NCBI RefSeq assembly: GCF_905475395.1
Contig: NC_058341.1
Location: 64,425,501 to 64,489,500, forward strand
Length of the DNA: 64,000 nt
DNA from: Chrysoperla carnea
Taxonomy: Eukaryota; Arthropoda; Insecta; Neuroptera; Chrysopidae
Reading direction: 5' to 3'
The notes under the pieces were generated by a model. That model made no database searches and was not told the origin of the DNA. It saw only the letters and a program-made list of their open reading frames with translations. Shown piece by piece: positions 1 to 64,000 of the stretch. Every line of letters begins with the position of its first letter. The first letter of the stretch is position 1. A program made the translations under genes and the position numbers.

Positions 1-1290
1 TTCGCAGGGTAGAAAGGTGTAGCGAGAAAGTGGGAAGGAATTATCGAATATTTACAAATGTACCTAAGTGGGGTATCAAATAAAAGAGCATGACGTGTAC
101 ATTACAAAACTGTTATCCCACGCAAGGAAATGTGGAGGGAGGGGTGCAAGTGGGGATGTTGCCCAGCAGTGTCTATATAAAAGCGAGTAGTTCACAGCTA
201 GTTTCTATATAAAAAAATATAGAGATTGTGATAAAAAACTATCTAAAATATTTAGACAATCTTTAACTTTATAATAATACCATAAAAATATAAGGTTGTC
301 GATGATATAAAAACAAAATTTTAATTAAATTATGAGTTCATCGAAGATCCATGATTTGATGAACAGAGACGATTATACTTAGAGTATTGATGATTGAAGA
401 GCGATATTTATATTACCAAATTTATAAGCATCACTTGCACACAATATATTAAATATTTTTGTTGTTGCGTGGTATTGTCAAGCTAAAAAAATATATTACT
501 TGACTAGAAAGCATGTATGTAGCTTATATCTATGTACCGTGTATATAAACCAAAACTTTTTACAATACTGTAGGGAAACAAACATCTTAAAGACTTTATT
601 GCCCTCAAGAGTCCTCTGCTGAATTTTATGCGTAAGTACACATCAGCATATACAGAGTGTCTAGAAATTGGTTACATATGGAAAACTTTTTTATTATATA
701 AGGTTTAATTTACAAATAAAATTTATTCTTTCTAAAAAGCTCTGCTTTCAAAAGTATTAACATTCAGCTATTCACTTTTGACATCGAAAATACAGGCTGT
801 TGACAAATTGAGAAAGATCGATAGCAATGTTAATGGTCGTTTATAAATGAAGACCATTTAAAGCAGATAATAAGGGAAACGGTTCAAGAAATCACTTCCG
901 AGATATGCAGGAGTGTATTTAAACAAAATCCTTACAAAAAAAGAGGGCGGAAGTTCCACCATTTTGAGAAAAACCGTTTCGGTCTATATCTCTGTTATCA
1001 TGCAGTTTAGACTAAAAATGATATTATCTTTATTGTGGATAATTAAATTTCCTATCATTTTTGTTCATTCATGTTTTTTGTCACTGAACTATACTATACA
1101 GATTTATTTATTGACTTATTGACTAATATCTCTTCTATTATTATTATTTATTCTTTATTATAGAGATAAAAAATTCAAAAAATTATACAATAAATAGAAA
1201 AAAAAAATATAACTTGCTTCAATCAAAATGTAAAACTTACAATAATGTTAATAATACAAAAAAAAAAAAAAAACAGTCATCTCATAACTA
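1..1290. other. Intergenic DNA, no gene seen
   Basis: A+T-rich DNA with no credible gene. Two dispersed-repeat pieces can be recognised. About 645-830 begins with a TA-CAGAGTGTC-like end and is related, in reverse, to 35165-35345 and partly to 22200-22300. About 895-1060 (motif ATTTTGAGAAAAACCGTTTC) recurs at 7265-7340 and within the inverted repeat at 49070-49600. The short reading frame over 913-1122 lies in that second repeat and is not a gene. Confidence 0.6.
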
Positions 1291-1730
1291 GATGAGACAT
1301 ATTTTTTATGAAATTTTATTGATTTTTGAACACTGCTATTATATTTTTTCATATCGAAAAGTGTTCATGCCTATTTTTAATTAAATTAATTTTAACCAAT
1401 TTTTTCCATGAAGGGCTAGCCTATAACATTATTATCTCAATTCAATTTTTTTTTATATCAATTTGGATTGGTTAGCAGATCGATATAGTTACCTATATTG
1501 ACCTACACCTGTTCATATGGTATCAACAGATCTACACCGATCCGTTGACCAATCGAATTTGGAATCAGAAGAAAGATAATATAATTACGAAAATAATGGC
1601 ATTGACTTGCTTTCATGGAAGAAATTGATTAAAATTAATTAAAAATAGCCATGTACACTTTTCAATAGAAAAATTATGACAAGAGTGTTTAAAAGCCAAT
1701 AAAATTTCAGATGGGTGAAGATCGAACATA
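1290..1730. mobile_element. Foldback element (long inverted repeat)
   Basis: Two imperfect inverted arms, about 1293-1477 and 1548-1726, share blocks such as TATTTTTAATTAA and TTCCATGAA in opposite orientation. The outer left end holds a small hairpin (CATCTCATAACTAGATGAG). The same family recurs at 23040-23860, where it is split by another transposon. No coding capacity is seen, so this is probably a non-autonomous DNA element or foldback repeat. Confidence 0.65.
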
Positions 1731-2146
1731 CACCGTCTCTTGAACAAAAGGTATTTTTTTTAAATTCATCCCGTAAGGGGTTCAAAATAGGGTTAAAAGT
1801 TTGCTTGAAAATGATGAAAATGATATATAGTACATAAAGGAATACATAAAACAGCCATTCTTAGGGAGTCCTCAATACCAGCTCCAATTTTGATGATTTT
1901 TTTAAAATGTTTCATTTTATATATTGTTTAAAATCAGAAACTTTAGGGCGGAAATTATCTGGAGGGACTGGTATATCACCGCCCAGCCTAAACCGTTGAT
2001 AATAGAAGTTTGAAATTTCGAGAGGATACTGATTTTATATTGTAACTGTCATTTAAGGAATGATTTTTCGAAATGTATCCCCTAAAAAGATGTAATGTTT
2101 CTCATTTTAATGAATATACAAAAAGAATCAATAAAAAGAAATCATT
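1730..2146. repeat. Half copy of the GGAGTCCTCAATA foldback family
   Basis: About 1855-2100 matches one arm of the foldback elements at 19434-20110 and 42490-43140, starting at CTTAGGGAGTCCTCAATA and running through a TTTGAAATTTCGAGAGGATA-like block. The second arm is missing here. A fragment at about 2695-2760 (GGAGCTGTTTTAGAGTAGTC) looks like the opposite end, so a family 1 copy (2147-2684) probably lies inside this element. Confidence 0.6.
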
Positions 2147-2684
2147 TGAAAACAAACAATTGACTGAGTTAATTGTTGAAATACCACGTATAGACAGTGT
2201 TGATTACTCTGTCACATTGCACATACATACATTTCACACAAATATAACTGATATACCCATATAATACTACAATTTGCGCATAATATGCGCTCTCACGGGT
2301 AAACAGCGATGATTACGAAAAAATGTTTCAAACAAAAGCTGTTTTTTTTATAAGAAACATTTTGTACATTTAAAATTTTGTTCTATCTCTAACGATTTAC
2401 AAGATGGGTCCTACGGACCCAAGACCCAATTGACCTATGTTGCTCATCTTTTTACGTCCCCAGCACGCTATACAAATTTCAGCTTGATATCTCTTTTCGC
2501 TTTTGAGTAATCGTTATGACAGACGAACAGACGACAGACGACAGACAGGTAACCGGAAATGGAGTAATTAGGTGATTTTATGGACACCTATACCAAAATT
2601 TTGTTCATAGCGTCAATATTTTTAAGCGTTACAAACTTGGGACTAAACTTAGTATACCTTGGTATATTTCATATACATGGTATA
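2147..2684 (+). mobile_element. Dispersed repeat family 1, copy 1
   Basis: One of at least seven copies of a ~530-590 bp repeat. The 5' end resembles TGAAAACAAACAATTGACTG, the middle carries a GACAGACG-rich run followed by AACCGGAAATGGA, and the 3' end resembles TTTCATATATACATGGTATA. No reading frame is conserved between copies, so it is probably non-autonomous. The short frame at 2073-2264 is partly inside it and was left out. The class is unclear; a MITE or SINE-like element is possible. Confidence 0.7.
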
Positions 2685-3290
2685 AAAAATTATTAAAATC
2701 GGAGCTGTTTTAGAGTAGTCCTGGGTAAAAACATTCATTGATGCGACTAATATGAGGCATGGTTCAAAACAAAAAAACTGTATTACTAAGGGGCAAAAAT
2801 AGGGGGTAAAAGTTTATATGAAACATTTTTTAAGGTAGGAATGAAAAAATTGATATGAGTGCTCATTTTTAAAGAAGTACAGTGAACTCTATCTCCGAAT
2901 GCCGCCTTGTTTTCCAAGGGGATGTAATTAAAGTTGATCTTTAGGAGGTAGACTAAAACATTCGGGTCTTCAAAGTTGACATTGTGTGTATTGTAGTATA
3001 TAGAGGGGATAATTGAGGTAAAGGTTGGATCTCTAATTGAATCATTATCACAAGCGAATGAGAAAAAAGTATACTCTACCACTTTTTTATTTAATTCTTT
3101 AAAGGAGCACAGCGAACTCCATGGTCGAATGCCGTATTATTTTCCAAGGGAATAGTAAAGTTGATGTTTAGAGGATGGGCTAAAGGGCGGCAAGAAGATT
3201 GAAGGATAGCATGTGGGTTTTTTAATTTTGGTTCTCTAAACGATTCATAAAATGAATCATTTATGGAATACTTTGAAATGAATCACTATA
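2685..3290. repeat. Fragments of a dispersed repeat shared with 22.3-23.0 kb
   Basis: The stretch contains two related blocks (near 2880-2960 and 3095-3175) around GAACTC followed by CGAATGCCG and TTTTCCAAGGG, an internal partial duplication. The same blocks occur in reverse at about 22430-22790. No gene is seen; the 98-codon frame on the minus strand (2786-3082) falls entirely in this repeat. Confidence 0.5.
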
Positions 3291-3291
3291 T

Positions 3292-3985
3292 TTAATAAAA
3301 TGCCCTGGTTCTTAGATACTTTGTGTACTTCCAAGGCCTCCAAAACATTTAATTTGAAACCCTTGTTGGCTACATGAGAAATTCCAATTCTTTCCCAAGG
3401 TATCTGTACCGATTCTATAGAATCAAAGATGTTCAAGTTTTCTTACTCCAAAGTTTGTCCCAGTTTGATAAATATAGACGCTATTGCACTCACAAGATAA
3501 CTTGTAGACTCGTGTTTCATTTTTCTTCTCTATTTTGGTTGTGGAGAAGTGGGTTGACTAATTTTATTGGTGGCCGAAACGCTACATTGATCTTATTAGA
3601 TATTAATATCTTACTCATTTCCTGTTGCCGTAGTAGAAAATGGTATTCAACCAATCTGGTTGGGATTTCTCCCGTGTGTACAAAGCGTCTTTTGCCATTT
3701 TTATCGTTTTTCTTTTGATGATATTATGGATCATCCATCTATCATACCCATTGTTCACTGCTATTTCTTCTATGGTATGCACTTCTTTTTTCAGATTTTC
3801 TTTTGTTAAAGATAAATTGACGGCTTGGTGAACCGTAGAATGAAATGCAAATATTTTTTGAGAGATGGGATGTAGGGAGTCGTTCGGGATGGTGGTGTCA
3901 GTATATGTTTTCTTTCTGTAGATGTCGAATTCTTGATGTTTTCTTTTTTGAATTGATAAGCTCACAGTAAACCATGTGTATGATA
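3292..3985 (-). pseudogene. Penelope-like element fragment: RT C-terminus and GIY-YIG endonuclease
   Basis: On the minus strand, from about 3955 down to 3615, an open frame reads like the C-terminal thumb of a Penelope-like reverse transcriptase: FDIYRKKTYTDT, then SLHP, then AVNNGYDRWMIHNIIKRK. After frame breaks, the stretch near 3520-3470 reads YKLSCECNSVYIYQTG, which matches the VYKLxCxCxxxYIGQTG signature of the GIY-YIG endonuclease that follows RT in this class. FKLNVLEALEVHK then lies near 3368-3330. PLEs use the RT and endonuclease to copy themselves into the genome. This copy is 5'-truncated and frameshifted, so it is dead. Confidence 0.8.
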
Positions 3986-4540
3986 GATCGATGATCCATA
4001 ATATCATCAAAAAAAGATAAAAATGGCAATAGACCCTTTGTACACACGGGAGAAATCCCAACCGGATTGGTTCAATACCACACAACCTACTATGGCAAGA
4101 CTTCTGAGAGAATTGGTTAGATTTAAAACTGCTTATTAATATCTAATAATATCAATGTAGCGTTTCGGCCATCAATAAAATTAGTCAATCTACTTCTCAA
4201 CAACAAGACTAAAATACTAAAATAGAGAAGAAAAATCAATCACGAGTCTAAAAGTTGTCTTGTGAATGCAATGGCGTCTATATCAAACTGGGACAAACTT
4301 TAGAGTAAGAAAACGCGAACATCTTTGATTCTATAGAATCTGTACAGATTATTCCACCGCCAAACACCTAAGAGAAACAGGTCACACCGTTGGGAAAGAA
4401 TTGGAATTTTTCATGTAGCCAACAAGGGTTTCAAATTAAATGTTTTGGAGATCTTAGAAGTACACAAAGTATCTAACAATCAGGGCATATTATTAAACGA
4501 CCAAATTGACATTGGAAACTCAACATTATTTTTGGCAATT
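3986..4540 (+). pseudogene. Second Penelope-like fragment, inverted: GIY-YIG endonuclease end
   Basis: This is an inverted copy of the distal part of the neighbouring element. On the plus strand, from about 4259, it reads LSCECNGVYIKLGQT, the GIY-YIG core. It then reads FKLNVLEILEVHK near 4431-4470 and LLNDQIDIGNSTLF near 4494-4535, resembling the usual C-terminus of PLE proteins. Frameshifts and stops separate these blocks. The two fragments meet head to head near 3986, a layout often seen for PLE insertions. Confidence 0.78.
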
Positions 4541-5460
4541 TTAACAATAATTTTTAAAAAAATTTTAAATAAACGTTTGTTTTGCCATTTACTATATTTC
4601 TATTTATTTTTTTAAATATATTTTTTGATGTTTTTTCAACATAATTATTTAACTAATGGTATAAATTCATTGTAAATTTAGAATAAATTACATTGTTTTA
4701 AAAATGGCTAAACAAGCCGAAACCATCGACAACATTTTATTTTAAATAAATAATTTATAAAAATATTAGTGGTTGTTAATGCTTAGTTATAAATAAAAAG
4801 TACTCGAAGTATTTTACAAAGCTAAAATATATCCACAGTTTGAGTATAAGAGATAAGATGGTCATGAATTGTTTTACATTTACGATTTTAAATTTTTACA
4901 GAAATATTTAATTTATAGTTACAGTAAAATGTCAGATTAAATTTAGTTTTTTTAATTTTTTTTCAATATATCTTTATAAATTATAGCTTATGTGTTATTC
5001 TGAAGTATGACCTGTATTCTTATACAGTTTCATTCAAATCCATTCGCTAGTTTTTGCGTGAAAGTGTAACAAACAAACAACTAAACATGCATCTTGACTT
5101 TCGCATTTATAATATACTAGCTTGATATCCACCCGCTTCGCTTCCTTCTATAACTTCCATAATAATATGTAGGTACAACTTTAAAATTTTTTAAATAAAA
5201 TAGTCATAATTCATTGAGTATATCAGAAAATATGGCCTTGAATTTTTACATTTTTCCTTTTTAAATGTCAGATTTAATTTTATTTTTATATTTTTCTTGA
5301 ATATATCTTTATAAATTATAGCTCATGTGTTATTCTGATGAATGGGCTATATTATTGTTAAGTTTCATTAAAATCCATTCATTAGCTTTTTCGTGAAAGT
5401 GTAACAAACACACAAACAAAAAAACAAACATCTTTACTTTCATGTTTATAATAAATAGGG
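4541..5460. repeat. Dispersed retroelement-like repeats with ACTAGCTTGATA...CGCTTCGCT heads
   Basis: About 4830-5110 and 5115-5450 are two tandem relatives. Each contains the block ATTCAAATCCATTCGCTAGTTTTTGCGTGAAAG or a variant of it (given in part here: TTTTTGCGTGAAAGTGTAAC) and ends with TTTCGCATTTATAATA. The second starts ACTAGCTTGATATCCACCCG. Related copies lie at 28500-28690, 50380-50690, 50690-51120 and 55740-55800. Their class is not certain. No reading frame is retained. Confidence 0.6.
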
Positions 5461-7259
5461 ATAAGGAAAGGGATATATATTTGTATTGTTCACAAAGGAC
5501 TATTTTATTTCTTTATACACGCAATACATTTAACCCAGAATTTTGTTTCTTTCTATTATACGATTACACAATTATTAAACAATGATACATTTATTTATAA
5601 TATGATACAGAATTCTATTATCGTAACGTTACTTTACAATATTATTATACACATTGATAGAATATTATAAATACGCTCAGGTCACATGGAAAATTCTATT
5701 ATCACTTTTCAACAAATCTATATGTTTTAAGGGAGACCGATAATACTACACTTATAGGTATATCCGTAATCATCTACTTTACGCCCAAAATGATAATTTC
5801 CTTTATGGCAGATAATTAAATTTCCTGTCTTTTTGTTAAATATTTATATTTTATTTATATATTTTTAATTTATTTTTTTGTATTGTTGAAAAAACCTTTT
5901 CAACGGGTAGTCGTAGTTTTTGCAGGTAAGATGGCAAATTATTTATTGCTAATTAACCACTATCATTAATATTTTCTTACATGTTTATTAAATTTTCATC
6001 ATCACACTACGCACGCGTTAAAACTTCACTAATATTAATTTTAGAAAAAAAAGTGGTGTTGTGGCACACCCGGTAGGAACTATCTTCCTATCGTATCTTC
6101 GTATATTATAAATGTTGCGCTTACTTTTTTACTCAAATTTTTCTTTGAATTTTTTGCTTGTTTGAATGATTTATTATGCACATGTTCAATTTTGTAAGAT
6201 CATTTTTTGTTCTTTTCCTCTGGTTTTTGTTTTTGTTTTTGTTTTTTTTTTTTTTATATTTTTTAAAATTCAGTGTGATTTGTAGTCGATTTACTATAAA
6301 AAATCATAATTCAAAAACAATGAAAAATATACAATAAAATAAAAATTATTTGAAAATAAAAATAACTGTATGATTAATTAATTATAAATATTAGTTTTGT
6401 GGTGCGCTACCTTGCAGGTAAAGTGTAACTAGTTTCTTGTAAGTGCCTTTTTTATCTTTTTTCCCACGGTAGTGTCTACGTTTCTGTGCATTGGTAATTT
6501 TATGTTTAATTTTTTTCATTTTTTCTCTCACGATACTGTTTGCATATCTGTGCATTGGTAATTCTGAAAATTTAGAGTATTAATTCAAGAAGTCAAATAC
6601 TTGTTTTATTGTTTAAAGAATTAAATATTAAAGCTTCTTTAACTCTTTACTTTATGAATTAATTGTAATATTAGTTTAAAAAAGACAAACTTTTGATTTA
6701 GTTGTGAACCCAATATGTTCGTATATTACCTTCATTTTGCTTGATCAAGATAATTATTATGACATAACCTATTATTCCCTTCTACTTACTTAAAATTATC
6801 TCTATTACGTGTAACTTCGGTTAAATCACAACTCATTTTTTGAAAACATAAATTTTGGAGAAAAAATATAAATTGACAGAATGTAAATTATTTTCAAAAT
6901 ATTCTCATTATTCATGGCAAGCTTGATTAAAAAAATTTGAGTTTTCTAGGAAACACATCGTCGGATTTTAGAGTCGTTTTATATTATTGCACACTTTTTT
7001 GTTTTACCTCCCAACATATTATAACGTGCGATGAGGAACATAGTTCCAAAAAGTAGTTGTAAGAAAATGGATTTAAAATTTTGAGAAGAATTTTATTGTT
7101 TAAAATATTAGAGAAGATATCGATCAAAAAGTAAATAAATAAATCGTAATAGTCGTATAAATCATTAACAGTTAGTGATACAAAATACGTTATTCAACAA
7201 TAATGATAGGAAATTTAATTATCTAAAATAAAGGCTATTACCATTCTTGGCCATTTACA
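5461..7259. other. Intergenic DNA, no gene seen
   Basis: No coding region, RNA gene or clear transposon recognised. Minor structure: a T-rich run at about 6220-6256, and a short direct duplication around TCTGTGCATTGGTAATT (near 6484-6505 and 6550-6568). Confidence 0.5.
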
Positions 7260-7421
7260 CACGATTATGGAAATATAGGCCGAAACGGTTTTTCTCAAAA
7301 TGGCGACACTTTTGCCCTTCAAATTTGTAAGGATTTCTGTATTTACATTCATGAACCTATTTAAAAAATAATAATTCCTTTTATTTTACGCAGTATGAAC
7401 AAGAGTAGCGGACGTCTCTAT

Positions 7422-7700
7422 AACCTGTACTAGGTTAGGTTAGATTAGGTTGGTTAAGGCTGTCCACGAAGGACATACTTAGGCTATAGAGCCCATTGTG
7501 ATACCATATATGTGTTTTAACACTTTTCCGCTGATAATTTCATTTATCAGCTCCTCAATTTCAGAGGCTGAGGGTACCTCCTTCATGCATATACCATGCA
7601 CAACATCAGCCCATCACAACTATTAATTAAATTAATTTTGTTGCGACGGCGTGATCGAATTGGTTACGCCTTAACCAACTGAACTAATCGGGCGACATAA
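7422..7700 (-). mobile_element. tRNA-derived SINE, copy 1 (minus)
   Basis: Read on the minus strand it starts with a tRNA-like head (GTTGGTTAAGGCGTAACCAA-type box A region near 7660-7698). The region expected to hold box B is shortened here. It then runs through the body shared with 39384-39612 (GGTATATGCATGAAGGAGGT, then CCTAAGTATGTCCTTCGTGG), and ends in CCTAATCTAACCTAACCTAG, a CCTAA-like tail. Shared head, body and tail across copies identify a Pol III-type short retroposon. Confidence 0.75.
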
Positions 7701-8125
7701 GCGGTATTATTTAATATCAGATAATATTTGTGAACAAAAAATAATAATTAATAAAACAACACACTTCAATATAAATTGTGTAATGAAATTTTAATTGCAC
7801 TATTAATAAGTCATTAAAAATACTAATTAGAAGTACGTCATTACTTCATTATTACATCACATTGTGATGTAAAAGAACTTTTCCTTCATGCTTCAATATA
7901 ATTCATTTTATGAATTCTTTTTATGATCACGTTTTTTATTTCTTTTCTATAAAATTAACAGCCAAGTTTGTACTTATATTAATTTACAATTATACTTACA
8001 TAAAAGAAATTAAAGCGAAACCTATTTGATACAAGTAATATAAGGTCTTAATGAATGTTAGTATATTAGGCATAAAATACATTTAGTCTTTGAACTCGGT
8101 TACACTGAACGTATTCGTATAATTA
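7701..8125. other. Intergenic DNA, no gene seen
   Basis: A+T-rich sequence with no recognisable gene or element. Confidence 0.5.
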
Positions 8126-9230
<1,105 letters not shown>

Positions 9231-9239
9231 ATTGAAACA

Positions 9240-10060
9240 AATAATACCCGTACGGTTGTGGGCACACAAATTTAAAAAATATATTTTTTCAATGCTGAAT
9301 TATGTAAATTGAAAATTTTGTTTAATTATTTAGCTTTCGAAATTTCGAAAACCAAGGTAAATATCGAAAAATTTTATTTTTATTTTTCCTCTACATTCAA
9401 GAACTAAAAAAAATTCGTCATCATAGTTAAAAAAAAGTGAAAACAAACAATTGACTGAGTTAATTGTTGAAATACCATGCATAGTCAGTGTTGATTTCTT
9501 TATCACATTACACATACAAACATGTGACACATACATAACTGATAATCAAGTATAGTACATATTATAAAATTTTCGCCTAATTGGCGCCCTCACGGGTAAA
9601 CAGTGATGTTTACGAAAAAATGTTTCAAACAAAAGTTGTTTAATTTTTGATAAGGAACATTTTTTACGTTTAAACTTTTGTTCTATCTCTAACGGTTTAC
9701 AAGACCCAATTGACCTATAAAGCTCATTTACGAACTTGACCTCACTTTTTACGTCCTGAGTACGCTGTAAAAATTTCAGGTCGATATCTTTTTTCGTTTT
9801 TGAGTTATCGTGTCCACAGACGGACGGACAACCGGAAATGGACTAATTAGGTGATTTAGTGAACACCTATGACAAAATTTTTTTCGTAGCATCATTATTT
9901 TTAAGCGTTACAAACTTGGGACTAAACTTAATATACTATGTATATTTCATATATACATGGTATAATAAGTAACAAATAATTTTAACTCTAAATCTACAAT
10001 TGCCTTGGTGGCTCGTACTACCTTAATATTTAACACTAGAAAATAATATAACAGTCATAT
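9240..10060. repeat. Dispersed repeat split by family 1 copy 3; matched by an uninterrupted copy at 37750-38075
   Basis: Sequence on both sides of the family 1 insertion (9240-9436 and 9965-10060) matches one continuous stretch at about 37745-38075, including ATTTTGTTTAATTATTTAGC on the left and AATTGCCTTGG on the right. The 37.9 kb copy therefore serves as an approximate empty site for family 1. Confidence 0.6.
9437..9964 (+). mobile_element. Dispersed repeat family 1, copy 3
   Basis: Full-length copy. The 5' end is GTGAAAACAAACAATTGACT, with the internal GACGGACGGACAACCGG block near 9818-9835 and the 3' end TTCATATATACATGGTATAA. Both flanks carry AAGT next to the element, a possible short target duplication, but this motif may belong to the element. 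No coding frame. Confidence 0.72.
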
Positions 10061-10720
10061 TATATCTCTTCTTTAAATTAGCTTATTTCTTTTTGTTTTA
10101 GGTTAGTACCTGTTGAGTTCCATTACTGTTGCATATTTTTATCATCTCATCAAACTGTGAGTACTTGAAAGCTCAGAAAAACTTTCGAATGTTTATTTAT
10201 AAAATGCTTTGATTATCCCATTTTGACCTTATTCATTTTTTGGTACATCATCACTATTCGTCATCAAAAGAAAATCGATTTAAAATTTAAATATAGCATA
10301 TTAAAATGTTAAAAAGTTTTAACTTGGTACATGTGGTTGAAACTTTTTCTACAATCTTTCTACAGTTTTTTGAAAATATCTTTTTTTTTTCAAGCCCTAA
10401 AGAAATATTTAGAATTTCTCAGATATCTAATATTATTCATCTATGAGTACAAAATCAATATCAATAAACACAACATCTTAACGGATATCGTCTATAATTC
10501 TATACGACATACATTTAATTTTAAGTAACTTTAAGTTAAGTATTGCGCTGCACTAGTGCTGCTTAGTTCCTCCAGACAACGAACTATACGAAGTAGCTTC
10601 GTTTCTTATTCATTTAAATACACCCACACTACAAGTATTTGACTGATCAGTTGTGAGTTGATCTCCATAATTTATAACGATTAGTGATCTACGCTCATAA
10701 AACACTATTATTTTCGTCTT
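10061..10720. other. Intergenic DNA, no gene seen
   Basis: No gene or clear repeat recognised. A 65-codon frame (10331-10528) is Phe/Leu/Ile/Lys/Asn-rich, typical of translated A+T-rich noncoding DNA. Confidence 0.45.
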
Positions 10721-10724
10721 ATTG

Positions 10725-11705
10725 TTTTTATACTGATAGTCGTGTCATTTTAGTATTTCATAGAGAATTTTTTTGTACCTCCACCCATCGAGCCAGTTTT
10801 TTTTTAAAATGATCAAGAAGGTCCATATATCGGAATCTACATCTAACTTTTTGCGGCTAGAAAGTTTTGGTTTAAGCTAGGGGCCAAATACGGCAATCAT
10901 TAGAATCCATTTATGAAGTGATTTTTGAAAATTTTAAACCCTGAAAATATGGGCCAGAAACGTATAATCGGGGGTTCTTGAGGTCTCTGATCACTATTGC
11001 GTAATCAGAATTTCGATATAATCTCCCCTCTTGGGGTAATTCACCTCGCTACTCCAAAATTGCAATATTCTGTAAATATTCAACAAAATAGATCAAAAAA
11101 GTATCCTCAAGGGTTTTTGGGGTCACTGATCACAATTCTGAAGTTAGAATGAAGATATACTAACCTCTTCTGGGGTTGTTTGCCCCAGCTGGTCTAAAAC
11201 AGCAGATGGACAAAATGGGCCAAAAAAGTATACTCGGGGTGTTGCGGGTCACTGATCACCATTCCGAAGTTAGAATGGGGATATACTCACCCCTCTTCTT
11301 GCGGTTTTTCGCCCTTCGTTGATCTATCACTGCAATTTTCTGTAAATATTCAATTTGGAGCAGTGGAATGAATAACCCCAGGAGAGGTAATTCTGACTTC
11401 AGAATAGTGATCAGCGATATCGCTGATGAAAGCCCGAAAACCCCCAAATGTACGTTTCTGGCCCATTTTGTTGCATATTGTTGTTGCATATAAAAATGGA
11501 TTATAATAATGTGTTTTTTTGGCCCATAACAATGTCCAAACTTTCTAGCGGCAAGAAGTTAGATGTAGATTTTGATATATGTAGATTCCTCAACATTTAC
11601 AAAAAAAAAAAAAAAAAAACTGGCCCGATAGGTTGAGGTACATAAAAATTCTTCATTTTAGCCTTTTTTGATCTAAAATGATTCGTCTATGAGTCTAGTC
11701 GAATA
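10725..11705. mobile_element. Modular foldback element, 0.98 kb
   Basis: The outer ends are inverted: AATTTTTTTGTACCTCCACC on the left and GGTTGAGGTACATAAAAATT on the right. Inside, a module of roughly 150 bp is repeated in varied form, built on GGTCACTGATCAC, AAGTTAGAATG, a run around CCCCTCTT and TTCTGTAAATATTCAA. The same modules recur at 54300-54970. The internal repeats give extra self-complementarity through TGATCAC/GTGATCA. No coding frame is conserved, so it is probably a non-autonomous DNA element. Confidence 0.7.
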
Positions 11706-11775
11706 TTGATTGTTTTGGTTTGTTTGTGGCTATATTATCATTTGTTTAAGATTTTAACGTTGATAATAGAGAAAA

Positions 11776-12102
11776 ATGGGTAATTATGCCTTTTCAAAAC
11801 TATCTTTCGATGGAAAAAAAGAAGTGATCGTAAAAGGTAGTTGCACACCGGATTGGCAATTAATACAAACCAAAGATAATTTTAAACTCAGCACAGGTTG
11901 CAAACACAGCAATCGGTTGTTTTGTTTTCCTAGTCTACTATTTGCCAGCAATAAACCCATCTAGAACGATACCGGTTACAACAATGTTCATAATTTTTCT
12001 ACGGCCGCAAAAAAACACGATCAATCTGAAAAACACTTAGAAGCTTCGCTTAAGTATCACACCTTCGGAAAAAATTCCTATACTCACAACACAATCTTTT
12101 AA
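11776..12102 (+). pseudogene. hAT-like transposase remnant (TTF-type zinc finger, ZMYM1-like)
   Basis: A frame from the ATG at 11776 reads through a single TAG (11962-11964) to a TAA at 12100-12102. Landmarks are LSTGCKHSNRLFCFPSLLF near codons 36-54, then NDTGYNNVHNFSTAAKKHDQ, then EKHLEASLKYHTFGK. This order (GC..xNRLxCFPCLLF, stop/W-NDxGxNDxxNxSxxxKKHExSxxHL, LKTFGK) is the pattern of the N-terminal zinc finger of ZMYM1/DUF4371-type hAT transposases, recalled from the family and not searched here. The internal stop sits where Trp is expected. The catalytic RNase-H-like domain is absent, so this is a dead fragment. Confidence 0.62.
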
Positions 12103-12317
12103 CTGTCATTATTTAATTCTAATCTAATAACGATGAACCAAAAGCATCATGCAGTATTTTTTATTATATAGCAGCTTTTAAAAATAGATACCTAGTACCC
12201 TGTCTAAAAACTGAATATAAGGTGAACAAATTTTCCATTTTCATCAATAAATCCTACAGGAAACAGCCGGTAACTCATATAGAATCTGTTTGTTTTAAAT
12301 AAAGATATAAAATGAAA

Positions 12318-12533
12318 ATATGACAGCTGAGCAAAACATTTGTTTTGAAAACATGTAAAGAATACTTTGACTTCAATATTTATAGAATTTTAAATCCTTT
12401 GAAGAAATATACAATGTTATATAATGATTATAAAGAGAGTTTGGAGCCTTCGGCATTCGATTACCTAGGATATCTAACTAAACCTACTGGAATGAATACA
12501 AGTGATGGAGTTAGAGAACATGTACATGAGTGA
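12318..12533 (+). other. Short open frame of unknown nature
   Basis: An open frame runs to a TGA at 12531-12533. Its C-terminal part, after an in-frame Met at codon 24 of the 12345 frame, reads KESLEPSAFDYLGYLTKPTG followed by MNTSDGVREHVHE. The composition is less biased than surrounding A+T-rich noise and would be compatible with a terminal exon or a transposon remnant, because it lies 0.2 kb past the hAT fragment. I do not recognise it and no splice site or promoter is convincing. Confidence 0.18.
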
Positions 12534-12717
12534 AGCAAGAAAAAAGAATTATTGTATACATACGTACTTATAAATTTGTAATGATAATACCACTGCAATT
12601 GACTTTTACAAATGAATGATATTCGTTGAAAAATATTTGAAACGGATGAAATTTTTTTAAACGAATAAAGTTTCTATTAAAAAAAAAAGGTTGGAAAATA
12701 AAACTTATTACATAACA

Positions 12718-13252
12718 AGTGAAAACAAACAATTGACTGAGATAATTGTTGAAATACCATGTGTAGACTGTGTTGATTACTCTATCTCATAACACATATA
12801 CCTATAACTGATAATCCCATATTAATACATATTATAAAATTTGCATCTAATGTGTGCCCTCGTGAGTAAACAATGATCTTTACAAAAAAATGTTTCAGAC
12901 AAAAGCTGTTTATTTTTTGATAAGGAACATTTTTTACATTTAAATTTTTATTTTATCTCTAACGGTTTACAAGATAGGCCCTACGGACCCAAGACCCAAT
13001 TGTCCTATGTTGCTCATTTGCGAACTTGATCTCACTTTTTACGTCCTGAGTGCGTTGAAAAATTTCAGCCTGATATCTTTTTTCGTTTTTGAGTAATTCT
13101 GTTCACAGACGGACGGATGAACAACCGAAAATGGACTAATTAGATGATACCTTTACCAATATTTTTTTCGTATCTTCAATATTTTTAAGCGTTACAAACT
13201 TGGGACTAGACTTAATATACTATGTATATTTCATATATACATAGTATAAAAA
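12718..13252 (+). mobile_element. Dispersed repeat family 1, copy 4
   Basis: Full-length copy with GTGAAAACAAACAATTGACT at the 5' end, GGTTTACAAGATAGGCCCTA in the middle, the CAGACGGACGGATGAACAAC block and TTCATATATACATAGTATAA at the 3' end. AAGT borders both sides, as in copy 3. Confidence 0.7.
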
Positions 13253-13439
13253 GTACATACGTGTTCTGGGAAACATATCGAATTCATTCAATTCTATAGC
13301 AATTATGTATTTTAGAGAATATAAAGGTGCTCTTATTTATTTTTTATATTTAATTCACTAGCTTCCATACAATTTTAAACGTCGAGCATTTTGCTTACGG
13401 TCGATTTAGAACATAAATAACTCATTTTCAAATGGTATA

Positions 13440-13650
13440 TGTGGTTAAATAAGAGGGTAGTTTTAGGGCCGGCCTTAAATAAAATAAAAAAATGAAAAAA
13501 ACACTTTAACAGTCAGGGCTCATGATTGGACAATTTGAGCCGATGTAGATTTAAATGGGCCCTGATTGTTAAAGTCGCTATAGGTTCACTACTGGACTTG
13601 TTTCTTTGTTTTCAAATTTTATTTAACGCATTCGGGTTTTTCCTTTTATT
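13440..13650. mobile_element. Short MITE, ~210 bp
   Basis: Inverted ends: TTAAATAAAATAAAAAAATG on the left and CAAATTTTATTTAACGCATT on the right, with a central inverted pair ACTTTAACAGTCAGGGCTC / GGGCCCTGATTGTTAAAGT. A second copy is at 57170-57390. Confidence 0.6.
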
Positions 13651-14104
13651 ATGCAATATTAAAATCTTTTAAACCAAATAAATTTTTGTTATACACTTTT
13701 GATTTCCTTAATTTTGATACCCTACTCGGTTTGGTTAATTTTATTATTTATTCCACCATTCTGTCTTTCTTTTTCAAACACCTTTCTAAACGTTCATATT
13801 TTGCATACTTCTAAAGATTTTCACAAGCCTACTTCACTTTTCTACCCGTGAAGTGAAAATTCTTCACCAGGTGTGATAAAAAAAACTTTTGTCAACAAGT
13901 CTATTCTATATAAATTGGATTTAGAATTCAATGCACTTTTTTTACACTTTTAAAGTAAAGGATCATATTGAAACAGCGGACAAAGTTAGTCTAAACAATT
14001 GACATAAACTATTGCGATAATGCTTTAAAAATGCTCGTAGCTTTGCAATAGGCTATTGAATTACTTCATCGTACTCAAACCTTGAAAACATACTACATAA
14101 TGTA
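13651..14104. other. Intergenic DNA, no gene seen
   Basis: Nothing recognised. Confidence 0.45.
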
Positions 14105-14830
14105 TTTTTAACCGACAAACAAAACAGGAGGAGGTTATCAATTCGACTATATTTTTTTTTAAATGTGTGTTACCTCAGAACTTTGGACTGGGTGAACCGA
14201 TTTGATGATTCTTTATATTTTTTAAAGCTAGTGGTTCCCGTGTAGTCCTATTTTGGTGCAGTTCTCACAACGGCATCCGTGAGAAAACCATAAAAGTCTT
14301 AAATTTGTAATAAGTATACACGACAAGAGGACGAATAACTCAATATCACGCCAATCGATTTCATTACAACTATTAATTAAATTAATAGTTGCGACGGCAT
14401 AATTTTTTGTTGCGACGGCGGGAATTGAACCCGCCACCATAAGCATACCGCGTACGGAATTGGTTACGCCTTAACCAACTTAGCTAATAGGGCGACAGAT
14501 TCACTAAAAATCACAAAATAAAGAAAACTTTTAACAAAAAGAAAACCGACTTGAAAAGAAAAATTTTTTCAAAACATATTGATATGCAATAGAAAGTAAA
14601 AAAATAATGATAATATAATGTAATTAAAATTATTGTTTTTTTGGAGTTGGTGTCAGCCAAGGAAACAACTCTGACAGAACAGTTTGCTACATTAGCTTGG
14701 TTCACACCGACTACAAAAATAACAATAATTTTGAATACATTATATTATCGTTATTTTTTTACTTTTTAGTTTCTTTTTGAAGTCGGTTTTCTTTATGTTA
14801 AAAGTTTTTTTTTATTTGTTAATTATTTTT
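14105..14830. mobile_element. AACCGACTTC repeat with nested SINE fragment
   Basis: Left part (14109-14300) starts with the AACCGAC head and continues GGAGGAGGTTATCAATTCGA and GGGTGAACCGATTTGATGA. The right part (14520-14815) is an inverted repeat with GAAAACCGACTTG on one side and GAAGTCGGTTTTC on the other around a GGAGTTGGTGTCAGCCAAG / CACACCGACT core. A tRNA-like SINE head (14385-14500) sits between them. A simpler copy occupies 18565-18910. Confidence 0.65.
14385..14500 (-). mobile_element. tRNA-derived SINE head, copy 2 (minus)
   Basis: On the minus strand it carries box A (TTAGCTAAGTTGGTTAAGG) and a perfect box B (GGGTTCAATTCCC) in the order and spacing of a tRNA with a long variable region. 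The would-be acceptor strands (GCCCTAT and CGTCGCA) do not pair, so it is not a functional tRNA gene. The AATTAATAGTTGCGACGG repeat just outside marks a SINE body remnant. Confidence 0.75.
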
Positions 14831-16520
14831 TTACTATATGAAATAATAATTTTGAGTTTTTTTTACTTTGCATTATATTAAAATTTTGTAATATTTGTAG
14901 TTGTTCTGCTTGTAGATATTTGTAGCGAAAAAGACACTTACAGTAGGAAATGATGCATTTAAGGTTGCAATTCTATGATACAGTATGACTTCTTATGGGA
15001 CTCGACACAAAATTTTTGGATGAATATGTAGAAAAAGTCATTAGAAAGAAAACTACCCACAAAAATACAAAGGGGTATTCTACAATATTTGAAAAAGTAC
15101 TTCAAAACCCACAAAAAATTATATTCTGACAAAATTAACACGCTTTCTTGCCATAAAATTAAAATAAATTTTAAACATTTTTTATTCTATCAAAAACGCT
15201 GTAATCCATTTTGGTGACGTTATATCGATAAAATCAACAGTCATTACTTCAAAACATTTCGAAGCAGTAATTCTTCCCATAGCGGAATTCGAAATATAAT
15301 TCACTTCTATGTTGATTCTTACGTCTCTTTTTCTGCGTTTCTAATATTTATGTCATTAAAAAAATGTGCTATTTTTATTAAAAATTCAACCTAATCATTG
15401 CTTTTTTTATCATACATTAGGCAATGACAGCATATTAAGTTTTATGCAAACAAAATCATCTTCATGTTTTAAGTAATGACATTAGTTTTTTTTTTTTCCT
15501 GTCAAAAAATCTTCTGCCACACTTGTCACTGTATCAATAGTTTTTCCTTCTGTATTATCATGTCCTTAGTGGTTATTATTTGCATTTAAATAAATAGGTA
15601 CAAATGAAATGCACTGACGAAAGAACACAGTTAAATTTGACAGATACGTACCCCGCTGTTTACAATGAACTGACAGTTTTTGCCTATATACGACATATAT
15701 ACTACAGCTCGCTCGTGTTTTAGGTCACATGATATACATTTTAAAAATTACGATTTTTAATTTTAATATAATAAAACAATTATGTGCTTTTATGACTCAA
15801 AATTAGAATATTTAAGTATATTTCTACATAAATATTAATTTTTATCAAATTTTATGACTTATTTTTTACTACCGAGAATATTTTAAATGAAAACATATGC
15901 GTCATATTTTGAATTTGTTTTGATAACAAACATATTATTTATCAATAAATATTTGTTTCTAGAAATTATAACTAGGTACATACTACTTTATCAAATTACA
16001 AATATTGATTTTAGATGTGTTTATAATCATCAAGTTTCTTGAAAGATTAAAGTACTTAGTAATTTAAATCTACTATAGTGTTATCATTAGCACTGTATTT
16101 ATGTTATTGTGATTTAATCTACACTTCAATTATAGAAAGTGTTATACAATTTAATTAAATAAAATTGGATTAATATATGAAGGAATAATGTTACATTAGA
16201 CCACCACTTTAGAAATACACGATTCTATTTAAATAATTAAAATAATAAAAAATAATTTTATTACTAGTGTATGACTACAAGTTTTTTTATTTGATCTAAA
16301 AATTTTTCGAACTTGTGTTCATTCTCAAGAGATTGAATCTAATATACCAAAAACATAATATAAATTCAGTTAATAAGATTTATTTAAATTGTAGTTAAAT
16401 TGGTATGTTCTTTGGACCTCCTAGGGGAGTATGAAACTATGTTTTGCAAGCAATAAAAAGGTGTGCTACCTGCGTAATAAGCTAAAAATTTTTTCATCTA
16501 TTAGGCTGATAGTACAAGTT
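14831..16520. other. Intergenic DNA, no gene seen
   Basis: About 1.7 kb without a recognisable gene or repeat. Short frames here (for example 14959-15141 minus) are rich in Phe, Tyr and Ile as expected from A+T-rich noise. Confidence 0.45.
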
Positions 16521-16524
16521 TTTA

Positions 16525-16960
16525 ACTTAACACTATAGAAAGTTATTGTAATGGGTCCGATTTTCGAAAAGGAAATTGTCAACATATCTTTACGTTCCAC
16601 GGTTAGGACAAGGCTTTAACACCAATTTTGAGAAGAAGTATGTGTGTGTGTGTGTGTGTGCAAAAAATGATATCGACTTTTTTGAGGTGTTGATTAAAGA
16701 GTTTTAACGGAAATATGATTCGAAATGAATGTCATAACATTCAGTCGAGTCATTTCGAGCTGGGAAAAGTTTTTTTAAAAATTGTTTCCTGATCGATATC
16801 GCGCGAACAAAAAATGATATAGACTTCGTTGAAGTGTTGAAGTGTTGTATTAATGATTCGCCTCGAGTTTTTATTTTTTAAACTATTTATTAAGTTGGGA
16901 AGTAATTCGTGAACACTTCAAGGGTCACACCAGACCTACGGCTTGTTTTGTAGGTTTTAT
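16525..16960 (+). repeat. Repeat with AAGTTATTGTAATGGGTCCGA head
   Basis: Begins AGTTATTGTAATGGGTCCGA and contains a (TG)n tract (16640-16660), then a partial internal direct duplication around AACAAAAAATGATAT (near 16661 and 16807). A diverged relative lies at 40998-41230 (GAAGTTATTGTATTGGGTCC). Its AACTTCC edge resembles the element at 23128-23769. Noncoding. Confidence 0.55.
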
Positions 16961-18564
16961 GAAAAAGTGTGTTTTATGATGGTATATAGAAAAATGAAAA
17001 TAGCAGGCTCAATCAATCTCTAAAAATTCCTTTACTGAACATATTTATATCAGGAACATGCAATGTACATTGTTTCTCAAACTGCTCGATTTTGGGAGAA
17101 ATCTGTCAGGAAACTTTCGACTTTAGTAACATAAGTGTGAAAACCTGTCCATCATTGTTATTTCTACGTATACCTTAGACTTTCAGAAACATTTATCACC
17201 ACTAAATGAGTCATGAAATAAAAATTTTGCCTGCAGAATTAACTCTAGGGAGTTTTTGGTCGTTGATCAAGAATTCAGAGTCTAACTGAAGTGTAGTTCT
17301 ATTGATTTTGGACCTTGCATTCGTGACGAGCCAGATGCAAAATATTTATTTTATAAATTTTTAATGACTTTTCGTTGAGGCGGTTTGGAGGGGTTGCAAC
17401 TCCCAATTTTCAAATCATATAGAGATTAGTGGTGATGACTATTCCAAAAAGTTAAGGTTCAAGTACCTACAAAATAATTTTGGAAATCGTACTTGTTCTA
17501 CACTTTTAGCCGTTACAAATTATTGCAACATCTGTGTAGCAACAGATGTTGCTACATCACTGTAAAATGTGTTGGGAAATCTTTAATATAGTAAATAGGA
17601 TTACTCCTGTAAACAAGTGTCACGATAAATCCCATAGCGCCTCATTTAATGGTACTTAATATATTTCCAGGTATATTGTCATAGAATACGCCTACTTAGT
17701 TTAATATAAAATAATAAATATCATTGAATAGTACGACTGTTTATATTTTAATTTAATCATTTTTTCTGAGAAAAAGATAATAAATAGAAACAAATAATAA
17801 CATCGTTTTGAAATTTCATCAAAATGTTTTTATATATTTCTTGGAAAACACATCGACTTTTTTAATTATTTTTGAGTTATTTTGATTTTTGTTTTTACAA
17901 AATACAACCCGGAATTTCAGAATTATTAATTACAGGTATTAAGAAAGCTTAGAAGTATTCAACCTGCATAAAATTTTTTTGATTTCAAATTCCACGGGTT
18001 AAAATTTTTTTTTTTAATATCTTTAATAAACCGCCCTTAAAAGTAAAAATTATTTTAGAATGAATAAACTTGATTTGTTTGGGATTCTAGTCAATAATCA
18101 AAATGACCTGATGCTTCAGTTACATTATATTTAATAAAGAATTAAAAATAAACGCTAACTATGACTTCTTACAAAACTGCAATCCAATGTAACTCGAACG
18201 TCACTATAATCTGGTCACAGCCCATTTAACTTTGTTCGAGATTTTTATTTTATAAATCCCTTGTTGTTTTTGCGTATATCGTGTCCAAGAAATTCCCCTG
18301 ATCTTTTTGGTATCTTTTTTATCCTCCAGGCGACAAGGGAAATATTTTTAATTGAAAAAAAAAACGGTTTGTTTATTTTGTGTACCTATATTTTAAATTA
18401 TGATTTTCGAAAACCTATCAGCCTCGCATCTACGAACAACGCGTCAGGATGCAGGATTTGAAATTAGAATAGGAAGGGATATGAATACAATCGAAAGAAT
18501 CAATAAAATAATTTTCAAGAAAAATGAAACGTGCATTCCATTTCAGAAGAGTTTTAATCCTTAT
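16961..18564. other. Intergenic DNA, no gene seen
   Basis: No gene recognised. One small hairpin is visible at about 17524-17556 (CAACATCTGTGTAGCAACAG pairing with the following ATGTTG). The 66-codon frame at 18261-18461 has no recognisable features. Confidence 0.45.
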
Positions 18565-18910
18565 TAACCGACTTCAAACAAAAAGGTGGAGGTTATCAAT
18601 TCGATCGTGTTTTTTTTAATGTTTGTTACCTCAACTTTCTACTCGGTGAACCGATTTTGATCTATTTGAAAGCTGGTCTTCCCGTGTGGTCCCAAATACG
18701 TTTGTTTTTTGGAGTCGGTGTAAGCCAAGCTAACGTAGCAAAATGTTCTGTCAGAGATGTTTCCTTGGCTGACACCGACTCCAAAAATAACAATAATTTT
18801 AACTACATTATATTATCGTTATTATTATTTTACTTTTTAGTGGATATTAATTTGATTTTGAAAAGTTTTTCTTTTGAAGTCGGTTTTCTTTTTGTTAAAA
18901 GTTTATTTTT
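18565..18910. mobile_element. AACCGACTTC repeat, simple copy
   Basis: Begins TTAACCGACTTCAAACAAAA, continues CTCGGTGAACCGATTTTGAT and GTCTTCCCGTGTGGTCCC, and ends TTTTGAAGTCGGTTTTCTTT. The central part has inverted GGAGTCGGTGTAAGCCAAG and CTTGGCTGACACCGACTCC. The frame at 18657-18926 is confined to this repeat. Confidence 0.65.
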
Positions 18911-19433
18911 TTATTTGTATTTTTAGCGCTTTTCTTTAAATTTACTATTATTAAAGGGTTTGTTTTAATAAATTTCGGATAAACTATTATTTTTTTAAAT
19001 ATCTTTTTGCGAAGACTAATCTATTTTTTAGAGCCATATTCAATGAATTGTTATGATTTTAATAAAAACAAGGCGTGAAAATAATTTTGGAATTCAAATT
19101 CAACAGCCTTTACTTGTTTCGAAATCGAAACGTTATTTTTTTCGGTATATTGATGCTGACTGAATTTCGAATTTCAATAGAAAAGCTATTTATCAGATGG
19201 TTCAGATGGAAATTTTCCTGCCTTCGATGGGAAGAAATTAAAGTACTGCAATTGATTCATTTTAAAATTAACCCGCCTATGAATCGAAAAGATGCTGAAA
19301 TTGTTTCAACTCCAGATAAAGAAAAAAATAAGTCTTTTATCCAAAATTGTCTTGGCGCTGGTACATCCTTAAAAGAAATGAAGGATAAGAAGAAATAATT
19401 AGTAATAAATGAAAAGCTTTATATTCGCCTCAA
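18911..19433. other. Unassigned DNA with an unrecognised frame
   Basis: A 107-codon frame at 19075-19398 on the plus strand has a lysine/glutamate-rich C-terminal part (MNRKDAEIVSTPDKEKNK). It has no ATG at its 5' limit, no recognised domain and no promoter or poly(A) context. It could be a transposon or exon remnant but I cannot support a gene. Confidence 0.25.
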
Positions 19434-20110
19434 TGAATGTTTTTACTCAGGAGTCTTCAATAACAGTACCGATTTTGATAATTTTTTTTAAAAATGTCCC
19501 TTTTTGTATATTATTTAAAATCCGAAACATTTAAAGGGGGGGGGGGGTAATATGGATGTGGAAAAGGCAATGTCCCAACTGGTATATCAACGCCTAGCCT
19601 AAATCGCTAAGGATAAAGTTTGAAATTTCGAGAGGATATTGATTTTATACTATAGGTGTGATTTTAGAAAGGATTTTTCGAAATTCACCCCCTAAAGTAT
19701 GACATAGGGGATGAAAGTTTGTATGAAAATATATACAAACCGTCAATTTTGAGTTCCCTACTTAACCGGTTTTAAAAATTATTTCATCTCTAGAATGCTA
19801 CATTATCAGCAAGTAACATGGGCTGCATTTTATTTTCAAAATTTCGATAAATTCTTTCTAAAATAACACATGCAGTATAAAGTCCATATCATCTCGAAAT
19901 TTAAATTTCTATCATTAGCGATTTAGACTAGGCGTTGATATACCAGTCAGGACATTGCATTTTCCCCTTTAGATAATTTTCCCCCTTTGAAAGGTTTCTG
20001 ATTTTTTAAAAGTATATAAAAAGAAACGTTAAAAAAATCATCGAAATCGGAGTTGTTATTGAGGACTCCCCAAGAATGGCTATTTTATGTTTTCTTTTAT
20101 CCGACTATTA
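19434..20110. mobile_element. GGAGTCCTCAATA foldback element, copy 1
   Basis: Arms of roughly 250 bp (about 19446-19700 and 19850-20075) are inverted. The left has GGAGTCTTCAATAACAG and the right TTGTTATTGAGGACTCC. GAAATTTCGAGAGGATATTG faces its complement on the other arm. A (G)13 run at about 19537-19549 lies in the left arm. Other copies: 42490-43140 and half at 1855-2100. Noncoding. Confidence 0.72.
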
Positions 20111-20617
20111 GTCATATAATTTGTTATTTTATATCGTAGCGTAGTAACATTTAGCTCTTCTATTCTTCTACTTTTAACAGTGACAAATAAATAAAATCCC
20201 AAGTAATGGCAGGTATTTTAGATAGCTCTATATGTAAACTACACCTGCATATTCACCTGATTTTATTCATGTAAGTAATACATACCATGAATATTGATTT
20301 ATAATATCATGTACCTGATACAACCAACCAAGTCATCTAGCTAGAACAGAGGCAATGAAATTAGTTTACAATACTGTAGTAAAAAAAAATAGGCCAAGAA
20401 AATATATCTGAAGTAGTAAAATGGTTTTAAATTCATTGTATTGTTTTATAATTCATAGCAAATTTCTACACTACACAACTACATAGATTGTCCAAAATTC
20501 CCATACAAGCCTTTGGTATTGTAAACAATAAATTATAAATGACCAATATGTTCTGAACTAGAACCTTAGAAAAATAAAACTTCACTTCCTTTCGTATATG
20601 TCTAGCTTCTATATACA
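20111..20617. other. Intergenic DNA, no gene seen
   Basis: Nothing recognised. Confidence 0.4.
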
Positions 20618-21130
20618 AGGTGGGTTACTTTAATCTATAATAGCTAATAGCTCGTTTTCTTTAGTTACTTAAGGATGTTCCCTCGCCAGTAATAGAAAAA
20701 AATAAATTAGTAGATAAGGATCCGAATTTTTAGTATGTTGTAGTTAACGATACATATTATTAAATCAAAAACAAATTTGGGTATCTTATCGATCAATTAA
20801 GAGAGTTTTTATTAATTAAAAATACACTAAATAACATACCATCCTCATATCATGTTATTTAGTGTATTTTTAATTAATTAATTACTCTCTTAATTGATCG
20901 ATAAGATACCCAAATTTTTTTTTGATTTAATAATATGTATCGTTAACTACAACATACTAAAAATTTGGATCATTTTCTACTAATTTATTTTTTTCTATTA
21001 CTGGTGAGGGAACTTCCTTTACCAATCAAAAAAATATCTTGAACAAAAGTTGCAGCGTTTAATGGGGGACATCATGTTCTGACATCAGATTGCATCTAGT
21101 TCTTCGGGTTTCTTTAATATTCAATTTGAA
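20618..21130. mobile_element. CAGGGTGG-type repeat interrupted by a near-perfect palindrome
   Basis: The flanks (20618-20670 and 21020-21130) match one continuous stretch at 39888-40025 (TTACTTTAATCTATAATAGC on the left; AACAAAAGTTG and ACATCATGTTCTGACATCAG on the right). The middle, 20671-21019, is a separate palindromic element. TTAC-like sequence occurs at both junctions and may be the target duplication. Confidence 0.65.
20671..21019. mobile_element. 349 bp near-perfect palindrome
   Basis: Arms of about 170 bp pair almost completely: AAGGATGTTCCCTCGCCAGT at the left end and CTGGTGAGGGAACTTCCTT at the right. The centre is around 20830-20860 (CTAAATAACATACCATCC ... ATCATGTTATTTAG). No coding. 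High arm identity suggests a young insertion or ongoing arm correction. Confidence 0.8.
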
Positions 21131-22309
21131 CGTCAATCAGAACCTCTACATAATTTTATGTAAATTAATTTTTTAATGCACTAGCTAATTAAGAATAGTT
21201 TGGTTACTTGATAAACTGAATTATGTTAGAGAGTGAAAATATAAGAGCAGAGAATTAATTAAATTCATTTTAGCTATAATTTCACCATATTTCTATCATA
21301 AGTTTTTTTTTTTTTTTTTTTGTTAATTTACTAAGTGCGACTTATGTTAACTTAATAAAAGTATACGAACAGGCCCGAAAATTTCCAAAGTTATTATTTT
21401 TTTGCTCACAAATTTACTCTCATTCTGTGAGAAATTTTCGTACTTTCTGAAGAGCTTGAAAAAATATTTTTTATTAAAACTGTAGATTGGTTGAAAAATT
21501 TTAAAAATTCATAATTCGAAAATAGATAAAATTATATGAATATAGAAAAGTTTAAACCACATGCACACTTTGAAAAATAAAAGTGAAGTTTTAAATCGTA
21601 AGTGAGTAAAATGTTCATAACGTGAGTGCTCACGGATTATTTAATATTTAAATATTTGTACAGTGATAATGTTTTGTTTTTAATTTTTTTTTTTGTCTCT
21701 TAAAAATGTATTGAACTGATGTGAAATTAGCAGCTAGTACAATTTCATCCAAGTCTCTGACTGTCAAAGTTTGGTATTTACATTAACAAAGTTTTTGTTT
21801 TGGTATCATTCAAGTTTTTTAGTAGTATCAAAGAACTTTGCCCAATTTCTTTGATAGTGAAAACACCTCCGAAGTGTAAATAGTATGTACAATATGGCGC
21901 AGAAACAAAATACATGATGTCTACTTCTCTACAATATGTCTTCAGGAACCTTTTAAAGGTTGACTTGTCACATAGGCATGACAATATAAGTGATGTATCT
22001 GAACAAAAGCTTCAGCGCTTAAAGCCCCAATAACGGTGCCCATATACACTGAGAAAAAATATATTTAGAGTCAAATGTTTCTGTTGTCTCAACTGTACGG
22101 CGGAGTTGGATACGGCGAAGCCCGCATAGGCGCTACATAAACATTTTAAGTACGATGACTAGTTAATTATAACAGATAACGTGTTATATAAGTAGGATTT
22201 GCATTCCTATCGAACTTTTTCAATCTGCGGATACACTCTACATTCGATGTCAAAAGTGAGCTAAATTATTGTTAATATTTACGAACGCAGAGACTTTAAT
22301 AATGAACTA
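21131..22309. other. Intergenic DNA with repeat fragments
   Basis: No gene recognised. About 22200-22300 matches the repeat at 645-830 and 35165-35345. A 68-codon minus frame at 21778-21984 (MSCLCDKSTFKRFLKTYCRE...) has an ordinary-looking composition but no identifiable domain. A T-run lies at 21306-21322. Confidence 0.4.
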
Positions 22310-23039
22310 GCTTTTGCCCACGACTTCGCTCGTGATAATGATTCATTTCAATGTATTCCATAAATGATTCATTCAATGAATCATTTATTCATTTAGAGAA
22401 CCAATTTTAAAGACTTAGAGAACAGATTTTACTTACACCCCCTTGGAAAATAACATGTCATTCGTTCATGGAGTTCACCGTGCTCCTTTAAAGAATGAAA
22501 TAAAAAAGTGATATAGTATACTTTTCTCTCAATCGCTTGTGATAATGATTCATTTAGTGAATCATTGATTCATTTAGAGATCCAACCTTTATCTTACTTA
22601 TCCTCTCTATATACTGCAATATACAAAATGTCAACTTTGAAGACCCAAATGCTATCCTTCAATCCGCTTGTATTCGCTTAGTCCGCTCCCTAAAGGCCAG
22701 CTTTACTTACATCCCGTTGGAAATAAGGCGGCATTCGATGATGTATTTCGCTGTGCGCTGTGATAAAGTATACTTTTTTCTCAAACCATGAGCACATATA
22801 TCAATTTGTACAATCCAACCTTTAAAAATGACAAAGTTTTATATCAACTTTCACCTCCTATTTAAGCCCCTTGAATTTTTCGAAAACTTTAAGTAATACA
22901 GTAAACTTTTCTTTTGAACAATGAGCTCATATATCATTTTGTGCAATTCTAACTTCAAAATTGATAAAGTTGCATGCAAACTTTCAACCCTATTTTGAAC
23001 CCCTTTCGGAATATATTTTAAAAAATACTTTCAATACAA
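22310..23039. repeat. Retroelement-like repeat head and GAATGCCG repeat, reverse copies
   Basis: At 22310 the sequence AACTAGCTTTTGCCCACGAC TTCGCTCGTG (split here) is a head typical of a widespread invertebrate repeat. The following stretch, with TGATTCATTTAGTGAATCA blocks repeated at about 22340-22400 and 22540-22580, is the reverse of 2770-3290. No gene. Confidence 0.5.
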
Positions 23040-23268
23040 GAAACGGTGTATGGATGATCTTCATCCATCTGATAATTAATCAGATGAGACAATAAAATTT
23101 TTAAATAAATTTTTACTATTTTTTAACTTCCCGCTAAGAAATAGGGAAGTAATTGTTTTCACTCCGTTTTGCCAAAATCGAGTTTTCATCAGATCTCGAC
23201 GTTTTAAGGTGTCAGGAAGCTTCCCTGACTACTTCCGCGAGGGTGTCTGTATGGCTGTATGTATGTAT

Positions 23269-23303
<35 letters not shown>

Positions 23304-23860
23304 GGTGGATGCATGTTAACCTCTCATAACTTTTGAACGGCTTGTCCGATTTGATCGCGGTTGGTGCCATTCGAAAGGACTTGACCAAACTTAGATTTTG
23401 AGGCCTATTTGGACCGATTCTATTTATTAAATTTTCAAATCGCGATAACTTTAGAATGAATAAACCGATTTTCACGCGGTTGGTGACATTGGACGCAGTT
23501 TTTGAAGCTTCATGAAGAATCTTTAAGTTTCAATTGATAGAACAAAAAATGTTGAGGTTATTCCGAAAAAACGCTTTTTTGGGTTTTCTTTCGTCAACGA
23601 TAACTCACGAACGAATCAACCGATTTTGACCGGACTGGTGGTGATTACCCTCGCGGAAGTAGTCAGGGAAGCTTCCTGTCACCTTAAAACGTCGAGATCT
23701 GATGAAAACTCGATTTTGGCAAAACGGGGTGAAAACAATAACTTCCCTATTTTCTTAGCGGGAAGTTAAAAAATATAACAGGAGTGTTCAAAAATCATTA
23801 AAATTTCGTAAAAAATATGTCTCATCGGGTTATTAATCTGTAGATTAATCAAAAAATTAA
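23040..23860. mobile_element. Foldback family of 1290-1730, second copy, split
   Basis: Left part (about 23065-23127) has the CATCTGATAATTAATCAGATG hairpin in part (ATCTGATAATTAATCAGAT) and GAGACAATAAAATTT. The right part (23770-23860) has AAATATGTCTCATCGGG in inverse orientation. They are the two ends of one foldback split by the TIR element at 23128-23769. Confidence 0.6.
23128..23769. mobile_element. 642 bp element with ~119 bp terminal inverted repeats
   Basis: Ends are TTAACTTCCCGCTAAGAAA and TTTCTTAGCGGGAAGTTAA. The inverted arms run to about 23247 and from about 23651, nearly identical over ~119 bp (for example GTCGAGATCTGATGAAAACT on the right). The interior has a (GT)n tract (23272-23299) and phrases such as GAACGGCTTGTCCGATTTGA. 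The 87-codon minus frame (23212-23475) contains a Thr-His run from the microsatellite and is not a gene. Probably a non-autonomous DNA transposon. Confidence 0.8.
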
Positions 23861-23884
23861 ATTAAAAATAAAAAACAAAAAAAC

Positions 23885-24425
23885 AAAAAAAATAACTTAA
23901 GTTTGTTGTCGCGATATTTGAGTAGCGTCAGAAAATTCTAAATTTTTGTGTACCTACTTACTAAAGACATGATTATACAATTACCTTTAAAATTTGAATC
24001 TGATTGGCCGTCTAGAATCCGAGATCAATTTAATTAAAAATTCGATATTTAACATATATGGTATACACTCTTTATACTTTTGCATCAGTTATTAATTTAA
24101 CTGTCAGATATTTTCCAAAAACTAACTGTCTTTTAATTGATTTGTTTCGAAAAAAAATTAAAAAATTGTGACTGTCTAGTTATTTTTAAAAAATTGTTTA
24201 AAGTTCAACAATTTATAAGCGAGTATACATAGTAGCGAGTCAACCAGAAAGAAGTAGTAGCGAGTATACATAGAAGCAATTATACATAGTAGCGAGTCAG
24301 ACAGAATAGTGTTAGGATTGGTGTTGTATACGTACACATGAATATTGTTGTGTAACGTCTTCACGAGTACAGGCTTGCTTAAATATTATGGATCACTTAG
24401 CTACAAGCTCGTATACTTTAACAGC
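23885..24425 (+). mobile_element. Dispersed repeat family 2, plus copy
   Basis: Matches 51297-51825 in reverse over its whole length, from GTTGTCGCGATATTTGAGTA to ATTATGGATCACTTAGCTAC. The internal section holds short tandem units around GCGAGTATACATAGTAGCGA (24220-24300). No coding frame is shared. Confidence 0.65.
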
Positions 24426-24714
24426 GCGCATAACCTTAAATACCTTTAGAGGCATTATTTTTTACATTTATACACTGAAGGAAATAGGAATCTGGAGTCA
24501 ATGTCTTCGGGATTTGACAGGTTTTTTTTTTTGTGTGTAAGATCTACATCACTTGATTCCAAGTTAAGTTGTTTGTGCAAAGAAATTAAATTTTCTTAGG
24601 CTTAGGTAATAATATAATTGAGTAAAACTATTCTGTGATTTCCTTCATTAACGTGAGCGATCCAATAAACGTGAGCGTACGATATGTATTAGTGAAAAAA
24701 AATTCTTTATTACA
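24426..24714. other. Intergenic DNA, no gene seen
   Basis: Nothing recognised apart from a ACACTGAAGGAAATAGGAAT block at 24473 weakly resembling 22048 onwards. Confidence 0.4.
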
Positions 24715-25032
24715 CAGAATGTTCGATTTACACCTAGGCATATAAATATCACGAGTATGATAGAGTACATGCTTTAAGCAATGCGTCATTGTGAGAGGTA
24801 TTATATGCATGTGTTGAAGCTTCGATATGCGCTGAGATAGTTGTAAGAAGCTTGGAGAGTGGGAGTTTCTTAGTTGAATAAATGAACTACAACAGATAAG
24901 CCACGATAGAAGAAACTTTTGCATTTTTATTTAACACCCATAATACCTCCTACTTAGATGCATTGCTTAACGCATGTATTCTGTCATACTCGTGACATTT
25001 ATATGCGTAGATGTAAATCGAACATTCTGTAT
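24715..25032. mobile_element. ~318 bp inverted-repeat element
   Basis: Left arm begins CAGAATGTTCGATTTACACC and the right arm ends GTAAATCGAACATTCTG, with about 90 bp of complementarity (GAGGTATTA near 24795 facing TAATACCTCC near 24940). The 98-codon minus frame at 24628-24924 overlaps this element and is not supported as a gene. Confidence 0.65.
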
Positions 25033-25239
25033 ATGCCTATAGCGAATGTATTATTTAATCATGTTTTTTGCCGGCAGTAAGTGCGGTTTCTCGGCTGTAT
25101 AGCTAAGATTAAAGTGTAGAAGAATTCACTAATCTGATTTAATACCTTAAATTTAATGTTGACTATAAGTAGTTATTTTATTCAATAGATTCTAGCTCTC
25201 AACGTAGGCTTGTATTGTGTATTTCTTAAATACATGATA

Positions 25240-25750
25240 CTAGCGACCCGCCCCTGCTTCGCACGGGTGCAATGCTGATACTAAATACACTACAGAAAAA
25301 CTGTGAACGTTGTATATAAAAACATAGCGGCCCGCTCTGGCTTCGCACGGGTATAAAATATATAGCCTATGTGATTAAAATCGATCCAGTATTTTTGATT
25401 TATTCATTACTGCCCGTGGCCCGCACGCGTTAAATTTGGAGTAAAACAATCCCCCTTTCCCTATACCATTAAGATTTCCTGCTATCTTTAGAATATCTAA
25501 ATTCATACACTACATTTTTACTTATTTACTTTTTACATTTTTAACTATTAACCTCAAAAATAGCAGTACTTCTCCACTATTATACATATAAACCTTCCTG
25601 TTATTATACATATAAACCTTCCTTTTGAATCACTCTATCTATTAAAAAACCGCATCAAAATCCGTTACGTAGTTTCAAAGATTTAAGCATACAAAGGAAC
25701 ATAGGGACATAGGGACAGAGAAAGCGACTTTGTTTTATACTATGTAGTGA
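25240..25750 (+). mobile_element. CTAGCGACCCGCCCC repeat, near-complete copy
   Basis: Two heads in succession, CTAGCGACCCGCCCCTGCTT at 25241 and TAGCGGCCCGCTCTGGCTTC at 25324, are followed by ATCAAAATCCGTTACGTAGT and the end CTTTGTTTTATACTATGTAG. The class is uncertain; this head and tail pair is common in invertebrate genomes. Noncoding. Confidence 0.62.
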
Positions 25751-26540
25751 TGAAGTAGTGAATGAATTCAAAAAAAATTATTGAAATAGCGTATTATTCA
25801 TTAACACGAAGAATTTCATTGTTCTTGTTAAATAATTTCTTTCAATTAACTTCCATGCTAATTACACGTAATTTCATTTAAATAATTTTCTTTTTTAAAT
25901 GGATATCATTTAGATCTCTCAAACATTTAGGTTTCTTGGCGTAAGAAACCTAGAGGGCATTCGATCTAATTGTATAGAGCATTAGTCTGTATCCAAACGC
26001 ATGAAGTACTTGAATCAATCGATTTATATTTGGTATGAAGAACTTTGTTTTTTAGTGTATATGAATTTATGTCAACAAAAAAATGCAACTTCTCTATTAA
26101 AGTGAACTAACTACCCATCATTTTACCTTTTAACCTGATTGTCTAATTCCCAGCAGCATAGACTTTTATTTTAATAATAAAAATTACATGTGAGACATTT
26201 AATTGAGACATTCTGTAAGAATATTATACAAGAAGAAAATTTTATCTATCTAGTATTGGTTTGATTCTTAGCCTCTAGAGACTGAACGTTTCCTATATTC
26301 ACCAGTAGTATGTGTTCTACCTATTCGTTCGCCTCCTAAAACTAATTCAAGTTGAATTGTAATATGTATCAGATAGATAGTACCTGCTATACTTACTGAA
26401 CTAGATACTATATGTATAGAAAGTAAGCAGGGTTACTATACTAGTAGATATCAAATCAAACATATACTATATTATTTAAGAATGAGTGGCAAGTGAAATC
26501 CGTCAATGAGTCTGTTAGCAAATTTTTGATGTGTTTACTA
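25751..26540. other. Intergenic DNA, no gene seen
   Basis: No recognisable gene or element. Confidence 0.4.
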
Positions 26541-26542
26541 AC

Positions 26543-27643
26543 CCGATCATCTTACTGAAAATAAATGGTCAACCTCAGAATCTTAACGGAATAATCTAAG
26601 CGGAGTTTTTGTACAAATATTTATTTTAAGAGTACAAATGTTGTCTGGAAAATCAGTTTTTTGTCAATATCTCGTTTCTTTTGCTTTCAATCGTATTAAC
26701 ATATATTATAATAGTTGTAGAGGATAAAATTTTCTACAAATTTGGTCGAAACTTTTTTTTTGTATGTTCACCCGTTTTTTAAATAGAGGGCGTCGAAGAT
26801 GACCCAGCGATGGGTCAATATTTATAAATATAAAAATATAAACAATTATTTAAGTAGTATTTAATGAATAAGTAAGGAAAAACATTCCATAATAGACTGG
26901 GATTCACCATTGACTCTGTCTATTATACGGTTTTTCACTTAATTAGCGATTAAATACTATTTAAATAATCATTTAATACCTTTTATTTAAAAATATTGAC
27001 CCTGCACTTAGGTACGTATCGCTGAGATACTGTTTGTCTGAAATGTCCTTTTATAAGTTAGACCGTTTTTGAAATAGAAGGCGCAGAAGATGGAGCGCTC
27101 AGCTATAGGTACCTTGGCGTAAGGTCAATATTTATAAATATATGGTATTAAATGATTATTTAAGTAGTATTTAATCGATAATAAGGTGAAAAACTGTATA
27201 ATAGACAGGGTCAATTGTGAATTCCAGTCGATGATGCAGTTTTTTCCCTTAATTATTCATTAAATATTACTTAAATGATTATTAAATACCTTATATTTAT
27301 AAATAGTGACCCAGTAATGAAGTACGTTAAGCAGCCCGCGCTATCTTCTACGCCCTCTATTTCAAAAACGGTTCAACGTACAAAATAAGTTTCAGACAAA
27401 ATTTGTAGAAAATTTTATCTTCTACAACTTTTATAATAAATGTAAATACAATTGAAAGCAAAATAAATAATAAGATATTCACAAATAAACCGATTTTCGA
27501 TACCTTTAACCGGTAATATCCTAGGACGCGCACGCGTGACCGTATGTCACTTTTGAGACAACATTTGTACTATCAATATAAAGGTTTGTACAAAAATTCA
27601 ACTTATTCCGTTAGATTCCGAGGTGTTACCCTAAGATGATTGA
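26543..27643. mobile_element. 1.1 kb palindromic element
   Basis: Outer ends are inverted: CCTCAGAATCTTAACGGAAT on the left (26573) and ATTCCGTTAGATTCCGAGG on the right. Inward there are paired blocks TAGAGGATAAAATTTTCTAC / GTAGAAAATTTTATCTTCTA and a centre with several inverted copies of ATTTAAGTAGTATTTAAT and TATTTATAAATA. No coding. Confidence 0.7.
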
Positions 27644-28185
27644 AGTATACTATCTACATCCCCGCCTAAAAAACAATTTTCTTCTTATAACGTGGTAGGT
27701 TTTGCAGATTTTCGTAATGCACGATTAAAATTACACAATAATGTTTAAAAGAAACTTTTTTAAAGATTACATAATTACTTGTGATAAATTTCTCAGAAAA
27801 CGATTAATTTTCTAATAATTCATCCAAAGTAAACGGTGAAACTATAAATTTTTCACTTTTATTTAAGTGTTCTACATCGATATGGTACAGGTAGAAAAAG
27901 AACTATTTTCAACCAATTTAATGAGCTCGAGTTAACATGGGCTTTGTTTTTTCCTGTGCGTGGTAAGGATGCCAGTAGCGACTTTGATGGCGATGGCGAT
28001 TTAGGTTCTTGCTGATATGCTGCCATTATTGGTTGTATATTATAATCTAATCAATGATAATCTTCTCGATGTGAAGTATCATAATCTAATCTGTTTCGAA
28101 ATAATTAAACTATTTTATTTTAATTAAAAATATTTATGGTCACATTTTATAACAAATTATTGCATTTAATTGAAAGAAAACATGT
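27644..28185. other. Intergenic DNA, no gene seen
   Basis: Nothing recognised. Confidence 0.4.
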
Positions 28186-28930
28186 TAGGTACAGAAAAAT
28201 ACTCCAAGAGTTGCCTAGGGCAATGGAGGACATTCACCTGTGTTCATGACTTTGACCCGAATTCTAATGTCATGGTCATTTGACCTTAATCTTCAAATGA
28301 TATTAAAAATTTATCTAGTTTAAAAGAATTTAACAGAAGCCAATTAACATAATAACATATTTTTAAATCGCATTTCCTTCGAAAGATAACGATTTTCGAA
28401 AAGAATGTTTGTAAAAAAGAATGCTATTATTTTTTTGAGGATCAAATTGCTTATTTAGATTGTTATTATATCTCTTACTAAGATGGTATATTACCCTATA
28501 CATAATCCCTATAAATTATAAATGTGAAAGGAAGGATGTTTGTTTGTTTGTTACGCTTTCACGCAAAAACTAGCGAATGGATTTGAATGAAACTGTACAA
28601 CAATATGGATCATACATTAGAATAACACATGAGCTATGGTTTATAAAGATTTATTTTTAAAATAAATTAAATTTTTTCTGACATTTTACTGCCCCATCTA
28701 TGATTATCATTTTAAAGCATAAATTAAAGATTTCTCTACAAATTTATTATTGTAAATGTCAAACAATCCATAGCCTCCTCTTCTGATATGCTGAATTTTG
28801 ACTGTTTTAAACTTAAAAACGAGTGCCATGGAAGGGGAATAAGTGATATTAAGAGAAGTGCAGGCTCTAAAACGGTGGTTTTTAATTTTAAGCCCAGTGA
28901 AGCGGGCGGTTACCAAGCTACTAATCTATA
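28186..28930. repeat. Two dispersed-repeat fragments
   Basis: About 28186-28430 matches 40140-40345 (TTCACCTGTGTTCATGACTT; AGATAACGATTTTCGAAAA). About 28500-28690 is the reverse of the 4830-5110 repeat (TAAATGTGAAAGGAAGGATG; CGCAAAAACTAGCGAATGG). The GAAGCGGGCGG at about 28898 is a stray piece of the same head. The short frames here lie in repeats. Confidence 0.55.
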
Positions 28931-29555
28931 AAAATTGTATTTTGAATTTAAACAAAATAAAACACAGGAATGTAATAATCTCGAAGCCTTATATTCGCCT
29001 AGAGAGAAAAAAAACGAATGGAGTCTGTAAAAACAGTCGTAGTTTATTTTTAAATCATTAATTCGACTGTACGCATTATTGTAAATTATGCGTTATCTGA
29101 GTAATGCCATATAGTTGTGTGTCATTCGAATAATGATTATGACCAGTAATTAAAAGCATTTACCAATTACTCTTGTCTTTGAACTTGCATGTCAGTGGTA
29201 GATACGAGTTAATACACAAAGTGTATATTGAAGTAACTACCTACAACAATTTTATATTTCTTGTTCTTGTAATTTGAACGTATCTGTGTTATATTTCCTA
29301 CATTATTTCTTCCTATAATAAACCAGTAGGTTGTTTTCTATCTATAAAGATTGCTTTAGTGGTACATATATGTATAGGTAGTAGTAGTGGAAACCATTCA
29401 TTGAATTATTACCTATAGATTGGAAAATTTTAATAAAAAAACATAAGATTTACATTGAAAATAAATTTTTTTTATTAGATTACTTTTTTATTTTTTACTC
29501 ATGTGTACTTAAAAAATTTTACAGAAAAGAAAGAAGTAAGGAGACGTTAAACCAC
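28931..29555. other. Intergenic DNA, no gene seen
   Basis: Nothing recognised. Confidence 0.4.
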
Positions 29556-29559
29556 CAAA

Positions 29560-31004
29560 ATAATCATAAAATTCTACAGCAACATATATGAGGACACTGA
29601 GTATACAGGCATAATCTTTCTATCGAAAGACTATGAGGAAATACTGTTCTTCCGAAATTAAAGTCGGAATTAAGAAGTGAAGACGACAAACTAAGTAACA
29701 AAATCTTAAAGGAATGTCTACAAGTTATACTTTAAGTCATTACACTCCTATTCAATGACATTATAACAAAGTATTATAGTTTTTAATGAAAAAATTTTCT
29801 GGTTTTCATACATTTAAGAGCGTAATTTTTCAGTTGTCGGTGTTTTTAAACTTCATATTTCTAGTATCTTAAAAAGGTTTATTTTTTAAATAGATTTGAA
29901 ACACTAAAAAAGCTTTTGAAAAATGGTTGGAGGTAGGATCTTTTAAATTATCGGAGGTGCATAAAACATATACAAAGTGTTCTACAATTCACTGCAGAAC
30001 TCTTGACTTCCTAAATAAGCTTATAAAGATGAACGAAAAATCCCTTAACCAAATTTCAATCTGAGGCCTAAATTCAAAGATAATAAAAAAACAATAAATT
30101 TATCCAATGACGGAGCACTTACGAATAGAAGTATGCCTTTCTTCTAACTGGGTGGGGTTTAATAAAAATTTAAAAAGTGGGATAGATAATTTGATAATTA
30201 AATGTAACGATAAAGACAAAAACAATAAGACAACAACTATAGCAATGTGATAAAGGAAATTATACCAAAACAATGGAAAACAGTAACTATTATATTACTG
30301 CACAAAAAAGGGAATTCCGATGTAATTTCTCGACAGTCGACCACGTCCATATTATAAAACAATTATTAAAAAGAAACAATGAATAAAGAAAGACGTATTA
30401 TTTAGCCTAAAACAAAGCATTCGATTCTAATCGACTAAAACAAAGCATTTGATTCATATATGGGACGCATACACGTATATGGGAAGCTCCAAAATAATAT
30501 GACATATACACATATGGGAATCTCCAAAATCACCAGATGTATTCGAACCAACAAAAAATATATGAAGGCTCCACAGCAAAAAAAAAAAAAAATAATAAAA
30601 AGTATACCAAATCTTAATGCTATATCAAAACTAGAATTTGATTTTATTCAAAGTAGTGACCCACAAATCCCACAATATTAAGAAAAAAAAAAGGTATATA
30701 TAAAGCAAGAAAGCAAGAATGATATCTATGTCAGATTCATTTTACTCTAAACTTAATAGTTACTTAAAAGGCAATCCAACTGAAGGGAATAGATCTAGTT
30801 TTATGGTAAGAATAGTTTCAGAATATATTGATAAAAAACAAAGTAATGTATAATGATTATATATCTATTATATATATCATGTATAACAATTATATAAAAA
30901 TATGTTAAAATTGATTGGATACTAGAGTTCTGTTAACCGATACAAACCGATAGATAGGGCAACCATTTAGAATATTGAAAAGAGTAAGACAAGGATATCC
31001 TCTA
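29560..31004 (+). pseudogene. Broken non-LTR retrotransposon reverse transcriptase
   Basis: Pieces of an RT domain are readable on the plus strand in several frames. VITLLFNDIIT lies near 29740-29770. EIIPKQWKTVTIILLHKKGN lies near 30257-30315, then FSTVDHVHIIKQLLKRNNE from about 30330, then a degenerate D(Y)NKAFDS near 30440. FRILKRVRQGYPLS lies near 30968-31006. The order matches the PxxWK...xLLHKKG, FSTVDHI, DxxKAFDS and GVRQGxxLSP blocks of LINE-type RTs. The expected NYRPISLL block is deleted and the copy is interrupted at 29786-30245. It is inactive. Confidence 0.75.
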
Positions 31005-31480
31005 TCACATTGCTATAGTTGTTGTCTTATTGTTTTTATCTTTATCGTTACATTTAATTATGAAATTATCTATCCCACTTTTTAAATTTTTGTTAAACCC
31101 CATCCAGTTAGAAGAAAGGCATACTTCTATTCGTAAGTGCTCCGTCATTGGATAAATTTAATGTTTTTTTATTATCTCTGAATTAAGGCTTCAGATTGAA
31201 ATTTGGTTAAAGGATTTTTCGTTCATCTTTATTAGCTTATTTAGGAAGTCAAGAGTTCTGCAGTGAATTATAGAACACTTTGTATATGTTTTATGCACCT
31301 CCGATAATTTAAAAGATCCTACCTCCAACTATTTTTCAAAAGCTTTTTTTAGTGTTTCATATCTATCTAAAAAATAAACCTTTTTAAGATACTAGAAAAA
31401 TAAAGTTTAAAAACACCGACGACTGAAAAATTACGCTCTTAAATGTATGAAAACAAGAAAATTTTTTCATCTGAAATTAT
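29786..31480. repeat. Inverted pair of ~460 bp repeats flanking the RT fragment
   Basis: Left arm about 29786-30245, right arm about 31010-31475, in opposite orientation. GTTGTCTTATTG near 31020 faces CAATAAGACAAC near 30222, and GGAGGTGCATAAAACATATA at 29954 faces TATATGTTTTATGCACCTCC at 31285. The left arm splits the RT reading between FNDIIT and EIIPKQWK, so it inserted into the retrotransposon. No coding frame in the arms. Confidence 0.75.
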
Positions 31481-32010
31481 TATGATACGTAAAATCGTCA
31501 TTACAGTCGGGGTACCTTTAAGATTAAACAGTTTTTCACAGAACGGAAAGGAGGTTTCCCGACTGTAATGAAGATTTTACTTATCATAAAAATTTCAGAT
31601 AAAACTATTTTCTTGATTTCATACTTTAAAGATCGTAATTTTGCAGTCGTCGAAGTTTTGGATGCTTTTAACGATATACCTCATTTGCTAAATTATGATA
31701 AATAGTTTAGAAGCTTGAAGGGAACAGACGAAAATACATACATTTTAAAATATTTCGCGGTTATTATTTCATGATAAAGTATTACAATATATATATATAT
31801 TATATATATTTGGTTTTCGATCATAACTTTATATCTTCTACCGGGTGCTATATTAAATTTAATGTGACGTAACACATAACAGCCGTACGAGCAAGGCGCT
31901 TTTAGCGATATCTAATTTTTCAAATTATGATAAGTAGTTTAGAAACTAGGTGGGCAGAGATAAACATACATACATACCGGTCAAACACATAACCGTCGCC
32001 AAAATATCGT
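31430..32010. repeat. Smaller inverted repeat and AGTAGTTTAGAA repeat fragments
   Basis: About 31430-31670 folds on itself (AAATCGTCATTACAGTCGGG facing CCCGACTGTAATGAAGATTT). Two fragments with AATTATGATAAATAGTTTAG or a variant (31695, 31925) match the reverse strand near 40400-40445 and 40665-40690. A (TA)n tract lies at 31788-31808. No gene. Confidence 0.5.
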
Positions 32011-32730
32011 CGGGGTAAAAATGAATATTAACATAGAGTTTAAGACATTAAAACAACTTACACATTCCAATACATTTGAAAAAATAAAAATTGTATGTAC
32101 ATGAAGTTTGTTGCTTTTTTTTGTTATATATAAAAAAAATTTTGTTTTTAGAATCTAGATGCTTTTAAATTTATTACTTCACGTTAAGTAAACCATGATT
32201 TTAACATTTTTATACATTTTTGTACAATAAATTATAAATAAATGTAATTGAAATCGAGTCAGGAAAGAAAATTTTAAACTGCCTCAAGTTTTGTGGCTTT
32301 ATGTTTCAAAATTCATACCTATATTTCAAAAATTGAAAAAATATTTCTATTCTACAGTGTACGCAAGTTTTCTCTTCTTCGAAATTATAAAACACAGAAA
32401 ATTTTCTATGGTTAGTTTTCAAAGTTTTTTTACCAAACTATAAAAGATAGAAGGATGCTAATTTTTAATTTGTTCTAACAACTTCGAATAGTGGGACTAT
32501 TGTTATCAATTTAATACCAACCCCATCCGTAGAATTAAAGGAGCAGGAAACAAAGGTAAAAAACATAACAAAAATTTTTGTCTTCCTAAAATCCACTTTG
32601 TTTTTATTAGCAATTCGAAATTTTAAGATTAAATGTTGGCAAATTCAAAATTTTACTCAAAGGTTTTCAAAATCTATATTTTAATGTAAGTTAAAGAAAA
32701 AACTGGTATTAAATAAATTTTTACGTCTAA
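32011..32730. other. Intergenic DNA, no gene seen
   Basis: Nothing recognised until about 32735, where the sequence begins to match (inverted) the downstream flank of gene B. Confidence 0.45.
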
Positions 32731-32914
32731 AAATTCATGGGAAAGGAGATGCAAAATGGGGATAAAAGTTTGTACGAAATTATTTTGTGTTCTTAATGAA
32801 AAATCATTAAAAATTCGTCGAATAATGACATTTGAAATAAATAGTAACACGAACTGTACTTGAAAAAATAAATTATTTATTAGAAATAAAGACTGCGACA
32901 TAAATTCTCAACAT

Positions 32915-33280
32915 TTAGTGTCCATAAATATCTAAGATAAAATTAAATCCATGTCCTGCTTGTGATTTAAAATGTAATTTTACAGCTCTTGTCCCAACTC
33001 CACCTTCCAAAAGTGTAACATATCCACCTTCTCCATTAACATATTGATCCGTTGCATTGATGAAATTAATTATTTCGTAGCCATCACCTTTTGCAGGATA
33101 TCGAATATCTTTAGTTACTTTACCACCAAAGGTTGCTGCAGATTTTTGTACAATTTGACGTGTAAGAAGACGATCACCAAGTTGTTTTTGACCTTGACTC
33201 CAATGATGACTCTGTCCGGAAACTGTACATGCAATAATTGCTATTACAACAATTGATATGATGAAATTTTTAGCAGTCAT
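32915..33280 (-). CDS. Gene A: secreted MBF2-family protein, 121 aa
   Basis: Residues 1-22 form a signal peptide (MTAKNF, then a hydrophobic core ending ACTVSG), so the mature protein probably starts QSHHW and is exported. The rest fits the insect MBF2 family (named after a Bombyx transcription coactivator): RLL...I at 37-43, RYP at 60-62, IINFINATD at 70-78, GGVG at 93-96, V..HFKS at 100-106, and C-terminal DIYGH. N75-A-T is an N-glycosylation sequon. The mature part has no cysteine. The protein is full length for the family in one exon. The start is the only ATG before the signal peptide and follows ATTGTTAAA, as in gene B. A TATA box lies 86 bp upstream, and AATAAA lies at 32881-32876. It is 111/121 identical to gene B, divergently oriented. 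Function is unknown; a secreted or salivary role is inference. Confidence 0.93.
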   Translation of the reverse strand: MTAKNFIISIVVIAIIACTVSGQSHHWSQGQKQLGDRLLTRQIVQKSAATFGGKVTKDIRYPAKGDGYEIINFINATDQYVNGEGGYVTLLEGGVGTRAVKLHFKSQAGHGFNFILDIYGH

Positions 33281-33358
33281 TTTAACAATGCAGTAAACTA
33301 CTTTTGTTATAGTGAAAATACTTTGTAAATATAATGTACGGACAATACTTTCTTGATT

Positions 33359-33366
33359 AATTTATA
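33359..33366 (-). promoter_or_regulatory. Predicted TATA box of gene A
   Basis: Minus-strand TATAAATT, whose first T is 86 bp before the ATG. It aligns with the TATAAATA of gene B within about 270 bp of upstream sequence shared by both genes. Confidence 0.6.
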
Positions 33367-33591
33367 TTTAAAATTTGAATGATAATTGATAATATTTCCT
33401 GATTAAATCTTTAGTTAATGCTAAAAAAACAAACAAATAAAATTATTTTTAATTGTGACTTACGCAAGATGTGTTAAAGTGTTCTAACTAACTCTTAGAA
33501 TTCCTTCCAAGAATTTATATCTAGTAGTATTTGATCGTATGATTAACGATTGTATTGGAAAGTTTGTTTAGTAGAGTGAAATTACGCCTTG

Positions 33592-35060
33592 TATATGGAT
33601 TAAAAGTTCGAGCAGTGAAACTTTGGGGTTTTTCTTTTCACATCAAAATAAGTATTTTTTGAAATTTTTTACTTTCCCGGAGTGAAGTATTTTTTGAAAT
33701 TTTTTACTTTCCAACATGTTTAAAAAACAAAATGGCGTCAAAAATGAAATTTTTTTCAGAAGACATCGGTGCATATCCAAATTTGGTAGGTTTGTAGTCA
33801 ATGTTAAGAACTACTCCTCATATTTTTTTGGTGGGGTTTCGTCCCTTCCCCTCCCAGTTATATATATATATACGTGTACATACATATGGTAAAACAGTTC
33901 ATTTGACTGTAACTTGAAAAATATTCGATTGATTTTAATGAAACTAATATCAATAGTAGGTTTTATTACTTACAACTTTCGGTTAAAATTTTAGCGAAAT
34001 CCGTTAAATAGTTCGGCCAAAATTTCCAATTTAGGGAATTGTTTAAAATGGCTGCCATTTTATGCCATTTTGTCCTACGAGGTTAAATTTTTTTTTAAAT
34101 TGTAGCATTTTTTATTGTCTTTCGATTTTATAATAAGTGACTAACCCGTAAAATGACTCCTTGATCCATATTTTTGCGAAAAACGGAAAATTTAACACTT
34201 TCTGGAAATAATTGTTTGGGGGGTGTATGAAGTGGCTTAGGGGGGTGTTTTTTGCTGTGGCATGAGAAAACTATTTTTAAAAGAGGTCTATATGGTTTAA
34301 AGCAAAATTTTTAAGTTTTAACCCCCGTGCTGTAAGGGGGAAGGGGTGTATGAAATAAATGTATCTTAAAAGATTTTAAAAAGAGGTCAAAATAGTTTAA
34401 AATGCTAAAGTAACCCAAAATTTTAGCTGTTTATATTAATATAGCACTTTTTACAACATCCACCCCTTCCCCTCCCGCTTTCATATTTTTTGCAAATTCT
34501 AAATTTTTAGGACGTATAAAGGGGTTTTGGGGGTCGCTGATCGTCGCTGAAATTTAACCTCGTAGGACAAAATGGCATAAAATGGCAGCCATTTTAAACA
34601 ATTCCCTAAATTGGAAATTTTGGCCGAACTATTTAACGGATTTCGCTAAAATTTTAACCGAAAGTTGTAAGTAATAAAACCTACTATTGATATTAGTTTC
34701 ATTAAAATCAATCGAATATTTTTCAAGTTACAGTCAAATGAACTGTTTTACCATATGTATGTATACGTATATATATATATATAACTGGGAGGGGAAGGGA
34801 CGAAACCCCACCAAAAAAATATGAGGAGTAGTTCTTAACATGGACTACAAACCTACCAAATTTGGATATGCACCGATGTCTCCTTTTGCGAATATAAAAT
34901 AAAAATGATAAAATTTCTGAAAAAAATTTCATTTTTGACGCCATTTTGTTGTTTAAACATGTTGCACCACTCCGGGAAAGTAAAAAATTTCAAAAAATAC
35001 TTATTTTGATGTGAAAAGAAAAACCCCAAAGTTTCGCTGCTCGAACTTTTAATCCATATA
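33592..35060. mobile_element. 1.47 kb inverted-repeat element between genes A and B
   Basis: Left arm 33592-34090 and right arm 34550-35060 pair almost fully, from TATATGGATTAAAAGTTCGA at the left end to TCGAACTTTTAATCCATATA at the right, and inward to TCCTACGAGGTTAAATTT. The left arm has a short direct duplication (AAGTATTTTTTGAAATTTTT) and the right arm has a small extra block near 34885. The centre (34091-34549) is not part of the arms. Its midpoint (34326) differs from the midpoint of the gene pair (35015), so it is an independent insertion. The 73-codon frame at 34723-34944 is in the arm. Confidence 0.82.
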
Positions 35061-36499
35061 ACAGCCTTTTTTTGCTTAGATTTACTCCAGTAGTTGGTGT
35101 AATAAACATACAGAAGTATGATTTAAAATGATTTTATATAATAGTATTTAGATTCTTCAACTTTGATGTCCTATCTTTTCTTTTTCAATTTGCGGACACC
35201 CTGTTAATTTGGTGTCAAGGGTGAATAGCTGAATTTTAATATTTTCGACAGCAGACATTTTTATAAACAATAATTATTTTCGTAAATATTAAAATAAAAA
35301 AAGTTTTCCGTATGGAAGCAACTTAAGTAGACACGCTGTATATTAACTGTGTACTTTCTCGGCAACATATTATGTGACGGTGTATTTATATTAAGCGGCT
35401 TTTGGTCAAGTCAAGGGAAAGTTCTTTAACGGACAAGATAGGAACGTATACAATATAGGGATGGGCATAAGAGCAGATAATAATCAAGCCTTAAGTATAC
35501 ACTATATTTTCATTTAAAACTTATTTTATTTATACGGTACGTTATACTACCAAGAGTACAATGTACTTTGGTTTATTTACGGATTTCTCAACAAACCAAT
35601 CATACGAAATAATAGAGTAAATCTAGATTATTTGCTGACTTGGCAATCGAATAGTTCAGTTTCGAAACTTTGAGAATAATTTTTTAATAAGGATAAACAG
35701 TCTATCAATTTTTGTACCTTGAGAAAATAGTGCGCTATAGTTAACCAACAAGAGGGTTATAATTAACCCAATCGAATTGACCCATATTTACTAAAATGAA
35801 TTTTTTACCCCTCCGTGTGGCCATTTTACCCTTCTGCCAGCTGGACATGTATATTTATATATATATACTTTTTTTGTCCGAGTATATGTCACTGAACTCC
35901 TCCTAAACGGCTGGACCGATTTTGATTAAATTTTTTGTATATGTTCAAGTGGATTCGAGACTGGTTTAGATTCACAATTTTATCCAGTATTCTAAAAATT
36001 ATGGTTCCACACCAAAAAATTAAAATCATTAAATCATTCTATTGTCATTCTGATAAAGAAATGAAAATAAATTTTGTGTTTAGCGATCCCAAGCATATAT
36101 AAGCCAGGCCGCATGCCTAACTGACCAAATAATGAAAGTAAGGTATGATTTAGCGTGTGGGGTCTAGCGGGACCAAGCATAGTATAGTTTTTAAATAATT
36201 GGAACTGCATGCGAGCGAATTGAGCTCCAAGACATAGGTCTAATTGTCCAAGAGATAGTTATAAAGTTTGAGTGGGCAGAATACGTATAGTATATCTATT
36301 AATGAATTGGAGCTGTATATTAATTAATATAAATAATCGCTGATCAAAAGTTCTAATAATATAAATTGTAGGGCCACTCGGTCATTTAGTGTATGTATAA
36401 ATATATATAAGAACCTCATTTGAAGAATACAAAAATTGGCGGCGCCTTTTAAATATGGCCGGCAAAATCTAAAAAAACAATCTTAAATCATAGGAAGGA
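35061..36499. repeat. Repeat fragments upstream of gene B
   Basis: About 35165-35345 is the reverse of the 645-830 repeat. About 35830-36070 carries CTCCTAAACGGCTGGACCGA, a common transposon phrase. The remainder, including a TAGCGATCCCAAGC-type block near 36083, shows no gene. Confidence 0.5.
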
Positions 36500-36662
36500 T
36501 CAAATACTAGAAATAAATTCTTGGAAGGTTTTCTAATAAATAGGTAGTTAGAACACATTAACATATCTTGTGTAAGCCATAATTAAAAATAATTTTATTT
36601 GTTTGTGTTGACAAGTATTTATGAAAGCCTTTATCAGGAAATGTTATCATTTAAATTTTAAA

Positions 36663-36670
36663 TATAAATA
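36663..36670 (+). promoter_or_regulatory. Predicted TATA box of gene B
   Basis: TATAAATA, 88 bp before the ATG. The spacing matches gene A (86) and gene C (87), where the same TATAAATAGA or a close variant occurs. Confidence 0.62.
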
Positions 36671-36750
36671 GATCAAAAAAGTGTCTTTCATGCATTGTAA
36701 TTACAAAGAATTTTCACTATAATAAAAAAATAATTTACTGTATTGTTAAA

Positions 36751-37116
36751 ATGACTGCTACAAAATTTTTCTTGTCAATTGTTGTATTAGCAATTATTGC
36801 TTGTACAGTTTCTGGGCAAAGTCATCATTGGAGTCAAGGTCAAAAACAAATTGGTGATCGGCTTCTTACACGTCAAATTGTACAAAAATCAGCAGCAACC
36901 TTTGGTGGTAAAGTAACTAAAGATATTCGATATCCTCCCAAAGGTGATGGTAATGAAATAATTAATTTTATAAATGCAACGGATCAATATGTTAATGGAG
37001 AAGGTGGATACGTTACATTATTGGAAGGTGGAGTTGGGACAAGAGCTGTAACATTACATTTTAAATCACAGAAAGGACATGGATTTAATTTTATCTTAGA
37101 TATTTATGGACACTAA
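36751..37116 (+). CDS. Gene B: secreted MBF2-family protein, 121 aa
   Basis: Intact single-exon copy of the MBF2-type family. Signal peptide at residues 1-22, mature QSHHWSQGQKQ, sequon N75-A-T, GGVG at 93-96 and DIYGH at the end. It differs from gene A at ten positions: K4T, N5K, I7F, I8L, I13L, L34I, A63P, Y68N, K101T and A108K. Five of these are in the signal peptide, so the mature part is the better conserved. The start ATG follows TATTGTTAAA. The poly(A) signal AATAAA is at 37153-37158. It is divergent from gene A, with the 1.47 kb palindrome between them. The MBF2 name comes from a nuclear coactivator, but the signal peptide argues for secretion. Confidence 0.94.
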   Translation: MTATKFFLSIVVLAIIACTVSGQSHHWSQGQKQIGDRLLTRQIVQKSAATFGGKVTKDIRYPPKGDGNEIINFINATDQYVNGEGGYVTLLEGGVGTRAVTLHFKSQKGHGFNFILDIYGH

Positions 37117-37310
37117 AAATTATCAATTTATGTCGCTATTATCTTTATTTACAATAAATAATTTATTTTTTTAAGTATTTACAGTCGTTTTACTATTTAT
37201 TTCAAATGTCATTATTCGACGAATTTTTAATGATTTTTCATTAAGAACACAAAATAATTTCGTACAAACTTTTATCACCATTTTGCATCTCCTTTTCCAT
37301 GATTTTCCCA

Positions 37311-38690
37311 TGAGGCAATAAAGAGTTTTTTCTACAAGATTTTTGTAATTACAAAGAAAAAAATATGTCTATTATTCTTCTGTAAAAATTGTGGAATTTT
37401 ATTTTAATAAAAAATAGTAATTTAATAATAATAGTATTTTATTAAAAAAAAAAATTTTTTATATGAAGTTGGACTAAGTCGACTAAAGTAGAAAATTTTA
37501 GGGGTGGTGGCCCAATTATTTAGATAAATAAATCACTTCAAAGTAGGCATATTTAACATATGTTAGGTTTTATAGGAAAACGGTAGATGGATGATATGTT
37601 TTCATAAATTTCTACAAAACTAGTAGGTGTAACTGAACAAAAACCTATTTCAATTAAAGTTAAAACCTTAATAAATTATGGAAAACAAAAAAAAACCCGG
37701 TGTGTTCCACTAATTAAATATGTATGACCACGGTAATGGGGCGCAAATTTAATAAAATACATATTTTCAATTTTGATGGTGAATTATGTTATAACTTGGC
37801 AATGTAAGATGAAAAGTAAAAATAAAATTGTTCGATATCTGGAGTAATTTTCAAAATATCGAATATTCAAAATTTTGTTTAATTATTTAGCTTTAATATT
37901 TCATTTAAATATTTCGAAAACGACATATCGAAAAACTGTAATTTTATTTTTCGCCTACATTCATGAAGTTATAAAAAAAGTCAAAATCAAAGTTGAAAAT
38001 TAGATGCAAATAATTTCAACCCTTAGTCCAAAATTGCCTTGGCGCTCGTGCATACCACCACCTTAAATATAGTATGTAAATTAAAATTTTATAATTTGTG
38101 AATTGAAATTGAATGAACTTAGCTATAAAAAACTATTAAAATATTTCAAAAAATACTTTGACGCAGGTTTTCCGAATGGTAACCTAGCAGCGATCCACTG
38201 GCCAAGTAGCGTGAAATTGGCTTGAATTTTTAGCGTTTAGGTTCGACCATTTAACGTCACACATTTTCAGTGGTTTATCCCAATTACAACCCATTGCCTC
38301 AACTTGGATAATTGAATAAGAATACTTTGAATTCTATAATGGCATAGGTTTGATCACTATAACATATGGACCAAGTGTGTGAATTTTGTAAGAAATGATT
38401 TCTTGCCCCTCTCTTGGGGTCATTCGGAATACAGGCAATCATAGGACAACACAGACGTATACATCAATTTAATCACAAGAATTTTCATTTTTTATCCATG
38501 TTTCTATGTGTATGATTCTGACTATGTTTGGAGATTCTGGAGACAATTAGCAGGCACAAACTTTTCTACGCATATCATTTCTAGATTTTCATTTGTACAC
38601 CAATGTTTCGTCATAAGAATAATGTTAATGTTTTGACTATTAAAAAATATACCAAATTAAACATTGAATCTTTTATCTAATCAAGTATTT
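37311..38690. other. Intergenic DNA; empty-site copy of the 9.2-10.0 kb repeat
   Basis: 37745-38075 matches the two flanks of family 1 copy 3 as one uninterrupted stretch. The rest has no recognised gene. Confidence 0.55.
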
Positions 38691-38704
38691 CTGTTTTTTG
38701 ATAT

Positions 38705-39150
38705 GTTGTTTGCAATTTGAAATCCAAGTTTTCGACCTCAGCAAACTTATTGCTGTGTTTGCCGATTTTGACCCGAGAGGACTGGATTTTCCAAAAAAAT
38801 TGTGGTATTTATTTTTAAATAAGGTTAAATTTTCACAATTTGAGATAATATCGGTTTTTAGAGGACCATTAGTTTCGGAGATACAGCTTTCCGATGATTG
38901 TCTAATTTTTCATGTTATACGATTTTACGTAAAAATTTCATCTTGTAAACCGTTATAGATAGATATATATATATAAATAAAAAACTTTTCTTGAAACATT
39001 TTTTCTTAAGATCACTGTTTTTTGTGGAAAAACCAGTCCTTCCGGGTGAAAATCAGCAAAAACTGAAGTAAGATTAAAGTTTTTCTTATTTTTCGGCATG
39101 ATCCGGTCGTTTGTCGGGGTCGAAAATTTCGATTTAACATTGTCCTAACA
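38705..39150. mobile_element. Inverted-repeat element, ~0.45 kb
   Basis: Left arm about 38712-38820 (GAGAGGACTGGATTTTCC) and right arm about 39010-39145 (GGAAAAACCAGTCCTTCC) are inverted, with GTTTTCGACCTCAGC facing GGGGTCGAAAATTTCG. The 86-codon frame at 38698-38958 lies in the left arm and is not a gene. Confidence 0.6.
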
Positions 39151-39383
39151 TTACAACAACATTTCAAAAAAGCAAAAAAATCTGACTTGATACAAGGGTC
39201 ATCCCTTTTTCATGTATAATTTGGTTAAATCATAATAGCCTATTTATTCAAACTGAGTTGTAGAATATTGACAAAAAAGACACTTCATTAGAGTTATCTC
39301 ATGTTGTCTTTATTTGTGTGAGCAAAGGGGCATTCTTGTACAATGAAATGCACAGTTCAATTGTTTAACTAGCCTACTATACT

Positions 39384-39612
39384 CGTCGCAGTCTACTAAA
39401 TTGGTTAAGGCGTTACCAATTCCGTCCGCGGTATGCTTAGAGTAGCGGGTTCGATTCCCGCCGTCGCAACAAAACTAATTTAATTCATAGTTGTGATGGG
39501 CTGGCGTAGTGCATGGTATATGCATGAAGGAGGTGCCCTCCGCCTCTGAAATGTATAGCCTAAGTGTGTCCTTCGTGGAAAGCCAATATCATCTAACCTC
39601 ACCTAACCTACT
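39384..39612 (+). mobile_element. tRNA-derived SINE, copy 3 (plus), best preserved
   Basis: The head has an A-box-like ACTAAATTGGTTAAGGC and a perfect box B (GGGTTCGATTCCC). The body includes GGTATATGCATGAAGGAGGT and CCTAAGTGTGTCCTTCGTGG, and the tail is CTAACCTCACCTAACCTA. It matches 7422-7700 (reverse) over head, body and tail. Acceptor strands do not pair, so it is not a working tRNA gene. Confidence 0.8.
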
Positions 39613-39885
39613 ATACTCGTATATCCTGTCTTTCTGTAAATTGAAAATTCAATTTACGTAAATTTCACAAAAACACCGAGGAAAGTGGTATGAAATTTGA
39701 GAGAATAAATAATATATTCTTGTTACTGATCTGCGATTAAGTTAAGTATTTCACGAAATATTAATTATTTTATCAATTTCTTACAAAAAACAACACTTTG
39801 ACTTTAATCAGATAGGATCCTTTTCACTTGTGAACATAATTTTTATGTTCTTAGAAGATAAATTCATGAAATATACAGGGTGGAT

Positions 39886-40345
39886 TATTTTAATCTATTA
39901 TGGCAACAAGCTCGGTTTGTAGTTAACCAATAAAAAATTAATAACTTAAACAAAAGTTGTGGAGTTACATGGCGTACATCATGTTTTAACATCAGATTGG
40001 ACCTAGTTCTCAAGGTTGCTTTAATTGTCAATTAAAATGCTAAAAAAATGTAAAAGATGACACTTTAAAATAGGTAAAACATTTTTGATTGAAAGCATTT
40101 TTCGAAAATTGTTAAATTTCGAAAAAAATATGCCATTATTACACTTACTCGAAAGAAAACATGCTAGCTATAGAAAAATACTCTAGCCAAAAGTTGTTAA
40201 GGAAAATAGAGGATAATCACCTGTGTCCATGACTTTGCTTTGAAATTCTAGTCTTAAGGACATTTTACTTTGATCTTCAAATTATTTTTAAGTCCCATTT
40301 CTTCCAAAAGCTAACGATTTTTGAGAAAATGTTTTGAATAACAAA
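39886..40345 (+). mobile_element. CAGGGTGG-type repeat, long copy
   Basis: Begins TACAGGGTGGATTATTTTAA and runs through ACATCATGTTTTAACATCAG to a block shared with 28186-28430 and 63720-64000 (AATCACCTGTGTCCATGACT). This copy links pieces seen separately elsewhere (20618-21130, 41630-41735, 63188-64000). No coding. Confidence 0.62.
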
Positions 40346-41740
40346 TGTTAGTTTTAAATACTGTCATTTTACTGGTATGTATGCATGTTTGTCTGTTCCC
40401 TAATAACTTCTAAACTACTTATCATAATTTGATAAAAGAATTATCGTTGAAAGCATCTTGATCGTTATATGCTTTGTGACGTCACTTTAAATTGAATATG
40501 GCGCCCTCTACAGGGCATAAAGCAATGAACTAAAAACAAATTTTAATACCAAATGAAAGGGCGTAATTAGCACCTTATAAAAATATATATTGTTTTAGTT
40601 TATCATGAAATTATAATCGCAAAATAGTTTAAAATTAATGTATTTTCGTCTGTTCCTTTCTAGTTTCTAAACTACTTATCATAATTTGACAAATGAGGAA
40701 TCGCTGACAGCTTTTTGATCGTCCGTTGACTATGGGCTATGAAACGTCGAGTTAAATTGACTAAGATGTTCTTTAGAGAACATGTACTAAGAATTTTAGA
40801 TATTTTTATTTAATGGTATCATGGTAGGAATCAAATGAAAGGGTGTACTGAGCACTTTTCAAATATATACATGTGTCGTTATACTTTATCACAAAATTAG
40901 AGCTCTAAAATAGTTTAAGTAAAATAAAGTTCAAAACCAAAAACTTCTTAAAAGTAAAACCTCTTAAAGCTCTTAAAAGTATGGAAACAAGAAAATATTT
41001 AACTTCCGAGTGGGAAGTTATTGTATTGGGTCCGATTTTGCAAATTGAAAATTTTGACATAACTCCAACTTTCAAGACATTTAGAGTCGAATAGTGTGTT
41101 TTAAAAGGATGTCCGTGTGTGCACATGTATGTATGTATGTATTTATGTATGTGTATGTATGTATGTATGTTCGGATTCAATTTTCGCCTCGCGTATCTCG
41201 AAAAAAAATGAGGATATTGACGACTACTTTCATTTAACGCGTTGTACCGAATGAAAAATTGTATAATTGTCATTATTATCACTTATCATTTATTAGCACT
41301 TATCATTTATATAGTTTTAAAGTCATCGGGGGTGCAGGGGGTAACACCTCCACTGGGGTACGGGGGGGGGGAGATGCTCCCTGAAATGAAAAAAAAAATT
41401 GTTTACAAAAAAAAAAAAAAAAAAAAAACGATATAAAATAATAAAAGTAATAATAATAATAGGGGATCTGCAATAGTTTAATTTTAATAAAAAATAAAAA
41501 TAAATAACGATTTCAGATGTAAATATTTGATTTGTTTTCATAATTTTAAGAGCGTGATTTTGTATTCAGCGGGATTTTAGTTTTTGAACTTTATTATATA
41601 TTTTTTAGAATCTTTGCTATTAACGTAACCCGAAGAATTAGGTCTAATCTGATGTCAGAACATGATGTCCCCCATCTCTGAAACTTTTATTTAAGCTATT
41701 TTTTGATTGACTTCAAATGGTTCACCCTGCATATAAATTC
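40346..41740. repeat. Repeat fragments before gene C
   Basis: 40395-40700 contains two direct repeats of TTCTAAACTACTTATCATAA or a variant (about 40407 and 40664). 40998-41230 is the GGGTCCGATTTTG repeat with a (TATG)n tract (41131-41175). 41408-41427 is an A-run. 41630-41735 is a reverse fragment of the CAGGGTGG-type repeat. The frames at 40905-41282 and 41242-41541 are translations of these repeats. Confidence 0.5.
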
Positions 41741-41852
41741 GTGCTTACGTTGGAAACAACTACTACACTACTAACGTAAGTAGTTATATTGATAATAATG
41801 AAACAGATTTTATCCATAAATACTATCAGTAATACCTATTAATTATTTTTAA

Positions 41853-41860
41853 TATAAATA
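41853..41860 (+). promoter_or_regulatory. Predicted TATA box of gene C
   Basis: TATAAATA followed by GA, 87 bp before the ATG at 41940. It is the same motif and spacing as gene B although the genes are far diverged. Confidence 0.6.
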
Positions 41861-41939
41861 GAATTGAAAAAAATTTCAAATTATTATACCGAAGAACGAT
41901 TTAAGCAAAACTCATACATTGTTAAAGTACATTGTTGAA

Positions 41940-42302
41940 ATGGCTGCTATAAAATTACTACCAATAGCTTTATTAATCATTATTGTAAGTGCAGTTTCGG
42001 GAAATGATTATTGGATTAAAGGTGACAGGCAATATGACGATCGACATTTGGTACACGGTAATATAATGAAATCTGGATCACCTGGTGAATTAACCACAGA
42101 CAATTTTGTATATCCTCCTCCTGGATTTGTTTTCAATGATATTATTAATTGCATTAACGTTACTGATAATCATGCGCATGCTGAAGGTTTTAAAGTTGAC
42201 ATCATATCAGGAGGTATTGGAAAAAATCATGTAATGTTATTTTTGGAATCATCACAAGAAGGATCTGATTTTGATTTGAGTGTGGATATTTATGGACATT
42301 AA
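41940..42302 (+). CDS. Gene C: diverged secreted MBF2-family protein, 120 aa
   Basis: Same architecture as genes A, B, D and E but much diverged. Signal peptide at residues 1-21 (MAAIKLLP, long hydrophobic core, SAVSG), then NDYW. Family landmarks kept are YPPPG at 58-62, DIINCINVTD at 67-76, GGIG at 91-94, the S..G..F spacing near 104-111 and DIYGH at the end. The sequon is N73-V-T. It has one cysteine in the mature part (C71), where A, B, D and E have Phe, and it is more acidic. The ATG at 41940 is chosen because it follows CATTGTTGAA, like the ATTGTTAAA before genes A and B. The open frame extends seven codons further up only to a TTG. The poly(A) signal AATAAA is at 42417-42422. An old paralogue, likely secreted. 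Confidence 0.88.
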   Translation: MAAIKLLPIALLIIIVSAVSGNDYWIKGDRQYDDRHLVHGNIMKSGSPGELTTDNFVYPPPGFVFNDIINCINVTDNHAHAEGFKVDIISGGIGKNHVMLFLESSQEGSDFDLSVDIYGH

Positions 42303-42489
42303 TATAATTTACATTAATTTGATTTTAATATATTTAAGTTTTTGTTATTCATTTAATTTTAATGAATTATTATATTTATATATTAAATACAGTTTTTACA
42401 CAAAATTTTTGTTTGTAATAAAACAACATTTATCACAAAACTTCAAATTTCCTTGATTCCCATTTCTCATAATAGAAATGAATCCTATA

Positions 42490-43140
42490 TTTATAGTCGG
42501 ATAAATGAATAAATCAAATAGCAGCTATTCTTAGGGAGTCCTCAATAACAGCTCCGATTTTGATAATTTTTTTTTCAAAATGATTATTTTTGTATATTAT
42601 TTAAATTCGTTTCAGAAGGGGGAATAATCTGGAGGGGGGATAGGAAATGTCGTGACGGATATATCGACGCCAAGCCTAAATCACTAATGATAGAAGTTTG
42701 AAATTTCTAGACGATATTGCTTTAATATTACAGGCGTCACATAAGGAAGGATTTTTCGAGATTCATCCCCTAAAAAGGTGAAATAGGGGATGAAAGTTTG
42801 AATGAAAATACATATAAATCTTCAGTTTTGTGTTCTCTACTTAACCGGTTTTAAAAATTAATTACCTTATAGAATGCTACAATATCAGCAAGAAAATTCA
42901 TCCTTTTAGAGGATGAATTTCCAAAAATCCTTTCTTAAATAACACACAAAGTACGAAATCAATATCTTCTCGAAACTTTTATCATAAGCGATTTAGGCGG
43001 GGCGTCGATATATCAGCCGCGACATTGCCTATTCCCCCCTCTAAAATGTTTCTGATTTTAAATAATATACAAAAAGAAACATTTTGAAAAAAAAAATCAT
43101 CAAAGTCGGAGCTGCTATTGAGGACTCCCGAGTAAACACA
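42490..43140. mobile_element. GGAGTCCTCAATA foldback element, copy 2
   Basis: Left arm begins at TTAGGGAGTCCTCAATAACA; right arm ends GCTGCTATTGAGGACTCCCG. It is the same family as 19434-20110, with a central hairpin at CATCCTTTTAGAGGATG. Noncoding, 190 bp downstream of gene C. Confidence 0.72.
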
Positions 43141-44327
43141 TGCATTCATGCGACTTTAAAGACCTAAGAGCTTCTACACACAGAAAGATTTATATGGGAG
43201 TGAAATGATTATCGTTGTCTTCGTTATCAAAATTATGCATTGGAGTAAAGAAAACGATTATTTCTTGACGACAAATCGGTGGGATGTTTCCATATTTACT
43301 TTATATCATCATACGTACATTATTATATCAACTATATAAATAAATGCAAGCTTTGACAAACAGTGCTTTTTGTCGCTAAGACTTAAGATCTATTGTTAAA
43401 TTTCGTGATAAAATGTTCGTGCTTAAATTAATTCATCAAATTAATAATTATAAATTTTAATATTATAAATATGTTTTAAAATGATTTGAACAGTAAAGAT
43501 AAGTAAAATTTTAATTTCTTTAGTGAAACAACTAGCCCAATCTATTTAGGGGCCAAAGTTAATGCAACCCCCGTTAATTCGGAAAAACTCATCCAAAATT
43601 ACTTTTTTCTATTCGAAATATGCTCAAAAGATGGAATTATCACCAATCGAAATAAACCAATCGACCACAAATTAACGAAATAGTCAATAAATAGTATATA
43701 GATAAATTTCATTACCTACATTACAATTCCTCGAAAAATCGGAGGAAAAACCCAAAATTATGTATATTCAATGGAAATGTGTCAATAAACAAAGCTTCAG
43801 GTATGGCGCTCACCACTGTCTATCTCAAAAACGGTGTAGCTTTTATGCTTTACAATTTTTATTATATGTAAAAATCATAGAAACTAATAGAAACTGAGAC
43901 TACTTTGACCTTGAATAACTTACGACGCAGGCACGAGGCTTTTGAGATAATATTGAGAACGACAAAATGAAGTATATATGAAAATTTCGCTTATTATAAT
44001 CTCTTATTCCAAAATTAAAATACCAGAACTTATTACCGTGCACTGATCTCTTCATACTACTTCAATAGTGGTTTGTCGTAATACCAAGACACATATGTTG
44101 TGTTTTGTTTATATATTTAGTTGTATAGCTTTATAAAATAGTTCAGAATTTATTTATTTATATACTCTGTGAATATAGAACTATTCTAGAATGTGTTACT
44201 TCATACTATTTTACTATATATGGTAATTTTTTAAAAACTTTCCAATTTTTCAAAAGCGTATAGGCCAATAACCGAGTATTTTTTTTCTGTAAAATACTGC
44301 ATAAATTTTTATCCAGTATCGGTATCC
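43141..44327. other. Intergenic DNA, no gene seen
   Basis: Nothing recognised. Confidence 0.45.
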
Positions 44328-44660
44328 TCCGAGTGTAAATCCAAATTGGTTGAACGAAGGGGCGTGTGCTTCAGCCGCCATCTTGGAAAACACGTTTTAC
44401 CTTTCTGGTGAACCGGATATCTCTCGTGAAGGTTTGGAGCGATATAAATAAAAATCCTTGCATTATACAGAAAAAAATCTCCAATAAAAATTATAGAAAA
44501 TTTTATTCTCTATGAAAATGATCATTGCCTTTTTGTTGTCCGGTTGCGCGATGTTCGGTTCACGAAATATTTGATAAAACGTGTTTTCCAAGATAGCGGC
44601 TGAATCTCACGCTCCTCCGTCCCGATAATTTAGACTTACGCTCGGGAGATACCCCTAAAC
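44328..44660. mobile_element. ~330 bp MITE-like inverted repeat
   Basis: CCGCCATCTTGGAAAACACG at 44375 faces CGTGTTTTCCAAGATAGCGG at about 44580. The outer blocks TCCGAGTGTAAATCC and TTTAGACTTACGCTCGG also pair. Noncoding. Confidence 0.68.
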
Positions 44661-45719
44661 ATATTCCAACACGAAAAAAATTCCTGCAGAAAATTGCATT
44701 ATGAAACTCCTTTTTTTGTTCTGGCTATTGGGGAGCATTGGAATATCAAAACGGTAGAATATCGAATGAAAAAAATGTGCCAGGTTTAATTTTCCGAGGG
44801 TGCTTTCCGGATCAAACAATTTCAATTTGGTTTTTTAAATGGAATTATATATTTTTGAAGCAGATTCTGGTTCTCTTTTTGACTAAAAAACAATTTTTCT
44901 TCCTAGACCTAAATTCTTGGTCCCTGATTTCATGTACTTTCAGATTAAAAAGTTTCCTCCAAGAAAATTTCAAACTCATGAATTCAAATAGTTGTTTATA
45001 CAGATTTTTTTTTTAATCGAAAATAATTTTTGTCTCCTAAATTTGTTTTCAAAACTATTTTTTACAATTTTTAGCACTTAGAAATCAGCCCAAAGTCATG
45101 TACCAAAAATTGAGGCCTAAGAAAAAGTTTTTCAAACAAAAGCTGATTTGTTGAGACAAATAATCAGAATCTGCTATATAAAGTAGGTACTCCAAAACAA
45201 TGGACAGCTACCCACGCTCCCCCCCCCTCGAAAAAAAATTTGCTGGGGAATTTTTAAAAGGATGAACAAGGTGATTTAGAATTGCAGAAAAATGAATGAT
45301 AGTCGTTATAAATAAAGAATTTTTACTAAATATTTGAGTATGGTACGTTTAGCAAATGTATCAATATCATTTTTAGATTTTGAGATAATAGCGGAGCTTT
45401 AAATTAAAAGCTTGTTTTTTTGTTATGATTATGTTTGTATCGGTGTGAACGCTATGGTGTATACTGTATTGAGAGAATATTAACATAAGAAATAGCTATG
45501 GCGGATGAGTCAATGCAGTATGGGAGTCAGGCCCATACTGGCTTGCGATACCCACAATACTTCTGGTGAATTGCCCTATTCAATACTGTAATATTACTTA
45601 TGCTAATACAGACCTGTCTCTGTACCATAACAGCATTGCAGTAAACGCCATGAATTTTTTACCGTGCAGAAATATTTTAAAGACTAAAATAAACCAATTT
45701 TATCTAAAAAGACTAAATA
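44661..45719. repeat. Diverged fragment of the gene D/E upstream MITE family
   Basis: About 44725-44850 resembles the left half of the element at 46074 (GCATTGGAATATCAAAACG; AATTTTCCGAGGGTGCTTTC). The 92-codon frame at 44738-45016 is within it. A C-run lies at 45222-45230. The rest shows nothing. Confidence 0.5.
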
Positions 45720-46073
45720 AACCAATTTTCATCAATAATTGCCTTTCCTCAAGTTAAAATTTTTTAGAAAGCTATAAGAAAGGCAGTGCATATGGGTGAA
45801 AATTTCCCAGAAGGGCTACGAATGTGAAATTAATTTGTAAAATCTGATTGCTTAAAAATTTCAATGAGAAAATCAAGTGGAATTAAGTTTTACCACTCAT
45901 GAAATTATTATTAAATAACCTTCTTTCATACAACGTCAATTTTATACGTCAAGAAAAATTAATTAGAAATTACCTTTTCTTAAAAATTGATAATAACAAA
46001 ATGTTTTTATCAATAAAATGATTATCTATCAAACAATTCCTAATTTAAAAACAATAACAATTTTGTATCAATA

Positions 46074-46545
46074 CAGGGTGATTTTTAAATAAAAAGTTCA
46101 CAGATCACTTTTTTAAAATCGGATTGGAATATCAAATGCGAGTCATTGTACTTGTGAGAAGAATGAAACAAATGTGCCTAATTTTATTTTCCGGGGACGT
46201 ATTACGGATCAAACGACGATCAAATTTCTTTTATTTAATATAACTCACCATTATTGGTAGCAGATTTTGTTTCTTCAAAAAAGGATTTTTTCTTTTCTTT
46301 GACCACTTTAGAATTAAAAACTTAAGGAAAACTATAGGAAAAAGATTTTATAGACAAAGGTCACTTATTTCTGGAAAAAAAAAGAATGTGAAAAAACGTG
46401 ATTTTTGTTGCGGTAAAGAAACAACATCTGCTATAAGAAATAGTAAGTTCTCAAAAAAACGAAGTTGACCATCGTTTGAACCGAAAGAGAGGTATTCCAA
46501 TCCGTCCTTGAAAAATGACTTGGAAACTTTTTAAAAATTCGTCTG
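46074..46545. mobile_element. TA-flanked MITE upstream of gene D (472 bp)
   Basis: Starts TA|CAGGGTGATTTTTAAATA and ends AAAAATTCGTCTG|TA. Terminal inverted repeats extend some 60 bp (AAATCGGATTGGAATATC facing GTATTCCAATCCGTCC). The TA flanks and CAG terminus suggest a Tc1/mariner-type non-autonomous element. It stops 155 bp before the gene D ATG. Confidence 0.72.
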
Positions 46546-46570
46546 TAGGTATTAATAATTTATATTTTAT

Positions 46571-46573
<3 letters not shown>

Positions 46574-46645
<72 letters not shown>
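46574..46645. repeat. (TA)n microsatellite at the gene D core promoter
   Basis: About 72 bp of uninterrupted AT dinucleotides, located where genes A, B, C and E have a TATA box. The 89-codon minus frame over this point reads poly(Ile-Tyr) and is an artefact. Confidence 0.9.
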
Positions 46646-46648
<3 letters not shown>

Positions 46649-46654
46649 GATAAA

Positions 46655-46659
46655 TCAGT
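46655..46659 (+). promoter_or_regulatory. Predicted initiator of gene D
   Basis: TCAGT, the arthropod initiator consensus, with its A 43 bp before the ATG. The identical placement occurs in gene E. Position -31 falls inside the (TA)n tract, which could act as the TATA element. Confidence 0.45.
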
Positions 46660-46699
46660 ACTCTGACATCTAATTTTATTTGATTAAAATCAATACAAT

Positions 46700-47056
46700 A
46701 TGAAATTATTATTACCAATTGTTGTATTAGCAATTGTTGCTGGTGTTGTGTTCGCACAAATTCATCATTGGAGTCAAGGTCAGAAGCAACCTTATGATCG
46801 TCTTCTGTCACGTCAAATTGTAAAGAAATCAGCAGCAACATTTGGTGGTAAAGTAACGCAGGATATTCGATATCCTAAAAAAGGAAATGGTAAAGAAAAT
46901 ATTAATTTTATAAATGCAACGGATCAATATGTTAATGGAGAAGGTGGATTTGTTACATTATTGGAAGGTGGAGTTGGAACAAAAGCTGTAAAATTACATT
47001 TTAAATCACAGGAGGGACATGGTTTCAATTTTATTTTGGATATTTATGGACACTAA
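46700..47056 (+). CDS. Gene D: secreted MBF2-family protein, 118 aa
   Basis: Intact single-exon member. Signal peptide at residues 1-19 (MKLLLPIVVLAIVAGVVFA), mature QIHHWSQGQKQPYDRLL, RYPKKG near 57-62, sequon N72-A-T, GGVG at 90-93, DIYGH end, and no cysteine. It is 113/118 identical to gene E, differing at V16A, F18S, I21S, E105K and H118N (D to E). It is shorter than A and B by three residues in the signal region. The start is the first ATG after CAATACAAT, shared with gene E. The poly(A) signal AATAAA is at 47084-47089. It lies in a tandemly duplicated block whose core promoter is altered by the (TA)n tract. The role is unknown; probably an extracellular small protein. Confidence 0.94.
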   Translation: MKLLLPIVVLAIVAGVVFAQIHHWSQGQKQPYDRLLSRQIVKKSAATFGGKVTQDIRYPKKGNGKENINFINATDQYVNGEGGFVTLLEGGVGTKAVKLHFKSQEGHGFNFILDIYGH

Positions 47057-47248
47057 ATAATTTATTTATCTGAATATATTGTCAATAAATATTTTTTTAA
47101 TATTAATTTTCTTGTTTTGCTCATTTATTGCAGTTCATTCAATTAATTCCCTACCAATAAATTTTAAATTATGAACTAATTTTGAATTTCAAGTACGGCA
47201 TGCCCAAAAGTGATAGCTTTAATTATTTACAAGAAACATTACAAATAA

Positions 47249-47419
47249 ATCAAATTTTTTTATATTGGTCAAAAATATTTATTACCTATGCCTGTTCCAC
47301 TAAACGGACAAACAAAAACAAAACAGAAACTCGTGTCGAAAAAAAGAAAACTGCTGACAAACTTCTTGAAGACTGTCAATTTAATAGCTATTACTGTTGC
47401 ATTATTTAAACTGTATTAG
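47249..47419 (+). other. Unrecognised short frame with membrane-like C-terminus
   Basis: A frame open from 47249 with an ATG at 47288 ends at TAG 47417-47419. From the ATG it encodes 43 residues: MPVPLNGQTKTKQKL, a basic stretch SKKRK, then a hydrophobic end around LIAITVALF. Its codons are less A+T-biased than the surroundings. A second frame over the same DNA ends CCII. It could be a retrocopy, a last exon or chance. I do not recognise it and no promoter or splice signal stands out. Confidence 0.2.
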
Positions 47420-48489
47420 TAAGAAAGGAAATTTTGCACTTCAATCCCTAAAACGAGCAAATGGGACAGGGATCTTGCTGTTTCAGAAATAGGAGTAAAG
47501 TTTGTGTTTAACGGGTAGGCTATGCGGGTGGGTTAAGCAAAATAGTATTAGCTTATTAATGAATAAAATTTATAGCTGCAGGTGTTAATTTAGAATTAAT
47601 AATCGCAGATCAAAAGTTATAATCAAATAAAGTAGAGGAAAAGATGCTAATTTGGAATACTGCAGGTAATTGGGAATACTCAGTTAATTTAATTAATGTA
47701 CATGCCATCTCTGGTTTGGGACCATAAACGTGACATACAAAGTCAGTGAGTACTGAAAACGCGGCGCCATCTTGACATTTCTACTGTGAGCCACAAGGAA
47801 ACAAAACGTCTGCTTTGAAAAACTTTTCGGCAAGAATATAATCCTACATACCTATTTACTACAATATACGAAATCTCCATTGCAATTGTTTAAAGTATTA
47901 AGTGACCTTATTAGTTTATTATTTCAATTCGATTTCGTGAATATTTCTATTAATAGAAATCTGAAATGGTGATTTAGATTAGGATGACATGTTGTTGTTA
48001 ATTTGGAATACCGAAAGGGAACATATTTTGGAACATTTTAATTTGCAATGAAATCAGCTGAAAGGGGGCCCTTAATAACTATTTTGATCTGCCCCACAGA
48101 TATATTTGTCCCTCAAATTATAATTTTTCCGCGAAAAAATATGTCTGATGTCCATCGGGATGGATCCAAACTAACTTATTTACGCAATGGTTTCAACACT
48201 TTGTAGAATTTGTAAAACCAATAGGAGCACCACCAGTGCACTTGATTCTCGATGGTCATTACAGTCATACCAAAAATATATTCATTTAATAATTAAAAGT
48301 GCAAGCAATTATCAAAAAAAGTAGGCGAATATAATTTGGAATACTACAATCCAAATTACCTGCACCCTAAGTAAAATCACGCTTTTGGAAATTTTTTGTT
48401 TGATAGTTTTTTTGAGAATAAGTTTTGCTTTTTTTATTGTTTATATTATTAAAGTTAAATAACTTTCCAAAAATTTTATGTTTTACTCG
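47420..48489. other. Intergenic DNA with a fragment related to 36.1-36.4 kb
   Basis: About 47560-47640 (AATAATCGCAGATCAAAAGT) resembles 36330-36370 upstream of gene B. No gene recognised. Confidence 0.45.
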
Positions 48490-48724
48490 CCATGTGAACT
48501 GATTCTAGCGCTGTCTGGTGGTATAAAATAGAAGTTGTCTATGACAAGTCAAATTTCAACAGAAATAAATCACATCACATAGTTTAAATTAGTTATTTTC
48601 TTTCATTTCACTCATTATCAAAATATTAATAAACAATTCAATCATAGCCATGCTTAAATTTGACTTTTCATAGACAGCTTCTATTTTCTACCACTAGACA
48701 GCGCTAGAATCAGTTCCCTGGAGA
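48490..48724. mobile_element. ~235 bp MITE-like palindrome
   Basis: GAACTGATTCTAGCGCTGTC on the left faces GACAGCGCTAGAATCAGTTC on the right, and the arms continue inward through TAGAAGTTGTCTATGA / TCATAGACAGCTTCTA. Noncoding. Confidence 0.72.
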
Positions 48725-49064
48725 ATTGGGCTAACCCTTTTATTCTTTTCTAGCAAAAAAAAAAAAAAATAGTAAATAATATTAATAATCAATTTTTGTG
48801 AAAAATATTTAACTTTTTATATGAATCCTTTTGTATAGAACTTTAAGTTCGTTTGTTATTTTCTCTCATTTTTTTCTATTTTGCATATTTTGGGAGATAT
48901 TTAAAATGAAAGATTTACGTGTTATAATTTTTTTTTTCAGCCACTCTGCAGATGGCAAGTTTTTCTTAACAATCACTTATAAAAAAAGCTCCATCTCCAT
49001 CTTGTCTTTAAATGCACTAAATTACAGGAGTTATTTTTTATTTAAATAAATTCAGTACCACGTA

Positions 49065-49600
49065 CTGAATGAAAATGTTCAAAATCCTTACAAAATTAGG
49101 CGGGGGAAGTGCCTCCATTTTAAGGAATACCATTTTAGGCTCTATGTCCATAACCTTGCACTTGTTACCAAAAATGGTAACACTCATAACTTTTACTGTA
49201 GATAATTAAATTACCTACCTTTTTTCTAATACATTTTTTTTAATAACTAACGGTTTAATTTGTTTAAACGAGAAAATGATAATAACTTAGCTTATAAATC
49301 TACACATTTCCTAAAAGTCTTCCTGTAAACTTTTTTTTCTAAAATTAATACTTACGAAGTTGTAACACGTTTAATGTTGCAACCACCAGGTGAAAGATTA
49401 ATAGAAAAACAAGTGAAATCAAACAATTTACTATTTTACAAAACAGACAGGAAGTTTGATTTTCTACACTAAAGACCATTATCATTTTTGGTCTAGAGTG
49501 CACTGTTATGGCGATATATCCCAAAATGGTTTTCCTTAAAACAGAGGCACTATCCCCGCCTATTTTTGTAAGAATTCTGTGCATTTTGTGCAAAAATTTT
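49065..49600. mobile_element. Inverted pair of CCTTACAAAATTAGGCGGGG repeats
   Basis: AAATCCTTACAAAATTAGGC and GTGCCTCCATTTTAAGGA on the left face their complements at 49540-49590 (AAACAGAGGCACTATCCCCG; TTTTGTAAGAATT). Fragments of the same family are at 895-1060 and 7265-7340. The 82-codon minus frame at 49345-49593 is in the right arm. Confidence 0.62.
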
Positions 49601-50139
49601 CTGAAGTACTAGCTAGTAGTGAATTCTCATAGTAAACAAATAATTATAATATTAAATAATAACAATTTGTTTAAATTGATATAAATTTTCACCTGTAATT
49701 TATTTTCAAATAAATTCTTAACAGCAATACAACATGGATGGTAAGATAAGGTATAAAGAACAACGTATACTGCAAGAGATTGTCTTTCACCTTGTTCTAT
49801 CTTCTCTATCTAGTGTAAGTAAGTGAAATAGATGTAGAAATTCCATAATTTAACAATATTTCACGTGTTTCGTTTTAAATTTTCATTGAAAATGTTTTCC
49901 TTGATATCGTATCTTACATATTTAAAAGCAATTGAAAACTTTTACAACACACAAATAAATAACCTAAATACAAAAAGGTAAAATATGGAATATACCAGCA
50001 TGATATCCGGCTGTTTCGCTGAGCAATTTCCATTACAAAAGACCACCGCGTTTTAATCTTCACCTTTCTTGCTTTCTTTTAACCTCCTTCTATAACACTC
50101 GAAATACTGTTTATTATAAATGCAAACTATTTATTATTT
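49601..50139. other. Intergenic DNA, no gene seen
   Basis: Nothing recognised. Confidence 0.4.
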
Positions 50140-50350
50140 AAATAAATTTCGATTTTTGCCCCAATTTCCTAGATCAGTTTTTTGTATTTTTAAAATACGT
50201 ATTTTCGACTACCAAGTAGTCATCATCAGTAAGAATTAGCTAGTGAATGTTACTGATGATGACTACTTGGTAGTCGAAAATACGTATTTTAAAAATACAA
50301 AAATCTGATCTAGGAAATTTGGGCAGAAATCGAAATTTATTTCGACATAT
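50140..50350. repeat. ~205 bp near-perfect hairpin
   Basis: TTTTTAAAATACGTATTTTC and GACTACCAAGTAGTCATCAT on the left are mirrored on the right (ATGATGACTACTTGGTAGTC, then GAAAATACGTATTTTAAAAA). The outermost blocks AAATTTCGATTTTTGCCC / GGGCAGAAATCGAAATTT also pair. The loop is about 25 bases. It looks like a short foldback transposon. Confidence 0.75.
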
Positions 50351-50379
50351 CCTAGAGTTCTCATTTATTATCTTCGATA

Positions 50380-51120
50380 ATATTTATATTATTTGCTTTT
50401 AAAAGAGAAATTTTTCGGTGAAACGAGCGGGTAATCTTTAAGAATGTTTTAATGTTTTATTAAAATGTATGAGCTATATTATTGTTTCATTCAAATCCTT
50501 TGAGTAGTTTTCAAAATCGTCCAGCGAAGCGGGCGGATAACTGATATCTTTATAAACTATAGCCAGTGTGTTATTCTGATTTATGTGTTATATTATTGTA
50601 AAATTTCATTCAAATCCGTTTAGTAGTTTTTGCGTAAAATCATTTCAAACAACCAAACAAAGTCACTTTCGCATTTATAATATACTAGCTTGATACTTAC
50701 CTGCTTCTTTGAACTTAAAAGAAAACACGACCGCATTATAGCCACCACCTCTGTTGCTCTCACTTATCTTCCTTCCATAACACTCGAAATAGGGAAGGAG
50801 ATTGTTTGACACAGGTGAAATATATGTACAGATTTCAATTTTTTTTAAATGTTTTATACTCTTGATTCATTGAGTGTATCGCAGAACAGATGGCCATGAA
50901 TTGAATCTCCTTCACTATTTTTACAGAAAACTTTAATTAATAGTCCAAAATGATACTCATAGCTGTCGTAGTGGAATGCTATATACTATTATAGGTCATG
51001 TGTTATTCTGATGGATGAGCCTTTTTTTGTACAGTTGCATTCAAATCCCTTCGTTAGTTTTAGTGTGAAAGCGTAATAAGCAAACAAACTACCTTACTTT
51101 CACATTTATAATATATGGAG
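50380..51120 (+). repeat. Retroelement-like repeats with GCGAAGCGGGCGG / ACTAGCTTGATA heads
   Basis: Two relatives in tandem: 50380-50690 ends TTTCGCATTTATAATA, and 50690-51120 begins TACTAGCTTGATACTTACCT and ends TTTCACATTTATAATATATG. The family matches 4830-5450. No coding. Confidence 0.58.
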
Positions 51121-51296
51121 ATGGTACACATATGAAATGGAAAAGTTCGGAGGCTGTTTTGCATCCCATGTTTCATTAACGTGGTACATCTTGAGAATAA
51201 ACATTATGAATATTTATTCTCAAAAACAAGAGTATAACTTGTTCTCAATAAAAAATATTAGTAAGGTAGTTGTCGTGGTACAATATATATATATAT

Positions 51297-51825
51297 AAAT
51301 ATTATGGAATATGCGCGCTGTAAAAGTATACGATCCATAATAATAGCTAAGTGGTCCATAATATTTAAGCAAGCCTGTACTCGTGGAGACGTTACACATA
51401 CAATACTCAACTGTCTGACTCGCTACTATGTATACTCGCTATAACGTCTTTCTGTCTGACTCGCTACTATGTATACTTGCTTATAATTTGTTGAACTTTA
51501 AACCACTTTTAAAAAATAACTAGACTATCAAAAATTTTTTATATTTTTTTTTAATAATCGAAACATATCAATTAATAGATTGTTAGTTTTTGGAAAATAT
51601 CTGGCAGTTAGTTTGTTTTTTATAAATTTATAATTGATGCAAAAGTATAAAGAGTGTATACCATACATGTTAAATATCGAACTATTAATTAAATTTATCT
51701 CGGATTATAGACGGTCAATCAGATTCAAATTTTAAGGGTAATTGTACAATCATGTCTTTAGTTAGTACACAAAAATTTAGAATTTTCTGACGCTACTCAA
51801 ATATCGCGACAACAACCTTAATATC
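51297..51825 (-). mobile_element. Dispersed repeat family 2, minus copy
   Basis: Reverse copy of 23885-24425. It holds two tandem CTGACTCGCTACTATGTATA units at about 51416 and 51457. Confidence 0.65.
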
Positions 51826-52419
51826 TATTCATTTTGAAACGTTTATTATAAGCAAAGATTAAGGAAATAAAATTTAAAATTAAACTTTTTTTATCAAGAT
51901 ATCTTCGAAATCATGAGGAAATTCATTACTTGGAAAGCAAGATAAGTGTTTGGGTCGGACTTAATGTTGCTGTATATAGTCTAGATGTAGTCGTTCTAAA
52001 AAGTATAAAGTGTTTCATTCATTTTTCATAAATTTAAGTAAATTAAGGTAGTAAAGATATAGGTCGTTAATTTCCAGGCTTCGAGATATCACCTTTCTTA
52101 AAAATTGGTTTTATCATATGTGTTTTTAACATATCTGGAAATATACTACATTCAAAAGATTGTAGATATAAACTGGTATTTGTGCTATGAAGAATAAGTT
52201 TTTTTTAGAAGAATAAGTTTAATAGTGATTTCATCAACTCCTCATGCGAATTTTTCTGTTGATTCAGGCGTAACCAATTCCGTCTGCGGTATGCTAAGGA
52301 TTTTGGGGGACCATTTGCACAGCATAATTTAGGAGCAGCACTAGATAGGCCTAAAAAGAGCAGCAGACGTATCAATTCATTTTTCCTGATTTAATTTAAT
52401 TGGATGCTTACCCGAACAA
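51826..52419. other. Intergenic DNA with a SINE scrap
   Basis: 52265-52300 (GGCGTAACCAATTCCGTCTG, CGGTATGCTAAGG) is a short piece of the tRNA-like SINE head. Nothing else recognised. Confidence 0.5.
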
Positions 52420-52802
52420 CCAAAAAAAAATTCATTTTTCACAATTTCATTTATTATTGCCTTTCCGAAAAGTTAAAAAAAATTGCTGGCTATTAAGAAA
52501 TCGGTACAGGGTCAACAATTTCCCGGAAAGGCATAAGTCTGAGATTAGTTGATCATTTAAAAGATTAATAAAAAATTTGTGTATATTTTGTAAACTTTCT
52601 GAAAATTTTATTCAGAAAATTATTTTAAAATAAGTTTTATCACTTATGAAATTATTATACGATAAGCTCCCGCTTAGAGTACGTCAATTTTATATTTTAA
52701 GTAAAATTAATTACCTTTTCTTAAAAATTGACAATCAAATATTTTTATCAATAAAATTATTATCTTACAAACATGTTCTAGTCCAAAAACTTTGTACCTA
52801 TA

Positions 52803-53401
52803 CAGAGTGATATTTTAAAAAGTTTCCAGCAAATTTTTTCAAAAACGGATTGAAAAATCAAAAAAAGCCGTCTTATTCTCGGAAAGCAGAAAACAATTTT
52901 GGCTATTTTTATTTTCCGAGGACAGATGGTTTTGTTTTTTTGTCGCAAACTGTTCAACTTTTATTTGAAAAATGTTTTTCCTATCCCATAATTTTCGGAA
53001 TGGTTTTTTTTTTTTTTTTTTTTTTTGTTAAAATGTAGAAATAGTATAGAAAAAATTTTGTATACTTAAGTTAATTATTTTTCGAGAAAAATTATTAAAA
53101 TTATTTCTTTGAGAATTAGTTAGCTTAAAAATTGTTGTTGGTCAAAACCTGAAAATAACTGAAACTGAAATCAGATACCAATTATTGAGGACTAGGAAAA
53201 AATTTAAAAAATAAAAGTTTCTTTTTAACGGTAACGAATAAAAACCTACTATTAAAATAGTAAATTTCAATAACATTAAAAAACCAACCATCATCTTTTG
53301 ATCCGGAAGACCTCCTCGGAAGAAACCAAGACTCATTTTTTCCATTATTCCCGAAAATAAGAAGACTTTACCGTGCCGGAAACTTTTAAAAATTCAACCT
53401 G
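52803..53401. mobile_element. TA-flanked MITE upstream of gene E (599 bp)
   Basis: Starts TA|CAGAGTGATATTTTAAAA and ends TTTTAAAAATTCAACCTG|TA. It occupies the same position in the duplicate as the 46074-46545 element, so the insertion predates the duplication. The interior is longer and includes a T-run at 53006-53026. It ends 92 bp before the gene E ATG, almost touching the TATA box. Confidence 0.72.
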
Positions 53402-53407
53402 TATATT

Positions 53408-53414
53408 TATAAAA
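53408..53414 (+). promoter_or_regulatory. Predicted TATA box of gene E
   Basis: TATAAAA 85 bp before the ATG. Further TATA-like strings at 53415-53432 are closer to the TCAGT initiator at 53448-53452, so the exact TATA element is uncertain. Confidence 0.5.
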
Positions 53415-53447
53415 TATATATTACATATAAAATATATTGTGGAAAAT

Positions 53448-53452
53448 CAGTA
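53448..53452 (+). promoter_or_regulatory. Predicted initiator of gene E
   Basis: TCAGT with the A 43 bp before the ATG, the same distance as in gene D. Confidence 0.45.
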
Positions 53453-53492
53453 CTGACGTCTAATTATTTTATTTGATTAAAAACAATACAAT

Positions 53493-53849
53493 ATGAAATT
53501 ATTATTACCAATTGTTGTATTAGCAATTGTTGCTGGTGCTGTGTCCGCACAAAGTCATCATTGGAGTCAAGGTCAAAAGCAACCTTATGATCGTCTTCTT
53601 TCACGTCAAATTGTAAAGAAATCAGCAGCAACCTTTGGTGGTAAAGTAACGCAGGATATTCGATATCCTAAGAAAGGAAATGGTAAAGAAAATATTAATT
53701 TTATAAATGCAACGGATCAATATGTTAATGGAGAAGGTGGATTTGTTACATTATTGGAAGGTGGAGTTGGAACAAAAGCTGTAAAATTACATTTTAAATC
53801 ACAGAAAGGACATGGTTTCAATTTTATTTTGGATATTTATGGAAACTAA
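53493..53849 (+). CDS. Gene E: secreted MBF2-family protein, 118 aa
   Basis: Intact single-exon member and tandem sister of gene D (113/118 identical). Signal peptide at residues 1-19 ends GAVSA, and the mature protein starts QSHHWSQGQKQPYDRLL. Sequon N72-A-T, GGVG at 90-93, no cysteine. The last residue is Asn (DIYGN), a single C-to-A change from the His seen in all four others. The signal peptide ending AVSA and Ser21 resemble A and B more than D's VVFA and Ile21, so D is probably the changed copy there. The start is the first ATG after AACAATACAAT. The poly(A) signal AATAAA is at 53877-53882. Likely secreted; function unknown. Confidence 0.94.
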   Translation: MKLLLPIVVLAIVAGAVSAQSHHWSQGQKQPYDRLLSRQIVKKSAATFGGKVTQDIRYPKKGNGKENINFINATDQYVNGEGGFVTLLEGGVGTKAVKLHFKSQKGHGFNFILDIYGN

Positions 53850-53943
53850 ATAAATTATTTATATGAATTTACTGTCAATAAATTGTTTTTCAAACTAATT
53901 TTCTTGTTTCGTTCTTTTATTTTTCATTCAATTAATTTTAAAA

Positions 53944-54299
53944 TGGTGATTTTTTGTGAATAATTTTAGATGGATATCCGTATTTTCTATAGTAAGTAAA
54001 ATATTTATTGTACAAATCCTTTTTTTATCCGACTGTCGAGGAGTGGTTATGTTTTGCGCGCGTATTTTGTATATTTGTATGTATACTTGTTTGTAAATTT
54101 ATTCTAACCTCATATCGTCCAAACGGCTCAATGGATTTTTGTATTTGACGTATCATTTCGAAAAAAGAGCGTATTTTTGATGGGAAATAGTAATACTTTC
54201 ATAAAAAAAAAATTAAACAAGCCTATTGAGTAGTGTATAAAAGTAAAGGAACTTAAAATAACTTAATTAGGAATGATAATTTTGATAAAAAATTTTAAT
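53944..54299. other. Intergenic DNA, no gene seen
   Basis: Carries a stray phrase (AACGGCTCAATGGATTTTTG) typical of decayed repeats. No gene. Confidence 0.4.
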
Positions 54300-54970
54300 A
54301 TAATATTAGACGAATCATTTTAGATCAAAAAAGGGCTAAAATGAAGAATTTTTATGTACCTCAACTTATGGGACGAGTTTTTTTTTTCAATGTTCAGGAG
54401 CCTATGGGCCAAAAAAGCCCGTTATTCTAATCCATTTTTGAGGTGATTTTTAAAAGTTATAAAACTTTGAAAATATGCAACAAAATGAGCCAGAAACGTA
54501 CAATTGTACCCCCATTTGCGGGATCGCTGATCACTATTCTGAAGTCAGAATTTCGATAAACTCCCCCCCCCCTCCTGATGTAATTGCCCCGCTGGTCCAA
54601 ATTGAATATTTAAAGAAAATTGTAGTGTTAGGTCAACGACGGGCGAAAAACCCCTAGAATGGTGGAGCACATCCCAATTCTAACTTCGGAATCGTGATCA
54701 GTGACTCCAAAAACCCCCGAGTATACTTTTTTGATCCATTTTGTTGAATATTTACAGAATATTGCAATTTTGGACCAGCGAGGTAAATTACCCCAAGAGG
54801 GGAAGATTATATTGAAATTCTGATTTCGGAATAGTAATCAGAGTCCTCGAAAACCCCCGAGTATACGTTTCTGGCCCATATTTTCAAGGTTTTAAAATTT
54901 TCAAAAAATCACCTCATAAATGGATTCTAATAATTTTCGGGGTATTTTTTTTTAATTCTTTCCTAATCGA
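54300..54970. mobile_element. Modular foldback family of 10.7-11.7 kb, second copy
   Basis: Begins CGAATCATTTTAGATCAAAA and GAATTTTTATGTACCTCAAC, as at the right end of the first copy, and contains several GATCACTATTCTGAAGTCAG-type modules. The right end is truncated near 54960. The 60-codon frame at 54475-54657 lies inside. Confidence 0.66.
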
Positions 54971-55611
54971 TATCGCGTGAACGAAAACTGATATAGACTT
55001 CTATCATTATTATGATTGATAGTCATTAAAATTACCGAATCGGTTTCTAGTACGCTGGCCAAAGGCAGTTCGTTCCGTATATGGTTTTTTGATAGATAAC
55101 ATTAATTGGAAATGAAAGTGATTTCTTAGTAATTATGTATTGAGTATATTAGAAACTTTTTTTCGATAAAAAATAAAAGCTTAAATCATTGAAAGAGTGT
55201 TTGAATATTAAATATCTTTATGTTTTATGAGCAGATCATTTCTCCTGTCAAACTAAAAAATTGTATAAAGTTATAGACATAATATTATTTTTTTTAGTAT
55301 TTCTTCATTTCAAATTCACGTTTATATTATTATTATATTTTTATATTTTATATTGATTGGTTTGTTTTTTGTCTTATAAAAAATCAAATGTCAAAAATGT
55401 CATTTAAATGTATGTCATTCAGGATAATAATATGTTCCTGTCAATATTTGAAATGACTATAATCGAAAAAACGAATCACTTAATCTTTTATATATTGTAT
55501 GCTTACTAACAACCATATTCATGTGTGCTTGATCAATAAGATTGTGATTGTAAAAAAAATTTTGAGCATAAAAATACAAAGGAATAAAATACCTATCAAA
55601 AATAAAAATAA
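54971..55611. other. Intergenic DNA, no gene seen
   Basis: About 54958-55000 (CCTAATCGATATCGCGTGAA) resembles 16785-16830. Nothing else recognised. Confidence 0.4.
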
Positions 55612-55800
55612 AACAATTGAAAACATACAATTGACTGAAATAATTGTTAAAATATTACACAGAGACAGTGTTGATTACGCAATCGTTTGTTTTGTTTTAT
55701 ATCTTGCTATTAAAGAAAGATAGTCACTCCTACACGCAAAGTAATTCCTATATATTATAAATGTGCAAGTAAGGATGTTTGTTTGTTTGTTTGATACGCT
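55612..55800 (+). repeat. 5' fragment of family 1 and a retroelement-like scrap
   Basis: 55612-55735 has the family 1 5' end (TTGAAAACATACAATTGACT, AGACAGTGTTGATTACGC) and stops there. 55740-55800 (TATAAATGTGCAAGTAAGGA) is a reverse scrap of the 4830-5110 repeat. Confidence 0.6.
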
Positions 55801-56130
55801 TTCCCGAATAACCTATCATCAATAGAGTGAGCTTTTCATTGAGCTTCAAAACCTAGATCAAGTTTAATTCCTGTGTAAGATTCCTGCACTTATACACCCA
55901 AAATTTATTACTTGAAGCATTTTTACCGATAAAACTTATTTTTCTAGTTTCCAGCATAATGTCAACTTAAAAAAGACACCATGTATATTGTTGAGTACCC
56001 ACTTGGTAAAGGGTCCTGGGAAATTCTGCCACCAACCAGTCTTGAATATTTTATAAGGAAAGGACTGTTAAAATCCTTGAGGATAATTTGTAGTTGAACA
56101 AATACAAAACACAAACACTATTGGTATGTT
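55801..56130. other. Intergenic DNA, no gene seen
   Basis: Nothing recognised. Confidence 0.4.
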
Positions 56131-56690
56131 GTTATACCATGTATATATGAAATATACATAGTTTATTAAGTTTAGTCCCAAGTTTGTAACGCTTAAAAAT
56201 ATTGATGCTACGAAAAAAATTTTAGCATAGGTGTTTACAAAATCATCTAATTAGTGTATTTCGGGTTGTCTGTCCGTAAGCACGATAACTCAAAAAAGAA
56301 AAGAGATATCAAGCTGAAATGTTTATAGCGTGCTTAGGACGTAAAAAGTGAGGTCTAGTTCGTAAATGAGCAACATAGGTCAATTGGGTCTTGGGTCCGT
56401 AGGACTCATATTGTAAACCCTTAGAGATAGAACAAAAGTTAGAGGTAAAAAATGTTCCTTAAAAAAAATAAACACTTTCTTTGAAACATTTTCTTGTAAA
56501 CGTCACTGTTTACCCACGAGGGCACTTATTAGGTGCAAATTTTCTAGTATGTATTAATATGGCAATATCAGTTATGTGTGAGTGGATATATTTCTTTATT
56601 TACGTGACGTCAAAAACAATCAATTCCGTAATCAACACTGTCTATATATGGTATTTCAACAATTAACTCAATCAATTGTTTGTTTTCACT
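56131..56690 (-). mobile_element. Dispersed repeat family 1, copy 5 (minus)
   Basis: Full-length reverse copy: ATACCATGTATATATGAAAT at the left and AATTGTTTGTTTTCACTTG at the right, with GGACGTAAAAAGTGAGGTC inside. The 61-codon frame at 56481-56666 is internal to it. Confidence 0.72.
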
Positions 56691-57169
56691 TGTTGTTGTT
56701 TTAAATTTGTTAATTATTGAATGATGTATTTTCCACTTTTGAAGTCGTAGGATGTGGACAATCGTATAACTATTAAATGATCCCAATTTTAATGTCGTGT
56801 AATAACTGTATAAATTCTTTATTATTTAACTTTAGCCTTTAAATTTAAAATTTTTGGTCAAAATGTTAAATATTTCGACGTAAAAATAAAATATTAATTT
56901 TGCTGACTAGCTAGATTATTAAAATTATACTAACATTCCAAATATTAAGATTAGGTAGTATATCATTAATAAAATATTACTTAGTAATAATAATATGATT
57001 GATTTAGTGTGTTAGAACCGTGATTTTAAGGATAACGCCGCCCAGGACTTAACAATATAAGTTACCCTAACTACCATGTAATAAGAAATAATAAATTGGT
57101 TTAAAAAGTTTTAAGATAGTATTATGAAAACGTTTTTTAGTGCCGGGGCACAAAAAAGTCTAAAATAAA
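56691..57169. other. Intergenic DNA, no gene seen
   Basis: Nothing recognised. Confidence 0.4.
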
Positions 57170-57390
57170 ATAAATAATAAAAAAATCTTAAACCCAACTG
57201 CGTTAAATAAAATATGAAAAGAAAGAAACAAGCCTAGTGGTTTACACAGCGACGGTAACAGTCGGGGTCTATTAAAATCTAGACCGACTCAAATCTTCCC
57301 AATAATGGGCCGCGGATGTTAAAGTTGCTACTACACTGCACTTGTTTTGTTCTTTTCAGATTTTATTTGACGCAGTCTGGTTTTTGTATT
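57170..57390. mobile_element. Short MITE, second copy of 13440-13650
   Basis: Inverted ends: CTGCGTTAAATAAAATATG on the left and CAGATTTTATTTGACGCAG on the right, with ACAAGCCTAGTG / CACTGCACTTGT partly paired inside. Confidence 0.65.
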
Positions 57391-58008
57391 CATTTAAAAT
57401 AATAAACGTATCAAGTTTACATTAAATATAAATTATGATTATTGTAAAAAAATTCATTTGGTGCTTTTATGAAAGTGTAAGAAGTACTCATCGATCCCTG
57501 TGAAATATCCCCGTTTCATTAAAAATTTAATTTTGGTATACCGCTATTGTTACGCTAACTTCATACTTTATTAAGCGGAGCAATCGTTTCTTGGAAGTGG
57601 ATGCAGCAAAATATTGACTGCGTGTAAAATAAGAGCAAAAAATTGCCCAAAAAATAAGGTAAAATGTACGTGTCAATCAATACTGCTTTATTATCCATTT
57701 TAGTAGAGTAAATATTTAAAAAAAAGAATGAAATCTTTAATTTTCAACATGTCTTCATGTTGTATGTATGTAGCCTCATTTGTAGTCATTTTTTATTATG
57801 CAAAATGGTTTACGGTTGTCACTCAAGCCATTGGCAATACATAAGCTTTTATATAGCTTGAACAGGAACAACAATTTATTATAAAATATTTTATATTCAT
57901 AGGATGTTTTATTTTTGTTACAATGCGTCAAGACAATTTGTTAACAGACTAATAATTATGCATAACCAAAGAGTATAAACTTTGTGACGTATAACATGTA
58001 AATGTATA
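57391..58008. other. Intergenic DNA, no gene seen
   Basis: Nothing recognised. Confidence 0.4.
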
Positions 58009-59146
58009 CAGGGTATTTTTCCATAGCACATCTATGGGGAATAGCCACATTTTTAAAAGGAGTTCGCTACATTTACCTGTACAATCTCAATGTAGCTGAA
58101 AAAATATCAATATCATTTAAATCAGACATGGGCAAATGTGACTCAGAGAAGTCCCTGGGACTCCTCACTTAAAATACGAGTAGGACAGTGACAACTTAAC
58201 CAGCGACAACCTAAAATACGAGTAAGACAGAGAAACAACTATTTTTTTCTATCTCATTCCAATTAGGGAAACTGAGATAAAGGTCTTGGATAAAGGGACA
58301 TACATTAAAGTTTATGACACACAATATAGTTATAACAATGGTGACCTCGACTTAAAATAACTCGTCCCTTGCCTGATTTAAATACTAAAGTATAATATGT
58401 ATTTACAAAACAACAAAGTAATAAAACCGCATGTAAAGACAAGTATTTTGTTTCTTGCATTTGTTCTAAGTAAATATTTTTTTTTACTTACAACTATATA
58501 GTCCTCGGGCCAGGCATATAAAAGATGAAATTCCATCAAACAGGAAGTGTTGTAAGTATGACTTTTTGTCGGTCATAAGAAAATGATATCTTTTTTTATC
58601 GCGTTTCATTTAATATTCATTTATGAAAAAAAAAAAAAAAACTTTTAACCAAATATTTTTGTCCAACATCACTGGTCAGGAAATAAGGCATATTACACGC
58701 ATGCATTTATATCGGAAAAGAGTAAATCACTACAAATTTTTCCAACTAATTTTTTTACTTTAAATATTTTTATTAAACGATACCTAAAAATTAAACTGTG
58801 AGGGATTAAATTGTCTGGCGTCATAACTTTTTCTCAAAAATAATTTTATCGTTTATATTCATGACCCGAGAACTATATGGATTTAAGAAACAAAATACTT
58901 ACTTAGAATAAATGCAATTAACAAAATAATACTTGTCTACATGCGAATTTATTACTTTCTTCTTTAGTAAATACATATTATACTTTATAATATAAAAAAA
59001 TCTGCCACCTAATAAAAAAGTTTATTTAAAAAGATCCATCCAATAAGAATATTTTTTCAGCTACATTGAAATTATTTAGGTAAATGAGGCTATTCCTTTT
59101 AAAAATGTAGCTACTCCCCCATGAACGTGCGTTGGTGAACACCCGG
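58009..59146. mobile_element. TA-flanked element with ~110 bp inverted ends, 1.14 kb
   Basis: Starts TA|CAGGGTATTTTTCCATAGC and ends GGTGAACACCCGG|TA. The arms carry ATGTAGCTGAAAAAATAT (left, 58090) and ATATTTTTTCAGCTACAT or near (right, 59052). Inside are two AAAATACGAGTA units near 58170 and 58213 and an A-run (58626-58641). No transposase frame, so non-autonomous. Confidence 0.72.
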
Positions 59147-59612
59147 TATATATATGTAGTTATGTAACGAAATAAATATAACAACTAGGAGTAACACTTC
59201 ACTTATTTTTATTTCTTTTTATTCGAACTTTACATTCTTTGCATATTTTATTCGATTTCATAAATTAACGTTATTTTTTCGCAAACTAAATCTATAATTT
59301 ATATTTTTTATACAACTTTCAATAAAAAAAACAACAGATTTTACAACTAACATACATGATGGTTTATATACTCTGGTCTCTGCATATAACTTAAATTAGA
59401 AATAAAGAAAAAATAATTCAAAACAAAAGTTTATAATATAGGTACGGTTATTAAAAAACAGAACACTATTCAATAAAAAAGGAACTAAAATATTTTAACT
59501 TTTAATTGGCTGTGGGTAAATTATACTTAACCTAAGAAATTTTTCAGCTACAAAAATTATTGTTTTTTGCTAGGCTCGGAAAATTATTGACTGCTTGAAC
59601 AAATTAAAATTA
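59147..59612. other. Intergenic DNA, no gene seen
   Basis: Nothing recognised. Confidence 0.4.
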
Positions 59613-60140
59613 ATAGATTATCAGCTCTTTACAGAAAAACATAATCAATTTTTTACAGTCTGCCCGAGATAGAGGGCATATATACAGCCACAAGCAACAA
59701 AAAAATTATAAAATAAAATTTATAACGAGTTAAAAATGAACATTTGTTTATAAAACAAAGAGTAAACCCTTTTACAGTCTGCCATTCATTTGAATGAAAT
59801 CTAAGACTGCTCAATGCACTATAAATTTATTGACAGACGACTCTCTCGGATGCAAACTTGAACATAACCATGTTCGTTAGTAAAAAATATTGTTATATAA
59901 AGTTTGTACTCGAGAAAACAGTGTCCCAATAAATTTTTAGTGTATTGAACAGTCTTGCTTCAGACTGTACACAGTTTTTCTCTTTGATTAACACACAAAT
60001 GTTAATTTTTAACAATGCATTAATTCGTTATAAATGTTTTTTTATATATTTCTCGGTTGCTTGTGGCTGTGTATATGCTCTCTCTCATTGGCAGACTGTA
60101 AAAAATTGATTATGTTTTTCTGCCACTAGCTGATAGTCTA
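59613..60140. mobile_element. 528 bp inverted-repeat element
   Basis: AACATAATCAATTTTTTACA and ATATACAGCCACAAGCAAC on the left face GTTGCTTGTGGCTGTGTATA and TGTAAAAAATTGATTATGTT on the right. A CAGTCTGCC motif recurs internally (59656, 59775). Noncoding. Confidence 0.72.
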
Positions 60141-60336
60141 TAACTGATATCCGTTTTTATTGCTATTCTAATAGGAGAATAATTGCTTTGTTAGGCTCAA
60201 ATGCTGTTTTCTTCAATTGACCAACTTATCAGTAAAATTATTTTAGAGTATTTAATATTGACATTATATGTTGATGAGCACCTTTCCCATGCAAATTTTG
60301 GAAAAAACTAAACTTCATGTTAGTAAAAAAAGACAA
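60141..60336. other. Short unassigned DNA
   Basis: Nothing recognised. Confidence 0.4.
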
Positions 60337-61661
60337 GAGAAAACAAACAATTGACTGAGTTAAATGTCATGTACAGAGAGTGTGATAACGGAATCGTTTG
60401 TTTTTTCACGTCATGTAAATAAAGTGAGATAGCCATCCAAAATTCATGTCACACACACATGACTGATATTCCCATATAATACGTTTTATAAAATGTTCGA
60501 ACGTAATTTGCACTCTCACTGGCAAACAGTGATGTTTTCGAAAAAATTAACAACAAAAGTTGTTTATTTTTTCATAAGGAACATTTTTTAAATTTAAATA
60601 TTTGTTCTTTCTCTAACGGTTTACAAGATGGGCCCTACGGACCCAAGATCCAATTTATCTATGTTGTTCGTTTACAAACTCGATCTCACTTTTAACGTCC
60701 TAGGCACGCTGTAAAATTTCAACTTGATATCTTTTTTCTTTTTCTTTTTTGAGTTATCGTGTTGTTAGGCGGACAGATAGACAGACAGGCATACAACCGT
60801 AAATAGGATAATTAGGTGATTTTATGAACACCTATACCAAAATTTTGTTCATAGCATCAATATTTTTAAGCGTTACAAACTTGGTACCAAACTTAGTATA
60901 CCTTGATATATTTCATATACAAGGCGTTCTGTTATTAACTGCAAATCGTGGGCCTACAGAATAAACTCGTAAAGACGAAGGGAAAGGTTTTTTACCAATT
61001 TTGGATCTGAGCCCTAATTTGGGCGCTACAGGTATGACAAAAATTGATAAATTGGTAAATTCACTGACCATAATTCGATAACCAGCAGCCAATGATAATC
61101 ATTAGATAATAGTAAATTTCATTTAATAATATTCAACCTAAAGGAGGGATATGAACTGATTTCAATTGGATTATATTATTTTGAAAAAAACATTAAAAAA
61201 ACTATTAAATTATTTCATTGATTTGGTCAAATCCCACTTTGTTTATTATTATTATATTTTTACAAGAAAACATTACATTATTAGTAAAAACACAATTTAC
61301 GTCATAAAAGGAGTGTTTTTAATTTAACGTAAACAAACAATGCACGCCTTTTTTTCGTAATTTGTTTTTTATTTTTTTTTAAATGTTTTTTTAAGTTTTA
61401 ATAATTTTGTTTGTTTACGTTAAATTAAAAACACTCCTTTTGTGACTTAATTTGTTTTTTTTACTAATAATGTAATGTTTTCTTGCAAAAATGTAATAAT
61501 AATAAAAAAAGTGGGATTTGACCAAACCAATGAAATCATTGGCTGCTGGTTATCGAATGATAGTCAGTGAATTTACCAATTTATCAATTTTTGTCATACC
61601 TGTAGCGCCCAAGCTTATTCTGTAGGTCTGCAGTCAATAACGCCCTGTATACATTGTATAA
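60337..61661 (+). mobile_element. Dispersed repeat family 1, copy 6, interrupted near its 3' end
   Basis: 60337-60919 carries the family 1 5' end (GAAAACAAACAATTGACTGA) through TTCATATA. The last bases TATACATTGTATAA follow at 61648-61661 after a nested TA-flanked palindrome, giving the usual TTCATATATACATTGTATAA end once the insert is disregarded. Confidence 0.72.
60920..61647. mobile_element. 728 bp TA-flanked palindromic element nested in family 1
   Basis: Starts TA|CAAGGCGTTCTGTTATTAA and ends CAATAACGCCCTG|TA. The arms pair through TTGATAAATTGGTAAATTCA / TGAATTTACCAATTTATCAA and GGAGTGTTTTTAATTTAACG / CGTTAAATTAAAAACACTCC. The right arm lacks two blocks present on the left. A TA target duplication suggests a Tc1/mariner-type non-autonomous element. 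Confidence 0.8.
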
Positions 61662-62250
61662 TAAATAATACGTACTATATAATTTGCGGCTTATTTGCCC
61701 TCCCACGGGTATACAGTGATGCTTATGAAAAAAGGTTTAAAACAAAAATTGTAAATTTTTTTAAGAAACATTTTTTACATTTAAACTTTTGGTCTATCTC
61801 TAACGGTTTACAAGATGGTTCACAGTGGTTACAGGTTAGGTTATAGTGGATTGCGAATATAACCTAACCTAACCTAACATAACTGGCCCAATACATATTG
61901 TTCTACCATTTTGGTTGGATCGCAATTTTTTGTGTGCCCCGATTTCAGTTTAGTTACTGAAAGTGAGCTTCTAAAATGTAATCTACTAAAAAAATATTTA
62001 GTTCGATTAGAAAAAATGTTGTTATTATTCATTTGCAACTCAATAACAATCGACCATAAAAGTATCATTATTCTCGTGCTATTGGCACCGTGTATGAGTT
62101 TTATTGGAGGCGTTTCCATGGTAACGATAAACTATCAATTTATGGATGAATATATAATTGTGTGGGTTGCATTTATGGCTAAGATTGAAAATCTAATATT
62201 ATTGTCTAACAAATTTCAATAAGTAATAATGATAATTTACATTTAACAAA
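61662..62250. repeat. Internal scrap of family 1, inverted CCTAA runs and unassigned DNA
   Basis: 61662-61815 matches the middle of family 1 (GGTTTACAAGATGG at its end). 61832-61881 has GGTTAGGTTA followed by AACCTAACCTAACCTAACA, a short inverted pair of telomere-like pentamers. The overlapping frames at 61874-62222 show no domain. Confidence 0.55.
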
Positions 62251-62810
62251 TGAAAACAGACAATTGATTGAGTTAATTGTTGAAATACAATGTATAGACA
62301 GTGTTGATCAATCGTTTGTTTTTTAATGTCAAATAAAAAAGTTATCCACTTTGGAATAACCACACACACACATAACTGATATTCCCATATTAACACATAC
62401 TATAAAATTGGCACCTAGTTAGCGCCTTCGTGGGTAAACAGTGATGTTTACAAAATAATGTTTTGAACAAAAGTTGTTTATTTTTTTATAAGGAACACTT
62501 TTTACATTTGAACTTGAACTTTTGTTCTATCTCGAACGGTTTACAAGATGAATCATACGGACTCAAGACCCAATTGACCTATGTTGCTCATTTACGAACT
62601 CGGCCTCACTTTTTACGTCTGCGCTGTAAAAATTTCAGCTTGGTATCTTTTTTCATTTTTGAGTAATCGTGTTGACAGGCAGACAACCGGGAATGGACCG
62701 ATTCTATGAACTCCTAAACCAAAATTTTTTTCGTAGCATCAATATTTTACGCGTTACAAACTTGGGACTAAACTGAATATATTATGTATATTTCATGTAT
62801 ACATGGTATA
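62251..62810 (+). mobile_element. Dispersed repeat family 1, copy 7
   Basis: Full-length copy from TGAAAACAGACAATTGATTG to TTCATGTATACATGGTATA. The frames at 62199-62396 and 62463-62666 are inside. Confidence 0.72.
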
Positions 62811-63186
62811 AAAAATAATATTTGTGCAATTTGGCCTGTTATTTTCACAATTTTTAATGCAACAAGTTTAATTAGTTGTTATTTTTCAATAATTTTAATT
62901 TGACATTTCTACAACATTTACATGTCACCTTCAAAACCAAACTATTACACTGGTAGCTCTGGCATCGATTTTATTGTCCTTACCATGACTACGCACACAA
63001 CGAAAAGGTACAGTTTATTCTGTGTAATGTTTATTTATATTAAATATATTAAAATGAGTATGCTTGTTTCACGACAGTTAATTTTAAGCAGTCAGTGTTG
63101 GGATTAAATTTGTTTGCATTGCACTTTTGAACTCTTATGAACCCACACCAACCCTTAATATAACAAAAATAAAATAAGTAACTTAT
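62811..63186. other. Intergenic DNA, no gene seen
   Basis: A 61-codon frame (62922-63107) has no features. No gene supported. Confidence 0.4.
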
Positions 63187-64000
63187 ACAGGGTGGAATAT
63201 TTTAATCTATCTTATATATTCAAACAAGCAATTCTTGTATCATTTTTGGAAACTGGAAAATGAATTGAAACTGAAACAAACTGAAAAATGTGCTGAAAAA
63301 ATAAATACATTATTTTTTGAAATTGGGAGCACCTTACTGCTTTACCGATACTGAAACATTAAAGATAGGTTTCAATAGATGGGGTTGTTACACGAGTATG
63401 CAGCGGGTTTTGGGACGAAAATCGATTTTATTACTTTTCATTTTAAGAAAACGGCTAGAACGATTTTTAGGGCATTTGATATGCAGGGGATTTCGGTAGT
63501 TAACCAATCAAAAAAATTACTTAAAAAAATTGCTGAATTTGATAGTAGGGTTACATCAATAGTCAATTTACATCCTAAAAGGTACGGGATAGAATAACAA
63601 TTTAACTTGGAAATTAGAAAAATGATCCTCATAAAAAAACTAACATTTTGTATTCGAAACATTTTTTTGAAAATCGTTAGCTTTCAGAGCAAATGCGACT
63701 TAAAAATATGTCGTTATTGAATTTAATCGAAAGAAAATGCGCCAACTTATGAAAAATTTTTTAGACAGAAATTATCAAGCAGAATAAAGGTAGCTCGCCT
63801 GTGTTAATAACTTTTAATTCCTGGTAAATTGTCAAGATCATTTGAAGACCTTGAAACTACAACTTCAGGTCAAAGTTATGGAAAAAGGCGAATGTCCTCT
63901 ATTGCTCTTGACAACTTTTGGCTAGAGTAATTTTCTGTAGCTAGCGTGCTTTTTTTTTTCTTTTTTTTTGAGTAAAAGCAATGATGATATATTTTTAACT
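63187..64000 (+). mobile_element. CAGGGTGG-type repeat, long copy running off the window
   Basis: Begins TACAGGGTGGAATATTTTAA and includes GTAGTTAACCAATCAAAAAA (63498) and GAAAATCGTTAGCTTTCAGA (63669), shared with 39886-40345. Near the end, AAGTTATGGAAAAAGGCGAA faces the earlier CTCGCCTGTGTTAATAACTT, so this copy folds back on itself. The short frames at 63317-63662 lie in the repeat. Confidence 0.55.

Follow-up and report, generated by a model that had tools for sequence, protein, structure and literature searches.

What do five small reading frames, lying within 21 kb of the genome of the lacewing Chrysoperla carnea, encode, and to what use might the animal put such a set of proteins? The frames belong to a window of 64,000 nucleotides, C5 64,425,501–64,489,500, which is the whole stretch of DNA analyzed here. 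A first-pass annotation of the window assigned the genes to the MBF2 family, reckoned their products to be secreted, and proposed a rapidly evolving set that is possibly salivary or reproductive.

The Genes and Their Products

All five frames run intact from ATG to stop where the annotation placed them, encode 118–121 residues, and have no coding intron. Gene A (32915–33280, minus strand) encodes a predicted secreted MBF2-family protein of 121 residues that, scanned without its first residue, scores 88.7 bits against the Pfam MBF2 profile, PF15868. Gene B (36751–37116, plus strand; 121 residues, 91.7 bits) is oriented head-to-head with A, and the two proteins are 92% identical. Gene C (41940–42302, plus strand; 120 residues, 61 bits) is the divergent member, sharing 36–41% identity with the other four; its mature part is net acidic and has one cysteine, whereas the mature parts of A, B, D, and E have none. 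Genes D (46700–47056; 118 residues, 90.5 bits) and E (53493–53849; 118 residues, 90.8 bits, with a C-terminal DIYGN) are both on the plus strand, and their products are 96% identical. A 5′ UTR intron may be present in the array genes.

The matches span positions 2–90 of the 90 in PF15868, for which the curated cut-off is 25 bits. Scores of 61–91.7 bits in five of five proteins rule out chance, and family membership is borne out. Each protein has a single N-terminal hydrophobic core, within residues 3–18, and small residues precede the likely cut. The 12-residue Kyte–Doolittle maximum is 3.07–3.42 at this core and at most 1.33 beyond residue 28 in all five; hydropathy, the sole basis of both calls, thus indicates a signal peptide and no membrane segment, as in the secreted MBF2/REPAT proteins. 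The other shared features that had been noted are likewise present in all five: one sequon per protein, N-A-T or N-V-T, at an identical position, and the GG(V/I)G and DIYG(H/N) motifs. Columns invariant in the five proteins include W26, D35-R36-x-L38, N74-x-T76-D77, G92-G93-x-G95, and D116-I-Y-G119, in the numbering of gene A without its first residue. We regard it as almost certain that the array proteins are secreted MBF2 members.

The Array among the MBF2 Copies of C. carnea

A Pfam MBF2 profile search of the 559-Mb assembly gave at least 22 matches, all above the cut-off, out of 25 candidates scored. Six lie on C5 inside 79 kb: the five array genes and a copy 25.2 kb before the window start. 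The five-gene cluster is present in its 21 kb as first described, but it extends further. An HMM scan of 114 kb of C5 scored at most 0.4 bits outside these six genes. Additional MBF2 remnants in the window were rejected, as tblastn with the five proteins (E ≤ 1) found only each other.

Five more copies are located at C4 60.38–60.48 Mb. Among the 22 matches, the profile starts at position 1 or 2 in 14 and at positions 17–20 in eight. Two of the eight, at C2:61.8 Mb, still have, in frame, a signal-like N-terminus. For two others, at C5:16.55 Mb, the first exon is separate, its GT-AG intron borders falling where B has residues 45/46. The array genes, having no coding intron, differ in this from the C5:16.55 Mb paralogs.

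The tandem MBF2-like pair at C2:61.8 Mb (L033:3886-4311 and 5055-5477) ends in a hydrophobic tail that may be a GPI anchor signal, and the tandem MBF2-like pair at C1:126.96 Mb (L034:5769-6221 and 8019-8438) bears cysteine in its N-terminal part. The divergent copy at C4:60.42 Mb (L039:8865-9167) has a frame without a signal peptide in the same exon. The copy at C1:22.16 Mb (L018:1516-1821) encodes 102 residues and has no clear signal peptide; a nameless relative, P0010, has the same short start and is 85% identical to it, so that a signal-less MBF2 form may be conserved. Between YPRK and G, P0012 carries 21 inserted residues (V...Q) that P0009 lacks. Judged from the protein letters, this insertion resembles a 63-base intron left unspliced, and its site differs from the intron site of the two-exon paralogs in C. 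carnea.

Duplication History and Selection

The closest pair is D/E, with a dS of 0.067; dS is 0.22 for A/B and 0.28–0.42 for A/B against D/E, and C is near saturation. From the sequences, we read the array as the product of stepwise local duplication, with C as the old member, A and B as one pair, D and E as a recent one, and the sixth copy upstream.

Among A, B, D, and E, pairwise dN/dS is 0.21 (A–B), 0.27 (D–E), and 0.28–0.34 (the four cross pairs). Fisher tests of these six pairs, on rounded counts, gave p values of 3.7e-5, 0.046, 2.9e-5, 0.0012, 0.00037, and 0.00013. Selection among these four genes, as judged from such comparisons, is purifying. Gene C gave dN/dS values of 0.56–0.79, near saturation, and Fisher p values of 0.35 against A, 0.017 against B, 0.18 against D, and 0.22 against E. 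The description of the set as rapidly evolving finds no support for A, B, D, and E, at 0.21–0.34 in six of six pairs, and may fit C at most.

Flanking Signals and Surrounding DNA

A TATA-like box is found at a nearly equal distance upstream of A (−87/−86), B (−89/−88, within the plus-strand upstream region 36655–36750), and C (−88/−87). For gene E, TATA-like boxes are present, as is a TCAGT at −46. Directly upstream of D, an AT microsatellite (46570–46690) lies where E has its TATA-like boxes; another long AT microsatellite is found around 8600–8850 of the window. AATAAA occurs downstream of all five genes, starting +28 to +115 from the stop.

The array had been said to lie in transposon-rich DNA with no other supported gene. 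The transposon-rich setting is borne out in part. The DNA is rich in repeats: 37% of the interval is matched elsewhere in the window (gene-to-gene matches included), and 23% is matched in 220 kb of other genome loci. However, a six-frame Pfam scan of window positions 30000–59898, with stops written as X, found no transposon protein domain. As far as Pfam goes, the five MBF2 genes are the only ones in that stretch at E ≤ 0.01. The window has no Rfam match at gathering scores and no tRNA. A long A–B inverted repeat was rejected, the 1530-base, 100% match being an overlap of cut-out regions; the 100% B–C and C–D matches are likewise overlaps.

The Public Record P0001

The best public protein match to the array is P0001, "probable salivary secreted peptide, partial [Chrysoperla carnea]". 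The name "probable salivary secreted peptide", an automatic NCBI one, is carried by three C. carnea records (P0001, P0005, and P0006). P0001 is identical to B over residues 1–86 and to E from residue 71 to the end, and shows 11 differences from A, 23 from D, and 20 from E. Inside the shared stretch, both genes have a GAAGGT that is readable as a splice donor in B and as an acceptor in E. P0001 is probably a chimera of B and E (window 36751–53849); the simplest reading is an automatic join spanning some 16.7 kb, to which reads from nearly identical copies may have given rise. That P0001 is a separate seventh gene was provisionally rejected, as it equals B and then E, and as a genome search with B gave 15 matches, none closer to B than A (92%).

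No record of D or of E by itself came up in protein searches with B, the 14-row profile, or E. A record for gene A could sit within the 90% cluster of P0001. With P0001, the one public model found for the array, chimera-like and no D or E record found, searches of proteome data against that annotation may count too few of these proteins in the secretions of lacewings.

Relatives and Predicted Fold

The profile search returned 14 proteins: seven without a name, three from C. carnea, two Dolopus genitalis venom polypeptides, and two from Hermetia illucens. B is 52% and 47% identical to the two Dolopus polypeptides over 97% and 95% of B; C is 28% identical to P0008. We infer from name, species, and domain that P0008 and P0011 are members of Asilidin family 11. 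The array is closely related to that family and, at 118–121 residues, falls within its range of 96–146; nearly all proteins of that family lack cysteine. In a tree of 21 rows, the proteins of Dolopus and Hermetia fall with the C4 copies of the lacewing (support 84/97) and apart from A, B, D, and E. Of the 18 inner branches of this tree, 7 are below 80%, and C, Hermetia14, and C4e have long branches, so that their places are unsure.

Passages on Dolopus venom report 13 MBF2-domain members, in a family that is cysteine-free except for one member (PMC6266666), and passages on Dasypogon report multi-copy venom genes that are MBF2-domain-like (PMC6615979). In excerpts on two robber flies, MBF2 coding regions are more abundant in thoracic gland than in body transcriptomes (PMC5793116). 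Sand-fly salivary families, in the portion of that account available, include one MBF2-like protein (PMC7092997), and caterpillar oral secretion, in an extract, contains the REPAT members HARP1 and HAS1 (PMC11762215).

In the PDB, matches to Cas1 (E 0.76), C5a (0.5 and 1.2), and lacto-N-biosidase (0.96) were taken as chance, and the only convincing sequence relative is HARP1 (9wia; E 4e-13, profile positions 23–120). From its name, we take HARP1 to be a Helicoverpa armigera oral-secretion effector. It acts on plant JAZ repressors by binding, according to sections of two papers (PMC10582130, PMC11762215).

Among the Foldseek matches listed, the best fold match of two predicted models is lufaxin (8eo2, 8enu, and 8eok), at about 19% identity. 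For the second model, 8enu is absent among the best 50 matches listed. The HARP1 entry 9wia is absent among the matches listed. The two models overlap, eight of eight alignment rows of the second being within the 22 rows of the first, so that only the target differs. Lufaxin gave no match at E ≤ 10 when PDB sequences were searched with the profile. Sergentomyia lufaxins are described, in part of one source, as having 296–337 residues and six conserved cysteines (PMC7092997); the array proteins have zero or one cysteine in the mature part. On both grounds, the array was not assigned to the lufaxin family.

The predicted lufaxin-like fold is the part worth following. If sequence or a solved structure bore the match out, it would tie a widespread family named for a transcription cofactor to a known mode of action, the blocking of immune and clotting complexes, and would make the function of the family directly testable. 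A speculative extension of the structural model, to which we give well under even odds, lowered slightly because the two models share alignment rows, is that the MBF2/REPAT domain and the lufaxin N-terminal domain are one ancient secreted insect fold. Lufaxin, HARP1, the robber-fly venom polypeptides, and the lacewing array would then be branches of one family of partner-binding blockers, and the array would supply proteins that block proteases or immune complexes in the hemolymph of prey.

Proposed Role and Rival Explanations

The best overall explanation, with a probability of about 0.6, is a duplicated array of secreted MBF2 proteins that would be released into saliva, venom, or gut and bind partners. 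In this proposal, the precursor would be cut after VSG, VFA, or VSA, leaving a mature protein of about 95–100 residues, cysteine-free in four of five cases and N-glycosylated at one site. The predicted fold of the mature protein is an all-beta domain with seven strands, and the protein would be released from cells lining the saliva, venom, or gut spaces. Its most likely action, a weaker part of the proposal, would be that of a binder rather than an enzyme, interfering with protein partners in prey or feeding fluid.

An oral-secretion or venom role, taken by itself, comes just short of an even chance. It is a well-motivated guess from the sequences, for which the proteins are reasonable candidates, and a salivary reading is in line with the name that NCBI assigned automatically and with the assassin-fly venom relatives. 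The terms "MBF2", "REPAT", and "salivary secreted" are absent from the main texts of two C. carnea venom papers (one being PMC12758981), and because of this the papers were counted against the venom reading. Inhibition by partner binding is put forward tentatively, because HARP1 and lufaxin, related in sequence or similar in predicted fold, act so; we reckon it may well be wrong.

The proteins might instead serve the immune response of gut or blood cells, like lepidopteran REPAT, being released into gut lumen or hemolymph upon infection or feeding and having no role in prey. Passages in the literature lend this substance: homology between the REPAT and MBF2 genes is described (PMC8527508), Repat33 is reported to be active in Spodoptera exigua immunity (PMC8156158), MBF2 genes rank with the most strongly expressed ones in regions of the mosquito gut (PMC9113746), and Bombyx MBF2-2 and MBF2-3 mark a rare hemocyte class (PMC8914287). 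However, among the database proteins searched, the nearest named non-lacewing relatives include assassin-fly venom proteins, and we consider the immune role possible but doubtful. That the proteins are nuclear transcription coactivators bridging FTZ-F1/MBF1 and TFIIA, as the MBF2 name says, is very improbable; the family was named after this Bombyx activity (in passages of PMC8156158 and PMC9113746), but a signal-peptide-like start and a conserved sequon are found in five of five proteins.

A reproductive role, in seminal or egg secretion, would fit the signal peptide and the local duplication. Nevertheless, the relatives and papers met in the other searches gave no pointer to it, and selection on A, B, D, and E is purifying, not diversifying; this role is improbable. 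The very long branch of C in the tree, and a dN/dS of C that in comparison with A, D, and E cannot clearly be placed under 1, would suit largely silent duplicates heading to pseudogenes. Against this stand the open frames (under neutrality at 0.35 change per site, a B-like frame was stop-free in 2% of 5000 simulations, indels not counted), the purifying selection on the other four genes, and the retained promoter-like and poly(A) signals. We give silent duplicates hardly any credence. The first-pass observation is confirmed, and its interpretation is upheld in part: for the MBF2 family, secretion signals, and local amplification.

Comparison with Known Systems

As a pattern, the array is ordinary for insects: intact, local duplicates of a known secreted family, a type of gene set already known. 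Its small secreted proteins in a multi-copy set are like those of the Pfam MBF2/REPAT family at large; three linked Bombyx MBF2 genes are on one chromosome (part of PMC8914287), and passages on Spodoptera exigua count 54 REPAT genes (PMC8527508). Asilidin family 11 of Dolopus genitalis is of the same size and has a cysteine-free mature part, as in A, B, D, and E. We claim a likeness in working, not orthology; the Asilidins were found by proteomics in Dolopus venom, whereas the lacewing array is known here from genes alone. HARP1 targets plant JAZ proteins, whereas lacewing larvae eat animals. Lufaxin, the likeness by predicted fold, comes from sand-fly saliva; it inhibits factor Xa and binds the C3 proconvertase of complement.
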